Positions 1 to 53,721 of a stretch of DNA of 53,721 bases are shown piece by piece (within the stretch, counting starts at the first letter, position 1; every line of letters begins with the position of its first letter). The notes under the pieces were generated by a model. The model was not told where the DNA came from. It ran no database searches and worked only from the letters and a program-made list of their open reading frames with translations. This DNA is from Opitutaceae bacterium (GTDB lineage Bacteria; Verrucomicrobiota; Verrucomicrobiia; Opitutales; Opitutaceae), in the NCBI GenBank assembly GCA_028284235.1, contig JANQSC010000061.1, forward strand, positions 1 through 53,721, read 5' to 3'. The translations under genes were made by a program, and so were the position numbers.

Positions 1-29
1 CGCGGCACGGCGCAAGCGCCGGCCCTACA
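1..29. repeat. right arm of a CGTAGGGC-type palindromic repeat (cut by window edge)
   Basis: This is the right half of the intergenic palindrome seen complete at 12598, 17369 and 45833. It starts with CGCGGC, has an inner palindrome GGCGCAAGCGCC, and ends GGCCCTACA. The left arm would lie outside the window. Confidence 0.7.
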
Positions 30-39
30 TTTGATGGGC

Positions 40-143
40 TACGGTTGCAATACCGCTTCCTGTTTCTCCGTCTCCAAAGTCTCGCTCGCAGGCTTCCCCT
101 TCGCCATCCCTTGCACCTCGTCGAGCACGACAAACACGACTGG
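40..143 (-). pseudogene. C-terminal remnant of a second RND efflux permease
   Basis: Bases 46-143 match 5680-5777, the 3' end of the RND permease gene, with six mismatches that I count by eye over 98 bases. Read on the minus strand, the fragment keeps the frame: it encodes the last 33 or so residues of the permease with only two replacements inside the matched part (Leu to Val, Glu to Gln) and ends in its own TAG at 40-42. Similarity stops abruptly at 143, and 144-256 resembles neither RND sequence nor anything else I know. It is therefore a decayed or recombined leftover of a paralogous pump gene. The preserved frame suggests that it diverged as a coding sequence before truncation. Confidence 0.75.
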
Positions 144-256
144 AATGACTGGCTGACTCGATCGGTATCTACGGAACTGATACCTTCAAGACGATACACG
201 CAGGTCGGCCCGGAGCGATGGGCGAGGTTGCCTGGGCTGCCTGCTTAACCTAGATC

Positions 257-628
257 TCACTTTTGTGAGAATCCGTCTCCGTCTTTAATAAACTCAATTC
301 GATTCCCAAATGGATCGTTTGAGTAGAATCGGGTTCGATCTGCTAGCGCTTCGTCCCATACGACTTCGAAACCCTCGTCTTCTAGTTTTCTTTCGATGTC
401 GTTGATGTTCGCAACTACGAATGCGGGGTGCGCTTTTTTCTGCGGGACAAATTCTCTGTCGACGCCAACATGGACAATCACGCTACCACACCGAAACCAG
501 CAACCCCCTCGTTCGCTCAGTGGATAGGGCTTTTCTTCTTCAACCATTCCGAGAACGCCCACGAAAAAGGAACGCGCCTTTTCTTCTTCGCCCCTGGGCA
601 TTGCCAATTGGATGTGGTCCAGTTTCAT
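257..628 (-). CDS. VOC-family (glyoxalase/bleomycin-resistance fold) protein
   Basis: A 123-residue single-domain VOC protein. It starts LDHIQLAMP and ends DPFGNRIEFI, the usual first and last strands of a two-module VOC fold. The candidate metal ligands His5 and Glu112 are present. The length is normal for the family. These proteins are cytoplasmic dimers that act as isomerases, dioxygenases or drug-binding proteins, and the substrate cannot be told from sequence. It stands alone, about 100 bases downstream of the next minus-strand gene. Confidence 0.85.
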   Translation of the reverse strand: MKLDHIQLAMPRGEEEKARSFFVGVLGMVEEEKPYPLSERGGCWFRCGSVIVHVGVDREFVPQKKAHPAFVVANINDIERKLEDEGFEVVWDEALADRTRFYSNDPFGNRIEFIKDGDGFSQK

Positions 629-731
629 TTCTTTCTGTCCGAAGCTAGACGGACGCGCGGCCTCGTGCCTTTGCCTCGTTCGATTTGTTTCCTCTTTAAC
701 ATATAGTCCAATCCGTCATGCTCAGCGAGAG

Positions 732-1751
732 CTATGCGACATGCAAGGCAGACAATAGCTCAGCCTCCCTTTCCAGAGACAAACCGTCAGGTTCGTCAAA
801 TCTAGGAGCGCTCTCCTTTAGCCAAGCAAGCGAGTCGCGAACCGTCTCCTCGACAGATCGGTAAGCCAGTCCCTGTTGCATAGCCTTTGCATCTTTCGTA
901 GAAAAGAACCCGTTGTATTCTCCAGGCAGCCATAGCGGCATGTCGGCCCAAGGGGCGACATCGTTGCCGAGGAGCTGCTCTTCCGCGACCCAAACGAGTT
1001 TCGCGTCGCTTTCAGTGACCTTCTTGCATGCCGTCAAATACTGTCCAAACGTCACGGAATGGTCACCCAGGGCGTTGTAAACTCCCGCTGTACCTCTTTC
1101 CGCTGAAAGTATCACCCAATCCGCAAGATCTCGAGCGTCGATGTACCGCACAGGCGCGTCGGGGCGATCGGGACACAGCACTTGTCCGCCTTGGGAAATT
1201 CTGTCGGTCCAGTAGACAAAGCGATTACAGTAGTCGTCTGGACCGGTTATCGCTCCTGGACGAACGATCATTGCTCGATCCCGCATGACCGCTTGGACGG
1301 CTCGTTCGCATTCGGCCTTTAAGCCGCCGTAGTATTTTCCGTAGGACCCTCCATCGGGAAATTCTCCCACATCCAGGCGTTCTGCGGATGCTAAATCTTC
1401 GTCCGACAATTCATGCACCTGCGCCGTCTCGTCCATGCTTTGCGTCCAATCCTTGTACACAGACGCCGTTGAAATATAAATGTACTGCGCCACAGAACCG
1501 ACAAGCGCCTCGGCCGCGGCGCGAACGTCCTTTGGCATGTATCCAGAAGTATCGACAACCACATCCCAAGATCTTCCCTGCAAGACATCCAAGTCGGAGC
1601 TTCGGTCACCCTTCAATCGTTCAACCTTGGGAAACAGACCAGGATCCCCGCGCCCCCGGTTAAACAACGTAATCGAGTGCCCACGCGTCAAAGCCGCCTC
1701 GACTATCTTCCGACCAACAAAACGCGTACCGCCTAAGATTAGAATTTTCAT
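732..1751 (-). CDS. NAD(P)-dependent epimerase/dehydratase-like protein (extended SDR)
   Basis: A 339-residue extended short-chain dehydrogenase. The Rossmann nucleotide-binding loop GGTRFVG is at residues 7-13, the strand with YISTASVY near 92-99, and the catalytic pair Tyr141/Lys145 lies in YYGGLK. The N-terminal GGTRFVGR is typical of the atypical SDR_a1 group related to UDP-sugar epimerases and plant chloroplast RNA-binding homologues. The real substrate is unknown. It starts with ATG and lies on the same strand as its neighbours, but gaps of more than 100 bases on both sides give no operon evidence. Confidence 0.85.
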   Translation of the reverse strand: MKILILGGTRFVGRKIVEAALTRGHSITLFNRGRGDPGLFPKVERLKGDRSSDLDVLQGRSWDVVVDTSGYMPKDVRAAAEALVGSVAQYIYISTASVYKDWTQSMDETAQVHELSDEDLASAERLDVGEFPDGGSYGKYYGGLKAECERAVQAVMRDRAMIVRPGAITGPDDYCNRFVYWTDRISQGGQVLCPDRPDAPVRYIDARDLADWVILSAERGTAGVYNALGDHSVTFGQYLTACKKVTESDAKLVWVAEEQLLGNDVAPWADMPLWLPGEYNGFFSTKDAKAMQQGLAYRSVEETVRDSLAWLKESAPRFDEPDGLSLEREAELLSALHVA

Positions 1752-1882
1752 ACCAAGAGATTTCTTTCCCAGAGCTTAAGTATGTATATTACGCCAACGC
1801 CCAATTCACTCAGAAGACTGGAACAAGCTCTTGCGCGTCGAGTAAAATCGGTGCACATCAGTCGTATTGAGGGACCTCAGTA

Positions 1883-3658
1883 TTATTTTCGAGATGCAGC
1901 CTCTGACGAATTTCTGATCGGAGCCTCGTTGAACTTCGATCCATCCCATACCGGCGTCGCCCCAAGCCTCCCCGTTTCGTAGTCTCTGTATAAGCCTGTC
2001 CAAGAACCCCGATTGACCATTGGGCTTTCTTTGAACGCTCCACCGAATCCAACAGAAGATTCTATAAAATCCTCTGGAAATCGATTCGCCTCCACCAACA
2101 ACACGTATCGACCGTTCTCGTACTTTAAACCGCCAAAGCTAGGCTCCAATATCGCGTCGTCGAGAGACATGTCATTCGCTAGAATATTCAGAAGAGACGC
2201 GGCGCTCTGGTTTGTTATCCCTTCCCCAACCGTCGAAAATCCGAGTATCGGTTTGCCGTCCTTGAATACGAGCCCCGGTACCGTCCATTCGGGCAGCCGA
2301 CGGCCAGGACCCGCTCGATCGATAGCATCCTGCTGGAACGTCGCCGAATCAGGTATAGGAACGCCGTCTACGGAAAGACCGTTTCGACCCCATCCCATAG
2401 TATTCATTGAATGGATCAGAGCAACCATGTTCCCCCACCGGTCCGTCGCCACGATTGCTGCCGAGTGATTGCTTTCGAATTCAGGTTCAGGAGCGTTTTC
2501 AGAAACCGAATCGTCTGAGATCTTTACCCACACCTTTTCTGCCATGTCATCATTCAGTACTCCAATCGGTCCGTGCCCGAAATCATCTCCATAGTATCCG
2601 GGATTCTCACTCAATATTTGACTGGCTTTCATGACTTTGAAAAACGAAGCCAAGCTCTCTGCCGATCGCGAGTTGCGATCCGCTTCAACGAATCCAGCAA
2701 CTTCCGCTAGTCTCATCGCATTAAGCAATGTTATGCCTCCGTGGGAGGGAACTCCATGCGCATAGAGGACATATTCGTCGAACTCGACTCTCGCCGGAGC
2801 GCTCCAGAAAACCGCGTAGTTTTCCATGTCTTTCATAGACACTTTTCCTCCCGCTGATTGCACCGTCTCGACGAACTTCCGGCCCCACTCTCCCGTGTAC
2901 ATGTAGTCCACTCCCTTGGACGCCACCGCTCGAAGCGTTTTTGCGAGCTGAGGTTGCTTGAAGGCATCGCCAACGACATAAAATGAACCGTCATCCTTCA
3001 CAAATAGCGCTCTCGTTTCGGGATGTTTGGTCAAAATCGCTTTCGAATACTCGAATGCGCCTCGATCCCACGGCATCCATTCGTATCCATCTTCCGCTAT
3101 TTGGATTGCGTGCTCGAAGATCCTGGCGAAAGGCAGCTTCCCAAAACGTTCGTGAGCGGCGCCCACGCCCTTCATAAATCCAGGAACCAGAACCGTGCGA
3201 CCATTAGTGACCTTGTCTTTTTCAGCCGGATCGAGAAATTTCACTTTCGGAATCGTCTTAGGTCTTCGTTCCTCCTCGACCGTATTGTAAGACGCATTGA
3301 GATTGTAGACCTTGCCCGTTTCCGCGTCGAAATAAAGCGCGTTCAGAATTCCAGCATAGCTGACGTTTTTTCCTCCAACTGACGCTATCTGAGACAGGGC
3401 TACAGCCAGCGATGCATCCATCGCGGATCCTCCCTCGTCAAGAATCTCCACTCCCGCTGTTATGATCGGAGGGTTGAACAAGCCGGTCACCGCATAGGGC
3501 AAATCACTAGCTGTCTGGAGCGGGCTCTCCATGCCATAGCCATCCATCTCATAGTACTCTTCGAGAGTCGATGGCTTGTCCTCCCTCGCCAGGTACCAAG
3601 ACAAAAGCCCCACAAGTAAGAGACCGAATGATACAAAGATATGTGATTTTCGCATCAA
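1883..3658 (-). CDS. divergent, membrane-anchored gamma-glutamyltransferase-family protein
   Basis: A 591-residue homologue of gamma-glutamyltranspeptidase, a self-cleaving Ntn hydrolase. Residues 6-23 form a hydrophobic signal/anchor, so it should face the periplasm. The large-subunit signature EILDEGGSAMDASLAVAL is at about 71-88, followed by the small-subunit region ESNHSAAIVATD at 395-406 and HSMNT at 416-420. In known GGTs the processing and catalytic residue is Thr. Here the aligned residue is Ser399, preceded by His, and the Arg of the usual DFRE substrate motif is not apparent (NLNAS instead). It may be an altered-specificity or non-processed member. GGT glutathione activity should not be assumed. 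Confidence 0.75.
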   Translation of the reverse strand: MMRKSHIFVSFGLLLVGLLSWYLAREDKPSTLEEYYEMDGYGMESPLQTASDLPYAVTGLFNPPIITAGVEILDEGGSAMDASLAVALSQIASVGGKNVSYAGILNALYFDAETGKVYNLNASYNTVEEERRPKTIPKVKFLDPAEKDKVTNGRTVLVPGFMKGVGAAHERFGKLPFARIFEHAIQIAEDGYEWMPWDRGAFEYSKAILTKHPETRALFVKDDGSFYVVGDAFKQPQLAKTLRAVASKGVDYMYTGEWGRKFVETVQSAGGKVSMKDMENYAVFWSAPARVEFDEYVLYAHGVPSHGGITLLNAMRLAEVAGFVEADRNSRSAESLASFFKVMKASQILSENPGYYGDDFGHGPIGVLNDDMAEKVWVKISDDSVSENAPEPEFESNHSAAIVATDRWGNMVALIHSMNTMGWGRNGLSVDGVPIPDSATFQQDAIDRAGPGRRLPEWTVPGLVFKDGKPILGFSTVGEGITNQSAASLLNILANDMSLDDAILEPSFGGLKYENGRYVLLVEANRFPEDFIESSVGFGGAFKESPMVNRGSWTGLYRDYETGRLGATPVWDGSKFNEAPIRNSSEAASRK

Positions 3659-3681
3659 CTAGAAAGCGCTTAGCTCGGATG

Positions 3682-3699
3682 ACGAGTGCATGCACTCGT
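3682..3699. promoter_or_regulatory. perfect 18-bp palindrome between two minus-strand genes
   Basis: ACGAGTGCATGCACTCGT is a perfect palindrome lying just upstream of the GGT-family start at 3658 and just downstream of the DUF2059 stop at 3712. It could be an operator for the GGT-like gene or the stem of a terminator for the upstream gene. There is no clear T-tract. Confidence 0.4.
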
Positions 3700-3711
3700 T
3701 GTATAGGCCGC

Positions 3712-4614
3712 TTAGGTTTTCTTTTTCGGCTTTATTAATTCACCGTCCAGAAGAACGACAGTATCTGGGGGAGTTCCGAATGATGGATAGCTTCCGAATA
3801 CCGAGCAACTTATAGAGTAGTACCATAAGTATCTTGGCTCAGGAGAATCTACATCCTCGCTGTCCAGTGCAAAGCTAGAAAGGGTAGCGGAAGTCGCCTC
3901 CCAGTATTCTTTCCCATCGACACCGATTTCAGAATAATGCTCTTTAAAAGCGATTTCCATGGCCTCAATGGGAGATAAGCCGACTCCCTGAGCCTTAACG
4001 TCAACCCCTGACTTATCCCTAATCTCGCTGCGCGGCAACGTATACACCAATTCCTGCATTCCTCTTCCTTGGAATTCCGTGGCAGTGTGGATCACAACTT
4101 CCTCTGGTTCATCTTCGGCCTTAACCTCCGGGAAGAGATTTTCGACCTCGAGCTCAAGTTCCTTGGCTCGTTTTGAAATCATGATGTTCAATTCTGGTTG
4201 GTGCCGAGCCGCAACTAATTCAGAATATTTCATTACCTCGATTACAATATCGTCGGATTTCTCCAACTGTTTCTTTCCAATAGGTGTATCGTAAAACTCG
4301 AGCAACGACCGAATTTCATCTTCGGCGTACGCTTCGCAGATGATCTCGATATACCTTTCCTCGAACACGTCCCATGACAGATAGGTATCTTGCCATTGGC
4401 TAATCACGCTCTTGAAAGAGTGCATCTGAGGCACCGATTGTATCTGCAGATCAAGCCCTTCTTTTAAGCCTGTGACATAGCTTTCTTCAGCTTCTGTCGC
4501 GCTCAGGAGTTGACGGGCAAGCTCACAATGCTCGTCGGTAAACTCGGCAGCAAAAAGTGAGAAAGGACTCCACAACAGTGTAGTTGCTACGATAGTTCTT
4601 ACGGTAGTTTTCAT
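3712..4614 (-). CDS. secreted DUF2059-domain protein
   Basis: A 300-residue protein with a signal peptide (hydrophobic stretch ending SLFAAEF near residue 24). Residues of about 30-170 fit the DUF2059 helical domain: repeated charged helices and a motif like LLEFYDTPIGKKQLEK, which is characteristic. Residues 175-300 form a second, unrecognised domain rich in beta-type sequence. I prefer the ATG at 4614, which has a weak GGA eight bases upstream, over a TTG at 4629. DUF2059 has no established function. Isolated gene. Confidence 0.75.
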   Translation of the reverse strand: MKTTVRTIVATTLLWSPFSLFAAEFTDEHCELARQLLSATEAEESYVTGLKEGLDLQIQSVPQMHSFKSVISQWQDTYLSWDVFEERYIEIICEAYAEDEIRSLLEFYDTPIGKKQLEKSDDIVIEVMKYSELVAARHQPELNIMISKRAKELELEVENLFPEVKAEDEPEEVVIHTATEFQGRGMQELVYTLPRSEIRDKSGVDVKAQGVGLSPIEAMEIAFKEHYSEIGVDGKEYWEATSATLSSFALDSEDVDSPEPRYLWYYSISCSVFGSYPSFGTPPDTVVLLDGELIKPKKKT

Positions 4615-4738
4615 ATTTTTTTCCAACAAGTTATTGAATCAATAGTGATTGTCCATCACATGTTTGAAACGCCTCCTGCGGTTACACCGGAATTGTCGCA
4701 AAGGCTGGGAGGTGGTTCAAATATCAATCTTCGCTAAC

Positions 4739-4767
4739 GTAGGGCCGGCGCAAGCGCTTGCCCTACA
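4739..4767. repeat. short CGTAGGGC-type palindromic repeat
   Basis: A collapsed version of the palindrome family: CGTAGGGC at one end, TGCCCTACA at the other, and GGCGCAAGCGC in the centre. It sits immediately downstream of the membrane-protein stop at 4769. Confidence 0.65.
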
Positions 4768-4768
4768 T

Positions 4769-5500
4769 CTAATCTGCGGCATTCACTTCCTTGCCCATCT
4801 TCCGTCTTAAATTGAATATGTATCCGAGCAAAACACTCATGATGACCATCTCACCACCATCTTCAATCAATCCCAATATTCCATGGCCCCCCGGGCTCGC
4901 AACATGGATCATATCAATCAGAATTCCAAAAAAGACAAGAAACAGAATCAGAAAGAACATATGCACTGACACTCTTCTTTCCGCAGTATCGGATTTCAGT
5001 GATGAGAAAGCGATCAAACCAAAGAGAATCGTTCCAGATACTGCAGATACAATCATCTCGCCAAAATCCAGCGGACGCAATCGAAACATGGGTTGGAAGT
5101 TGAAATATTCACTTATTGCTCTTCCAGCAGTTTCGTGAACTTGCATGGAGTCGTCCAATAAAAGATAAAAAAACAACAGCGCCCAAGAAATATACAACAG
5201 GCGAGGTTTTCTCACAGCAAGTATCACGAAGAGTAAACACGCCCAGAGCTCTTTGGTGTATTGATAAAATTCCGCGTGCCCTCGATCCTTTTCTATTGAA
5301 AAAAATGGATCAGCGGAAAAACCCAACCTATACACAATGTGTAGTATGATAAACACTGCATCCATACTCAACAACAAAACTAATAGTTTTTGAGTTTCGC
5401 TCGTGGCTAATGAGCTAATAGTCGTGATTCGGTTAAATATTTTTTTAAAATTCATATGATTGCATTTGTTATATGAGTTAGGTCTAGCAAGCTGTTGCAT
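4769..5500 (-). CDS. multi-pass membrane protein of unknown function
   Basis: A 243-residue protein with about six hydrophobic segments (roughly 38-60, 84-96, 103-116, 146-165, 176-198 and 214-230). A conserved-looking acidic turn, LLLDDSMQVHE, lies between segments three and four. The ATG at 5500 has AGGG nine bases upstream; a second ATG at 5455 lacks such a site. The 5' end is unusually AT-rich compared with the neighbours. I do not recognise the family. Inner membrane is inferred from hydrophobicity only. Confidence 0.65.
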   Translation of the reverse strand: MQQLARPNSYNKCNHMNFKKIFNRITTISSLATSETQKLLVLLLSMDAVFIILHIVYRLGFSADPFFSIEKDRGHAEFYQYTKELWACLLFVILAVRKPRLLYISWALLFFYLLLDDSMQVHETAGRAISEYFNFQPMFRLRPLDFGEMIVSAVSGTILFGLIAFSSLKSDTAERRVSVHMFFLILFLVFFGILIDMIHVASPGGHGILGLIEDGGEMVIMSVLLGYIFNLRRKMGKEVNAAD

Positions 5501-5603
5501 GAACGTTGCCCTAACTCCCTCTGTTCGAATTTCCTCCTTCTGTTACGGGAATTTTCGCATAGGTTCGAAAGTGCTTTAATCGGAGGATCTGTAGAAAAGA
5601 AAT

Positions 5604-5669
5604 AAACCGCGGAGGAGGCAGAGACCTTTTTAAAATCTCTCCGCGATCTCTGTGTCCTCTGCGGTTAAA
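5604..5669. repeat. AACCGC...GCGGTT inverted repeat
   Basis: An imperfect inverted repeat with arms AAACCGCGGAGGAGGCAGAG and CTCTGTGTCCTCTGCGGTTA around AT-rich sequence. It resembles the widespread intergenic 'aaccgcagaggcgcagag' palindromes of many bacterial genomes. It lies 5 bases beyond the RND permease stop and may act as a transcription barrier for that operon. Confidence 0.6.
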
Positions 5670-5674
5670 TTCAA

Positions 5675-8600
5675 TCAACCCTGCAATACCGCTTCCTCTT
5701 TCTCAGTCTCCAAAGTCTCGCTCGCAGGCTTCCCTTTCGCCATCCCTTGCAATTCGTCGAGCACCACAAACACGACTGGTACGAGTATCAGCACGACGAC
5801 CGAAGAGGCCAGAGTTCCCAGCCCCAATGATATCGCCATCGGAACCAGGAAGAGCGCTTGTTCATTCGTCTCGAAAATCATCGGACCCAGTCCTAGGAAT
5901 GTGGTTACGGCCGTGAGAAGTATCGGTCTGAAACGCCTCTGGGCGGCCTGAATAATGGACTCGTGCGAATCGAGCCCCCGACTCATGTACCGGTTTCGCG
6001 TCATGGCCATGACAAAGCCGCCGTTGACCACCATTCCGCACAGGGCGATCATCCCGAGCACGCTGTAGATGCTCAAGTCGAACCCGAGCAGAATATGCCC
6101 GAGCACAGCGCCTCCCAGGCCCCAGGGAATCGTCATCAGAACGATGACCGACTGAGAGTAGCTCCGCAAAAACGAGGCCATGATGGCGAAGATGGCGAAC
6201 AAGGACGCCGTCAGGCCGATACTCAAACTCCGCGTCGCCTCTCTCTGGTCGCGTTGCTCCCCTTCAAATGTGTAGCGCAATCCTGGATACTTGGCCAATA
6301 ACTCGGGCAATTCCTTCTGCTCCATCGCGCTCAAAACCTTGTTGCCGTTAGTAACTTCGCTCAGAACGTTCGCCGTGACATTGACCACCCGTCCCCCATC
6401 GACGCGATCGATGCGCACCGGCGCTGTCGTCTCGATAATCTCCGCCGCTTGATTGATCGGAATCTCCGCTCCATTCGCTCCCTTAATCAAAAGCCCTTCC
6501 AAAGCGCTCAAAGTCTTCCTATCCTCGTAAGGCAGACGCACCATCACCCGCAACTCCTCGCGTTCCCGCGGCTGGCGCAGCGCTTCCGCCCCGTAAAACG
6601 CGTTACGAATCTGCTGACCCAGATCGCGGGCAGTGATGCCGAGGGCTTGGCCCGCCGGCTTGATCTCAAAACTGATCTGCGGCATCTCCCGGCCAAATCC
6701 CTTGCGAATATCCGCCACTCCGGGATAGAGCGCCAGCATGTCGCCTAGTTCCTCCGCCGCTTGACGCAGCACTCCCACATCCTGGTGAGCCAGCTGTATA
6801 TAGATCGCCGCTTCACCTCCCGGCCCCACAAGGTAGTCGTAAAAGAGCGACTCCATGTCGGGAATTTCGGGCACCTCGTTTCGCCACAAGTCGACAAATT
6901 CCGCCCCGGTGATTTCGCGCTGACTTTGCGGCACCAGCTTGATCGCAACTCGAGCTCCATTAACGTTTCGGGTGGCAATGGATACATTGTAGTTTCGAAC
7001 GATATTCTCTTCTCCCGATTTCGCCAATGCGCGCTTCGCCGCCTCCTCAATCTGGAAAATCACCTCGCGCGTGCGAGCGACGGGCGTACCCGAGGGCATT
7101 TCCAATTCGCCCTGGATGTAGTCGTTTTCAATCGTTGGATTAAACGTGAAGTTGACTCGCCCGCTCATCGTGTAGGCAACCAGCACAAGTAAGGAAGAAG
7201 CGAATACCGCGATCGTAATGTACCGCATCCGAATCGCGCCCATCAAAATTGGCCGGTAGAATCGCTCCATGGCCTTGTCCAGCCGCACCCGCAGCTGCGT
7301 TTGCCGGGCGTCGAAGCGAGCCAAGATCGAGTCGCGGCGCACTTTCTCCCGGCCGAAGGCCAAGTGCGATGGCAGTATCAAGAGAACCTCTACAAGCGAG
7401 ACCGTGAAAACGGCGATGATTACCGCGGGGAGCACATGCAGAAAGCGACCGCTTTCACCGGGCACGAAAAAGAGCGGCAAGAACGCGATGATATTGGTGC
7501 TCACCGCGAACAGAACCGGGATCGTCATCTCCTTCACCCCGGCCACCGCCGCGTCCATGCGCGACATTCCCTGCGTTATCTTATGAAAAATGTCCTCGCC
7601 TACGACCACGGCATCGTCGACGACGATCCCCAGCGTCACGATGAAGCCAAACACCGAAATCATATTCACGCTCGCATCCATCAACGGCAGTAGAATGAGC
7701 GAGCCGAGAATCGACACCGGAATCCCCACCGCCGTCCAGAACGCCACCCGCAGCTCCAGCAAGAGACCGAGAGCGAGCAAAACGAGGATGAGACCGAGCA
7801 TCCCGTTGAACCGAAGCAGGTTGATTCGCTCCAGGTAGTCTTCAGTCCGATCGAAGCGCACTTCGACCAAAACCGACGGAGGCAAGGTCGGCTGGATTTG
7901 CTCGATAAACCGGTTGACCGCCGCCGAAACCGCCATGGGAGCCTGATTCTCGGACGCGTACACGGAAAGCGTCACCGTCGGCTTGCCGTTGTAATACGAC
8001 TCCCGTTTCGTCTCCTCAAACCCGTCCTCGATCGAAGCAATGTCGCCGAGCCGGATTTCCGCCCCGGTATTGCTGCTCTTGATGGGGATCTCCTCGAACT
8101 CGCTTCCGAAATAACGACGCTCCGTCGTCTTGAGCAAAATGTCGCCACCGGTCGTCTTCATCGTTCCCGCCGGCACGTCCTGGGCCGACTGGTCAATGGC
8201 CCGGGCAATCTCCTCCAAAGTCAAATCCAGCGAACGCAGCTGCGCCTGCGGCACCTCGACTAGAATCTCCGGCCGCCGCGCTCCCAATACTTCCACCAAG
8301 GCGATTTCCGGCTGGGCGAGCAGTCCGTCTTCGACCTCGTGAGCGAGCTGGGCGAGCGTGCGTTCGTCCACGTCGCCGCACACCGCGACGTAGTTGACCC
8401 CCCTCCGTCGACTCGTGCCTAGCGACACCCGCGGCGGCTCGATCTCGTCCGGGAACAAGCTAATCCGGGCCACGGCAGCCGTCACCTCCTGCAAGGCCCG
8501 ATTGCGATCGAAACTCGGCATGATCTCCACCGATACCGACGCTCGGCCTTCGGACGCGGTCGACTCGATGCGACGCGTCAACTCCATACCGCGCAGCTCC

Positions 8601-8842
8601 GATTCGATCGGCAAAATAATCGACTGCTCCACCTCCTCGGGACTCGCCCCCCGGTACTGCATGTCGACCTCGACCGTATCGACCTGGAAAAGCGGGTAGA
8701 TTTCCTGGCGAATGTTCTTCGCCACGGCGAACCCGACGACGATGATCGCCAGCATGAGCAAATTCGCCGCGACGGGGTTTCGAGCGAACCAGGCAATCAG
8801 CCCAGTCGCCGACGAGGTGTCATTGTAGGGGTTGCGATCCAT
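5675..8842 (-). CDS. RND-family efflux permease (AcrB/HAE1-like)
   Basis: A 1055-residue inner-membrane proton-driven exporter, full length for the family. An N-terminal helix (WFARNPVAANLLMLAIIVVG) is followed by a large periplasmic domain, a central helix bundle containing GIVVDDAVVVGED (the paired Asp of the proton relay, near residue 410), a second periplasmic domain, and a C-terminal bundle with CGMVVNGGFVMAMTRN. It is the last gene of a three-gene operon, 16 bases after the adaptor. The substrate cannot be read from sequence; the position of the Asp pair favours a drug/lipophile pump over the metal-ion subgroup. A 3'-end fragment of a close paralogue lies at 40-143. Confidence 0.95.
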   Translation of the reverse strand: MDRNPYNDTSSATGLIAWFARNPVAANLLMLAIIVVGFAVAKNIRQEIYPLFQVDTVEVDMQYRGASPEEVEQSIILPIESELRGMELTRRIESTASEGRASVSVEIMPSFDRNRALQEVTAAVARISLFPDEIEPPRVSLGTSRRRGVNYVAVCGDVDERTLAQLAHEVEDGLLAQPEIALVEVLGARRPEILVEVPQAQLRSLDLTLEEIARAIDQSAQDVPAGTMKTTGGDILLKTTERRYFGSEFEEIPIKSSNTGAEIRLGDIASIEDGFEETKRESYYNGKPTVTLSVYASENQAPMAVSAAVNRFIEQIQPTLPPSVLVEVRFDRTEDYLERINLLRFNGMLGLILVLLALGLLLELRVAFWTAVGIPVSILGSLILLPLMDASVNMISVFGFIVTLGIVVDDAVVVGEDIFHKITQGMSRMDAAVAGVKEMTIPVLFAVSTNIIAFLPLFFVPGESGRFLHVLPAVIIAVFTVSLVEVLLILPSHLAFGREKVRRDSILARFDARQTQLRVRLDKAMERFYRPILMGAIRMRYITIAVFASSLLVLVAYTMSGRVNFTFNPTIENDYIQGELEMPSGTPVARTREVIFQIEEAAKRALAKSGEENIVRNYNVSIATRNVNGARVAIKLVPQSQREITGAEFVDLWRNEVPEIPDMESLFYDYLVGPGGEAAIYIQLAHQDVGVLRQAAEELGDMLALYPGVADIRKGFGREMPQISFEIKPAGQALGITARDLGQQIRNAFYGAEALRQPREREELRVMVRLPYEDRKTLSALEGLLIKGANGAEIPINQAAEIIETTAPVRIDRVDGGRVVNVTANVLSEVTNGNKVLSAMEQKELPELLAKYPGLRYTFEGEQRDQREATRSLSIGLTASLFAIFAIMASFLRSYSQSVIVLMTIPWGLGGAVLGHILLGFDLSIYSVLGMIALCGMVVNGGFVMAMTRNRYMSRGLDSHESIIQAAQRRFRPILLTAVTTFLGLGPMIFETNEQALFLVPMAISLGLGTLASSVVVLILVPVVFVVLDELQGMAKGKPASETLETEKEEAVLQG

Positions 8843-8858
8843 AATTCCTGGGGCCTTC

Positions 8859-10067
8859 CTATTTCGAAGATGAGACGAGTTCGGGGTACGCGGTAGATGG
8901 CTGTGCCGACACTTTCATTTCCGGCAGCGCGACACGCAAATCACTTACAATCAATTCTTCGTCATTTGCCAGACTATTCGCGATTAACACGGTCTCCTTC
9001 TCTAGCCAAAGCACCTCCGCTTCCGCGATTCGCAGGAGCCCGTCGTCGCCCACCACCCAAATAATATTCCCCTCGCGCAAGGCTTCACGCGGGATCCGAA
9101 GCGTGTTTTGCAGCTTACCCGCGTCGATCTGCACCTCGACATAGCTCCCCAGCAGCAGCGGCAGCTCGCTCTCCGAGACCCCGTAGATTCCCAGTGGATC
9201 TTCGACCGAAACCACCACTCGGGCCATTCTCCCGAGCGGATCCAAGTCGCTCAAAAGGCGAACCACTTTCCCCTTCCACTCCGTCGGCTCGCCTTCGCCT
9301 ACGTCCAAGATCACGCGGGCCTCCGCCCCCGGCGCGCCATTCTCGGGAAACTGAATCCATTTCAACTCGGAGATCGGCAAGGTCACTTGTATCCAAAATT
9401 CGTCCGTCCCCACCAGTTCGCAAATCACCGAATTCTGCCCAACAAGCTGGCCCACCTCCACCGACTCCTCCACAACCATGGCGTTGAACGGCGCCGCAAT
9501 CACCGTGCGAGAAAGCTGCAACTCGGCCACTTCGATGTCGTTCGCCGCCTTCTCCATCAAAGCCTCGGCCCGACGCAAATGCGGCTCGCGCAACACCAGC
9601 GATCGATTCACCTCTTCGCTGTCCAAGTCCGACTGTAACTCGTCCCACTCCCGTTGGGCGATCACTTGACGACCGCTCTCCACTTCGCGCTCGAAACGGG
9701 CCTCCTCCAAGTTCGATTTCATTTCCGACAACGCGAGCTCATAGTCTTGAGGATCGATTCGTATCAACTCCTCCCCTTCGCGAACGCGTCCACCCGCGGT
9801 CATCGCGTCGCTCTGATGTATCACTTGACCGGATACCTGAGGTCGAATCTCGACCTTGCGAAACGGAACCACGCTACCAAAGGCGCTGACCCATACAGAG
9901 CGATCTTCCGGCACCAGAGCCAATGTCTGCACAATTCGCGCCGTGCTCTCTTTCTCCTCCGGCTCAGTTTTCGGCCCGGTCGAAAGCAGCAGCCAGCTCA
10001 ATCCGCCGCCCACGACGATTATGACGACGATTAGAAGAAGAGTGCTAAATACGGACTTTTGACTCAT
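8859..10067 (-). CDS. RND periplasmic adaptor (membrane fusion protein)
   Basis: A 402-residue adaptor. An N-terminal anchor helix (residues 6-30) is followed by a biotinyl-lipoyl half-motif (VEIRPQVSGQVIHQ near 71-84), an alpha-hairpin of about 110-180, the second lipoyl half (VIAAPFNAMVVEESVEVGQ near 190-208), and beta-barrel and membrane-proximal domains. It links the permease to the outer-membrane channel. Its ATG overlaps the stop of the outer-membrane factor gene by four bases, so the two are translationally coupled. Confidence 0.93.
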   Translation of the reverse strand: MSQKSVFSTLLLIVVIIVVGGGLSWLLLSTGPKTEPEEKESTARIVQTLALVPEDRSVWVSAFGSVVPFRKVEIRPQVSGQVIHQSDAMTAGGRVREGEELIRIDPQDYELALSEMKSNLEEARFEREVESGRQVIAQREWDELQSDLDSEEVNRSLVLREPHLRRAEALMEKAANDIEVAELQLSRTVIAAPFNAMVVEESVEVGQLVGQNSVICELVGTDEFWIQVTLPISELKWIQFPENGAPGAEARVILDVGEGEPTEWKGKVVRLLSDLDPLGRMARVVVSVEDPLGIYGVSESELPLLLGSYVEVQIDAGKLQNTLRIPREALREGNIIWVVGDDGLLRIAEAEVLWLEKETVLIANSLANDEELIVSDLRVALPEMKVSAQPSTAYPELVSSSK

Positions 10068-11488
10068 TGAGATAACGATACAAGATTCGAGATGTCGGGT
10101 TCGACAATGGGGCCGCCCAGGGCGCGATGCAACGCCACGCGCGAACTGAGCACATCTTTCTGGGCGCTGACCACGTCGCGTTCGAGCCCCTGCACGATGT
10201 TGAGCGAAGTGAATACAGGCAAGTAATCGGTGAGTCCTTGGCTAAAGCGATTGCGCGACTCCTCCAGCAAGGCCTGAGCCGTCACCAATTGCTTTTGCAC
10301 CAAAACCAATCGCTCCTCCAACTTCCTCTCCAACAACAAGACCGACTCCACCTCGACGAGGGCCAACAAGAACCGGTCGGAATAGTCCGCCAACGCCTCC
10401 TCCAAGCGCGCCTTCTGACGCCTCACTTCCGCCCTTCGCTCGCCCGCCGCGAACAACGGAGCCGACAAAGAAGCGAAGGCGCTCGTGATCGAATTGCCCA
10501 GTTCCGGATCGCCCCGCCAATTGACTCCACCGCCAATTCGGATCGTCGGGAATTGCTCCGCGATCGCTTCGCCCACCCCGTAGTCGATGGCCATGACCCG
10601 TTGACGCGCCGCCCTCAAATCAGGCCGTCGTTGCAAAAGCGAAGCTGGCAAACCGATCGCCGGCAGCGGCGGTAAATCTAGAAGCCGGGAATTCAAAATC
10701 TCACTACCACTCCCCGGGGTCAACCCGAGTAAAGCGTCCAATGTATATTGCAACTGCCCGATTCGCGCCTCCACCTCCGGAACCCGCGCTTTCGTCTCGT
10801 CCAGCTGCTCGCGCTGCTGCAACACCGCCACCACCGACGACTGGCCCTGCCCGAATCGTAGACGCGTTAGTTTTAAAAGTGATTCGTTGATACCGATCTG
10901 AGCCCGAATCACCTCCAATTGCCGACGTTGCTCTTTGATCTCGAAATACCGCTCCGCAATCGCGCTCGACAACAACAGCCGCGCGTCCCGCCAGTCCTCG
11001 ACAGTCGCTTGCGCCTGTAACTTTTGAGCCGCCCGAGCCGAAGACAATCGCCCGAAAAAATCGATCTCCCAATCCAGCAGAGCGCCCAGCCGCACCGTTT
11101 CTTCACGATCTCGAGTCGCCGGGGCGACCGTCTCCCCGTCCCATTCGTAGTCGTCTCGAGCCGAGGCGTCGATCGTCGGAAACAGGCGAGCGCCCGCCTG
11201 ACGGGCCAAGGCGTCCGCTTGCTCGATGCGGGCAGCGAACGCTTGCAAATTAAAGTTCGAGTCGAGCCCGGTTTCAATCAGCTCATTCAAGACAGGATCG
11301 TCAAAGGACTCCCACCATTCGCCTGACCAGCCCAACTCGGAATCTGCCCCGGCAACGGACTCCTGGTACGCCGACGGGATGCCCGACTGCGGCTCCACCG
11401 TCTTCCCTCGTGGGCCAAAGAGCGCGCAACCGCTCCAGGCCATGGAAAGGCCCGCTAAGCAGCAGAGGATTCGCAGGCGGGGAAACAT
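10064..11488 (-). CDS. outer-membrane efflux lipoprotein (NodT/OprM-type TolC homologue)
   Basis: A 474-residue outer-membrane factor. It has a lipoprotein signal with lipobox Cys21 (WSGCAL) and two OEP repeats: helical segments with FAARIEQADALARQAGARLF near 84-103, and the second repeat after about 290 (LLQRRPDLRAARQRV). The length is normal. It is the first gene of the operon (channel, adaptor, permease) on the minus strand. The promoter should lie in 11489-11633, where I see no clear operator. Confidence 0.93.
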   Translation of the reverse strand: MFPRLRILCCLAGLSMAWSGCALFGPRGKTVEPQSGIPSAYQESVAGADSELGWSGEWWESFDDPVLNELIETGLDSNFNLQAFAARIEQADALARQAGARLFPTIDASARDDYEWDGETVAPATRDREETVRLGALLDWEIDFFGRLSSARAAQKLQAQATVEDWRDARLLLSSAIAERYFEIKEQRRQLEVIRAQIGINESLLKLTRLRFGQGQSSVVAVLQQREQLDETKARVPEVEARIGQLQYTLDALLGLTPGSGSEILNSRLLDLPPLPAIGLPASLLQRRPDLRAARQRVMAIDYGVGEAIAEQFPTIRIGGGVNWRGDPELGNSITSAFASLSAPLFAAGERRAEVRRQKARLEEALADYSDRFLLALVEVESVLLLERKLEERLVLVQKQLVTAQALLEESRNRFSQGLTDYLPVFTSLNIVQGLERDVVSAQKDVLSSRVALHRALGGPIVEPDISNLVSLSQ

Positions 11489-11633
11489 CGGTTACTAGAA
11501 CATCCCAGAACCCTAAACGGTCAAGATTATTGCGCCTCCAGAAAGAATGGAAACGCCATGAAAACCTCTCAAAGAGGATCCCTAAAAAACAGTGTCCAAA
11601 ACAAGCCGGAAAACAGTAAGTCCACCTCCATCT

Positions 11634-12329
11634 TCAATCGACCGTTTTCGAATCCGTAGTCGCGAGCGCATTACATTTGAACGCGAGTTGGTTGCCAAAC
11701 GGATCCTTGAAGAACGCCACCCAGACGTCGCGACCATTCCAGTTGCGAGCGATACAGTGAGGCGAGTCTCCCATCGAAACGCCCCGCCGCTTAAGCGCAT
11801 TATACGCGGCCTGAATCGCCTCCACCGTGTCGCCGACATTGAAATAGAGAATCGAGTTTGGTCGGACGGTCTCGATCGCCCCCAAAACAAGGGTCGTACC
11901 GCCACAGTCGTAGAAGTGCATCATTCCCGGAACCTCCCCAGTTTTCCGCAAACCGAGAATCTCTCCGTAGAATGTATCCGCTTTTTCAATATTATCACAA
12001 TCCAGCCAGATCTGGTCAATTCCTACTACCGCGATCTTGACCGCCCCTTCCTTCGAGCCTCCCAAATTCTCCGCCCGGACGAGGGCCTTTAGCTCCGACC
12101 AGTCGCCGCATCCGTTTTCACGGGCGATCACACGCTGGGCATCGGCCAGTTTCAGTTGCGCTTCGTTTGTGTCGTCCAATAGACCCGCCCGTCGGGCCCG
12201 GCTCAAAGCGTGCGGATCATTCGCTTTGCATTGGCGCAGCAGTCGCTTCGCCTGGTTTTTGAGGTTCTCGAGATTCGCGGCGGGACTCGCTTCGCTAGCA
12301 ATCTTATCGTTCATTTTCTTCGGCTCCAA
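11634..12329 (-). CDS. N-terminal helical domain fused to a VOC domain
   Basis: A 231-residue two-part protein. Residues 15-90 are helical and end in LADAQRVIARENGCGDWSEL, a motif that in many bacteria precedes ankyrin repeats or VOC domains and is of unknown role. Residues 98-222 form a VOC (glyoxalase-fold) domain with GIDQIWLDCDNIEKADTFYG at the start and KDPFGNQLAFKC at the end. The usual metal-binding first His is replaced (Gln in DQIW), so metal-dependent catalysis is doubtful. The gene is divergent from the large heme-protein gene. The substrate is unknown. Confidence 0.8.
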   Translation of the reverse strand: MEPKKMNDKIASEASPAANLENLKNQAKRLLRQCKANDPHALSRARRAGLLDDTNEAQLKLADAQRVIARENGCGDWSELKALVRAENLGGSKEGAVKIAVVGIDQIWLDCDNIEKADTFYGEILGLRKTGEVPGMMHFYDCGGTTLVLGAIETVRPNSILYFNVGDTVEAIQAAYNALKRRGVSMGDSPHCIARNWNGRDVWVAFFKDPFGNQLAFKCNALATTDSKTVD

Positions 12330-12597
12330 ATACGCTGTCGTTCGCTCCGAACAGCTAAGTTGATTTAAGGAGCCGGTGGGCTACGCCCTTTCCGCGAACT
12401 GGCAGCCTCCGGTAAGGCTGGAAAAAGAGAGCCCAAATTCAGTCCAATCGTCAATCTCAAACAACAACTTCAAGGCCCAGCGAACCAGACGACCTAAGTT
12501 GTCTTGCCGACTTACGTCTCCCTCGCCACTCTTTCATTTCTTATCCGCCCAAACCAATGCCCCGCCTTTTCTTAAAGAGAGTTCGACTTTTCAAAAA

Positions 12598-12680
12598 CGT
12601 AGGGCTGGCGCTTGCGCCACGCCGCGAATTCAACCAGAAACTCGGGCGACGCGGCACTTCGCAAGCGAAGGCCCTACGAA
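12598..12680. repeat. CGTAGGGC palindrome-of-palindromes repeat
   Basis: An 83-bp element. The left arm, CGTAGGGCTGGCGCTTGCG and onward to GCCGCG, and the right arm, CGCGGC to GGCCCTACG, are inverted repeats. Each arm also contains its own palindrome (TGGCGCTTGCGCCA and CTTCGCAAGCGAAG). It lies between the divergent genes and inside the longest possible reading frame of the heme protein, which argues for a downstream start of that gene. Confidence 0.8.
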
Positions 12681-12703
12681 AGAAACAATATAAAACTAAC
12701 TTA

Positions 12704-15700
12704 TTGGGCACTCTCACAATAGCTCCCGCCTGCGTAGCAATCTACGCAATACTGGCGATAATCGCGCTTCCGCCCCCGACTTGGGCGAGTGACCATGCGG
12801 CAACAAGCGAACAACCGATCGGTGTCGCCCGCATAGACATCACGCCAACCGAGCCCATACGTTTGAGCGGTTACGGAGGACGCCGCCAACTCTCCGACGG
12901 CGTAAGCGGAAAACTCTGTGCCAAAGCAATCGCGTTCGGCGAGGGGCCCCAGCCCGCCTTGCTGGTCACGCTTGATTTAATCGGCGTCCCGCGCTGGTTG
13001 ACAGAATCGGTCGCCGAACAACTCAATATTCCTCAATCGAAAGTCGCCCTCTGCGCGACGCACACCCATTCGGGACCACACCTCAAAGGTGTCCTCGATC
13101 CCATTTTCATGGAGGACATTCCTCCTGAACACTGGTCCGGCATCGAACGCTACTCCGCCCAACTCGTCGAACAGGTCGTCGCCGTCTGCAGAAAGGCTAT
13201 CGCCAATCGAGCCAACGCATCCATCAAATGGGGACAAGGCAAAGTAGGATTCGCCGCTAATCGACGCGTTCTCGAAAACGGACGCTGGACCGGTTTCGGA
13301 ATCCAAGCGGACGGCCCCGTCGATCACTCGCTTCCGATCATGCGTATCAACGACGGCCAAGGCGAACTGAAGTCCTTGCTCGTCAACTACGCCTGCCATT
13401 GCACCACCCTCGGCGGTGACCATAATCACATCCACGGCGACTGGGCCGGAGAAGCCCAGTCGATTCTAGAAGAACGCCACCCTGGAGTCACCGCTCTCAT
13501 CGCGATTGGATGCGGCGCCGACGCCAATCCCAATCCGCGGGGCAACCTCGACGCCGTTCGCCAAAACGCGCTCGAGCTCGCCGACGAAGTAGATCGCCTC
13601 CTCCAGACCAACCTAACCCCGATCGCCCATCCCCCAACAACGCGAATCAACCGCATCACGCTTCCCCTCGACCCCGTGCCCAGTCGCGCCCACTGGCAAG
13701 AACACGCCGCATCCGAAGTCAAAACCGCCCACTACGCCCGACGCATTCTCGAACGGCTCGACGCGGGGGAATCACTGCCCACCTTCATCGACTACCCCAT
13801 CCAAACGTGGACCTTCGGCGACGACCTGGCTATGGTTTTCCTCGCCGGAGAAGTTGTCGTGGACTACGCCCTCGCCCTCAAAGAACGTTTCGACCCCGAT
13901 CGACTCTGGATCAACGCTTACGCCAACGAATCCCCCTCATACATACCTTCCAGGCGATTGTACGATGAAGGTGGATACGAGGTGGATCGCTCCATGCTTT
14001 ACTACGACAAACCCGTTCGACTTTCGCCCGACACGGAAGATCTCGTACTCGACGAGGTCCTCAAGCAGTTGCCGCACACGTTCTATTCGCAAAAGACACT
14101 CAGCGCCATCCCCGCGCCGATCGAGAAAGACAATGCCCTGTCCACGTTCGAACTGCACTCCGATCTGCAAATCCAGCTTGTCGCCGCCGAACCGCTCGTC
14201 ACCGACCCGATCGACATCGCCTGGGGAGCGGACGGCAAGCTCTGGGTAGTCGAAATGGGCGACTACCCGATGGGCTCGAACGATGACGGAATCGGCGGCG
14301 AAGGCCGTATCCGCTTTTTGGAGGACACCAACCACGACGGGATGTACGACGAATCGACCGTATTTCTCGACAACCTGTCCTTCCCCACGTCCGTATTCCC
14401 CTGGAAAGAGGGCGTGCTCGTCGCCGCGCCGCCGGATATTATCTACGCAGCGGACGCCGATCAAGACGGTCATGCCGACTCGGTAACCCGATTGTACACC
14501 GGATTTGCGCAAGGAAACCAACAACATCTCGTCAACGGAATGCAATGGGGTCTCGATGGATGGATCTACCTCGCCAACGGTGACAGCGGCGGCTACGCGC
14601 GGACCATGCGTGGCGGCCCCTCGGTGAACATAAACGGACGCGATCTCAGAATCCGACCGGAAACCGGAGAGATCGAAGCGATCATGGGACGCTCGCAATT
14701 CGGAAGGAATCGCGACTCCTGGGGTAACTGGTTCGGCAACAGCAACTCCTGGCCTGGATGGCATTTCGCCCTCGAAGACGCCTACTTGGACCGGAATCCG
14801 TTTCTTCGATATGCAAACGGTCGCTCCTTCCTTCCCCGAACGCCCCAGGCTGGCCCTGTCTTTCCAAACAGCAAAACGCTCAGCCGATTCAACGACTACG
14901 AGAAAGCCAATCGCTTCACCTCGGCCTGCGGCTTCATGATCTACGACGACCCAACTCTCGGGCCTAATTTCGAAGGAAATTCCTTCGTCTCCGAACCCGT
15001 CCACAATTTGGTCTCGAGAGCCATCCTCCGCCCCGTCGGCACAACCTTCAAAAGCGAACGCGCTCCCGAGGAAACAAATACCGAATTCCTGCGTTCCACC
15101 GACAACTGGTTCCGGCCCGCCGCCATTCGCAGCGGCCCCGACGGAGCCCTCTACGTAGTGGATATGTACCGACTCGCCATCGAGCACCCCGAGTGGATTC
15201 CTCAAGACTGGCAGCGTAAACTCAATTTGCGTGAAGGGAACGACAAAGGACGCATCTATCGGATTTCGCGCAAAGGCAGTGATTCGATTAAAATCACAGA
15301 TATCCGCTCATTGGATACTCAGGAACTTGTTGAGCGACTCCAATCCCCCATTCGCTGGCAACGCGACCAAGCCCAGCAGTTGCTTGTTTCTCGCAATTCC
15401 TCGCAAGTCACCCCGGCCATTGAAAAAGCAGTCCTAGAAGCGACCGATCCGAAGGCCCGCCTGCAAGCTCTCTGGACCTTGGCCCTCCTCGACGCGCTAT
15501 CGCCCGAAACGCTCATCATGGCGATGGACGACTCCAACCCTTACGTTAGAGCGCACGCCGTCAGACTGAGCGAAGCCTTATTGGGAAAGGAGGACGTTCT
15601 CAAATCCGTTCACGCCCGCAACAACGACAATGCTCCGCAAGTTCGTATCCAAGTTGCCTACACACTCGGGAAAAGTTCCGACACGCTATCCGCGGACGCG

Positions 15701-17341
15701 CTGCTCAAGCTCTATCAAGAGAACTCTCACGACCCCTATATCGCGTCCGCGATTTCCAGTTCTATTCCTCCTCACATCGATGCGCTCGCGAATTTGATCG
15801 CCCCCAAAATCGCCGATTCTCGATTAGACCCGCTCAGAGATGGAGTTATTCAGACCGCGATGGGCACAGGCAATCTCAACGCCGCCCGAAGCGTCCTCGC
15901 GACAGCCCTGTCCCACAATGACGTTAGCTTTCAAAGGAAACTAGAGAGCCTTGCCACCTTCGATACAGCTCAAAGCTTGAATACGAGAACCGACACCCAC
16001 CAAACCGAGCCCCATCCGGAGCTGGAAGCTCAAATTCAATCGCTGCTGAACCGAGCTGAAGAAATCGCCCGAGACAGTACCGCTCCCACCAGATCACGCG
16101 TTCTCGCCCTCGGAGCGCTTTCGCTTCGACCGAAACACCCAGACTCGCTTACCCAGACCGCTCTGCAATGCCTTCATCCCGCAACTCCCTTCGAAGTCCA
16201 ACAAACTGCGATTCAAGCGCTTTCCCGCATTCACGGAACCGAGACACCTCAAATCCTGCTCTCTCAATGGGATTCAAGCTCCCCCAGAATCCGCACTGTA
16301 ATTATGGATACACTACTATCGCGCAGCGGGTGGACCTACGACATGCTGGAGATCGCGTCGAGTCAAACGAGCATCGCCCAGTCGCTTTCCGTCGCCCAGC
16401 GAAACCAGCTATTGCGCAACCCGAATTCGAATACTCGAGCCCTGGCGGAAGCGTTGTTCGATTCCGGGGCCAGTCAAAGCCGGCAGCAAATCGTCGATCG
16501 ATATGAAGAGACCATACAACTTCCCGGCAATCCCCAATCCGGAAGCGAGTTGTTCACAAGTCTTTGTGCAAGCTGTCACCGTTTCGGAGACACGGGGGTA
16601 TCCGTCGGACCCGACCTGTCCGCTCTATCGGATCGTTCCACTTCCTCTCTACTAACCGCCATTCTAGATCCCAATCGAGCCGTCGAAAACAAATTCACTC
16701 AGTTCACGGCCACCACGCGCGACCAACGATCGGTCATCGGCATTCTCTCCGAGGAAACGGCCACGAGCGTTACCCTGACCGCAACCGGGGGCGTCGCGCA
16801 AACCGTGCTGCGACGCGATCTGGTATCCCTCGACAGCAGCGCCCAGTCACTCATGCCGGAAGGCTTCGAATCCGCCCTCAACCTCGAACAAATGTCGGAC
16901 CTGCTCGCCTTCATCGGTTCTGAACAGGGCAGCGATCCGATACGCGCCGACCGCAATGGCGAGATCGCCCTCACCGCCCAACGAGGAGTCGTCTCCGGCT
17001 CCTCCGCCTACTACAACTCCGAAAACGACGCCATCGAGTGGATACAAATTGGGGACTCGATTCGGTGGACCGTCCACGACCTCGCCCCTGGGAACTACGA
17101 CATCTTTGGATACGCGGGACTGAAAGACGAGCACGCCGGACGACCGTTCACGCTTCACATGAACGACACGTTCGTCACCGGCGCCGTCCCCTACTCCCGC
17201 GGCATGGATCGATTCCGCAAACGCAAATTCGGAAACATTCAAGTCGACACGGCCACTGCGAAAGCCGTCTTCACGCTCGAACACTCCCTCCCCGACGCAG
17301 AGTTCGCCTTGAAAGAACTCCGTTTGATTCCAATCAAATGA
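12704..17341 (+). CDS. secreted ceramidase-like / PVC dehydrogenase / c-type heme fusion protein
   Basis: About 1545 residues from a TTG at 12704. An ATG at 12557 is open too but would translate the repeat at 12598-12680 ahead of the signal peptide. From the N-terminus: a signal peptide; a neutral-ceramidase-like domain (about 35-465) with HTHSGPH (His122), CHCTTLGGDHNH (His232) and GCGADANP at 269-276; a PVC-type membrane-bound-dehydrogenase beta-propeller domain (about 482-880); HEAT-like helical repeats (about 890-1240); a c-type heme site CASCH (Cys1288, Cys1291, His1292) in the planctomycete-type heme domain; and a C-terminal beta-sandwich-like domain. The nucleophile-containing motif of true ceramidases is altered, so the hydrolytic substrate is unknown. 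Probably periplasmic, passing electrons through the heme. Confidence 0.85.
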   Translation: MGTLTIAPACVAIYAILAIIALPPPTWASDHAATSEQPIGVARIDITPTEPIRLSGYGGRRQLSDGVSGKLCAKAIAFGEGPQPALLVTLDLIGVPRWLTESVAEQLNIPQSKVALCATHTHSGPHLKGVLDPIFMEDIPPEHWSGIERYSAQLVEQVVAVCRKAIANRANASIKWGQGKVGFAANRRVLENGRWTGFGIQADGPVDHSLPIMRINDGQGELKSLLVNYACHCTTLGGDHNHIHGDWAGEAQSILEERHPGVTALIAIGCGADANPNPRGNLDAVRQNALELADEVDRLLQTNLTPIAHPPTTRINRITLPLDPVPSRAHWQEHAASEVKTAHYARRILERLDAGESLPTFIDYPIQTWTFGDDLAMVFLAGEVVVDYALALKERFDPDRLWINAYANESPSYIPSRRLYDEGGYEVDRSMLYYDKPVRLSPDTEDLVLDEVLKQLPHTFYSQKTLSAIPAPIEKDNALSTFELHSDLQIQLVAAEPLVTDPIDIAWGADGKLWVVEMGDYPMGSNDDGIGGEGRIRFLEDTNHDGMYDESTVFLDNLSFPTSVFPWKEGVLVAAPPDIIYAADADQDGHADSVTRLYTGFAQGNQQHLVNGMQWGLDGWIYLANGDSGGYARTMRGGPSVNINGRDLRIRPETGEIEAIMGRSQFGRNRDSWGNWFGNSNSWPGWHFALEDAYLDRNPFLRYANGRSFLPRTPQAGPVFPNSKTLSRFNDYEKANRFTSACGFMIYDDPTLGPNFEGNSFVSEPVHNLVSRAILRPVGTTFKSERAPEETNTEFLRSTDNWFRPAAIRSGPDGALYVVDMYRLAIEHPEWIPQDWQRKLNLREGNDKGRIYRISRKGSDSIKITDIRSLDTQELVERLQSPIRWQRDQAQQLLVSRNSSQVTPAIEKAVLEATDPKARLQALWTLALLDALSPETLIMAMDDSNPYVRAHAVRLSEALLGKEDVLKSVHARNNDNAPQVRIQVAYTLGKSSDTLSADALLKLYQENSHDPYIASAISSSIPPHIDALANLIAPKIADSRLDPLRDGVIQTAMGTGNLNAARSVLATALSHNDVSFQRKLESLATFDTAQSLNTRTDTHQTEPHPELEAQIQSLLNRAEEIARDSTAPTRSRVLALGALSLRPKHPDSLTQTALQCLHPATPFEVQQTAIQALSRIHGTETPQILLSQWDSSSPRIRTVIMDTLLSRSGWTYDMLEIASSQTSIAQSLSVAQRNQLLRNPNSNTRALAEALFDSGASQSRQQIVDRYEETIQLPGNPQSGSELFTSLCASCHRFGDTGVSVGPDLSALSDRSTSSLLTAILDPNRAVENKFTQFTATTRDQRSVIGILSEETATSVTLTATGGVAQTVLRRDLVSLDSSAQSLMPEGFESALNLEQMSDLLAFIGSEQGSDPIRADRNGEIALTAQRGVVSGSSAYYNSENDAIEWIQIGDSIRWTVHDLAPGNYDIFGYAGLKDEHAGRPFTLHMNDTFVTGAVPYSRGMDRFRKRKFGNIQVDTATAKAVFTLEHSLPDAEFALKELRLIPIK

Positions 17342-17368
17342 AGCGCGACAATATACGAGTGCAATCTC

Positions 17369-17452
17369 CGTAGGGCCAGCGCTTGCGCTGCGCCGCGACG
17401 TTTGATCACAGCCTCTTCATACGCGGCTCAGCGCAAGCGCTGGCCCTACGGA
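17369..17452. repeat. CGTAGGGC palindrome-of-palindromes repeat
   Basis: The best-preserved copy. The 29-base arms differ at one position, enclose about 25 bases, and each contain the inner palindrome AGCGCTTGCGCT or its inverse. It lies in the 141-bp gap between the convergent heme-protein and AIM24 genes, where it could act as a bidirectional terminator. Confidence 0.85.
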
Positions 17453-17482
17453 TGACCAAAATCAATGTTCAAAACGAATTTG

Positions 17483-18274
17483 CTAGCGATCCCCGTCGAT
17501 CATCCGGCCGATTCCGCCGAGGACCGAGCCTTCCCCCTTCGACGAGCCGCCCTGACTGGGGGCGCTTTGAATCACGCGATCCGCCAGTCGCGAGAACGGC
17601 AGGCTTTGCAAGTAGACAAAACCGGTTCCCCTCAGCGTGGCCAGGAAAAGTCCCTCGCCTCCGAAGAACATCGACTTCAAATTCCCCGCTCTCTCGATAT
17701 CGTAGTCGATCCCGCGAGAGAACCCGACGATGCAGCCGGTGTCCACGCGCAAGGTTTCACCGCGTAGTTCTTTTCTCACGACAGTTCCCCCTGCATGCAT
17801 GAAGGCCATGCCATCGCCCACCAGTTTCTCTAAAATAAATCCTTCTCCCCCGAAAAAACCCGCTCCTAATCGCTTGTTAAAAGCGATCGAGACCTTGGTT
17901 CCCAAAGCCGCGCACAGAAACGCGTCTTTCTGACACGTAATCTCGCCGCCAATCTCCGCCAGGTCCACCGGCACGATCTTCCCTGGATAGGGAGCCGCGA
18001 AAGTGACCTTTCGTTTCTCGTAGCCTTGATTCGTGAAGTGAACGAGGAAAAGCGACTCCGAAGTCAGCACCCGCCTCCCCACGTCGAGCAGCTTGCCGAA
18101 AACGCCCTTATCCGGCTCCGAGCCATCCCCCATCTTCGCCTGAAAATCGATGTCCTCCTCCATCCAGTTCATCGAACCCGCTTCCGCAATCACCGTTTCC
18201 TGCGGGTCCAACTCCACCTCAACCATCTGCATGTCGTCGCCATGCAACTCATAATCAATTTCGTGTGATCTCAT
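17483..18274 (-). CDS. AIM24 / TIGR00266-family protein
   Basis: A 263-residue protein of the AIM24 beta-rich family. The start [19 protein letters not shown], the motif [13 protein letters not shown] near 30-42, and the glycine-rich [19 protein letters not shown] near 136-154 are characteristic. The tail of about 20 residues is Gly/Ser-rich (QGGSSKGEG). The bacterial proteins have no agreed function; the family name comes from a mitochondrial inner-membrane organisation protein. No signal peptide, so cytoplasmic. Convergent with the heme-protein gene. Confidence 0.88.
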
Positions 18275-18447
18275 ACGCGTCTGTTTGTCGGCAAATCAGT
18301 TCAATAGCTCAACTCCCAACTCTATCAAAAAGCGCTAAAAAACACCCCGCCGACTACGACAATGTGAACAGATTTGCTATTTGCCTTTCTTAATCGGATA
18401 CCATGAGTAAACGAATCGCGCCCGCAGGGTCGTTCTTCCCCCAAAGA

Positions 18448-18634
18448 GGCTATCAACACATTGGATTGACTATCCTGCTCCTGCGTCAGCAGGATCCTGT
18501 TCTCGCGCCAGCGAGATTTGATCTCGAAGAGATCACTGTTAAACACCACCTACTACCCGACAACCAATTTCATCAACAGTCGCCTAGCGGCGAAATGTCG
18601 CTTCGCGCCAGCAGGATGGCTCTTCGAGCCAACA
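18448..18634. repeat. six-hairpin array repeat, copy 1 (tandem unit 1)
   Basis: The first of two tandem units with an exact 187-bp period. It holds consecutive short hairpins: TCCTGCT/AGCAGGA (18473-18494), TCTCGC/GCGAGA (18501-18516), TGATCTC/GAGATCA (18519-18535), then CTGTTAAA, TCGCC/GGCGA (18580-18593), a TGTCGC/GCGCCA pair, and TGGCTC/GAGCCA (18617-18631). It fills the 484-bp gene-free gap 18275-18758. Confidence 0.85.
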
Positions 18635-18800
18635 GGCTATCAACTCTTTCGCTTGATGATCCTGCTCCTGCGTCAGCAGGATCCTGTTCTCGCGCCAGCG
18701 AGATTTGATCTCGAAGAGATCACTGTTAAATACCGCCTACTACCCGACAACTGAGTTAATGAACAGTCGTCTTCCGTCGAAATGTCGCTTCGCGCCCGTT
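18635..18800. repeat. six-hairpin array repeat, copy 2 (degenerate 3' end)
   Basis: The second tandem unit, nearly identical to copy 1 through GATCTCGAAGAGATCACTGTT. After that it decays: the TCGCC/GGCGA hairpin becomes GTCTTCCGTCGA, and the segment runs into the start of the small lipoprotein gene at 18759. Confidence 0.8.
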
Positions 18801-19013
18801 TTACTAGCGTTCCTTTTATCGCTCGCTCTCAGCGCATGCGTAAGCGTGCCCAAAGCAGCAGTCGGAAGCGCGGTTAAAGGAGCGCGGATAGGTGCAAAAG
18901 CAGCCGTTGGCACAACCAAGACGGTTACCAAAACGGTAACCGCCCCTCTCTCAAAAGACGCTCAATCGAGTCGCCCAGAGAGCGATGCCGAATCCGGCGA
19001 ATCCGAGCGATAG
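18759..19013 (+). CDS. small Ala/Lys-rich lipoprotein whose start lies in a repeat
   Basis: An 84-residue protein. Its signal peptide, LLAFLLSLALSAC, has lipobox Cys27; the mature part contains AVGSAVKGARIGAKAAVG and a Thr/Val-rich stretch, and ends in an acidic Ser-rich tail. It is likely attached to a membrane, with no recognised family. The start ATG and the first dozen codons match the hairpin-array repeat, so the signal-peptide N-region derives from repeat DNA. An upstream in-frame ATG (18705) is entirely repeat sequence and is not preferred. The last 52 bases overlap the convergent beta-helix gene. The overlap lowers confidence slightly, but the lipobox supports the gene. Confidence 0.6.
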   Translation: MNSRLPSKCRFAPVLLAFLLSLALSACVSVPKAAVGSAVKGARIGAKAAVGTTKTVTKTVTAPLSKDAQSSRPESDAESGESER

Positions 19014-20335
19014 AGCGAAACGGGCAGTTGGACCTTATCCGAATCAGCGCCATCGGAGACTATCCCGCCCGCGCTATTGGCAACGTAGAAATGCCCTTCG
19101 CCCTCTCGCGCTAAACCGTCTGCGGCGTCCACCACATTGCCCGCGACCACGTAGTTCCGCGCAAGGTCCGACTGCGGCCCCAAGACTGACGTCGCGTGGT
19201 TGCGAAAGAAGAAAACGTAGTCCGATCGCGCTCGATTCAGTCCGCCCCCGTCGGTCACGATCTCTTTGCCTCGATTGCCTTCGAACAAAATGTTGTGAGA
19301 AAATCCACCGTGATGGACTCCAATATCTTGATACGAAACATACGGCGCCTCCGACGAGTTGTAGCTAAAGATACAGTAATTCGCACCCGCGCTCACGTTA
19401 ATGCCATGACGCAAATTCCAAGCGCGATTGTGACTGGCTCGCGACTGCGTGGTCGCTCGATGGAAGTTCACGCCGTAGGCCCATCCCCCACTCGCTTCCC
19501 AAGCCCCGTGCATGAGACAATGTTCGACGATTACCTGCCGACTCGCCCGGGCCCGTATATTGGAAAAACACGCGTCGACCGATTCCACGTGCGACACGCG
19601 AGCATTGTAGCAATATTCCAATACAATATTCGAACTCTCCCGCGCGTTCTTGTGAAGCCGTTTGATGGTGAAATCTTCCAGCGAGATATTCTCGCTCATA
19701 AACAAGCGCCACATCCTCACCGATTCGAGGAGAGGCATGTCGACGCCGCTCCTCATATCGAAATGGTGCGTCCGACCGCGCTTGTCAGTCACTTTGAAAA
19801 TCTGCCCGCGCCAGAACACCTTTTCCGTAGGCGATCGCTCCGGACTGTAGACGAGAATGAAATCGCCCGGCTCGTACGGCGTATCTTCTCTCGACTCCAT
19901 CCGATTGTACCCTCTACGAAACGTCTTTTCCTCAGGGAAATACTCGCGCTCTTCCGCCGAACCCGCGAAGACGATCCCGTGAACCGGAATCTCCTCCTTA
20001 GTCGTGATTTCAAACACCGTTTTCCCGATTCCATCGCCCACAAACTGGATATCGCCCTCCTCGATGCGGCATTCCGTATGCAAGTAGTACGTCCCCTCTG
20101 GAAAGTACAAAATGCGCCGCCCCTCCGAACGAGCGAGAATCTCGCGGATCGCCACGGAGGCGTCGATCGACGCGTCGTTTCTCGGCAGTCCCGCGGTCGT
20201 TACATCGATCGTCTCCCACCCGCCAGGATCCTCCCACTGGTAGTCCGCCCATCCCGAGGGAGGAAAGTACTTTTCCGGAATCGCCGCAATGCCATTGACC
20301 GCGCACAGCAAACACAGACACCATCGGAACTTCAT
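18962..20335 (-). CDS. secreted right-handed beta-helix protein (pectate-lyase-like)
   Basis: A 457-residue protein with a signal peptide (cleavage near residue 18). Residues of about 40-130 resemble the N-terminal pectate-lyase_3/galacturonase-type cap (DASIDASVAIREILA, then RRILYFPEGTYYL). Residues of about 215-420 contain the repeating short strands of a parallel beta-helix (for example ISLEDFTIKRL and NILFEGNRGKEIV). Such proteins bind or cleave polysaccharides. No complete catalytic signature is visible, so lyase versus hydrolase cannot be decided. It is divergent from rhaM, which suggests rhamnose-containing glycans, an inference from context only. Confidence 0.75.
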   Translation of the reverse strand: MKFRWCLCLLCAVNGIAAIPEKYFPPSGWADYQWEDPGGWETIDVTTAGLPRNDASIDASVAIREILARSEGRRILYFPEGTYYLHTECRIEEGDIQFVGDGIGKTVFEITTKEEIPVHGIVFAGSAEEREYFPEEKTFRRGYNRMESREDTPYEPGDFILVYSPERSPTEKVFWRGQIFKVTDKRGRTHHFDMRSGVDMPLLESVRMWRLFMSENISLEDFTIKRLHKNARESSNIVLEYCYNARVSHVESVDACFSNIRARASRQVIVEHCLMHGAWEASGGWAYGVNFHRATTQSRASHNRAWNLRHGINVSAGANYCIFSYNSSEAPYVSYQDIGVHHGGFSHNILFEGNRGKEIVTDGGGLNRARSDYVFFFRNHATSVLGPQSDLARNYVVAGNVVDAADGLAREGEGHFYVANSAGGIVSDGADSDKVQLPVSLYRSDSPDSASLSGRLD

Positions 20336-20401
20336 ATTTTCACGACAACAGTCCTGCGGGCATTGAGCAATCCCAATGCAATCCGAATCCCCGCAATTCT
20401 A

Positions 20402-20426
20402 CCGCAACCGTTGCGGGACACGTCCC
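20402..20426. promoter_or_regulatory. paired inverted repeats in the beta-helix/rhaM divergent promoter region
   Basis: CCGCAAC and GTTGCGG (20402-20416) form a near-perfect palindrome and are followed at once by GGGAC/GTCCC (20415-20426). They lie in the 131-bp region between divergent genes, where a shared operator would be expected. The alternative is a small repeat. Confidence 0.35.
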
Positions 20427-20466
20427 GACACCAGATTCGAAACAACTCCACCCCAACCGAAAAACC

Positions 20467-20781
20467 ATGATCCGAAAAGCCTTCGTGATGCAATTGCACC
20501 CCGGCCAAGAATCGACCTACGTCGAACGACACTCCCCCATCTGGCCCGAACTGGAGTCCACGCTCAAAGACCACGGCGTATCCAATTATTCGATCTTTCT
20601 GCACCCTGAGACGCTTCAGCTGTTCGGCTACGCTGAAATCGAAGACGAAGCCCAATGGAACGCCATCGCCCAAACCCGCGTGTGCCGCGAATGGTGGAGC
20701 CACATGAGCGACCTAATGGAAACCAATCCCGACAACAGTCCTGTTTCGACCGAACTGAATGAAACTTTCCACATGGATTGA
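20467..20781 (+). CDS. rhaM: L-rhamnose mutarotase
   Basis: A 104-residue protein with the family pattern: RKAFVMQLHPG at the start, Tyr18 and His22 in YVERHSPIWPEL, the SNYSIFLHPET strand, and CREWWSHM with the conserved tryptophans near 77-78. It interconverts alpha and beta anomers of L-rhamnose in the cytoplasm, feeding rhamnose catabolism. The length is normal. No rhaA/B/D genes are near, but a 2-keto-3-deoxy-acid-type pathway locus lies at 32-36 kb. Confidence 0.92.
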   Translation: MIRKAFVMQLHPGQESTYVERHSPIWPELESTLKDHGVSNYSIFLHPETLQLFGYAEIEDEAQWNAIAQTRVCREWWSHMSDLMETNPDNSPVSTELNETFHMD

Positions 20782-20812
20782 CAGGGGGCCGAAGGCACTC
20801 ACTCATCCACCA

Positions 20813-20841
20813 TTGTAGGAGCGTTGCATGCGACGCCCCTA
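20813..20841. repeat. half copy of the TGTAGGGGCGTTGC inverted repeat
   Basis: TGTAGGAGCGTTGCATGCGA followed by CGCCCCTA matches one arm of the perfect inverted repeat at 31761-31838, with inner complementarity but no partner arm. Confidence 0.55.
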
Positions 20842-20882
20842 AGAAAATGGGGAGAACTACAGGATCGTTCATCGCGCCAACA

Positions 20883-21071
20883 GCTTATCAATTCATTGGT
20901 TTGATTATCCTGTTCCTGCGTCAGCAGGATCCTGCTCTCGCGCTAGCGAGACTTGATCTCGAAGAGATCACTGTTTAAAACCACCCAGCTATCCAACAAC
21001 TAATTTCATCAACAGTCGCCTTGCGGCGAAATGCCGCTTCGCGCCAGCAGGATGACTCTTCGAGCCAACAG
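20883..21071. repeat. six-hairpin array repeat, copy 3
   Basis: The same order of hairpins and linkers as copies 1 and 2, including TCCTGTT...AGCAGGA, TCTCGC/GCGAGA, TGATCTC/GAGATCA, CTGTTTAAA, TCGCC/GGCGA and GACTC/GAGCC. It fills most of the gene-free gap 20782-21136 between rhaM and the methyltransferase. Confidence 0.82.
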
Positions 21072-21136
21072 AATTTTCGCCGCAGCGAAGACCCATCAGG
21101 CCGCTACGACTGCATCCTCGCCGATCTCCTCCAAGC

Positions 21137-21901
21137 CTAACCCCCAAGCTGCCCCAAATACAACATCGTCTCGTACAAAACAGTCACTTTGCCGGAGCGG
21201 CTATGAGCAGTAAATAAATCGTTCAAATCCGACTGCATCGCTTCGAATCCGGACTCGCCCGTGTTGGGCATGTACGACGAGGACGCAACCCGGCCTAATA
21301 GTCCCTCGAAATCGAATACTTGCTGATTCGGCAGCGATCGCAGCGTAAACACGCTCGGAGAAAAGAACGCGCCGATTTTCGCTTCGTCCGTATTCACGTG
21401 ATTCACTTTCTCGTAGTCCCTCGCATGTCGTTTCAGAAACGCTTCGTACTCGATGGAGAACGAATCCGAACGCGTCCGTCGCTCGTTCCAGATCAACGCC
21501 ACCCATCCACCGGGTTTCAAGATCCGTCTAAACTCCGTTCGACACGCGGCTGGATCGAACCAGTGAAATGCCTGGGCGGATACAATCAAGTCGACTGACG
21601 CAGGACTCAGTCCCGATGACTCAGCGGTTCCCGCCACGCTCTGGAAGCGCGAATTCCCTTCGAAAGCGCTTTCCGCCACTTCGCTCATCGAGTCATTGGG
21701 CTCAATCGCGTACACGCGTTCGCAGCAGTCCAAGAGCAAGGCCGTGAAAATGCCCGTTCCCGATCCCATATCCGCTACGCGGGATTCAGTCCCCAAACCG
21801 CAAATTGACTGCAGCGCCTCAACCGTCCCCGGCGGATAGCCCGGACGATAGCGAACGTAGTTCGCTACTCGATCCGAGAATCGCGTCGTGGAGTCGCTCA
21901 T
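21137..21901 (-). CDS. class I SAM-dependent methyltransferase
   Basis: About 254 residues. Motif I is DMGSGTG at 44-50, the acidic end of strand two is IEPND near 66-70, and the post-motif VDLIVSAQAFHWFDP fits the UbiE/Methyltransf_11 type with SAM bound in the cytosol. I chose the ATG at 21901 (MSDSTTRF) because it overlaps the stop of phzF-like gene by four bases, giving translational coupling; the longer frame to 21973 lies within phzF. FHWFDP is usual in small-molecule methyltransferases such as trans-aconitate-type enzymes. Substrate unknown. Confidence 0.87.
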   Translation of the reverse strand: MSDSTTRFSDRVANYVRYRPGYPPGTVEALQSICGLGTESRVADMGSGTGIFTALLLDCCERVYAIEPNDSMSEVAESAFEGNSRFQSVAGTAESSGLSPASVDLIVSAQAFHWFDPAACRTEFRRILKPGGWVALIWNERRTRSDSFSIEYEAFLKRHARDYEKVNHVNTDEAKIGAFFSPSVFTLRSLPNQQVFDFEGLLGRVASSSYMPNTGESGFEAMQSDLNDLFTAHSRSGKVTVLYETMLYLGQLGG

Positions 21902-22677
21902 ACAAACACCTCGCCTCTCAGATAGAGACGGGCAGTACCGGAAATCAGAATACGCTCTCCCTCCAACCGGCACCGCACGCTGCCGCCGCGCTTGGAAATC
22001 TGCCGCGCATTCAAGTCCGATTTATCCAACACCGCTCCCCAGTACGGCGCCATCGCGCAATGAGCCGACCCGGTCACCGGATCCTCGTCGATATTGTGCT
22101 TGGGAGCGAAAAAACGGCTAACAAAATCCACCACGTCGCCTGGAGCCGTAGCGATCACCCCCCTGCGATCAAGCCCCTTCAAGCGTCCCATATCCGGAGC
22201 CAGCGAGCGAACGTCCGACTCGGATTCAAACACCGCCATGTAGTCCGCTCCCGCATACAATTCATGCGGTCGTTTGCCCAAAGCAGATGCGATCTCCTCC
22301 GTGACCGGAACGCTCTCCCCCAATTGGTTGGGGAAGTCCATTGTGAGACGCTCCCCTTCCCGAGTCACCCTCAGCTCGCCGCTCAGGGTTTCGAAGCGAA
22401 TCGTTTCGTCCTTCCAGTCCAGTTCCGTAAACAAAACGAAGGCCGTCGCCAAGGTCGCATGCCCGCACAGTTCCACTTCCGCAACCGGTGTAAACCAACG
22501 CAGATGGAACACGTCTCCTTGACGGACGAAAAACGCGGTTTCCGACAGGTTGTTCTCCTCGGCGATCGATTGAAGCAATTCGTCCGGCTGCCAATCCTCC
22601 AACGGGCAAATCGCAGCGGGGTTCCCCTCGAACGGCGCTTCCGCAAACGCGTCGACTTGATAGATGGGTATTCGCAT
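21898..22677 (-). CDS. PhzF-family isomerase/epimerase-like protein
   Basis: About 259 residues. The start IPIYQVDAFAEAPFEGNPAA and the catalytic Glu46 in NNLSETAFF identify the PhzF/diaminopimelate-epimerase fold, with two similar halves. The second half has GSAHCAMAPYW near 190. Most members outside phenazine clusters have unknown substrates. The start at MRIPIYQ (22677) fits the family; a longer frame reaches 22746. It is followed by the methyltransferase with an ATGA overlap. Confidence 0.88.
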   Translation of the reverse strand: MRIPIYQVDAFAEAPFEGNPAAICPLEDWQPDELLQSIAEENNLSETAFFVRQGDVFHLRWFTPVAEVELCGHATLATAFVLFTELDWKDETIRFETLSGELRVTREGERLTMDFPNQLGESVPVTEEIASALGKRPHELYAGADYMAVFESESDVRSLAPDMGRLKGLDRRGVIATAPGDVVDFVSRFFAPKHNIDEDPVTGSAHCAMAPYWGAVLDKSDLNARQISKRGGSVRCRLEGERILISGTARLYLRGEVFV

Positions 22678-22771
22678 AGCGCCGCACTTTCGAGGATTCA
22701 TTCGGCTTTGGCGACACCGAAGTCTGTCATGCGAACGCAATTTCAATCGAGGATCTCGCGAACAAGGGAGA

Positions 22772-23965
22772 TCAACCCGCCAGCAAAGCTTGAATCCGTT
22801 CTCTCACTTGCTCCGTCAGGAGCCCCACTCCGGTCTTCACATTCAAACCCGTCTCCGACAAAAACGCTCCGAGATCGATCGGCTCGCCGAAGACGACCTC
22901 CGCTTTTCGAGCCCCTAAGTAACGCCCTTTGCCAAACACGTCTTCCTCTAATTTGAAAAGCGTCTCCGCGATCCGGTCCACCGACGGGCGCTCCATCAAA
23001 TAGATGCCGGGATAGCTGTAAAGTTGGTGGGCCAGAAAAACACGGTCCAACTCCGCGTACAACTCTTCCGCCCGAGCCGCGGCCGGTGGATTCTTCTGGT
23101 GTGTCAGCTCTTTGCGTATCACTGCCCGAATCAACTTGATCCGCTTCGGCGTGCTCAGCTCGTGATTGTCCACGCCATGACTCCGCTCCACGCTCGCGAC
23201 CAACGAAGCCCGCAAGGCATGCAGACGATCTTCCAACGGCCCATTGGACGTTCGACCCAGATGCTCCTGCTCCTTGATCGATAACAAGGCCGAACCAAAC
23301 GCCAATATGCGGTCCACCGTATCCAAATTCGACTGCGGCTTAATCGTAATCCGCTCCTCCAATGCGTCCAACCGACTTCCGAACGAGTCTCGGACGCCTT
23401 CATTGTAGCGAAGGTGAATCGACGCGGGCACCACGAAAGCCCTCCGTCCGTCCGTGAGTTTGGACGCCGCTCTTAAGGCAATATTGGATACGCCTTCGTT
23501 CAACTCGTCCAGCGTCTCCATATGATGATAGATTTCCCCTTCAGGAAAAATCACCAACGGGTACTTCGCCTCCTCGAGTATTTTGATCGCCGTCTTCACC
23601 GCGGCAAGGTCGCTCCCTTCTCGGTTGACCGAAAACGCTCCCACTCGCTTCATCACGAACGCGTTGAGCCGACTCTTCTCAAACCCTTCCCGAGCCGCCA
23701 TGAAATGGAAAGGCAATCCCTCCCGCAAACCGATCGACAACATCAAATAGGGATCCGCATGATCGGCGTGATTCGGCGTCACCAAAACCGAATGCCCCTC
23801 CTTCGCCAGCTGTGCTACTGGCTCAACGCCACTCACCTCCACCTCGGACACCTTGTGCTGAAACCGCAACGAAAGCGGGGTCAAAATCCGCGTAAACGGA
23901 CGAAACCACGTCGCGTACTTCGGAGGGACAAACGTATAGGGAGACTGATCGCGGAGCAAATTCAT
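22772..23965 (-). CDS. phospholipid/glycerol acyltransferase (PlsC domain)
   Basis: About 397 residues. The acyltransferase motif NHADHAD (His66...Asp71) and FPEGEIY near 149-155 lie in the N-terminal 210 residues. The remaining helical 180 residues are an unrecognised extension. There is no clear membrane helix, so it is probably a peripheral enzyme using acyl donors. It is longer than housekeeping PlsC (a second, typical copy lies at 50445). It precedes phzF-like by 94 bases on the same strand. Confidence 0.82.
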   Translation of the reverse strand: MNLLRDQSPYTFVPPKYATWFRPFTRILTPLSLRFQHKVSEVEVSGVEPVAQLAKEGHSVLVTPNHADHADPYLMLSIGLREGLPFHFMAAREGFEKSRLNAFVMKRVGAFSVNREGSDLAAVKTAIKILEEAKYPLVIFPEGEIYHHMETLDELNEGVSNIALRAASKLTDGRRAFVVPASIHLRYNEGVRDSFGSRLDALEERITIKPQSNLDTVDRILAFGSALLSIKEQEHLGRTSNGPLEDRLHALRASLVASVERSHGVDNHELSTPKRIKLIRAVIRKELTHQKNPPAAARAEELYAELDRVFLAHQLYSYPGIYLMERPSVDRIAETLFKLEEDVFGKGRYLGARKAEVVFGEPIDLGAFLSETGLNVKTGVGLLTEQVRERIQALLAG

Positions 23966-24128
23966 CGCGCACCGGTGTAACGAATACACACTCGCTGAGT
24001 TTCCCGAAACGCTAGCGAGCGGCGATCACGGAGTAAAGCGCCAGTTTCTTAAAGAAATTGCGAAAGCGTAGGGCCTGCACGGAGCGCCACCACCGTCTTC
24101 GTCTAACTCAGCGCGTACACGTCAAATC

Positions 24129-24237
24129 AAACCCGCCGGGACGTCGGGTTCCACCTTTATCGTCCTGAGCTTAGGTGGAACGCGACAGCCTGCCTCGGCG
24201 TAGCCCGAATAGGACGAAGACGGGTCCCGGCGCGTTT
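24129..24237. repeat. three-way-junction (cloverleaf) repeat, copy 1
   Basis: The outer stem is GCCGGGAC/GTCCCGGC. A first arm is GTTCCACCT/AGGTGGAAC, and a second region reads CTCGGCGTAGCCCGAATAGG then ACGAAGACGG. A second copy lies at 29711. It fills part of the gene-free gap 23966-24463. That gap also holds a CGTAGGGC half-arm near 24068 and a nested hairpin, AAGGGGAG...CTCCCCTT around GACTCC/GGAGTC, at 24351-24388. Confidence 0.75.
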
Positions 24238-24433
24238 ATTCGGATGAGAAGGAAAAAACGGCGCAGCGAGGGAGGATCTACTTTACATCCTCAGACACAC
24301 CAAAGTACACGAGGAAAACCGCAAAGCGACCCCCTCCCCCGGAACACGCGAAGGGGAGACTCCAACGGAGTCGACAAATCCTCCCCTTCCGGAAAATACA
24401 AAAATATCGAAGAGTTGAATACAAATTGAACAA

Positions 24434-24465
24434 GCCCCGGCGCGAACAGCGCCGGGGCCCGTTTT
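24434..24465 (-). terminator. strong hairpin, probable terminator
   Basis: A ten-base-pair stem, GCCCCGGCGC (24434-24443) and GCGCCGGGGC (24449-24458), with a five-base loop. On the minus strand it follows directly after the stop of the small membrane ORF and is trailed by TTGTTC. On the plus strand CCGTTTT follows, so it may work both ways. Confidence 0.75.
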
Positions 24466-24589
24466 AATTCTCCTCTTTCACCTGGATGGAACGAAGTTCC
24501 GATCCAAAGTGGGATTGAGTCACCTCCAAAATTCCCATTACCGCGAACGCGGCAACCGCGAATACTTCAATTATTATCAATGCAGTCAT
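24464..24589 (-). CDS. 41-residue single-span membrane peptide
   Basis: A short ORF with one hydrophobic helix (ALIIIEVFAVAAFAVMGILE) and a hydrophilic tail ending QVKEEN. The ATG at 24589 has AAAGGG seven or so bases upstream, better than most starts here, and a strong hairpin terminator begins at the stop codon. A longer frame to 24730 would run into the aldose-epimerase start region. The family is unknown. The terminator and RBS argue that it is real. Confidence 0.5.
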   Translation of the reverse strand: MTALIIIEVFAVAAFAVMGILEVTQSHFGSELRSIQVKEEN

Positions 24590-24730
24590 TATATCCCTTT
24601 CCCGATTTGTTGTTACACACTTAAACGCGAAAAGTTTCACCCCGGTTGCGCTTTTTTCATTGAGATTGCGCTTTTTCTCCGGATCGCCCACAAAACCGAA
24701 CACCGCCCCAATTGTTCGAAATCGATTCAC

Positions 24731-25798
24731 GTGAAACTCCCCATTATCGCCGCCGCCTTACTCTGCGCTTCTCCACTCCTTTGCGAAGGGGCTCCGCTCG
24801 ATCGAATCCAAGAGAGTCAATTCGGGACGCTCGACGATGGAGACCCCGTCACCCAATTCACCCTTCGAAACGCGAATGGGATGCAGGTACGCCTCATCTC
24901 CTACGGAGCCATCATCACCGAAATCCTCGTTCCGGATCGTGAGGGCGTCACGCGCAACGTCGTCGTCGGCTCGGATTCCCTCGAGGACTACCTCGGGCGT
25001 TTTCCCGCCGCCGCCGTCATCGGACGCTACGCCAATCGAATCGCCCACGGCGCCTTCGAGATCGACGGTGTAAGCTATCAGTTGAGCAAAAACGCGCGGG
25101 GACACCACATTCACGGCGGAACGGCCAATTTCGCCAAACAAAACTGGCGGGCCGAGGCGCTCCCTCCCGGGCCCGACAGGTCCGCCGTTCGCTTCACCCA
25201 TGTCAGTCCCGATGGCGAAGCGGGCTATCCCGGACGACTGACGACAACCGTCGTCTACACGCTCACCGACAGGAATGCGCTCGAGATTCAATACAACGCA
25301 TCCACCGACCGACCGACCATCGTCAACCTCACCAACCACGCCTACTTCAATCTCGCCAACGAAGGAGACTACCAGAATCACATTCTCTGGCTGAACGCCG
25401 ATTCCTACACGCTCACGGACAGCGACCTCATACCCACCGGCGCGGTCGCGACCGTGGCCAACACACCGATGGACTTCACCCAGCCAACCGCCATCGGCTC
25501 CCGCCGTCATCTGATTGGACCGCCCCGCCCCAACAACTACGACAACAACTACATCCTCAATCGCTCCGACGACTCTATTGTAGTTGCCGCCCGCGTACAC
25601 GATCCCATTAGCGGTCGTTCCCTCGAAGTGCGAACCGACCAGCCGGGCGTACAGCTCTACACCGGAAATTCCCGCGGATTCTGCCTGGAAACGCAACACT
25701 ACCCCGACGCCATCAACCACAGCCATTTCCCCTCGCCCATCGTCCGGCCAGGCAGTCCGTTTAAAAGCGAAACTCACTTTGTCTTTTCCACTCGCTAG
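24731..25798 (+). CDS. galM: secreted aldose 1-epimerase
   Basis: About 355 residues from a GTG at 24731, which starts directly before a signal peptide (VKLPIIAAALLCASPLLCEG). Family motifs: GRYANRIAHGAF near 98-109, HHIHGG at 125-130, NLTNHAYFNL with the catalytic His203, and CLETQHYPD near 316 with the catalytic Glu. It interconverts sugar anomers. Export to the periplasm suggests action on sugars released outside the cytoplasm. It is first in a likely operon with the SDR (35-bp gap) and the cupin. Confidence 0.9.
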   Translation: MKLPIIAAALLCASPLLCEGAPLDRIQESQFGTLDDGDPVTQFTLRNANGMQVRLISYGAIITEILVPDREGVTRNVVVGSDSLEDYLGRFPAAAVIGRYANRIAHGAFEIDGVSYQLSKNARGHHIHGGTANFAKQNWRAEALPPGPDRSAVRFTHVSPDGEAGYPGRLTTTVVYTLTDRNALEIQYNASTDRPTIVNLTNHAYFNLANEGDYQNHILWLNADSYTLTDSDLIPTGAVATVANTPMDFTQPTAIGSRRHLIGPPRPNNYDNNYILNRSDDSIVVAARVHDPISGRSLEVRTDQPGVQLYTGNSRGFCLETQHYPDAINHSHFPSPIVRPGSPFKSETHFVFSTR

Positions 25799-25833
25799 AC
25801 TATTTCTTCCCCTGTTCAACACTCGCCATCCAA

Positions 25834-26568
25834 GTGTCACCAAAATCTAACCACGCGTCCTCACCAAACCCCGAACAAAAACCAGTGGTCCTAGTTTGCG
25901 GCGGCACCAGCGGAATCGGACTCGCCCTGGCCCGCGGATTCGCTCGAGCCGGTTATCACGCCATCGCGGCGGGACTGGGCGAACTGCCTCCATCCGAGCC
26001 AGACATCGAATTCAAATCCCTCGACGTTCGGGACGAACAAGCGGTGCGAGCGCTTATCGGCGCGCTCCCCTGGCTCGATGTCCTCGTCAACGCCGCCGGA
26101 ATCATCCGCCGCCACGAAGAACTCGAGCCCACCGTGTTCGAAACCGTCCTCGACATCAATCTCAACGGGGCCATGCGGGCGAGCGCTGCCGCCCGTCCGC
26201 TTCTGGCTCAGTCCCAAGGGTGCATCATCAACATCGCCTCCATGCTCAGCTACTTTGGCGGAGGAGCGGTTCCCGCTTATTCCGCGTCGAAAGGCGGAAT
26301 CGCTCAGCTCACCAAGTCGCTCGCCATCGCCTACGCGTCCGACTCGATTCGCGTCAACGCCCTCGCGCCCGGATGGATCGAGACGCCGCTCACCCGCGAG
26401 CTCCGAGAAGATTCCGCCCGCAATCAAGCAGTCATCGACCGCACGCCCATGGGACGGTGGGGGCGCGCGGAAGAACTCGTCGGCCCGGCCCTCTTTCTCG
26501 CCAGCGCAAACGCGTCGTTCGTAACGGGAGCCCTCTTAAATGTAGACGGCGGATACGCCGCCATGTAG
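25834..26568 (+). CDS. short-chain dehydrogenase/reductase
   Basis: A 244-residue classical SDR from a GTG start. The cofactor motif GGTSGIG is at 23-29, NAAG at 86-89, and the catalytic residues are Ser136, Tyr149 and Lys153 (YSASK). It oxidises a hydroxyl of a small sugar or acid with NAD(P); between galM and a cupin it most likely acts on a sugar acid. KduD-like 2-deoxygluconate dehydrogenase is one candidate but is not proven. Confidence 0.9.
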   Translation: MSPKSNHASSPNPEQKPVVLVCGGTSGIGLALARGFARAGYHAIAAGLGELPPSEPDIEFKSLDVRDEQAVRALIGALPWLDVLVNAAGIIRRHEELEPTVFETVLDINLNGAMRASAAARPLLAQSQGCIINIASMLSYFGGGAVPAYSASKGGIAQLTKSLAIAYASDSIRVNALAPGWIETPLTRELREDSARNQAVIDRTPMGRWGRAEELVGPALFLASANASFVTGALLNVDGGYAAM

Positions 26569-26591
26569 AACAATTCCAATCCCATTTGCCC

Positions 26592-27119
26592 ATGCCAGAC
26601 GATCCATCGAACTCCGACCAACGCGTCCCTTACCAACTTCCCATGCCGCCCGACGCGCAGGCCGAAATCGTCGTTCCCAGCGCCATTCCGGAAGACGACC
26701 GTGTCTGGGTTCCTCAGGCGGAGGGCGTGCTCTTTCGCCCGCTCTGCCTAAACGTTTCCCAGGGCTACTGGATGAACTTGCTCAAGGTGACTCGTTCCGG
26801 AGTCCTCTCCCGACACCGCCACCCGAATCCCGTGCACGGATTCGTACTCAAAGGACGGTGGAGCTACCTCGAGCACGATTGGGAAGCCACCGAAGGCAGC
26901 TACGTCTACGAACCCCCAGGCGAGACCCACACGCTCGTCGTCCCCGACGATGTGGACGAGATGATCACCTACTTCCAAGTCAATGGCGTCATGTATTACG
27001 TCGACCCCTACGGAAACCATACCGGGTACGAAGACGTCTTTACCAAAATCGAGAATTGCCGCGCCCATTACGAGAAAAACGGCCTCGGAAGTTCCTACGT
27101 CGACCAGTTCATCCGGTAG
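26592..27119 (+). CDS. cupin protein of the 2,4'-dihydroxyacetophenone dioxygenase family
   Basis: A 175-residue protein beginning at ATG 26592, 23 bases after the SDR stop. Cupin motif 1 is visible as RHRHPNPVHGFVLKG and motif 2 as PPGETHTLVV, giving the His and Glu ligands for one metal. The C-terminal part (DPYGNHTGYEDVFTKI) matches the DAD-like group. In this catabolic operon it could be a C-C cleaving dioxygenase or a sugar-acid isomerase, an inference from neighbours. Confidence 0.82.
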   Translation: MPDDPSNSDQRVPYQLPMPPDAQAEIVVPSAIPEDDRVWVPQAEGVLFRPLCLNVSQGYWMNLLKVTRSGVLSRHRHPNPVHGFVLKGRWSYLEHDWEATEGSYVYEPPGETHTLVVPDDVDEMITYFQVNGVMYYVDPYGNHTGYEDVFTKIENCRAHYEKNGLGSSYVDQFIR

Positions 27120-27131
27120 TCACGACCGAAT

Positions 27132-27629
27132 CTACTCGGCTCCACCCTTGCGAACATAGAAAATCTTCCAAGTCGTCTTCCAATTCTCGCCGCCGTCCTC
27201 CGACCGCATCCACTCCCAAGTGAATGAATCTTCCTCGATCGAGTGAAACACCATGCGCTGAACGACCGATTTCCCGTCGGATTCGACTGTATTCGACTTG
27301 AAAATACGCTTCTCGCCGTCACGTTCTCCCCAAAACACCAGAAACCCCCCGCGATTGTCTGTCCACACCTGCCGCCATTCCCGCGACTGGGGATTGTAAA
27401 CCGATAAACTGCGTCCCTTGTATCCATTAGCAGCGGAAAAATTCTCTTCGATCACCTTTTCATCCAGGATCTTTTCGATACGGTTGACGCCGCGTCCCTG
27501 AAATCCGTTCGCCGCCGTCCAGGAGAGCTCCCACTCGCCAACCCAGAAATCGAAAAGCGACTCCTCATTTTCTCCCCACGCATTCGAGACTCCAACAGCG
27601 GCTAACAATAAAATAAGGGGTAATCGCAT
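27132..27629 (-). CDS. secreted DUF1579-like (lipocalin-type) protein
   Basis: A 165-residue protein with a signal peptide (cleavage after NAWG, near residue 19). The start of the mature part, FDFWVGEWELSW, and later strands such as GRSLSVYNPQSREWRQVW resemble the DUF1579 beta-barrel family. These bind or modify unknown small molecules. It is convergent with the cupin gene (12-bp gap). Confidence 0.65.
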   Translation of the reverse strand: MRLPLILLLAAVGVSNAWGENEESLFDFWVGEWELSWTAANGFQGRGVNRIEKILDEKVIEENFSAANGYKGRSLSVYNPQSREWRQVWTDNRGGFLVFWGERDGEKRIFKSNTVESDGKSVVQRMVFHSIEEDSFTWEWMRSEDGGENWKTTWKIFYVRKGGAE

Positions 27630-27805
27630 AGTACTCTCTAGCTAGGGGTTGAAGGCGCGACGAACCGGGCGCGGCGTCAGAACCGAAAGACTAAGTCGCA
27701 GTTTCGGCTCGAAGCGAGCCAAATCAGCGCTACCGCTACGCCCACATTTGAATTGCGACCGCCAGCGTTCTTCCCATCCTGACCTTCACCCCAGTCGAAT
27801 TCCTC

Positions 27806-29695
27806 ATGCCAACAAAACCGTCTTTCTTCCCCCAATTCATCCTGCTACTCGCCTTTGCTGTTCTTGCCTCGGCATCGGCGAGCGACCCGCTCGTTTTCGA
27901 ACGAGGCGAAATCTTGTATCACGATAGTCTCGACAATCCAGAAAATTGGGTAGTCGAACAAATGCCCGGCGGCACCACACGTTTTCGCGCCGGAATCCTG
28001 GAAATCGACGATCCCGCCGGTTGCTCCGTCTGGTTTAAAGAGAAATTGTCCAGCCCCGTCATAATCGAGTACACGGCGACCATGATCCAAAACGGCGGTC
28101 CCAACGACAACGCCCGCGACTTGAATTGCTTCTGGATGTCGATCGACCCCAAACACCCGACCGACATATTCACGGACAAGACGCGTGGGGGAAGTTTTCG
28201 AAACTACGATCAACTCAGACACTACTACGTCGGCTACGGAGGCAACCGGAACACCTCGACTCGATTCCGGCGCTACAACGGGTTGGGCGAGCGACCCTTG
28301 CTTCCTCAGCACGACTTGAGCCGCGAAGAGTACCTAATCACACCCAACGAACCCATTCGTATCCAAATTGTGGCTATCGGAAACCGCACTCAGTACATCC
28401 GTAATGGCGAGGTGGTTTTCGACTTCATTGACGACGATCCCTACCAGCAAGGCTGGTTCGCATTCCGCACCGTGAAAAATCACATTAAGTTGGAAGACTT
28501 CCGCGTCACCCGAGCCATCCCCGTATCCGGCGCCCAAGCTGATCCGCCACTAATGCGTCTCGGCGCCCACTCGGGTGGATACACGATCCAGCAAGTCTCC
28601 GCGGGAAATGCCTCCGCAATGCACGCTTACATGGACATCTGTCCGGAAAGCCCCAACGGCAAGCGAATCCTTTACTTCGAGTTCGAAGACCGCGTTCCGG
28701 GCTGGGGCCGCGTCGTAGTCGCGAACCGAGACGGCAGCGAAGCCCGATATATCAGCGATCGCATAAAAGGACACAGCCACGACGGCGCCCGGCAACAATG
28801 GATAGACGATCAACGCGTCATTTACGGAATTGAAAACCAGGAACGTTCTCGGGTTTACGATTTTACCGACAAGTCGACCCGCGAAGTCGACGGGCAGATC
28901 GGAATGGTCTCCGAGATCAATGGACTTGGCCTGACTCACAACAATTATCCACCAACCAAATACGGAGCCAACGAACAAAAACCCGCCGAGGTCCTACTCA
29001 TGGACATACAAGCCGGCGACACGCAGGTCATAATGGACAAGTCGCGCGTACGCGCGATGCACCCCTTGCAATCGCTCATCAACGCCCCGAAATATCAAAA
29101 CCTCGACGTGTTCAAACACCCCAAATGGTCGCCCGACGGCAGCCAGTTTTTCTGGGTTTACATGATCAAGAAAAACGTCGGCAGTCGCAAAGTCGTCAAA
29201 TCCGCCATCCTCTCGAATGGCGACGGCTCCCAAATCCGCTACGTCTCCGAGATTGGCCAACACCCAATGTGGAACGGCCCCAACTCGCTCCTTTCCTACG
29301 TGCGACACGACGGATTTCATCACAGCGACAATCCGACCGCGCAAGACGTCATGGCTCACCCCGTCGACGGTTCCCCCGGCAAACCCATCGTCAAAAACGC
29401 CCACGGTATCCACGGATCCCTCAGCCCGGACGGGAAGTACTTCGCCACCGACGTGTTCGACTGGCCCGAACCGGAAACCCACTCCGTTCTGCTCTACGAT
29501 GTCGAAAGCGGCGACTACCGGATCCTCGCCCGCATGCGGGCCGAAACGGAAACGAAGCCCGGTTCCATGCATCCCCACCCTTCCTGGTCCCGCGATGGAA
29601 AACGGATCTACTTCAATGGATCCGACGCCGGAAACCGGCGACTCTACGCCATCGACCTGAGCCGCTTCGAGTTCGCTCCAATCGCTCGGAGATAG
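27806..29695 (+). CDS. secreted DUF6250 + TolB-type beta-propeller protein
   Basis: A 629-residue protein with a signal peptide (AFAVLASASAS). Residues of about 30-235 form a concanavalin-like beta-sandwich of the DUF6250 type (DSLDNPENWVVEQMPGG; FWMSIDPKHPTDIF; GWFAFRT). Residues of about 250-629 contain repeats of the TolB/WD40-like propeller (HPKWSPDGSQFFWVY, GSLSPDGKYFATDVF, PHPSWSRDGKRIYFNGSD). The combination suggests binding or breakdown of polysaccharide outside the cell, as in oligogalacturonate-lyase-type propellers, but no catalytic residue can be assigned. Confidence 0.75.
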   Translation: MPTKPSFFPQFILLLAFAVLASASASDPLVFERGEILYHDSLDNPENWVVEQMPGGTTRFRAGILEIDDPAGCSVWFKEKLSSPVIIEYTATMIQNGGPNDNARDLNCFWMSIDPKHPTDIFTDKTRGGSFRNYDQLRHYYVGYGGNRNTSTRFRRYNGLGERPLLPQHDLSREEYLITPNEPIRIQIVAIGNRTQYIRNGEVVFDFIDDDPYQQGWFAFRTVKNHIKLEDFRVTRAIPVSGAQADPPLMRLGAHSGGYTIQQVSAGNASAMHAYMDICPESPNGKRILYFEFEDRVPGWGRVVVANRDGSEARYISDRIKGHSHDGARQQWIDDQRVIYGIENQERSRVYDFTDKSTREVDGQIGMVSEINGLGLTHNNYPPTKYGANEQKPAEVLLMDIQAGDTQVIMDKSRVRAMHPLQSLINAPKYQNLDVFKHPKWSPDGSQFFWVYMIKKNVGSRKVVKSAILSNGDGSQIRYVSEIGQHPMWNGPNSLLSYVRHDGFHHSDNPTAQDVMAHPVDGSPGKPIVKNAHGIHGSLSPDGKYFATDVFDWPEPETHSVLLYDVESGDYRILARMRAETETKPGSMHPHPSWSRDGKRIYFNGSDAGNRRLYAIDLSRFEFAPIARR

Positions 29696-29710
29696 TATAC
29701 TCGTACAATT

Positions 29711-29826
29711 AAACGCGCCGGGACGTCGCGTTCCACCTTAGTAATAGGCTGAGGAAGAAGAAGGTGGAACCCGACAGCCTGCCTCGGCGTAGTCCGAATA
29801 GGATGAAGACGGGTCCCGGCGGGTTT
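29711..29826. repeat. three-way-junction (cloverleaf) repeat, copy 2
   Basis: Same plan as 24129-24237: outer stem GCCGGGAC/GTCCCGGC, arm GTTCCACCTT/AAGGTGGAAC, and the CCTGCCTCGGCGTAG block. The bases flanking the stems (CGCGTT versus CGGGTT) are swapped between left and right relative to copy 1. It lies between convergent genes. Confidence 0.75.
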
Positions 29827-29865
29827 TGTTGACCGAAAAACACCTGAAGGCGACACGAATAGGTT

Positions 29866-30393
29866 CTACTCGCCCAACGACTCCACTCTCTCCGCCACCG
29901 CATCCGCGGCCCGCTCCGCCAGCGTCCCCAAATCCTGATGGAGAATCGTGCGAGTCAACTCTTTCTCGTACGACTCGCTCACACGAAACGAAGCGACAAA
30001 GTCACCGGTCGCGTAATCCTCCAGTCGGACTTCCACGGATACACGCGCGTTACCCACGTTGCGTCCGTAGCGAAGCCTCAGAGCCGGATTTCCTTTCTTA
30101 TACTGAACGACATTCCCCCTCATTCGCAACGCCCGCCCTTCAGGCTCGCTTCGCTCAATCGTCCGGAAACGGCCTCCGCTCGCGAGCGATCGAGCCACGC
30201 GCTCCGCAAATTCGAATCCCACCGTTCCCGGTCCCCCGAAGTCCTCGACGACGATTATCTCGTAGTCGTCGAAATTCGAAAACGGATTAAACTCTTCGGT
30301 CGTACGGCAACCCACGCCAAAGGACGTCGCCGCGACCACGAGGATAACTAGCAATGCGTTTTTCCACGCCACATCACACCTTCCCATAATCAC
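29866..30393 (-). CDS. lipoprotein of DUF4410-like type
   Basis: A 175-residue lipoprotein. The signal helix (residues 11-25) ends in lipobox Cys29 (FGVGCR). The mature part has the pattern of DUF4410/GNA1162-like proteins: DYEIIVVEDFGG, then a predicted helix, a strand LRMRGNVVQYKKGN, and VSVEVRLEDYATGDFVASF. Function is unknown; possibly outer-membrane-associated. Confidence 0.65.
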   Translation of the reverse strand: MIMGRCDVAWKNALLVILVVAATSFGVGCRTTEEFNPFSNFDDYEIIVVEDFGGPGTVGFEFAERVARSLASGGRFRTIERSEPEGRALRMRGNVVQYKKGNPALRLRYGRNVGNARVSVEVRLEDYATGDFVASFRVSESYEKELTRTILHQDLGTLAERAADAVAERVESLGE

Positions 30394-30491
30394 TACAACG
30401 GGACAAGCGCATGTTTAATTGCTCCCACGCGCGAGGTTTTTCTCTCGAAGCTCGACTTGCTCCCATTCTCTAATCCTACTCCCCCTAGCGC

Positions 30492-30986
30492 ATGATCTCC
30501 ACCCGCACCCGACTGCAATACGCCCAAGGCTACCTCGAGCTTGGAATGATCCGCGAAGCGTCACTGGAGCTCAAGGCGATCACCGACGAAAAAGAATTCG
30601 AACGCATCGACTACCTCTCGCTCAACGTCCGTCTCTGCCTCGAGTCTCGCAAATGGAAGCGCATGATTAAGTTCGCTCGAAAGATCGCCCAACTCGATCC
30701 CGAAAACGCATTCGGATGGGTCAACTGGGCCTACGCCTTGCGCGAACTAGAACAAACCCCGGAGGCGAAATCAGTCGCATTGGACGCGTTGAAAATCCAC
30801 CCGAAAGAGGCGGTGCTCTGGTTCAATCTCGCCTGCTACTGCTCCCTCCTCGGCGAAGTCGAAGACGCCTCCCAACACCTCGACCAGGCCGTCGCCCTGG
30901 AGAAGTCCTTCGAAGCGGAAGCGGTCGACGACCCCGATCTCGACAACATGTGGCAGTGGATACGCAACGCTCCCGAAACGCCCTGA
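30492..30986 (+). CDS. small TPR-repeat protein
   Basis: A 164-residue all-helical protein. Tetratricopeptide-like helix pairs run from about 5 to 130, for example YAQGYLELGMIREASLELKA and IAQLDPENAFGWVNWAYALR, with the usual small residues and Pro at the turns. No signal peptide. It is probably a cytoplasmic protein-protein adaptor; the partner is unknown. Confidence 0.8.
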   Translation: MISTRTRLQYAQGYLELGMIREASLELKAITDEKEFERIDYLSLNVRLCLESRKWKRMIKFARKIAQLDPENAFGWVNWAYALRELEQTPEAKSVALDALKIHPKEAVLWFNLACYCSLLGEVEDASQHLDQAVALEKSFEAEAVDDPDLDNMWQWIRNAPETP

Positions 30987-31085
30987 ACAGAGAAATTCGA
31001 TCGTTTTTCAAACAGTTGTTTGAATCCAAGCGCTCGCCGATTCCGTATCCACTTTCAACGACTGGGACTTATTTCCCATTCAAAA

Positions 31086-31091
31086 AAAGGA
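31086..31091 (+). promoter_or_regulatory. strong Shine-Dalgarno site
   Basis: AGGAGG about six to seven bases before ATG 31098 (AAAAGGAGGAGAAATG). It is by far the best ribosome-binding site in the window and fixes the start of the next gene. Confidence 0.75.
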
Positions 31092-31097
31092 GGAGAA

Positions 31098-31622
31098 ATG
31101 GAAAAGAATCATGCAATCAAACGGAGCGGAGGATGTGTGTCGCTCTTAAGCCTGTTGGCGGTCTTGCTAGTCAGTCCGATCACCTCGGTTCTCGCCAAGG
31201 ATATCGAGGAAATCAAAGAGACTAACCTGATCGTGAATATCGACGATCCCGTCGCGCTCTTTGATGTAGACGCGGAATGGATACGCGAAGATCTGCTGGA
31301 GTACGCGTTCTACGAGGCAGCCCGCCGCGAAAAGCTCGGCGAATTCGATCTCCACTACAATGGAGTCAAGCCCAAGAACGCCCGAGGCCGTCTGGAATTC
31401 AATGTAATCTCTTGGAGGAGAAGCGTTGCGAACATGTACGAATTCACCGTATCCGCGAAGTACTACAACGCCGACGGAAACCAGATGAATCTGGGAGTAT
31501 TCAGAGGATATCGATCGGGCATCGACGTCCTAATCAGCCGCGACATTGGCGACCACTTCGCCGATTCTGCTGAAGACGCCTTTCGTCAGGCCCTGAAGAA
31601 ACTAGACAAGATGCTGTCCTGA
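31098..31622 (+). CDS. secreted protein of unknown family
   Basis: A 174-residue protein. A signal peptide (SLLSLLAVLLVSPITSVLAK) is followed by a soluble domain beginning ETNLIVNIDDPVALFDVDAE and ending with an amphipathic helix, AEDAFRQALKKLDKML. The ATG at 31098 is chosen because of the AGGAGG site; the open frame extends to 31020 without such support. A strong terminator follows 46 bases after the stop. The combination of best RBS and strong terminator suggests a highly expressed single gene. No family recognised. Confidence 0.75.
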   Translation: MEKNHAIKRSGGCVSLLSLLAVLLVSPITSVLAKDIEEIKETNLIVNIDDPVALFDVDAEWIREDLLEYAFYEAARREKLGEFDLHYNGVKPKNARGRLEFNVISWRRSVANMYEFTVSAKYYNADGNQMNLGVFRGYRSGIDVLISRDIGDHFADSAEDAFRQALKKLDKMLS

Positions 31623-31667
31623 ATCGCCCACAACGATTGAACTACACGTCATTCTAGACAGACATCG

Positions 31668-31695
31668 AGCCCCGGGCATCGGCCCGGGGCTTCTT
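31668..31695 (+). terminator. Rho-independent terminator
   Basis: AGCCCCGGGC and GCCCGGGGCT form a ten-base-pair stem with loop ATCG, followed by TCTTCG. It ends the single-gene unit at 31098-31622. Confidence 0.8.
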
Positions 31696-31760
31696 CGTTG
31701 ACGCGATTAAACTGAAACCAAGCCTCTGCGAAACCGCAAGAATCGCTCTCGAACCCCATC

Positions 31761-31838
31761 TGTAGGGGCGTTGCTCGCGACGCCCGCAACGGAAAAACCT
31801 TCTAATTCTACGCGGGCGTCGCGAGCAACGCCCCTACA
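31761..31838. repeat. perfect inverted repeat with 27-base arms
   Basis: The arms 31761-31787 and 31812-31838 are exact reverse complements beginning TGTAGGGGCGTTGCTCGCGA, separated by 24 bases. Each arm can also fold on itself through GGGCGT/ACGCCC. The flanking gene-free gap 31623-32030 also holds a terminator and the block at 31934. A half copy lies at 20813. Confidence 0.88.
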
Positions 31839-31933
31839 AAGGCATCTGCTAAAAATACTGAAATAGATCCTCTCGCGCCTTTTAGAGTTGAACCCCAAAA
31901 CCCATCGCCCCGCAAGGGCGCCCATTCCCGACT

Positions 31934-31973
31934 TGTCGCGGCGTAGTCCCAGCAAAGCTGGGACGAAGACGGA
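31934..31973. repeat. GGCGTAG...GAAGACGG hairpin block
   Basis: CGGCGTAG, a perfect hairpin GTCCCAGC/GCTGGGAC, then GAAGACGGA. It matches the inner arm of the cloverleaf repeats at 24129 and 29711, with a different stem sequence. Confidence 0.6.
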
Positions 31974-32030
31974 CGAAGGAGGGACTAGCGACAGCGGTGT
32001 TCAAATACCGGTCGCTCCACGAACAATTAG

Positions 32031-32885
32031 TCACTCTTCCGCCACCGCGACTTGCCGTTGCGTCCCCAAACCGTCGATACCGAGCTCCACGACATCGCCC
32101 GGTTTCAAATACTGAGGAGGCTTGAATCCAAAACCCACTCCCGCCGGCGTCCCTGTCGAAATAATATCTCCGGGACAAAGGCTCATAAACTGACTGATGT
32201 AGGAAACCACTTGGGGCACGTTGAAAATGAAATTCGCCGTGTTCCCATCCTGTTTTTGCTCCCCATTCACCGTCAGCCACAAACGAAGCGCGTGCGGGTC
32301 TTCGATCTCGTGGCGCGTCGCGATCCAAGGGCCGCAAGGAGCGAAGGTATCCGCCGACTTGCCCTTAACCCACTGCCCTTCGCGCTCGAGCTGCCACGCT
32401 CGCTCCGAGTAGTCGTTGTGCAAGACGTAGCCCGCGACGTGTTCCAACGCCGACGCTTCCGACACGCGTTTCGCCCGCTTTCCAATCACCACCGCTAACT
32501 CCACTTCCCAATCGGTCTTCTCCGATCCTGCGGGAATGACAAGCCCGTCGTTAGGACCGTGATACGCCGAAGTCGACTTGAAGAACAGCACAGGCTCGCT
32601 CGGAGCCTTCATGCCGGATTCTTCCGCGTGATCCGAATAGTTGAGCCCCACGCAAATAATCTTGCTCGGCCGACAGGACGGCGGTCCCAGCCGCTCGTCC
32701 GGTCCGAATCGAGGCGCGTCCGCCGCGCCCGCTTCCACCCACACCTTCAAACGCTCCAACGCGTCGCCCGCGAAAAACCGCTCGTCGTAGTCTCCAAATT
32801 CGGATGGAATCTGGACGCGAGATCCGTCTTCTAATTGTATACCGGGCTTTTCTTCGCCTGGGTTGCCACATCGTATCAATTTCAT
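32031..32885 (-). CDS. fumarylacetoacetate-hydrolase-family protein
   Basis: A 284-residue member of the FAH superfamily. The metal ligands Glu127, Glu129 (DWEVELAVVIG) and Asp158 (HNDYSER) are present, as are ICVGLNYSDHAEE near 77-89 and the GTPAGVGFG motif near 245-253. Members near SDRs hydrolyse 2,4-diketo-3-deoxy sugar acids (L-fuconate or L-rhamnonate pathways) to pyruvate and a small acid. It starts 8 bases after the SDR stop, so the two form one operon. The exact substrate is inferred from context. Confidence 0.88.
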   Translation of the reverse strand: MKLIRCGNPGEEKPGIQLEDGSRVQIPSEFGDYDERFFAGDALERLKVWVEAGAADAPRFGPDERLGPPSCRPSKIICVGLNYSDHAEESGMKAPSEPVLFFKSTSAYHGPNDGLVIPAGSEKTDWEVELAVVIGKRAKRVSEASALEHVAGYVLHNDYSERAWQLEREGQWVKGKSADTFAPCGPWIATRHEIEDPHALRLWLTVNGEQKQDGNTANFIFNVPQVVSYISQFMSLCPGDIISTGTPAGVGFGFKPPQYLKPGDVVELGIDGLGTQRQVAVAEE

Positions 32886-32893
32886 AGATCGTC

Positions 32894-33655
32894 TTACCTT
32901 AAATTCGTCACGCCGCCATCAACATCATACACCCCGCCCGTTACGAAGCTCGCTTCGTCGCTACACAAAAACGCAGCGAACTTCGCGATTTCCTCAGGAG
33001 TTCCCATACGGCCAATCGGCTGATACTCCGACAATTCGCGCAAGGCTTCTTCCTTTCGGTCCGCATAGTGGTTTTCCAAATACGAATCGACAAAGGGAGT
33101 ACGCACTCGAGCGGGGCATAGGCAGTTGCAGCGAATTCCCGCGCCGACATAGTCCTTCGCCACCGAAAGCGTCATGGCCAGCACCGCCCCCTTGGTCATC
33201 GAATATGCGAAGCGATCCGCGATCCCCACCCGACTGGCAATGGACGCCATGTTCAAGATCGCCCCGCCTCCATCCGCTTTCAGCTTCGGCAAACACGCTT
33301 GAATGCAACGGAAAACGCCCTTCACGTTAACCTCGTAAACGCGATCCATTTCCTCCGAAGTAGTCGCCTCGACATTTCCAACCGCCGCGATTCCCGCATT
33401 GTTCACCAGAACGTCGATCCGATCGATTGCGTCGACAGCGCGATCGATGTCCGACCGGGAAGTCACATCGACTTGGTAGAGATGAGCCGTTCCACCCGCC
33501 TCTTGAATCGACGCCACCGCGTCCTGGCCAGACGGCCCTTCGCGTTCGAATACGTGAACCTCGCCTCCTTCTTCCGCCATTCGCGCGGCGATGGCTTTGC
33601 CGATGCCGGCGCCGGCTCCTGTAATGACGATGTGCTTACCTTTGAAACGCTCCAT
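32894..33655 (-). CDS. short-chain dehydrogenase (candidate 2-keto-3-deoxy-sugar-acid dehydrogenase)
   Basis: A 253-residue classical SDR with TGAGAGIG at 12-19, NNAG near 85-88, and catalytic Ser138, Tyr151 and Lys155. The pairing with the FAH hydrolase immediately downstream matches the non-phosphorylated L-fucose/L-rhamnose routes, where an SDR oxidises 2-keto-3-deoxy-fuconate or -rhamnonate before hydrolysis. The substrate is inferred. It is divergent from the deoC-lacI genes across a 319-bp gap. Confidence 0.88.
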   Translation of the reverse strand: MERFKGKHIVITGAGAGIGKAIAARMAEEGGEVHVFEREGPSGQDAVASIQEAGGTAHLYQVDVTSRSDIDRAVDAIDRIDVLVNNAGIAAVGNVEATTSEEMDRVYEVNVKGVFRCIQACLPKLKADGGGAILNMASIASRVGIADRFAYSMTKGAVLAMTLSVAKDYVGAGIRCNCLCPARVRTPFVDSYLENHYADRKEEALRELSEYQPIGRMGTPEEIAKFAAFLCSDEASFVTGGVYDVDGGVTNLR

Positions 33656-33810
33656 TGACTGCTGAAATGACCTTCAAACCCCGAGCCGCCTATTCGGCAT
33701 ACTCGAACAGCAAGACGCGTGGGGTGAGATCGAATTGCCGCGAAACCATGCGACTCGATTTCAAGAGAGTCAATCCTGGTCTCGGAAAGAAAGCCCAAAG
33801 ATCCCAGTCG

Positions 33811-33909
33811 TAATCCTAGTCACAATCATAATCCTAATCCTACTCATACTCATAATCCCCAACCACTCCAGTTATTGACTATGATTATGAGTAGGATTAG
33901 GATTAGGAA
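33811..33909. repeat. inverted array of degenerate TAATCC hexamers, copy 1
   Basis: The left side reads as TAATCC-like hexamers with variants (TACTCA, CATAATC); the right side, GATTATGAGTAGGATTAGGA, is the reverse complement. The whole can form a long stem. It lies in the 33656-33974 gap between divergent operons, so it may affect both promoters. Nothing else is recognised in that gap. Confidence 0.75.
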
Positions 33910-33974
33910 GTAATTGATCGTTCGTTCGGAATATTCCAGTTGATGGTCTCTCTTCAGCGCGTTAGCTCCACACC

Positions 33975-34658
33975 ATGAAAGCGCTCAACCGCTATCTCGA
34001 CCACGCCGTTCTCAAGCCCGAGATGTCACGCGACGAGTCTACCGAGGCCATTGAACTTGGCCTCACCCACGACACGCGCACCGTTTGCGTGCGACCCTGT
34101 GACATCGCTCTCGCCGCCGACTTGTGTCGCGGAACGAATACCGGCGTCTGCGCGACACTCGCGTTTCCGCACGGCTGCGCCCATTCACAATCGAAAATCG
34201 ACGAGGCCAAACAATACGCTCGCGAACGCGTCGACGAAGTCGACATGGTCGCCAACTACGGAGCCATTCGATCTGGCGAATGGGATTATTTCGAGTCAGA
34301 CATCACCGGTGTATTCACTATTCTACATACCGAAGGAATTCCTCTCAAAGTCATACTCGAGACCTCCATGCTCTCAATCGAGCAGATTACTCAGGCAACT
34401 CGCATCTGTGCATCGACCGGCGTCGAATTCGTGAAAACCTCCACCGGATTCAACGGTGGTGGAGCAACCGTTCCCGCCGTGCAAGCGATGCTCGACGCCG
34501 CGGACAACCGCATCCGGGTCAAAGCCTCCGGTGGAATCCGCTCGCGCCAAGACGCCCTCCAATTCATCGCCATGGGCTGCGACCGCCTCGGAGTCGGCTA
34601 CTCGACGACCCCCGTTCTTCTCTCAGAATCTCCGTCTAACAGCGGAGACGGCTACTGA
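33975..34658 (+). CDS. deoC: deoxyribose-phosphate aldolase family protein
   Basis: A 227-residue class I aldolase. The Schiff-base Lys154 lies in EFVKTSTGF; the proton-relay Lys183 is in RVKASGGIRS and Asp90 in DEVDMV. In the usual role it cleaves 2-deoxyribose-5-phosphate to glyceraldehyde-3-phosphate and acetaldehyde. Because it lies with a LacI regulator and SDRs rather than nucleoside genes, a related deoxy-sugar substrate is possible. It is 36 bases ahead of the lacI-type gene. Confidence 0.92.
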   Translation: MKALNRYLDHAVLKPEMSRDESTEAIELGLTHDTRTVCVRPCDIALAADLCRGTNTGVCATLAFPHGCAHSQSKIDEAKQYARERVDEVDMVANYGAIRSGEWDYFESDITGVFTILHTEGIPLKVILETSMLSIEQITQATRICASTGVEFVKTSTGFNGGGATVPAVQAMLDAADNRIRVKASGGIRSRQDALQFIAMGCDRLGVGYSTTPVLLSESPSNSGDGY

Positions 34659-34694
34659 CCTCTTCTTGACAGTAAAGTACACTCTCGTCAGCCT

Positions 34695-35744
34695 TTGTCC
34701 GTGAAGAAACGGGTCACTTTGCAGGACATCGCCAACCAGTTGGGATTCTCCAAGAACACGATATCGCTCGCGCTTCGCGACAGTCCACAAATATCCGCTG
34801 CGACAAAAAAGAAGATCAAGCGAGCCGCCGACTCCCTCGGTTATCGGCCCAACGCGGTGGTCTCTCGACTCATGGCCGAGCTCCGGGCCAGTCAAACGTC
34901 CAAATTCCAAGCCAAACTGGCCCTCTTCAACGCCAACGAAGATCAGACCGCCTTCACCGAGCACCCCACCATTCCCGCCTACGTCGACGGATGCCAACGG
35001 CGAGCCAAGCAATTGGGATACTCCTTCGACATTTTCTGGATGCATGATCCAGCGACAAACTCCAATCGTTTACTCCAAATTCTGAATACACGCAATATCA
35101 AAGGAATCGTCGTCGTCGGCCTCATGGGCGGAAACCAGCTGCCCGAACGACTCAATCCCGTTTGGGAGGATTTCCCGATAGTCGTCACCGGCGTACGCAC
35201 CCGCAACCCGACTTTGTCCTTCGCCTGCGTCGACCACCACATGCTCACCCTCAGAGCCATCGAACGCCTCGCCGAACTCGGCTACAAACGGCCCGCTCTC
35301 GTGATAGACGAGACGATCGACCTACTGGTAGAACGAAGATTCACTGCCGGATTTTCAACCGGGCAGCAGCAATTCCTCAAAGCGGATCGAATTCCTCCCT
35401 TCATCCAGTATCGCGAAGCGAAACGAAACCCGGAAGTATTCAAATCCTGGTTGCTAAAAAAGCGTCCCGACGCGGTTTTAACGCTCTACCAATCGGTTTA
35501 CCGCTGGATTGAGGACGCGGGGCTGCGTGTCCCCGACGACATTGGCTTCGCCCAGCTCGAACAGCGCAACGACGATTCCGCCATCGCCGGTATGGACCAG
35601 CACAACGACATCGCGGGCGAAGCCGCAGTCGACATGGTAATCAGCCAAATCCACAACAACGAAGCAGGCGTCCCGCAATTTCCGCGCTCGACGCTCGTCG
35701 GCGCCACTTGGAGGGAAGGCGAGTCGGTCGCCGCGCAGCCATAA
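34695..35744 (+). CDS. LacI-family transcriptional regulator
   Basis: 349 residues. The helix-turn-helix VTLQDIANQLGFSKNTISLA occupies about 8-27, followed by the hinge region and a periplasmic-binding-protein-like sensor domain (SYGFDIFW-type strands; PALVIDETI near 197). It starts at TTG 34695 or GTG 34701. It binds an operator as a dimer and releases it on binding a sugar. It lies between deoC and an SDR, opposite the SDR-FAH operon, so it probably controls the whole divergent locus. Confidence 0.92.
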   Translation: MSVKKRVTLQDIANQLGFSKNTISLALRDSPQISAATKKKIKRAADSLGYRPNAVVSRLMAELRASQTSKFQAKLALFNANEDQTAFTEHPTIPAYVDGCQRRAKQLGYSFDIFWMHDPATNSNRLLQILNTRNIKGIVVVGLMGGNQLPERLNPVWEDFPIVVTGVRTRNPTLSFACVDHHMLTLRAIERLAELGYKRPALVIDETIDLLVERRFTAGFSTGQQQFLKADRIPPFIQYREAKRNPEVFKSWLLKKRPDAVLTLYQSVYRWIEDAGLRVPDDIGFAQLEQRNDDSAIAGMDQHNDIAGEAAVDMVISQIHNNEAGVPQFPRSTLVGATWREGESVAAQP

Positions 35745-35810
35745 CCGCTTTCCCAACCCACGCTTGCCAAACGCCCGCCCATCCCTTTACACGAAAGCGA
35801 CACTACCGCT

Positions 35811-36596
35811 ATGACTTCCTCCAGCAATCGTTTCGATTTAACCGGCCGCGCGGCCCTGATCACCGGCTCTACCCAAGGGATCGGATTCGCCATGGCCGAA
35901 GCCCTCGCCGATTCCGGCGCGAGTATCGTGCTCAACGGCACGAGCGATCCCGAGGTCGCCCAACCCGCAGTCGACGCGCTCAAAAAATCCGGGCAAGACG
36001 CCTGGTATTGCCAGTCCGACCTGTCCCAGCCCGGCGCCGCCCACGACCTGTACGAGCAAGCGGTCGCTCGCGCCGGCCACATCGACATCCTCATATCCAA
36101 CGCTTCAGTACAGCGCTTCACGCCCTTTCTTGACGTAACCGAGGAAGAAATGGATTTCCAGTTTGCCACGAACTTCAAAGCGTCGCTCGTTCTCATCCAG
36201 CTCGCGTGCGCCGCCATGCAAAAAAAAGGCTGGGGTCGCATTGTCACCGTCGGCAGCGTCCAGGAAGAAAACTACAACTCCAAGTACGCCGTTTACGGAG
36301 CCTTGAAAGCCGCCCAAACGCACCTGGTCAAGGGCCTCTCGAAAACCTACAGCAAAGACGGAATCACCTTCAACAACATCGCCCCCGGCGCCTTCGACAC
36401 CGTTCGCAACAAGGAGTACTTCGCCAACCCCGACAACTTGGCGAAGATGGTCGCGAAGATCCCCACGGGGCGCGTCGGACAGCCGGACGACTGCGCCGGC
36501 GCCGCCTTGCTGCTCTGCTCCGACGCCGGTAAATACATCACCGGCGCCAACCTCTTCGTCGACGGCGGGATGAGGCACAAGCCCGACCCGGAATAG
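35811..36596 (+). CDS. short-chain dehydrogenase (sugar-dehydrogenase-like)
   Basis: A 261-residue classical SDR with TGSTQGIG at 18-25, ISNAS near 95-99 in place of the usual NNAG, and catalytic Ser149, Tyr162 and Lys166. The motif variant SNAS and the sequence NIAPGAFDT resemble SDRs that act on sugars or uronates. It is the third gene after deoC and lacI (66-bp gap). Its substrate is unknown. Confidence 0.88.
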   Translation: MTSSSNRFDLTGRAALITGSTQGIGFAMAEALADSGASIVLNGTSDPEVAQPAVDALKKSGQDAWYCQSDLSQPGAAHDLYEQAVARAGHIDILISNASVQRFTPFLDVTEEEMDFQFATNFKASLVLIQLACAAMQKKGWGRIVTVGSVQEENYNSKYAVYGALKAAQTHLVKGLSKTYSKDGITFNNIAPGAFDTVRNKEYFANPDNLAKMVAKIPTGRVGQPDDCAGAALLLCSDAGKYITGANLFVDGGMRHKPDPE

Positions 36597-36681
36597 TGCG
36601 CTGTCATAGAGATTCTGAGTGTTAGTTGCAGTAACTAGTCCCGTATGGAGTTTAAAACGGGATAGCGCCCATATGCCGTTG

Positions 36682-36890
36682 GGAATCGATTCCTTTATCC
36701 GCGACGCGGAAAAAGGATGCCTCCCTTCGGTCGGCAAATAACAATTTGATCTTTCAATGGCTTTACTTCCCTCCCGTCAAACGGGAGGGATCCTATTGGC
36801 TCGACCCGCAAAGCGGGTTGAGACTCCTAGTGACGAGCGAGCGAAGCGAGCAAGGAACGATGACTATCTTGTTCATCGATCGCTCCGTTT
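36682..36890. repeat. hairpin cluster, possible variant of the six-hairpin array
   Basis: A series of short palindromes in the gene-free gap 36597-36951: GGAATCGATTCC (36682-36693), TCCGC/GCGGA (36698-36710), CCCTCCCGT/ACGGGAGGG (36769-36789), the linker ATCCT, then CTCGACCCGC/GCGGGTTGAG (36800-36822). The ATCCT linker between two changed stems mirrors the array at 51139-51349. Confidence 0.6.
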
Positions 36891-36951
36891 CGCTCAAGAT
36901 CCCGCAGAGTCAGGGCAACGTTGCTGTTTCTTTCTTAGCCTTCGACGTACA

Positions 36952-37905
36952 CTAGTTCACCCGGTTCACCGTCGCCCCGGCGACAAACGCCTGCAAATTT
37001 TCAGCGGACATGCGCATCAAACGCTCCCGGGCCGCCTTTGTCGCCCAGGCGATGTGAGGGGTAATAAAACAGTTCTTGGCGCTCAGTAGCGGATTGTCAG
37101 GAGACGGTGGTTCCGAAGAAAGCACATCCAGTCCGGCCCCGGCAATACGGCCTCGGTTCAATGCGTCCGCCAGCGCCTGCTCGTCTACCAATTGCCCCCT
37201 TCCTGTATTCAAAAGATACGCGCTCGGTTTCATTAGTTCGATGCGAGTTGCATTCACCAGGTTCTCCGTATCCGGCGTTAACGGACAATGCAGCGAAATG
37301 AAATCGCTTTCCTCGAAAAGTTCGTCCATCGAGCGCCACTCCACGCCTTCAGGCGCCGCCCGGCTCGGATCGCGCGTGAACGCCACGACTTTCATGCCAA
37401 ACCCTCCGGCAATCCGGGCCACCGCGCTTCCGATTTCGCCCAGGCCCACGATGCCAATGGTCAAATCCTTCAACTCGAGCAACGGATAGCTCCAATAGCA
37501 GAAATCCGCGCAATTCGCCCAGCCGCCGTCCTGCGCGTCTTTCGCCTGCTCCGCCAGTCGATGGGTGAAATTCAGTATGTGGGCAAAAACCATCTGGGCC
37601 ACCGAATCCGGACCGTAGCCCGCCACGTTGCACACCGGAATATCCCGCTCCGCCGCCGCGTCGACATCGACGATGTTCACCCCCGTGGCGGTCACCCCGA
37701 TGTACTTGAGCGACGGAGCCCCGCGTATTGTTTCCGCGGAGACAATCGCCTTGTTCGTGATCAACGCGTCGCAATCGCGAGCCCGCTCGTTCACCTCCTC
37801 CGGCGTCGAGCGATCGTAAACGACCAATTCGCCCATCGCTTCAAAGGCCGACCAGTCCAGGTCTCCGGGGTTCAGAGTATGTCCGTCCAGCACTACTATC
37901 TTCAT
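36952..37905 (-). CDS. D-2-hydroxyacid dehydrogenase (glycerate/hydroxypyruvate-reductase type)
   Basis: About 317 residues from ATG 37905 (MKIVVLDG, the normal family start; a longer frame reaches 38109 but adds an unrelated stretch). The NAD-binding motif GIVGLGEIGS is at 151-160, and the catalytic residues are Arg236 (NTGRG), Glu265 (SSEPP) and His284 (TPHIAW). It reduces 2-keto acids such as hydroxypyruvate or glyoxylate. It may serve the nearby sugar-acid locus or serine/glyoxylate metabolism. Confidence 0.9.
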   Translation of the reverse strand: MKIVVLDGHTLNPGDLDWSAFEAMGELVVYDRSTPEEVNERARDCDALITNKAIVSAETIRGAPSLKYIGVTATGVNIVDVDAAAERDIPVCNVAGYGPDSVAQMVFAHILNFTHRLAEQAKDAQDGGWANCADFCYWSYPLLELKDLTIGIVGLGEIGSAVARIAGGFGMKVVAFTRDPSRAAPEGVEWRSMDELFEESDFISLHCPLTPDTENLVNATRIELMKPSAYLLNTGRGQLVDEQALADALNRGRIAGAGLDVLSSEPPSPDNPLLSAKNCFITPHIAWATKAARERLMRMSAENLQAFVAGATVNRVN

Positions 37906-38149
37906 CGTCTCGAAATAACTGACAAAATTGGGGTTGAAACGCTCAGCCTCGCGAAACGAACCGAATTGAGCAAACCCCATTTTATCACAGAGACGGTCGC
38001 ACCAACGAGTGTTGAACAAGTCAGATTTGAGCAAATCCTCTCGTAACGCCTTCGCTCGCCCGTTCTCGCGCTGCGCGCATACACTTCGACTCAAACCCTG
38101 CGTTTTCAAATCCTAATAGCCCCTCCTCAAGGAAGCCAGAACGCATTTG

Positions 38150-38163
38150 CGCATTGCAATGCG
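38150..38163. promoter_or_regulatory. 14-bp palindrome upstream of dapF
   Basis: CGCATTGCAATGCG is a perfect palindrome 33 bases before the dapF start, in the region between the divergent hydroxyacid dehydrogenase and dapF genes. A possible operator; chance palindromes of this size do occur. Confidence 0.3.
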
Positions 38164-38195
38164 TCTCCAAATCGTTTCCTAAAAGCACTCGTACG

Positions 38196-39005
38196 ATGGA
38201 AATCGCATTCACAAAAATGCATGGAGCCGGCAACGACTTCGTGATGATCGAGAATCTCGATGGTTCAATCGAGCTGACGAGCGAGCAAGTGGCTGCCCTG
38301 TGCGATCGCCGATTCGGCATCGGGGCCGACGGTCTTATCCTGCTCAATCCGCCCGTCGAGCCGAACACCGACGCCACCATGATCTACTACAACGCGGACG
38401 GCGGACGCGTCGACATGTGCGGCAATGGAGCCCGGTGCTTCACGTCGTTCGCCATCCAAAACGAAGTCGGCGACGGACAATCCGTCTCCTTCCAAACCGA
38501 CGCCGGACCGATGAAGGCCCTCGCCAACGACGGCATCTTCACGATCAACATGACCCCCGTCCACTCGATCGCGCTCGACCAGTCGCTCTCCACCCGAAAC
38601 GGCGAGTTCCAATACGACTTCATGAACACCGGCGTCGAGCACGTCGTGGTGTTTCGTCCCGACGTCGACCAAGTCGACATCGTTCCGGAAGGTAGCGCCA
38701 TTCGCTACCACGACAATTTCCCGGATGGCACGAACGCCAACTTCGCCGAGATTCAAGACGATGGCGTCATCAAAGTTCGTACTTACGAGCGAGGAGTCGA
38801 GGACGAAACCCTCGCGTGCGGCACCGGCGTGGTCGCTGTGGCGATCGCCGCCAACTTGACCCGAGAGCAACCCACTCCAGTGTCGATGCTCGTGCGGGGC
38901 GGCGACGTTTTATCCGTCGATTTCGACCGCCAAGGCGACGCGATCAGCAACATCACCCTCACTGGCCCCGCCAAGGTCGTCTACACCGGCGTCGTTGAAG
39001 TCTAA
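38196..39005 (+). CDS. dapF: diaminopimelate epimerase
   Basis: 269 residues. The start FTKMHGAGNDFVMIEN and the two catalytic cysteines, Cys75 in DMCGNGARC and Cys208 in LACGTGVVA, define the enzyme. It converts LL- to meso-diaminopimelate for lysine and peptidoglycan synthesis in the cytoplasm. The ATG at 38196 is preferred to an upstream TTG (38154) because it gives the standard N-terminus. Single gene, divergent from the hydroxyacid dehydrogenase. Confidence 0.95.
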   Translation: MEIAFTKMHGAGNDFVMIENLDGSIELTSEQVAALCDRRFGIGADGLILLNPPVEPNTDATMIYYNADGGRVDMCGNGARCFTSFAIQNEVGDGQSVSFQTDAGPMKALANDGIFTINMTPVHSIALDQSLSTRNGEFQYDFMNTGVEHVVVFRPDVDQVDIVPEGSAIRYHDNFPDGTNANFAEIQDDGVIKVRTYERGVEDETLACGTGVVAVAIAANLTREQPTPVSMLVRGGDVLSVDFDRQGDAISNITLTGPAKVVYTGVVEV

Positions 39006-39017
39006 ACGCCACAGCAA

Positions 39018-39116
39018 TCAATCCTAATCCTACTCCTAATCACAATCCTAATCACTCGCCTCAAAAACCTCGTTCGGTTTGATTAAGATTAGGAGTAGGA
39101 TTAAGAGTATGATTTG
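39018..39116. repeat. inverted array of degenerate TAATCC hexamers, copy 2
   Basis: The left arm carries TAATCC, TACTCC, TAATCA and CAATCC hexamers; the right arm, GATTAGGAGTAGGATTAAGA, is the reverse complement. It lies between convergent dapF and pyrD. The spacer differs from copy 1. Confidence 0.75.
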
Positions 39117-39161
39117 TTGAGGGAACGATTGGGCCGTTTCCAAGAGAGAGTCTGGCAAACC

Positions 39162-40208
39162 CTAGTCCAGCTCCTTGGCCAGAAAGTGAGCGATCCGTTT
39201 CGCGAGAAACGGACCCTCGTAGACCATTCCGGTGTAGATTTGCGTCAAAGTGGCTCCCGCGTCGATCTTGCGCTTGGCCGTATCGGGACTGTAAATACCG
39301 CCAACGCCGATAATGGGCAGTTCGCCATTAGCGCGTTTCGCGATTTTCGCTATAATTTCCGTCGACATCGCTTCCACCGGCTCGCCGCTGATACCGCCCG
39401 CTTGATCGATATCCTGGAACGGTTCGGGGCGAGCCATGGTTGTATTCGTAGCGATAATACCATCTAGACCGAGATCCATTAGAATCTCCAGAATCCCGTC
39501 GAGCTGGACATCGCTCAAATCGGGAGCGATCTTGAGCAATATCGGGCGCCGCTCCGCCCGCTCGCCGTTGAGACGGCAAAGTTCCCCCAGCAGGTCAGAG
39601 AGGCGGGACTCTTCTTGCAGCTTGCGCAAGTCCGGCGTATTCGGGCTGCTCACGTTGACCACAAGGTAGTCGGCATGGTCCGCAAGAGCGAGAAACGACG
39701 CCCGGTAGTCCGCCACGGCCTCGTCCAGCGAGGCCACTTTCGACTTGCCAATATTGACACCGAGCGGAATGCGCCGCTGCCCCGGACCCGGCATGTCCGC
39801 CAAGCGTGCCGCCACCGCTTCCGCGCCGTCGTTGTTGAAGCCCATACGATTCAGCAACGCGCCCTCCTCCGGGAACCGAAACATGCGTGGCTTCGGGTTT
39901 CCTGGCTGCGCCAGAGCTGTCACGGTTCCAATCTCCACATGGCCAAAACCCAAAGCCTCGAATGCGGGCCAGCACACCGCATTCTTGTCAAACCCCGCCG
40001 CTAAACCCACTCGATTTGGAAAAGAAAGGCCGAACGCTTCCACCGGTTTCACCTCTGTCGGAACGCGATTCCAGGCGGCAAGAAGCGGTCGCAATCCCGG
40101 CGTGTGCGACAGGAGCGTCAGCGCGTCCACCGCGAGATGATGCGCCTTTTCCGGATCCATCCGGAAGAACAGCGGCTTCAGGAAATTCTTATAGAAAGGA
40201 GCGCTCAT
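39162..40208 (-). CDS. pyrD: dihydroorotate dehydrogenase, quinone-type (class 2)
   Basis: About 348 residues from ATG 40208 (a longer frame to 40253 adds an atypical stretch). The N-terminal membrane-associating helix region LKPLFFRMDPEKAHHLAV, the FMN-site GLAAGFDKNA near 68-77, and the catalytic Ser188 in NVSSPNTP mark class 2. It oxidises dihydroorotate and passes electrons to quinone in the inner membrane for pyrimidine synthesis. Convergent with dapF. Confidence 0.95.
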   Translation of the reverse strand: MSAPFYKNFLKPLFFRMDPEKAHHLAVDALTLLSHTPGLRPLLAAWNRVPTEVKPVEAFGLSFPNRVGLAAGFDKNAVCWPAFEALGFGHVEIGTVTALAQPGNPKPRMFRFPEEGALLNRMGFNNDGAEAVAARLADMPGPGQRRIPLGVNIGKSKVASLDEAVADYRASFLALADHADYLVVNVSSPNTPDLRKLQEESRLSDLLGELCRLNGERAERRPILLKIAPDLSDVQLDGILEILMDLGLDGIIATNTTMARPEPFQDIDQAGGISGEPVEAMSTEIIAKIAKRANGELPIIGVGGIYSPDTAKRKIDAGATLTQIYTGMVYEGPFLAKRIAHFLAKELD

Positions 40209-40483
40209 AGTCCGGCGACGAGGCCAACAGATGCACCCGCCCATTGAAAGCAAAATGCGCCTCTTCAGGAGTTCTCGGAAAACGCCTCATCCAAAAAAAC
40301 GCTAATCTCCCCCTATTGCGCGCCGATGAGGCTAGACATATCCAAATTGTAAGGACGATTCCTCCCGGTTCGGAGCGAAATTCCCTCGAAAAACCTGCGA
40401 AACTGGAAATTCTTATTTTTTTGCCCTTTCATTAGTTGACTAAACCATACCACCCGTTTTTTGGTGAGTTCATAACGCTTCAT

Positions 40484-41224
40484 ATGCCCGGAACGACAAA
40501 TCAGATTGAATGGTGCACAGTCAGGCTCGGAGAGGACCTGAACTGGTGGGTCGTGGAAGTCAGCGACGACGTTCACTGGGACGTCGACGGTCTGAGCATA
40601 ATCGACCCCCGCCAAATCGCGCACCTCATCGACCTGGCCGAGCCGCTTCGCGAATACAATTTCGACCAAGACATCATGGACCGGGCGTTTATCGCCTTCA
40701 AGATCCAGAAAGACCTGGGCGAAGGCCTCGTCCGCCTCGTCCGCACCAAGGAGAGCTTTTTCGACACGGACGAACCTCTCTTCGGTTTGCCCGACGTCGT
40801 CGACGAGGAAAACGGCCCCTACGCCGACTTCCTCAATCATGTGACCCGAATCCGCGTCAGCATGCTCAACGACATCATCGACTTCGAGCAAAACCTTACC
40901 GTCGACGAACTCGAAGAGGAACTCCGCGAAGAGGAAAACAACAATTTCATCGAAGGCCGCTCCGTTCACATGTTCACCGAAGTCACCAACATCCTCGACT
41001 ACGTGCCCGTCGGCTGGGAACTGGATGGGGACGACGACGAGGACGGCGACGGGAGCGAGGAGGAAGAGATCGAGGACTACCCCGACATCGACGACGAAGA
41101 GGCCAAGAAGATTAGCGAAAGCGAAAACCTGAAGTGGGACGAGGACGAAGAGGAAGACGAATCGGACGACTCCTACCAAGGCGGCCCGCCCGACGAAGAC
41201 GAAGAAGAAGAGCTGCCTCAGTAG
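40484..41224 (+). CDS. protein with a highly acidic C-terminal tail
   Basis: About 246 residues from ATG 40484 (the frame is open to 40436). Residues 1-180 form a globular region with many aromatic residues (NQIEWCTVRLGEDLNWWVVE). The last 65 residues are almost wholly Asp/Glu (for example DGDDDEDGDGSEEEEIEDYP). No signal peptide, so cytoplasmic. Function unknown; acidic tails often bind basic proteins or nucleic-acid-binding partners. A strong terminator follows. Confidence 0.7.
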   Translation: MPGTTNQIEWCTVRLGEDLNWWVVEVSDDVHWDVDGLSIIDPRQIAHLIDLAEPLREYNFDQDIMDRAFIAFKIQKDLGEGLVRLVRTKESFFDTDEPLFGLPDVVDEENGPYADFLNHVTRIRVSMLNDIIDFEQNLTVDELEEELREEENNNFIEGRSVHMFTEVTNILDYVPVGWELDGDDDEDGDGSEEEEIEDYPDIDDEEAKKISESENLKWDEDEEEDESDDSYQGGPPDEDEEEELPQ

Positions 41225-41250
41225 ACCGGCCCAAAAAACGAACTCACGAG

Positions 41251-41276
41251 AGCGACCTGTCACGGTCGCTTTTTTT
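41251..41276 (+). terminator. Rho-independent terminator
   Basis: AGCGACC and GGTCGCT form a seven-base-pair stem with loop TGTCAC, followed by seven T. It ends transcription of the acidic-tail gene and protects the convergent hemB. Confidence 0.9.
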
Positions 41277-41300
41277 AATGGCTGAGGAACGCTCGAAGCC

Positions 41301-42326
41301 CTAGCCGAGCGATTCCGCAATCTCCCGAGCGAAATAGGTCAAAATCAAGTCGGAACCCGCTCGTTTAATCGCCAACAGCGACTCGTCCCGGCTCCGCTCG
41401 TAATCGAGCCAGCCCAGTTTCGCCGCCGCATGGATTTGGGCGTATTCGCCGGACACCTGGTACGCCGCCATCGGCAAGGAGGTCGCCTCCCTCAACTCCC
41501 GAATGATGTCCAGATAAGGCCCCGCAGGCTTCACCATCAGAAAATCCGCTCCTTCTTCTTCGTCCAACAGCGCGTCGGCAATCGCTTCGCGCCGATTGCC
41601 CGGATTCAGTTGGTAGGTTTTCTTGTCCAGCTGCGTAGTCCCCGCCGCGCTGGCGCTTCCAACCGCCTCGCGAAACGGGCCATAGTACGCGGAAGCAAAC
41701 TTCGCCGAATACGCCATGATCGCCGTATCCGTGTATCCCAATTCATCTAAACACTCCCGAATTGCCCCCACACGCCCATCCATCATATCGGAAGGAGCGA
41801 CAATGTCCACGCCCGCCGCCGCCTGGAGTCCGGCCATCGCGCACAGACGCTCGACCGTCTCGTCGTTGAGCACGTTGTCTCCCGCGTCGTTGAGCAACCC
41901 GTCATGGCCGTGCGAGGTGTACGGGTCCAAGGCCACATCGGTGATCACCGCGATCTCCGGCACCGCGTCCTTGATCGAACGCACAGCCCGCAACACCAAG
42001 CCGTCCGGGTTGGTCGACTCGCTTCCCGTCTCGTCCTTGAGCCCGGGATCGATACTCGGAAACAGAGCGACCGCCCGCACACCCAAGTCCGCCAACTGGC
42101 GGCATTCCTCGACCAGATCCGTCACATTGCGGCGAAATACGCCCGGCATACTGCCCACCGGCTCCTTTTTTCCCGAACCATCCACCACGAAAAGCGGCGC
42201 GATGAGATCCTCCCGCCTCAACCAAGTTTCCCGCGTCATCGCCCGCAGCGCCGCCGTTCGACGCAGCCTTCTTGGCCGCCTCCCTAAATCGAGCTTGAAA
42301 TCTTCGGTGCGATCAGAATGGTTCAT
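41301..42326 (-). CDS. hemB: delta-aminolevulinic acid dehydratase (porphobilinogen synthase)
   Basis: 341 residues. The two active-site lysines are Lys209 (AYSAKF) and Lys266 (FLMVKPA). It joins two 5-aminolevulinate molecules to porphobilinogen in haem synthesis. At the metal site the cysteines of zinc enzymes are replaced by Ala132, Asp134 and Asp142, so this is the magnesium-type. Haem supply is relevant to the c-type heme protein at 12.7 kb. Single gene, minus strand. Confidence 0.95.
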   Translation of the reverse strand: MNHSDRTEDFKLDLGRRPRRLRRTAALRAMTRETWLRREDLIAPLFVVDGSGKKEPVGSMPGVFRRNVTDLVEECRQLADLGVRAVALFPSIDPGLKDETGSESTNPDGLVLRAVRSIKDAVPEIAVITDVALDPYTSHGHDGLLNDAGDNVLNDETVERLCAMAGLQAAAGVDIVAPSDMMDGRVGAIRECLDELGYTDTAIMAYSAKFASAYYGPFREAVGSASAAGTTQLDKKTYQLNPGNRREAIADALLDEEEGADFLMVKPAGPYLDIIRELREATSLPMAAYQVSGEYAQIHAAAKLGWLDYERSRDESLLAIKRAGSDLILTYFAREIAESLG

Positions 42327-42433
42327 AGCGAAATTCGTGGCAACATGCGTAAACTAACGACAACACGCAAATCAGAAGAGCGCTTGAACGCAAGTGTTTG
42401 CGTCGGTTGTTTGACCACGACTACCTGCTAACT

Positions 42434-42483
42434 CGCCAGGCCTTCCCAACGATTAAAGTCGTTTCGAAGAATCAAGCCTGGCG
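42434..42483. promoter_or_regulatory. inverted repeat in the cysS leader
   Basis: CGCCAGGC (42434-42441) and GCCTGGCG (42476-42483) are exact inverted repeats with a 34-base loop, about 45 bases before the cysS start. It may be a leader hairpin. I see no T-box motif (no specifier or TGGN-type bulge). Confidence 0.35.
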
Positions 42484-42527
42484 AAGTCAACTAATCCGAC
42501 TCCTCAGTCGTTTCTCCCAACCTCAAT

Positions 42528-43970
42528 ATGTCCGAAGTCATTTTTCACAACACGCTTACTCGAAAAACCGAAGCCATCCAGCCGCGGGACGGCAACCTCG
42601 TCGGCATGTACTGCTGCGGCCCAACCGTGTACGACCACGCCCATATCGGAAACTTCCGGACGTTCCTCTCCCAGGATGTAATGAGGCGAACACTACAAGT
42701 CGCCGGCTACAAGGTTCTCCACGTCCGCAATCTCACCGACGTCGACGACAAAACGATCAAACGTTCCCGCGACGAGGGTAAACCGCTCGCCACGGTCACC
42801 GAGCACTGGACGCGCGTCTTCCACGAAGACTGCGCCCGTCTCAACTTGCTCCCCCCGCAAATCGAACCCAAGGCGACCGACCACATCCAAGAGCAAATCG
42901 ACATGATCAAGTCCCTGCTCGAGAAAGGCCACGCCTACGCCACCCCAGACGGCAGCGTCTACTTTCGTGTGTCCTCGTTCGACGAATACGGCAAACTTTC
43001 TCGCATCGCCGACCGCGAGCTCACCACCACCGCAGCGGACGCCTCGCCCAACGACAGCGACGAATACGACCGCGACTCCATGGCCGATTTCGTCATGTGG
43101 AAGAGCCGCAAAGAAGAAGACGGCGACGTCTACTGGGACAGCCCCTGGGGCGAAGGACGGCCCGGCTGGCACCTCGAGTGCTCCGCCATGGCCATGAAAT
43201 ACCTGGGCAAGAACCTCGACATCCACTCAGGCGGCGAAGACCTCGTGTTCCCCCACCACGAAAACGAAATCGCCCAAAGCGAGTGCTGCTGCGACACCGA
43301 GTTCTTCCGCTACTGGATACACTGCGCCCATCTGCTCGTCGACGGCGGCAAGATGTCCAAGAGCCTCGGCAATTTCTACACCGTCGACGCCATTGAAGAG
43401 AAAGGCTTCGCCCCCGTCACCTTACGCTACGCTCTCACCGCCGGCGCCTACCGCCAGACCATCAACTTCACCCTCGACTCCCTCCACGCCGCCCAAAGCG
43501 CCCTCGCCCGATTGAGACGATTTTCCGACGCGATCCTCGCCGCCGCCGGCCTCAAACGAGCCGCGTTGCTCAAAGCCATCGACAAAGGGAAACACGTCGA
43601 CGACGAATGGGGACCCTTCGCTCCTTCCTGGAAATCCCTCTCGAACGACCTCAACATCCCCGGCGCCCTGGGAAGCATTTTTACCGTTCTCAAGGAAACG
43701 GACATCTCCAACCTCGACCCAGCACAAGCCAGCGCGATCGCCATCTCCTTTCACAAACTGATATTCGCTCTCGGCTACAATCTCGATCAAGTCATTCTCG
43801 AGAAACCCAAAGTGGAAGCGCCCGAGGAAATCCAAGCCCTCGCCCAGCAACGCTGGGAAGCGAAACAAGCCAAGGACTGGGCTGCCGCCGACCAGTTCCG
43901 CGACGAACTCCTCGCAAAGGGCTGGAAAATCCTGGATAGCAAAGACGGCTATACAATCGATCAAATCTAA
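42528..43970 (+). CDS. cysS: cysteinyl-tRNA synthetase
   Basis: 480 residues. The class I signature is HIGN at 39-42 (HIGH variant) after the zinc-site Cys29/Cys30 region ([11 protein letters not shown]); WHLECSAMA and [12 protein letters not shown] complete the zinc site, and KMSKS is at 275-279. It charges tRNA-Cys in the cytoplasm. The length is normal. It precedes thrS by 47 bases on the same strand and may be co-transcribed. Confidence 0.96.
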
Positions 43971-44017
43971 CTTGAAGCCTGCCGACGAACCCCCTACAGC
44001 CTAAACGCCTTCTCTCA

Positions 44018-45805
44018 ATGAAAGAACAAATGACTCCTCTCGAAGAAATACGCCACTCGTCCGCCCACGTGCTGGCGACCGCCGTGCTCCGGCTCTTTCC
44101 CGAAGCGCAGCTCGACATCGGTCCGCCGACCGACACCGGTTTTTACTACGACTTCGACCTGGAGCACAAGTTCACTGCTGAAGACCTCGAGAAAATCGAG
44201 GCCGAGATGAAGAAGGTTATCAAGGAGAACCAGAAGTTCATCCGCGTCGAAGTCCCCCGCGACGAAGCCATCCAAATGATCAAGGACTTCGGGCAGGAAA
44301 CCTACAAGCTCGGCCGGCTGGACGACATTCCCGAAGGCGATACCATTTCGTTCTACAAGAACGGGGAATTCCTCGACCTCTGCGCCGGAACCCACGTCAA
44401 CTACACCAAGAAAATCAAAGCATTCAAGCTGCTGAGCGTCGCCGGCGCCTACCATCGGGGCGACTCCAGCAATAAACAGCTCCAGCGCATCTACGGCACC
44501 GCTTTCGCCACCAAGGACGAACTCGCCGCGCACCTCGAAATGCTGGAGGAAGCGAAAAAGCGCGACCACCGCCGCATTGGCAAGGACATGCAGCTCTTCA
44601 CCTTCGACTCCGAACAAGTCGGGCCCGGCCTTCCACTGTGGATGCCCAAAGGCACCGTACTCGTCGATGAACTCGAGAAACTCGCCAAAGAAACCGAATT
44701 CGCAGCCGGCTACGATCGCGTTCGCACTCCCCACCTCGCCAAAGAGTCGCTCTACCACACCAGCGGACATCTCCCCTACTACGAAGAATCCATGTTTCCC
44801 GCCATGGAATTCGAAGAAGAAGCCGGCGGCGAAAAAGTGCGCTACTTCATCAAGGCGATGAACTGCCCGCATCACCACAAAATCTACGCCGCCGTCCCGC
44901 GCAGCTATCGCGACCTGCCCGTCCGGCTTTCGGAATACGGCACCTGCTACCGTTACGAGCAATCGGGCGAGCTCATGGGCCTCATGCGCGTTCGCTCCAT
45001 GCAGATGAACGACGCCCACATCTACTGCACCGAAGAACAGTTCGAGGAGGAATTCAACGCGGTCAACGAGATGTACCTGAAGTACTTCAAGCTCTTCGGC
45101 TTCGACAAGTACCTCATGCGCTTCTCCACCCACGACCCCGACCAGCTCGGCAAGAAATTCGTCGACAACGCCGAACTTTGGAAGAAAACCGAAAACATGG
45201 TCCGAGACGTGCTCAAGTCCTCAGGAATCAACTACGTCGAAGTTCCCAACGAAGCCGCCTTCTACGGACCGAAAATCGACGTTCAAGTATGGAGCGCGAT
45301 CGGACGCGAGTTCACCATCGCCACCAACCAAGTCGACTTCGCTGTCCCCGCGCGCTTCGGCCTCGAATACACCACCAGCGAGAACACTAAAGAAACGCCA
45401 CTCTGTATCCACCGAGCCCCGCTCGGGACCCACGAACGCTTTATCGGCTTCCTCATTGAACACTTCGGAGGCGACTTCCCGACTTGGCTCGCTCCCGAGC
45501 AGGTTCGTATCCTCCCCATCAGCGACAAGGTCGCCGACTACGCGAAAACCCTTCTCTCAGACTTGCGAGCGAGCGGCGTTCGCGCCACCGCCGACCTGCA
45601 CAACGAGAAACTCGGAGCGAAAATCCGCAAAGCGGAACTCGATAAAGTCCCCAACGTCCTCATCGTCGGCCCCAAGGAAGCCGAAGACGGGACCGTATCC
45701 GTTCGCTCCCGATTCGAAGGCGACCGAGGAACCATGAGCGCCGAAGCATTCAAAGAGGACCTTCTCGAAACGATTCGCTCGCGAAAACTGCAGGTCAAAG
45801 AGTAG
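44018..45805 (+). CDS. thrS: threonyl-tRNA synthetase without TGS domain
   Basis: 595 residues. It begins at the editing domain (HSSAH near 13-17, and DLCAGTH near 124-130, together the zinc site of the proofreading centre) and lacks the usual TGS domain of about 60 residues. The catalytic class II core has the zinc ligands Cys283, His334 and His465. The anticodon-binding domain is at about 490-590. The start MKEQMTPLEEIRH at 44018 leaves no room for a TGS. Some bacterial lineages have the same short form. It ligates threonine to tRNA-Thr. Confidence 0.95.
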   Translation: MKEQMTPLEEIRHSSAHVLATAVLRLFPEAQLDIGPPTDTGFYYDFDLEHKFTAEDLEKIEAEMKKVIKENQKFIRVEVPRDEAIQMIKDFGQETYKLGRLDDIPEGDTISFYKNGEFLDLCAGTHVNYTKKIKAFKLLSVAGAYHRGDSSNKQLQRIYGTAFATKDELAAHLEMLEEAKKRDHRRIGKDMQLFTFDSEQVGPGLPLWMPKGTVLVDELEKLAKETEFAAGYDRVRTPHLAKESLYHTSGHLPYYEESMFPAMEFEEEAGGEKVRYFIKAMNCPHHHKIYAAVPRSYRDLPVRLSEYGTCYRYEQSGELMGLMRVRSMQMNDAHIYCTEEQFEEEFNAVNEMYLKYFKLFGFDKYLMRFSTHDPDQLGKKFVDNAELWKKTENMVRDVLKSSGINYVEVPNEAAFYGPKIDVQVWSAIGREFTIATNQVDFAVPARFGLEYTTSENTKETPLCIHRAPLGTHERFIGFLIEHFGGDFPTWLAPEQVRILPISDKVADYAKTLLSDLRASGVRATADLHNEKLGAKIRKAELDKVPNVLIVGPKEAEDGTVSVRSRFEGDRGTMSAEAFKEDLLETIRSRKLQVKE

Positions 45806-45832
45806 CCACGTTAACGCCACCTCTAGCCAATC

Positions 45833-45915
45833 GTAGGGCCTTCGCTTGCGAAGCGCCGCGTAGGTTGAATTGTTGTTTACACACGCGGCATGGCGCAAGC
45901 GCCAGCCCTACGTCT
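45833..45915. repeat. CGTAGGGC palindrome-of-palindromes repeat
   Basis: An 83-bp copy between convergent thrS and yacL-like genes. The left inner palindrome is CTTCGCTTGCGAAG and the right one TGGCGCAAGCGCCA, the mirror image of the copy at 12598, so the two are in opposite orientation. Confidence 0.85.
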
Positions 45916-45943
45916 TGCAACCTTTGGCCAGTCTCGAGCAGAG

Positions 45944-46951
45944 CTAGTTATTCTCCCCCAACAACTTTCCGAATACCAATCGACCGCCGCTAGTCGGAAT
46001 CACGCTCTCGACTTCCGCAAGCACGTTCGAACCAATCAGGTCCGCCGACTGGTTGACCACGACCATCGAACCGTCGTCCAAATAGCCGACGCCTTGGCCG
46101 TCTTCCTTGCCCGCCTTGACGACCGCCACTGAAACCGCTTCGCCTACGACCACCTCGTGCGACAACGCCTTGTTCAAGCTGAGCACATCGACGTAAGGAA
46201 CGCCATTATGCTTCGCCTTTTGCAACAGCGATTCGCTCGTCGTTAGCAAACGTCCTTTACTACTGGATACAAGAAACAGCATCTTGTCGTCGCGACTGTC
46301 ATTGTTTTCAATCTCGCTGTCGATGACTCGAAAATTCAAGTGAGCGATCCCCTTCAACTCGCGGATCGTCTCAAGTCCACGCGCCCCGCGATTCTTCTCC
46401 TCGACGATCGACGACGCGCTTTGCTCGTGAAGCTCGTCGATCACGAACTTGGGAACCGCCACCGCGTCGCTGAGCAAGCGAGCCGTCGCTAGTTTGACCA
46501 CGCGCCCGTCAACCAAGGCCGCCGTGTCGAGAACCACCAAAGGCACCTCCACGCTCTGCGGCTCGAATTTGACGTAGGGAATCACCAAATTGAACTCGTC
46601 CCGACCCCGCAAAGCGATGACCGTGGAAAGATAGGTCACTCCAATGAAAACGCACAACCTGGAGATGTAGATCACTTCCGCGTCCCCCCCGTCGAACAAA
46701 GGCGAAATCGTAATAAAATGCGACGCCAGCACCCCCATGAGCAAACCGAAGGTCAGCCCTGACAATGCCCGCAGAGAAAACCCTTTCAAAAGGACGTCTA
46801 TCAGCGCCAGAAACAAGCCGAGCAACACGCCGATTACCGTCGCCAACGTACGCGAGGATTCAATGTCTGGAAAGGAGTACGCGACCATGTAGCCCCCCAT
46901 TCCGCAGAATAGCACCATAATCGCCCGAATAACTGAAATTGACTGGTTCAT
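45944..46951 (-). CDS. YacL-like membrane PIN-TRAM protein
   Basis: 335 residues. Four hydrophobic segments occupy about 6-27, 36-55, 60-81 and 95-112. A PIN ribonuclease domain follows (LDTAALVDGR with Asp142; VPKFVIDELH; DDKMLF) and a C-terminal TRAM domain (about 275-330), probably RNA-binding. This is the YacL arrangement. The acidic residues suggest nuclease activity at the membrane, not shown in this organism. A short membrane ORF lies 27 bases upstream. Confidence 0.88.
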   Translation of the reverse strand: MNQSISVIRAIMVLFCGMGGYMVAYSFPDIESSRTLATVIGVLLGLFLALIDVLLKGFSLRALSGLTFGLLMGVLASHFITISPLFDGGDAEVIYISRLCVFIGVTYLSTVIALRGRDEFNLVIPYVKFEPQSVEVPLVVLDTAALVDGRVVKLATARLLSDAVAVPKFVIDELHEQSASSIVEEKNRGARGLETIRELKGIAHLNFRVIDSEIENNDSRDDKMLFLVSSSKGRLLTTSESLLQKAKHNGVPYVDVLSLNKALSHEVVVGEAVSVAVVKAGKEDGQGVGYLDDGSMVVVNQSADLIGSNVLAEVESVIPTSGGRLVFGKLLGENN

Positions 46952-46978
46952 AACCCAACCGGCCGATTTCGACAGAAT

Positions 46979-47092
46979 TTACGACCGCATTACGAGTATC
47001 ACTATCGGCACAACGATGAAAATCGTCATTATAATGTAGATCAACCGTTTCGCTTTACGCGCTTTTTCAATCTGTTCTCGATTTTCGTCCAC
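46979..47092 (-). CDS. 37-residue tail-anchored membrane peptide
   Basis: Too short for routine calling. From a GTG at 47092: a charged N-terminus (VDENREQIEKARKAKR), then a C-terminal helix, LIYIIMTIFIVVPIVILVMR. GGAGGGG lies about 14 bases upstream; an in-frame ATG at 47125 would overlap the EVE start codon on the other strand. It ends 27 bases before the yacL-like start, on the same strand. Possibly a small partner of that protein; no family known. Confidence 0.42.
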   Translation of the reverse strand: MDENREQIEKARKAKRLIYIIMTIFIVVPIVILVMRS

Positions 47093-47123
47093 GGCTCTAT
47101 CAATCTCCCCTCCAACCACTACC

Positions 47124-47537
47124 ATGCGCTACTGGCTCGTAAAGCAAGAACCGGAAACCTACCCCTGGACCCAGCTCCTGAAGGAGAAAAAGACCCTCTG
47201 GGACGGCGTCCGCAACTACCAAGCCCGGAATTTCATGCGTGAAATGGCCCGCGGAGACCTCGTCCTCTTCTACCACAGCGGCAAGGCCAAAGAACTCGTC
47301 GGGCTGGCCAAAGTCGCCCGCGCCGCCTACCCCGACCCAACCGCCAAGGAAGGCGATTGGTCCGCCTTCGACATCCGGGCCCTGAAATCGCTCAAACGAG
47401 CCGTCACGCTCAAAGAAATCAAGGCCGACCCCACCCTGCAGGAGCTCCATCTCGTCCGCAATTCCCGGCTCTCCGTCATGCCCGTCGAAGCGAAAGAATT
47501 CAAACACTTGCTGGACCTCGCCCAAACAAGCGTTTGA
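47124..47537 (+). CDS. EVE-domain (PUA-like) protein
   Basis: 137 residues covering one EVE domain: YWLVKQEPETYPW at the start, LWDGVRNYQARNFMREM near 25-41, and GDLVLFYHSGK near 44-54. EVE domains read modified bases (5-methylcytosine and similar) in DNA or RNA, and occur both in restriction systems and in cytoplasmic housekeeping contexts. No restriction gene is near. Its stop overlaps the tyrA start (TTGA), so it is probably the first gene of the tyrA-aroA-cmk-plsC operon. Confidence 0.9.
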   Translation: MRYWLVKQEPETYPWTQLLKEKKTLWDGVRNYQARNFMREMARGDLVLFYHSGKAKELVGLAKVARAAYPDPTAKEGDWSAFDIRALKSLKRAVTLKEIKADPTLQELHLVRNSRLSVMPVEAKEFKHLLDLAQTSV

Positions 47538-48397
47538 ATCGCTCTCTCGTGATTGAGAAACTGACAGTCATCGCCCCCGGACTTCTCGGGGCGTCAATCG
47601 GAATGGCCGCCCGCCAAAAGGGCCTCGCCCAAACCATCTCCGTCTGGGCCCGCCGACCGGAAATCAGAGAAACGCTCTCGACACTCGACTGGTGCGACGA
47701 CGCCCCCGAGTCGATCGACGACGCCTGCCGCGACAGTTCCCTCATCGTCCTTTGCGCCCCCGTCGAACGGATTATCGACCTCGCCCAGACCATCGCCCCC
47801 GGACTCGAAAACCAGCCCATCGTCACCGACGTCGGCAGCGTGAAAAGCGAGCTCTGCCGCAAATGCAGCGACGCCCTGGGCGACAAGGCCCGATTCATCG
47901 GCTCCCACCCCATGGCCGGCTCCGAAAAAACGGGTATGGACAACGCCACTCCGAATCTGTTCGAAAACGCCACTTGCTTCGTCACCCCGCTCGCCGAATC
48001 CGACTCGAACGCCCGAGAGATTGTATCCAAGTTTTGGAAGGACATCGGTTCCATCGTCGTCGAGGAAACCCCCGAGCGGCACGACGCCCTCGTGGCCAAT
48101 GTCAGCCACCTTCCACACCTAGTCGCTTCCTGCCTCGCCCGCCATTTGTCGCAAACGCTCCCAGACGCCGCCCGTTTCTGCGGCAACGGCCTCAAAGACA
48201 CCACCCGAATCGCGTCCGGCGACCCCGGAATGTGGCGCGACATCGTCACGCAAAACCGAGCCGAAATCGTCCGATCGCTCGACGCGTTTCAAGACGAACT
48301 ACAAGCCCTGCGAGCAGACATCGCCAACGAAGACGACTTTTCCATCCTCGAGAAACTGGCCGACGGGAAATCCTTCCGCGATTCCCTCGACGCATGA
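47534..48397 (+). CDS. tyrA: prephenate dehydrogenase
   Basis: About 287 residues from TTG 47534 (overlapping the EVE stop as TTGA) or GTG 47549. The Rossmann motif VIAPGLLGASIG near 10-21 (Pro in place of the common Gly), DVGSVKSEL near 98-106 and the active-site GSHPMAGSEKTG near 120-131 are typical. It oxidises prephenate (or arogenate) to the tyrosine precursor. No ACT regulatory domain. Coupled to aroA by an ATGA overlap. Confidence 0.92.
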   Translation: MNRSLVIEKLTVIAPGLLGASIGMAARQKGLAQTISVWARRPEIRETLSTLDWCDDAPESIDDACRDSSLIVLCAPVERIIDLAQTIAPGLENQPIVTDVGSVKSELCRKCSDALGDKARFIGSHPMAGSEKTGMDNATPNLFENATCFVTPLAESDSNAREIVSKFWKDIGSIVVEETPERHDALVANVSHLPHLVASCLARHLSQTLPDAARFCGNGLKDTTRIASGDPGMWRDIVTQNRAEIVRSLDAFQDELQALRADIANEDDFSILEKLADGKSFRDSLDA

Positions 48398-49755
48398 CCG
48401 ATCCGGCAACCCGCATCATGCAAGATCCGTATCCAGTAACTCCATTCACTTGTCCCGCCGCGGCAAAAGTGAGCGTGCCCGGATCGAAGAGCATCACCAA
48501 CCGCGCCCTCCTCATCGCCGCGCTGGCCGACGGGAAGACGACCCTCGCGAATTGCCTCTTCAGCCGCGACACGGAAATCATGCTCGACGCCCTGGCAACC
48601 CTCGGAATCGCCATCGACGCCCACCCGTCCGAAAAGCGGATCACCGTAACCGGTTGCGGCGGATTAATCCCGAACCGGAACGCGAAACTGAACATCGGAA
48701 ATTCCGGCACCTCCGCCCGCTTTCTCACCGCCATGCTGGCGATTTGCCCCGACGGTGAATTCGAGCTCGACGGCGACGAAGCCATGCGGAAACGACCCAT
48801 TCAAAAGCTCGTCGACACCCTCGTGGAACTGGGATGCGCAATCGATACCTCCAACGGGTTTTTCCCCATCCGCATCCACCCCAGCGGACTGAACGGCGGA
48901 ACCGCCGTCGTCGACGCCTCCGAAAGCAGCCAATTCGTTTCCGCCCTCCTCATGGCCGCGCCCTACGCCAAAGACGCGCTCGAGATCACGCTCAGCGACG
49001 CCACGATTCGACGCGGCTACATCAACTTGACGCTCAAAATGATGGAGAGCTTCGGCATTCCCCCACTGAATCTACACAGCTCCAAAGAAACCTATCAAGC
49101 CAACCCATCGCCCTACTTGGCCCCAACCAGCGAATACACGATTGAAAGCGACGCCTCCGCCGCAAGCTACTTCATCGCCCTCCCGCTCGCCGTAGGCGGA
49201 ACCGTAGAAATCGAAGGCGTATCGAAATATTCATTGCAGGGAGATCTCGCTTTCACCGGAATCGCGGAACAAGCCGGCGCCGATCTCGAATGGACACCGC
49301 AAAGCCTGATCGTGCGGACGGAGCTGGAATACAAACCCGTCACGTCGATGAGCGCCAACTTCTACGCATTCAGCGACACATTCCTGACCGCCGCCGCGAT
49401 CGCCCCGCTCGCCAACGGCCCCACTCGGATCACCGGCATCGGCCACACGCGCCACCAGGAGTGCGACCGCATCGAAGCCATGGCCTCCGGTCTCGCCAGC
49501 CTCGGGCAGTCCGTCCACGAAACCGAATCCTCGATCGAAATCACGCCCAGCCTCCTCAATCCCGCGACCATCGAAACCTACGAAGACCACCGCGTCGCCA
49601 TGAGCTTCGCCATTCTCGGCAGCCACGACGCCCTCGGCGACGGGAAACCCTGGCTGAAAATTGTCGATCCGCTCTGCTGCCGCAAAACCTTTCCCGACTT
49701 TTTCAATACACTCGAATCCGCCCGCCAGCAAAGTCTCCAGCACGCCGCCATCTAG
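48394..49755 (+). CDS. aroA: 3-phosphoshikimate 1-carboxyvinyltransferase (EPSP synthase)
   Basis: 453 residues from ATG 48394, inside the tyrA stop. The active-site Lys32 is in SVPGSKSITNRALL, followed by NIGNSGTSARFLTA and DEAMRKRPI in the first domain and YEDHRVAMSFAI near the end. It transfers enolpyruvate to shikimate-3-phosphate in aromatic amino-acid synthesis. Only the frame from 48394 is real; the open frame continues upstream through tyrA out of phase. Confidence 0.95.
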   Translation: MTDPATRIMQDPYPVTPFTCPAAAKVSVPGSKSITNRALLIAALADGKTTLANCLFSRDTEIMLDALATLGIAIDAHPSEKRITVTGCGGLIPNRNAKLNIGNSGTSARFLTAMLAICPDGEFELDGDEAMRKRPIQKLVDTLVELGCAIDTSNGFFPIRIHPSGLNGGTAVVDASESSQFVSALLMAAPYAKDALEITLSDATIRRGYINLTLKMMESFGIPPLNLHSSKETYQANPSPYLAPTSEYTIESDASAASYFIALPLAVGGTVEIEGVSKYSLQGDLAFTGIAEQAGADLEWTPQSLIVRTELEYKPVTSMSANFYAFSDTFLTAAAIAPLANGPTRITGIGHTRHQECDRIEAMASGLASLGQSVHETESSIEITPSLLNPATIETYEDHRVAMSFAILGSHDALGDGKPWLKIVDPLCCRKTFPDFFNTLESARQQSLQHAAI

Positions 49756-49776
49756 TTCGAAACGACTCGCCGATTC

Positions 49777-50448
49777 ATGGACCCAAACAATTTTCACATC
49801 GTCGCTATCGACGGCGGCGCCGCCGCTGGCAAATCCTCCACCTCGCGAGCGATTAGCCAGCGTTTCCACTTCATGCACGTGGATACCGGCTCATTCTATC
49901 GCGCCGTCACGCGCAAACTGCTCGACGCCGATGTCGACCCGAAGGACAGTGACGCGGTAACAGCCGGGCTAGACGCTCTCGCGCTCGGAACCACTCTTTC
50001 CGACTCCACCGCCTCCATCACCCTCAACGGATGGACGCCCGACGACTCCATTCGCAGCCAGATCGTCAACGACAACGTCTCCCAATTCGCCGCGATCCCT
50101 TCACTCCGAGCCTTTCTCCTCGACTACCAGCGATCCCAAGTAGAAGTCGCGAAAGAGAACGGGTTTCGCGGATTGGTCATGGAAGGACGCGACATTGGCT
50201 CGGTCATTTTCCCCGACGCCGACTTGCGTCTCTTTCTTTTCGCCGATCCCGAAAAACGAGCCCAACGTCGGGCCAAGGAAGGTATCGCCGACAGCATCGA
50301 AAAACGAGACAAACTGGACTCTTCCCGCAAAACCGCCCCGCTCCAATGCCCCGAGGGGGCCACCTTTTTGGATACATCCGATTTGAGCCTCGAAGAAGTC
50401 GTCGAACGCGTGTCCGAGTTGATAACGGAAATCGCCGCCGCTCAATGA
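49777..50448 (+). CDS. cmk: cytidylate kinase
   Basis: 223 residues. The P-loop GGAAAGKSS is at 13-21, DTGSFYRAV near 36-44, and GRDIGSVIFPDAD near 132-144. It phosphorylates CMP and dCMP. The length is normal. The tyrA-aroA-cmk-plsC order is known from several bacterial phyla, usually with rpsA next; here a repeat array follows instead. Its stop overlaps the plsC start (ATGA). Confidence 0.95.
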   Translation: MDPNNFHIVAIDGGAAAGKSSTSRAISQRFHFMHVDTGSFYRAVTRKLLDADVDPKDSDAVTAGLDALALGTTLSDSTASITLNGWTPDDSIRSQIVNDNVSQFAAIPSLRAFLLDYQRSQVEVAKENGFRGLVMEGRDIGSVIFPDADLRLFLFADPEKRAQRRAKEGIADSIEKRDKLDSSRKTAPLQCPEGATFLDTSDLSLEEVVERVSELITEIAAAQ

Positions 50449-51092
50449 AATTCGACAAGCGCGTCTACTGGGTGAGCTTCTGGTTTATCCGCTCCTTCTA
50501 CCGAGTCCTCTTGCTCGGCGACGTTGCCGGACTGAAAAACGTCCCCAAAACCGGATCCATCATCCTCGCCTCCAACCACGCCAGCCATCTCGACCCGCCC
50601 TTGCTCGGCTGCAACATCCTGCGCATCGTCACCTACTTCGCTCGTAAAACCCTCTGGAAACCGGGTATCGGGGCCGGATGGATGGACGCGGTCGGGGCCA
50701 TCCCTATCGACCGTGACGGAGAATCGGATATCCAAGCGATGAAACGCACCCTCGCCGCGCTCAAAGCAGACAGCGTGCTCACGCTCTTTCCCGAAGGCAC
50801 CAGAAGCCCGAACGGAGAGCTCCAATCCGCTAAACCCGGCATTGGCCTCATCGCCGCGAAATCCCAAACCGCCATCGTCCCTTGCCGGATCTTCAACGCC
50901 CACAAAGCGCTCCCGAAAGACGCCAGCCTTCCCAATTTCAACTTGTCCATCCACATCGTATACGGAAAACCCCTACAACCCGCCGACTACGATCCCGGCC
51001 GGTCCGCAGGCAAAGAACGCTACCAGCGCATCGCCGACAACATCATGTCCGCCATCGCTGGAATCAAACGCCCCCGACCCCAAGCGATCTAG
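50445..51092 (+). CDS. plsC: 1-acyl-sn-glycerol-3-phosphate acyltransferase
   Basis: 215 residues from ATG 50445. The acyltransferase motifs are NHASHLD (His45, Asp50) and FPEGTR at 115-120, with a single hydrophobic N-terminal segment (VYWVSFWFIRSFYRVLLL). It acylates lysophosphatidate at the inner membrane. The size is standard, unlike the longer acyltransferase at 22772. An AT-rich inverted repeat (TAGAATTTG/CAAATTCTA, 51090-51128) spans its stop codon. Confidence 0.92.
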   Translation: MKFDKRVYWVSFWFIRSFYRVLLLGDVAGLKNVPKTGSIILASNHASHLDPPLLGCNILRIVTYFARKTLWKPGIGAGWMDAVGAIPIDRDGESDIQAMKRTLAALKADSVLTLFPEGTRSPNGELQSAKPGIGLIAAKSQTAIVPCRIFNAHKALPKDASLPNFNLSIHIVYGKPLQPADYDPGRSAGKERYQRIADNIMSAIAGIKRPRPQAI

Positions 51093-51138
51093 AATTTGTT
51101 TCAAAGTCTATTTCCGAGGCAAATTCTAGCGTATCGTT

Positions 51139-51349
51139 AACAGTCGCCTCGTGGCGAAATGACGCTAACGCGTCACAATGATCCCGCTTTAGCGGGACAA
51201 GGATCTATCAATTTGAGCTGTCACCTCTCCTTTATTGCAAATTTCAGAAAAGGACTCCCGCAAGATCCTTGTCCCCGTCTCCGACGGGGATCCTGGTTCC
51301 ATCCCGTCTTGACGGGATGGAATTTGATCTCGAAGAGATCACTGTTAAA
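51139..51349. repeat. six-hairpin array repeat, copy 4 (divergent stems, permuted)
   Basis: It has TCGCC/GGCGA, TGACGC/GCGTCA, TCCCGC/GCGGGA, the CTATCAATTTG linker, then TCCCCGT/ACGGGGA, the linker TCCTGG, TTCCATCCCGT/ACGGGATGGAA, TGATCTC/GAGATCA and CTGTTAAA. The middle stems differ wholly from copies 1-3 but remain paired. The order begins at a different point of the unit. It fills the plsC-S9 peptidase gap. Confidence 0.82.
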
Positions 51350-51382
51350 AGGAAGAAGTACTATTCAACCTACTCTATAACG

Positions 51383-53416
51383 TCACTCTTCTCGATACTT
51401 GGCGAACCAGGCGAGCGTGTGGTCCACCTTAGTTATCAGCTGGCTCGGGCGTCTCGAAATATTGTGATACGAGCCAGGGATCTCGACCAAGGCCGTCGGG
51501 ATCTTCCGAAGCTTCAACGCGTGATACAACTGTTTCGCTTCAGAAATAGGCGTGCGCAAGTCCCTCGTACCCACCATCACCAGCGTCGGCGTTTCCACAT
51601 TCCCCACTAACGAAATCGGCGAAAAATTCCAGTACGCTTCGAAGTTCTCCCATGGCTGGCCGGGAATACGATAGTCCGCATAGCCATAGTAGTTGTCCGC
51701 GGTCAGCGTCTTGCTGATCCAATTCATGACCGGCTTCACAACGGACGCCGCCGCGAAACGGTTGTTCTTGCCAATGATCCACGCGCTCATAATCCCGCCC
51801 GCGCTGCCGCCCGTAACAAACATCTGCGATTCATCGATATACCCGCGCTCCAATAGAAAGTCGACGCCATCCATGATGTCCAAATAGTCCTCTCCGGGAT
51901 AGTTGTTGAACAGCAAGTTCCCGAACTCCTCCCCATAACCCGTGCTGCCGCGCGGATTCGGATAGAATACCACGTATCCCGCTGCCGAATACAATTGCAT
52001 TTCCGCCGAAAACCGATCTCCGTAGTTCAAAATCGGGCCGCCATGAATCTCAACCAGAAGCGGGTGCTTTTTGGATGAATCGAACTGGGGTGGTTTCACT
52101 ATCCAGCCCTGCATCGGGCGCTGGTCGAAAGTCGACTCGTACCAGATTTCCTCCACTTCCCCCAGGTCACGATAATCGAGTAAATCGGCATTCAATCGCG
52201 TCAGCCGCTCGCGTTCTCCACCTTTCCCCACCCGGGCGATATCCGCCGGGTGCCAAGGCGAGCAAAGCGTGTAGGCAATCGAATCGTCGTCCGCCAACGA
52301 AAACGATCCTCCCCCGTACGGGCGCCCAAGAGAGGTTCCGCCCAGACTGTCGGCAACCATTTGAAACTTCTCTTTCAACGTGACGAACCCAATCTTCGTG
52401 TTCCCTTTGTCGTCGTATTTAAAATACAAACCGGAACCCTTCGCGTTCCACTTCAATCCCGTTATATAACGGTCCAACCCAAAATCCAATTCGCGCGCGT
52501 TGGAACCATCCCAATCCATGAGATAGAGACTCGGGATTTGATAGGCCTGCACCTTGTCCTCATAACTCAGATACGCGATCGTCTCGCCGTCAGGCGACAC
52601 CAACGGGCTGTAGTCCGGCCCGTTCCGATCGGTCAGGGCAACGGTGTCCCCCGTATCAATATCGACCCGATACAATTCAGAATTTCGAAATTCGAACTCC
52701 CAATTCTCATTGCGGTTCGCCGAAAACACGAGCGACTTTCCGTCTTTTGCCCACTGCGGCGTTCCACTGTGGTGAAAGTCCCCGCGAGTGACGCGACGCG
52801 GAGTCGCCCCTTCCGCCGAAACGATAAAGTAGTGCGAGAATCCCGGCTCGATATAGCCCGAGCCGTCCCGCTCGTGCTTCAACAATGTCGTCACTCGAGG
52901 CGGATCCGCCCACTTCGCCCCTTTCGGCTTCTTCGGCGCCTTTACCAGCTCGTCCTTCTTTCCGTCCACTTTGAGCGAAAACGCGATCTGCGTCCCATCC
53001 GGCGACCAACTGAGACCCGAGGGCGATCCATCCAACCGAGTAATCTGCCCGAACTGACCCGTATCCACCCAGTAAATATAGATCTCGCTTCCAGATTCAG
53101 TTGAACTCGCAAACGCGATCCGATCTCCGCTCGGCGACCAGCGCGGACTGGACTCGTTCACCTCTCGAGAAGTCAGTTTCCGGTGCCCCGTTCCATCCGA
53201 ATTCAAAATCCAAAGACGACCGAAGCTATTGTCCGTCATAATGTCCATCCCCCGACGAACATAGACGATCGACTTCCCGTCCGGCGAGATCCTCGGGTCG
53301 TCCGCGTATTCGAGCTCGAATACATCCAAATTGGAAAACGCGGGTTTCGAGTCGCTCGCGCCGAGCGAGCAGGCGAGGAACGCGGAGAAAAAGAGAACGA
53401 AGGATCCAGTCTTCAT
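51383..53416 (-). CDS. secreted S9-family prolyl-oligopeptidase-like peptidase
   Basis: About 677 residues from ATG 53416, which places a signal peptide (SFVLFFSAFLACSLGA) at the N-terminus. An eight-bladed-type propeller with TolB/PD40-like repeats (DPRISPDGKSIVYVRRG; GLSWSPDGTQIAFSL) extends to about 430. The alpha/beta-hydrolase domain has catalytic Ser538 (GGSAGG), Asp619 (GTRDLRTP) and His651 (GSYHNIS). It is likely an exported acylaminoacyl- or dipeptidyl-type peptidase. Convergent with the plsC operon. Confidence 0.92.
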   Translation of the reverse strand: MKTGSFVLFFSAFLACSLGASDSKPAFSNLDVFELEYADDPRISPDGKSIVYVRRGMDIMTDNSFGRLWILNSDGTGHRKLTSREVNESSPRWSPSGDRIAFASSTESGSEIYIYWVDTGQFGQITRLDGSPSGLSWSPDGTQIAFSLKVDGKKDELVKAPKKPKGAKWADPPRVTTLLKHERDGSGYIEPGFSHYFIVSAEGATPRRVTRGDFHHSGTPQWAKDGKSLVFSANRNENWEFEFRNSELYRVDIDTGDTVALTDRNGPDYSPLVSPDGETIAYLSYEDKVQAYQIPSLYLMDWDGSNARELDFGLDRYITGLKWNAKGSGLYFKYDDKGNTKIGFVTLKEKFQMVADSLGGTSLGRPYGGGSFSLADDDSIAYTLCSPWHPADIARVGKGGERERLTRLNADLLDYRDLGEVEEIWYESTFDQRPMQGWIVKPPQFDSSKKHPLLVEIHGGPILNYGDRFSAEMQLYSAAGYVVFYPNPRGSTGYGEEFGNLLFNNYPGEDYLDIMDGVDFLLERGYIDESQMFVTGGSAGGIMSAWIIGKNNRFAAASVVKPVMNWISKTLTADNYYGYADYRIPGQPWENFEAYWNFSPISLVGNVETPTLVMVGTRDLRTPISEAKQLYHALKLRKIPTALVEIPGSYHNISRRPSQLITKVDHTLAWFAKYREE

Positions 53417-53602
53417 AGCAGCCAATCTAGTTCGAACAACCGGCGCCGCTTGCGACCGCAAGAGCGCCCGAGAATAGAACTCTGAGGCGCAGACAGGGAA
53501 TTGTCACTCTCGAACACTCGAGAGAACGGTTTACTGAAAAACGAGAGAGTATTCCCGTTTAAGAGACTGTCTAATAAATCCGAATATGCGTCGCAGCTGG
53601 CA

Positions 53603-53687
53603 TTTTTCGCGTTTGGCAAGGCGCGGGCGCGGCGCCAATGCCCGTAGGGCCTTGGCCCTCGGCTGCAACGCCGCCAAGCGCGAAAAA
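53603..53687. repeat. long hairpin repeat near the window end
   Basis: TTTTTCGCG-T-TTGGC (53603-53617) pairs with GCCAA-G-CGCGAAAAA (53673-53687) around 55 GC-rich bases that include TAGGGCCTTGGCCCTCGGC. Upstream is AGACTGTCTAATAAATCC (53564). It looks like another structured intergenic repeat. The rest of 53417-53721 has no gene I can support. Confidence 0.5.
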
Positions 53688-53721
53688 GGACGCTGCCCCG
53701 AAGGGTTCGCCCCCAGATAGG

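Follow-up and report, generated by a model that had tools for sequence, protein, structure and literature searches.

MITEs are gene-less copies that retain the inverted ends of a coding parent insertion sequence, and integron attC sites take the form of a folded single strand. The GxxExxY proteins (TIGR04256, PF13366) are a very common family, for which we know of no description of function in the literature we found. In REPIN/RAYT systems, as described in PMC3116915 and PMC3733652, palindromic units stand in inverted doublets, extragenic and in many copies; the cognate gene is bracketed by the same repeats, and folding as single-stranded DNA has been proposed. The repeats described here are like REPINs in each of these respects. 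They differ in that each unit has three hairpins, whose stems are free in sequence while the linkers stay constant, and bears neither a GTAG nor a CGTC tag, and in that the bracketed gene encodes a PD-(D/E)XK nuclease rather than the tyrosine transposase of a RAYT. They are like attC sites in probably folding as a single strand and in having AAC at the left end and GTT, then mostly A, at the right, and unlike them in their six or three free-stem hairpins and in the absence, by eye, of a gene-cassette array at a cluster of variant units on contig C80, whose genes look ordinary chromosomal. The literature searched yielded no published description of the units or the element.

The window, meaning the whole stretch of 53,721 nucleotides that was analysed (contig JANQSC010000061.1 of an Opitutaceae bacterium), contains both orientations of the unit, R on the forward strand and L on the reverse. 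The plan of a unit is, in order, an ATCYTNN linker, a hairpin, a TCYTNN linker, a hairpin, TT, a hairpin, and CTGTT; read from the L side, the constant cores are AACAG, AA, CAAGGA and CAAGGAT, with free-sequence hairpins between them. The copies in the window are as follows (bits are scores to unit model R1; z is from folding with DNA energies).

18472..18540, + strand: R unit 1, three hairpins, from ATCCTGC to CTGTT; 93.5 bits, z -4.6
18541..18574, no strand: R-L spacer of 34 nt between R unit 1 and the L unit
18575..18638, - strand: L unit, running from AACAG to ACAGGCT on the + strand; 42.2 bits, weak fold, z -1.6
18639..18658, no strand: L-R spacer of 20 nt, containing CTATCAA..TTGA, as read from the sequence
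18659..18727, + strand: R unit 2, with the same model score as R unit 1, 93.5 bits
18762..18796, - strand: truncated L unit of about 35 nt (pattern with 3 mismatches at 18762-18784; end placed by eye)
20907..20975, + strand: R unit 3; 87.9 bits, z -4.2
21011..21074, - strand: L unit following R unit 3; 41.3 bits
51139..51204, - strand: L unit in the 51-kb L-R pair; 59.7 bits, z -5.3
51205..51264, no strand: L-R spacer of 60 nt between the 51-kb L and R units
51265..51346, + strand: R unit in the 51-kb pair, with stems A and B replaced yet still paired; 64.2 bits, z -6.4

The first-pass annotation had described these copies as one six-hairpin element. It is the unit of three hairpins that repeats, while six arise when an L and an R unit form an inverted pair, and such an L-R pair is whole at just two places, 18575-18727 and 51139-51346; in the copies at 18472 and 20907 the R unit precedes the L unit. 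The hairpins themselves were described correctly, since folding recovers them in five single units (z -1.6 to -6.4) and again in the whole of 51136-51349 (z -8.9). A CTATCAA..TTG linker had been listed as part of the element; it is common to the copies at 18.4-20.9 kb, where it lies in the L-R spacer, and at 51 kb there is a short likeness, the rest of the 60-nt spacer being different by eye. The exchanges of stem sequence that drew attention to the repeats are present in the window, each version pairing: TCCTGC/GCAGGA against TCCCCGTC/GACGGGGA, TGGCTC/GAGCCA against TCCCGC/GCGGGA, and TCTCGC/GCGAGA against TTCCATCCCGTC/GACGGGATGGAA. The stem TGATCTC/GAGATCA is, as claimed, identical across all four R units of the window, and the tail occurs four times there against none in 100 shuffles.

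A profile search of the organism's own genome with the unit model matches 142 places. Among 150 aligned copies, 111 stand in close inverted pairs (58 such pairs counted), and the distribution among relatives is patchy, with a match in 11 of 57. True GTAG REPINs are also present in this genome. No synteny was found between the 51-kb site and the sites compared with it in other species.

The pattern of constant linkers and covarying stems holds across the genome. In the 150-copy alignment, which was fitted to the structure, 98.3% of 2541 stem cells are paired, double changes number 506 (132 in shuffles), and the covariation score is 0.471; shuffles give 0.146, and slid partners no more than 0.079. 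When 12 natural R units, picked for having paired stems, are aligned with MAFFT, pairing is 99.6% and covariation 0.375 vs 0.132; one of five measures on this set, the number of further pair types, is not above shuffles (13 vs 12.0; 162/500). Two outcomes had been named in advance as counting against a selected structure, namely stems mispaired as often as paired and a match to an Rfam or REP family. Neither occurred: a search of the window at the gathering score returned no Rfam matches, by which a known RNA family was also set aside, and the REP of this genome are the distinct GTAG repeats.

Covariation, which the same annotation took for the hallmark of selection, is thus present, but alone it is no proof, because template switching in replication can also create paired stems and keep them paired, as argued in PMC8794818. 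One reading, which we consider unlikely, is that these are old dispersed palindromic repeats whose stems stay paired by such quasi-palindrome correction, the fold itself being free of selection and the nuclease gene being no more than a neighbour. Stems are indeed exchanged as whole words (hairpin A appears as TCCCG, TGGCT or TCGCG, for example), as template switching would have it, whereas the linkers, the hairpin order and the loop type are constant while the stems vary. The loops are moreover strand-asymmetric in both unit types, with G..A in 98 distinct hairpins and T..C in only 9 when read on the strand of the unit, and template switching leaves unexplained the tie to one GxxExxY clade discussed below.

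"RNA or cruciform DNA" had been offered as the nature of the structure. The loop bases point to one folded single strand, and DNA fits them best: three-base GNA loops predominate, and 41 of 76 GNNA loops have a pyrimidine as their third base, which sets them apart from the GNRA loops of RNA. That the units act in RNA, as structured 3' ends or terminators of adjoining genes or as a small RNA, seems quite improbable. Such a role would suit the avoidance of divergent gaps by unit clusters (of 75 clusters that could be placed, 37 are convergent, 31 tandem and 7 divergent, and the 31 gaps of at least 30 nt in the window divide into 10, 11 and 10, all by simple gene calls), as well as the excess of G.T over A.C in distinct hairpins (29 vs 6, from a search model that accepts G.U). 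Against it stand the loop types, the lack of Rfam matches, and the fact that the two members of a pair fold on opposite strands, which would leave one of the two in the wrong sense on any single transcript. For the whole element to form a cruciform, partner units would have to pair with each other, and such pairing is only weakly supported by the agreement of partner linkers. In L-R pairs agreement is 0.723 vs 0.743 shuffled for linker 1 (1651 of 2000 shuffles as high) and 0.822 vs 0.778 for linker 2 (59 of 2000); in R-L pairs it is 0.804 vs 0.737 for linker 1 (21 of 2000) and 0.783 vs 0.712 for linker 2 (39 of 2000). That the six hairpins together form stacked four-way junctions, an arrangement to which the lowest-energy fold comes near, is not claimed, because partner linkers agree not clearly more than shuffled ones.

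Many copies, most of them between genes, of palindromic units in inverted pairs, together with the three Y1_Tnp genes of this genome, could suggest a REPIN variant mobilised by one of its RAYT (Y1) transposases. We regard this as very improbable and have rejected membership in RAYT/REPIN. The GTAG tag is absent from the units, a linker-and-stem scan reaching at least 5 kb to either side of each of the three Y1_Tnp hits found no unit, and the Y1_Tnp gene on contig 17 is bracketed by inverted pairs of GTAG repeats, without the window's units.

A different gene is found between the units, a link that the first-pass annotation could not see. On contig 15 of the same genome, six units scoring up to 81 bits bracket a GxxExxY gene (TIGR04256, 3.7e-42; PF13366, PDDEXK_3, 4.7e-41), the only such gene here to carry the window's unit family. 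Two other genomes show weaker arrangements, one unit on each side of the gene at 28 bits (genome G022, locus L179) and two on each side at 20-28 bits (genome G007, locus L180), so that the unit grammar on both sides is seen at 3 of 54 such loci and is strong only in the organism's own genome (locus L144). Catalytic residues D66, E76 and K78, of the D..ExK motif, are invariant across 12 aligned GxxExxY proteins; no solved relative was found by sequence. Library entries for the family name the protein only, and the flanking repeats are an addition of the present analysis.

Inverted repeats around GxxExxY genes exceed the 99% control level at 38 of 51 loci in relatives (660 random placements; 13 loci below) and at 21 of 25 fresh loci from the phylum (300 placements within the same loci). 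An earlier control that paired flanks of different loci put 0 of 32 loci above its 99% level; it is uninformative because loci share repeat families, and was replaced by the random placements. The contig-15 locus scores 11.5, over the 95% level and under the 99% level, L179 scores 12.5, also under 99%, and among 8 named plasmid loci just 3 score above 13. Hairpin-rich flanks follow the protein phylogeny: on a tree of 48 proteins the label changes 2 times, vs 9.2 when shuffled (0 of 500 as low), and 9 of 10 hairpin-rich rows fall in a single 11-row clade (support 96/89), with a hairpin count of 4 as the 95% level of the control and single loci at 4 therefore weak. In plain GxxExxY elements the cores likewise stand in rows, with 2-3 nt in the position of each hairpin, and two of these plain-repeat loci share the letters ACAGGAT with the window's linkers. 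Of the 57 relatives, 39 have GxxExxY genes, as do 108 of 193 genomes sampled from the phylum. A leuB-alaS site of the plain-repeat kind is occupied at 14 of 22 loci and empty at 8, these being too distant for an exact junction. Searches for phage carriage gave no match for one query protein among 50,697 phage records and none confirmed for two queries against viral contigs.

A second hairpin family in the same genome behaves alike, with 102 end motifs (control 0). On contig 2, two of these surround a GxxExxY gene; the gene-bearing ends are separated by 549 nt, and numerous pairs that lack a gene by about 130-180 nt. In the window's family too, inverted pairs of the same ends occur with and without a gene between or beside them, as for MITE-like copies of a GxxExxY element, while two features are unlike MITEs, namely ends built as multi-hairpin rows of cores and the lack of a transposase of a known transposition class.

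The three-hairpin units, well over 100 in number, probably represent dispersed ends of a type of mobile DNA not described before. The account we favor, with fair though far from full confidence, is that the units in the window derive from the terminal repeats of a small mobile element, of which they are dispersed, MITE-like copies without the gene; the sole gene of that element would encode a GxxExxY PD-(D/E)XK nuclease. The ends of such an element would be rows of short constant cores parted by free-sequence hairpins. Folding of one strand, as single-stranded DNA, would let the hairpins protrude and bring the cores side by side, where the nuclease would read and act on them and so spread the copies; stem letters could drift freely provided that pairing was kept.

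More tentatively, and at somewhat less than an even chance, the GxxExxY proteins at large may serve as nucleases for minimal mobile elements that form a class of their own, each consisting of a single gene for about 125 residues flanked by inverted rows of short cores. Within one clade, hairpins would have taken the place of the spacers, recognition would depend on a single-stranded DNA fold that keeps the pairing of stems and not their sequence, and the ends without a gene would be the repeats of the window. The inverted repeats around most of the GxxExxY genes examined give this very common family a testable role, that of a mobile-element nuclease. The hairpin clade provides a natural series of numerous covarying DNA hairpins in one genome, and such a series could tell selection for DNA structure from template switching.

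The first-pass annotation had described an ordered set of six hairpins; the element is real and strongly covarying, but its repeating unit holds three hairpins, not six. Comparing copies side by side gives the plan ATCYTNN, hairpin A, TCYTNN, hairpin B, TT, hairpin C, CTGTT, with T..A closing most of the hairpins. Hairpin C reads TGATCTC-GAA-GAGATCA in R units (those on the forward strand in the window) and TCGCC..GGCGA in L units (those on the reverse strand). The source genome spans 6.13 Mb in 81 contigs, the window being contig 5, and carries the tail TTTGATCTCGAAGAGATCACTGTT at 71 places when up to 3 mismatches are allowed, against none in a backward control, and the L end at 52. A search model built from 12 natural R units (R1) matches the genome in at least 142 places at E<=0.01, with 150 of 4893 candidates scored; over 84 sources from this genome it yields 169 places, the best 150 of which were aligned. 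Among these 150 rows the second linker is 6 nt long in 141, the TT linker is present in 134 and the CTGTT end in 145. Most units, 111 of the 150, have an inverted partner within 120 nt (33 L-R pairs, 25 R-L), and no same-direction neighbours occur within that distance. By eye, a subset of L-R copies has in common the central spacer and short stretches past the ends. Some A and B hairpins (e.g. copies L030, L031 and L062) contain a second palindrome (CCGACnnnGTCGGGG..) that resembles a nested insertion.

Covarying stems between constant linkers, as proposed from the window, are borne out genome-wide. In a MAFFT alignment of the 12 R units, which were picked by a finder demanding paired stems, pairing holds in 99.6% of 228 stem cells, and both sides change in 10 of 19 pairs (shuffled, 4.0); the count of further pair types, 13 vs 12.0 shuffled, is not significant. 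The 150-row alignment, itself biased toward structure, pairs in 98.3% of 2541 stem cells, with both-side changes in 506 cells vs 131.8 shuffled and a covariation score of 0.471 vs 0.146 shuffled and at most 0.079 slid. Perfect pairing of the first with the last five bases of each hairpin, controlled by swapping arms between copies, is found for hairpin A in 105/148 copies (24.2% swapped), for B in 116/147 (9.5%) and for C in 128/145 (30.9%).

Loops GNA, GNNA and CNNG are unusually stable in DNA. Read on the unit strand and scored symmetrically, with R and L units on opposite strands, 98 distinct hairpins have GNA or GNNA loops and 9 have TNC or TNNC; the third base of GNNA is a pyrimidine in 41 and a purine in 35. 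Mismatches (29 G.T vs 6 A.C in distinct hairpins) are weaker evidence, because the model selecting the copies allows G.U. In our reading it is single-stranded DNA that folds, RNA being a possible alternative; PMC10527192 treats DNA mini-hairpins in general.

With genes called by simple codon scores, 92 unit clusters divide into 37 convergent, 31 tandem, 7 divergent, 8 overlapping a scored gene and 9 lacking a neighbour. The window holds the following repeats.

Unit groups and other repeats in the window
First group of units: between AIM24 and pectate-lyase-like genes
R unit 3, forward strand: between rhaM and methyltransferase genes, convergent
51-kb pair of units: between acyltransferase and S9 peptidase genes, convergent
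12599-12677, 17370-17449, 45833-45911: classical GTAG REPs, inverted pairs
4739-4766, 1-28: classical GTAG REPs, single units
24116-24237, 29698-29826: dispersed repeat family D5/D8
46-148, 5682-5784: dispersed repeat family D3

Contig 17 has a RAYT-like gene (Y1_Tnp) with the same GTAG REPs on both sides.

On contig 15, six units (four to one side, two to the other) enclose a 124-aa ORF encoding a GxxExxY protein (TIGR04256, 3.7e-42; PF13366, 4.7e-41), whose stop codon falls within AACAGTGA, the start of the adjoining unit. Over 54 GxxExxY loci, R1 finds 13 matches in 4 loci.

R1 matches at GxxExxY loci
L144 (contig 15): 6
L179: 2, one per side, about 28 bits
L180: 4, two per side
L190: 1

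A filterless scan of the six GxxExxY loci of the source genome adds weak matches (16-22 bits) near L146 and L147.

Inverted repeats surround most of the GxxExxY genes examined. Within 260 nt, and against 660 random placements, they score above the 99% level in 38 of 51 loci and above 95% in 43, after dropping three loci truncated at contig ends and with a duplicate of one locus not entered. (A first control, pairing flanks of different loci, was useless and was dropped.) Five of the six genes in the source genome exceed 99%; the contig-15 locus, at 11.5, lies between the 95% and 99% levels, its repeats appearing as paired units instead. Among 25 fresh loci from the phylum, after dropping three cut loci and against 300 placements in the same loci, 21 exceed 99%; by eye, most of their repeats consist of a 7-nt core (such as CACAGAG, or ACAGGAT at L225 and L226) recurring every ~9-10 nt. 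Eight named plasmid loci, one place from each of eight records, include three scoring above 13 (L280, L281, L282). L280, on Gemmatirosa kalamazoonensis plasmid 1 (NZ_CP007129.1), has its gene between ~115-nt inverted repeats composed of palindromic GGACTGAAGAA units, perhaps an independent hairpin form. By eye, GxxExxY genes in three genera (L151, L162, L166) apparently have gatA on one side and gatB on the other.

The leuB-alaS site was found in 22 of 30 alaS loci (L246-L275). Thirteen have gaps of 281-501 nt with a GxxExxY match, eight have gaps of -13 to 139 nt without one, and L263 has a 505-nt gap with inverted repeats and no match to the GxxExxY queries used. Repeat cores of occupied gaps differ between species, some being decayed. 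The site fits insertion, turnover and decay, for the plain form (short cores separated by 2-3 nt instead of hairpins); the genomes compared are too far apart to define junctions exactly.

Ten of 49 loci reach a hairpin count of 4, the 95% level of the control. On a tree of 48 proteins this label changes twice, vs 9.2 times in shuffles (0/500 as low). Nine of the ten fall in one 11-row clade (support 96/89), so the hairpin form looks like a single gain within a family with plain repeats; the other clade rows, L145 and L190, appear hairpin-bearing by eye, and we take the tenth hairpin-rich row, L198, to owe its count to coding DNA. A second multi-hairpin family, mostly gene-less, ends in TTAACAGGATRCGYTC, present at 102 places in the source genome with at most 1 mismatch (control, 0), many of those listed being inverted pairs spanning ~130-180 nt. 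This sequence terminates the repeats that surround the contig-2 GxxExxY gene (21347-21685), which is bracketed by copies at 21251 and 21785. The sister protein (99/94), at L190 in another genome, has the same cores with different stems, and by eye apparently occupies the same site.

No Rfam match occurs in the window. REPINs (PMC3116915, PMC3733652) are closest in plan to the three-hairpin units, and PMC3733652 notes the abundance of GTAG repeats in O. terrae; nothing closer was found in the literature searched, preprints and most subscription papers lying outside it. The two papers found to use the word GxxExxY do not, in the portions available, treat its function.

Position, the protein tree and the second family thus support a coupling of unit and GxxExxY gene. 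The units are most likely gene-less copies of a GxxExxY-nuclease element, and we infer that the nuclease would act on the repeats and that the element would move.
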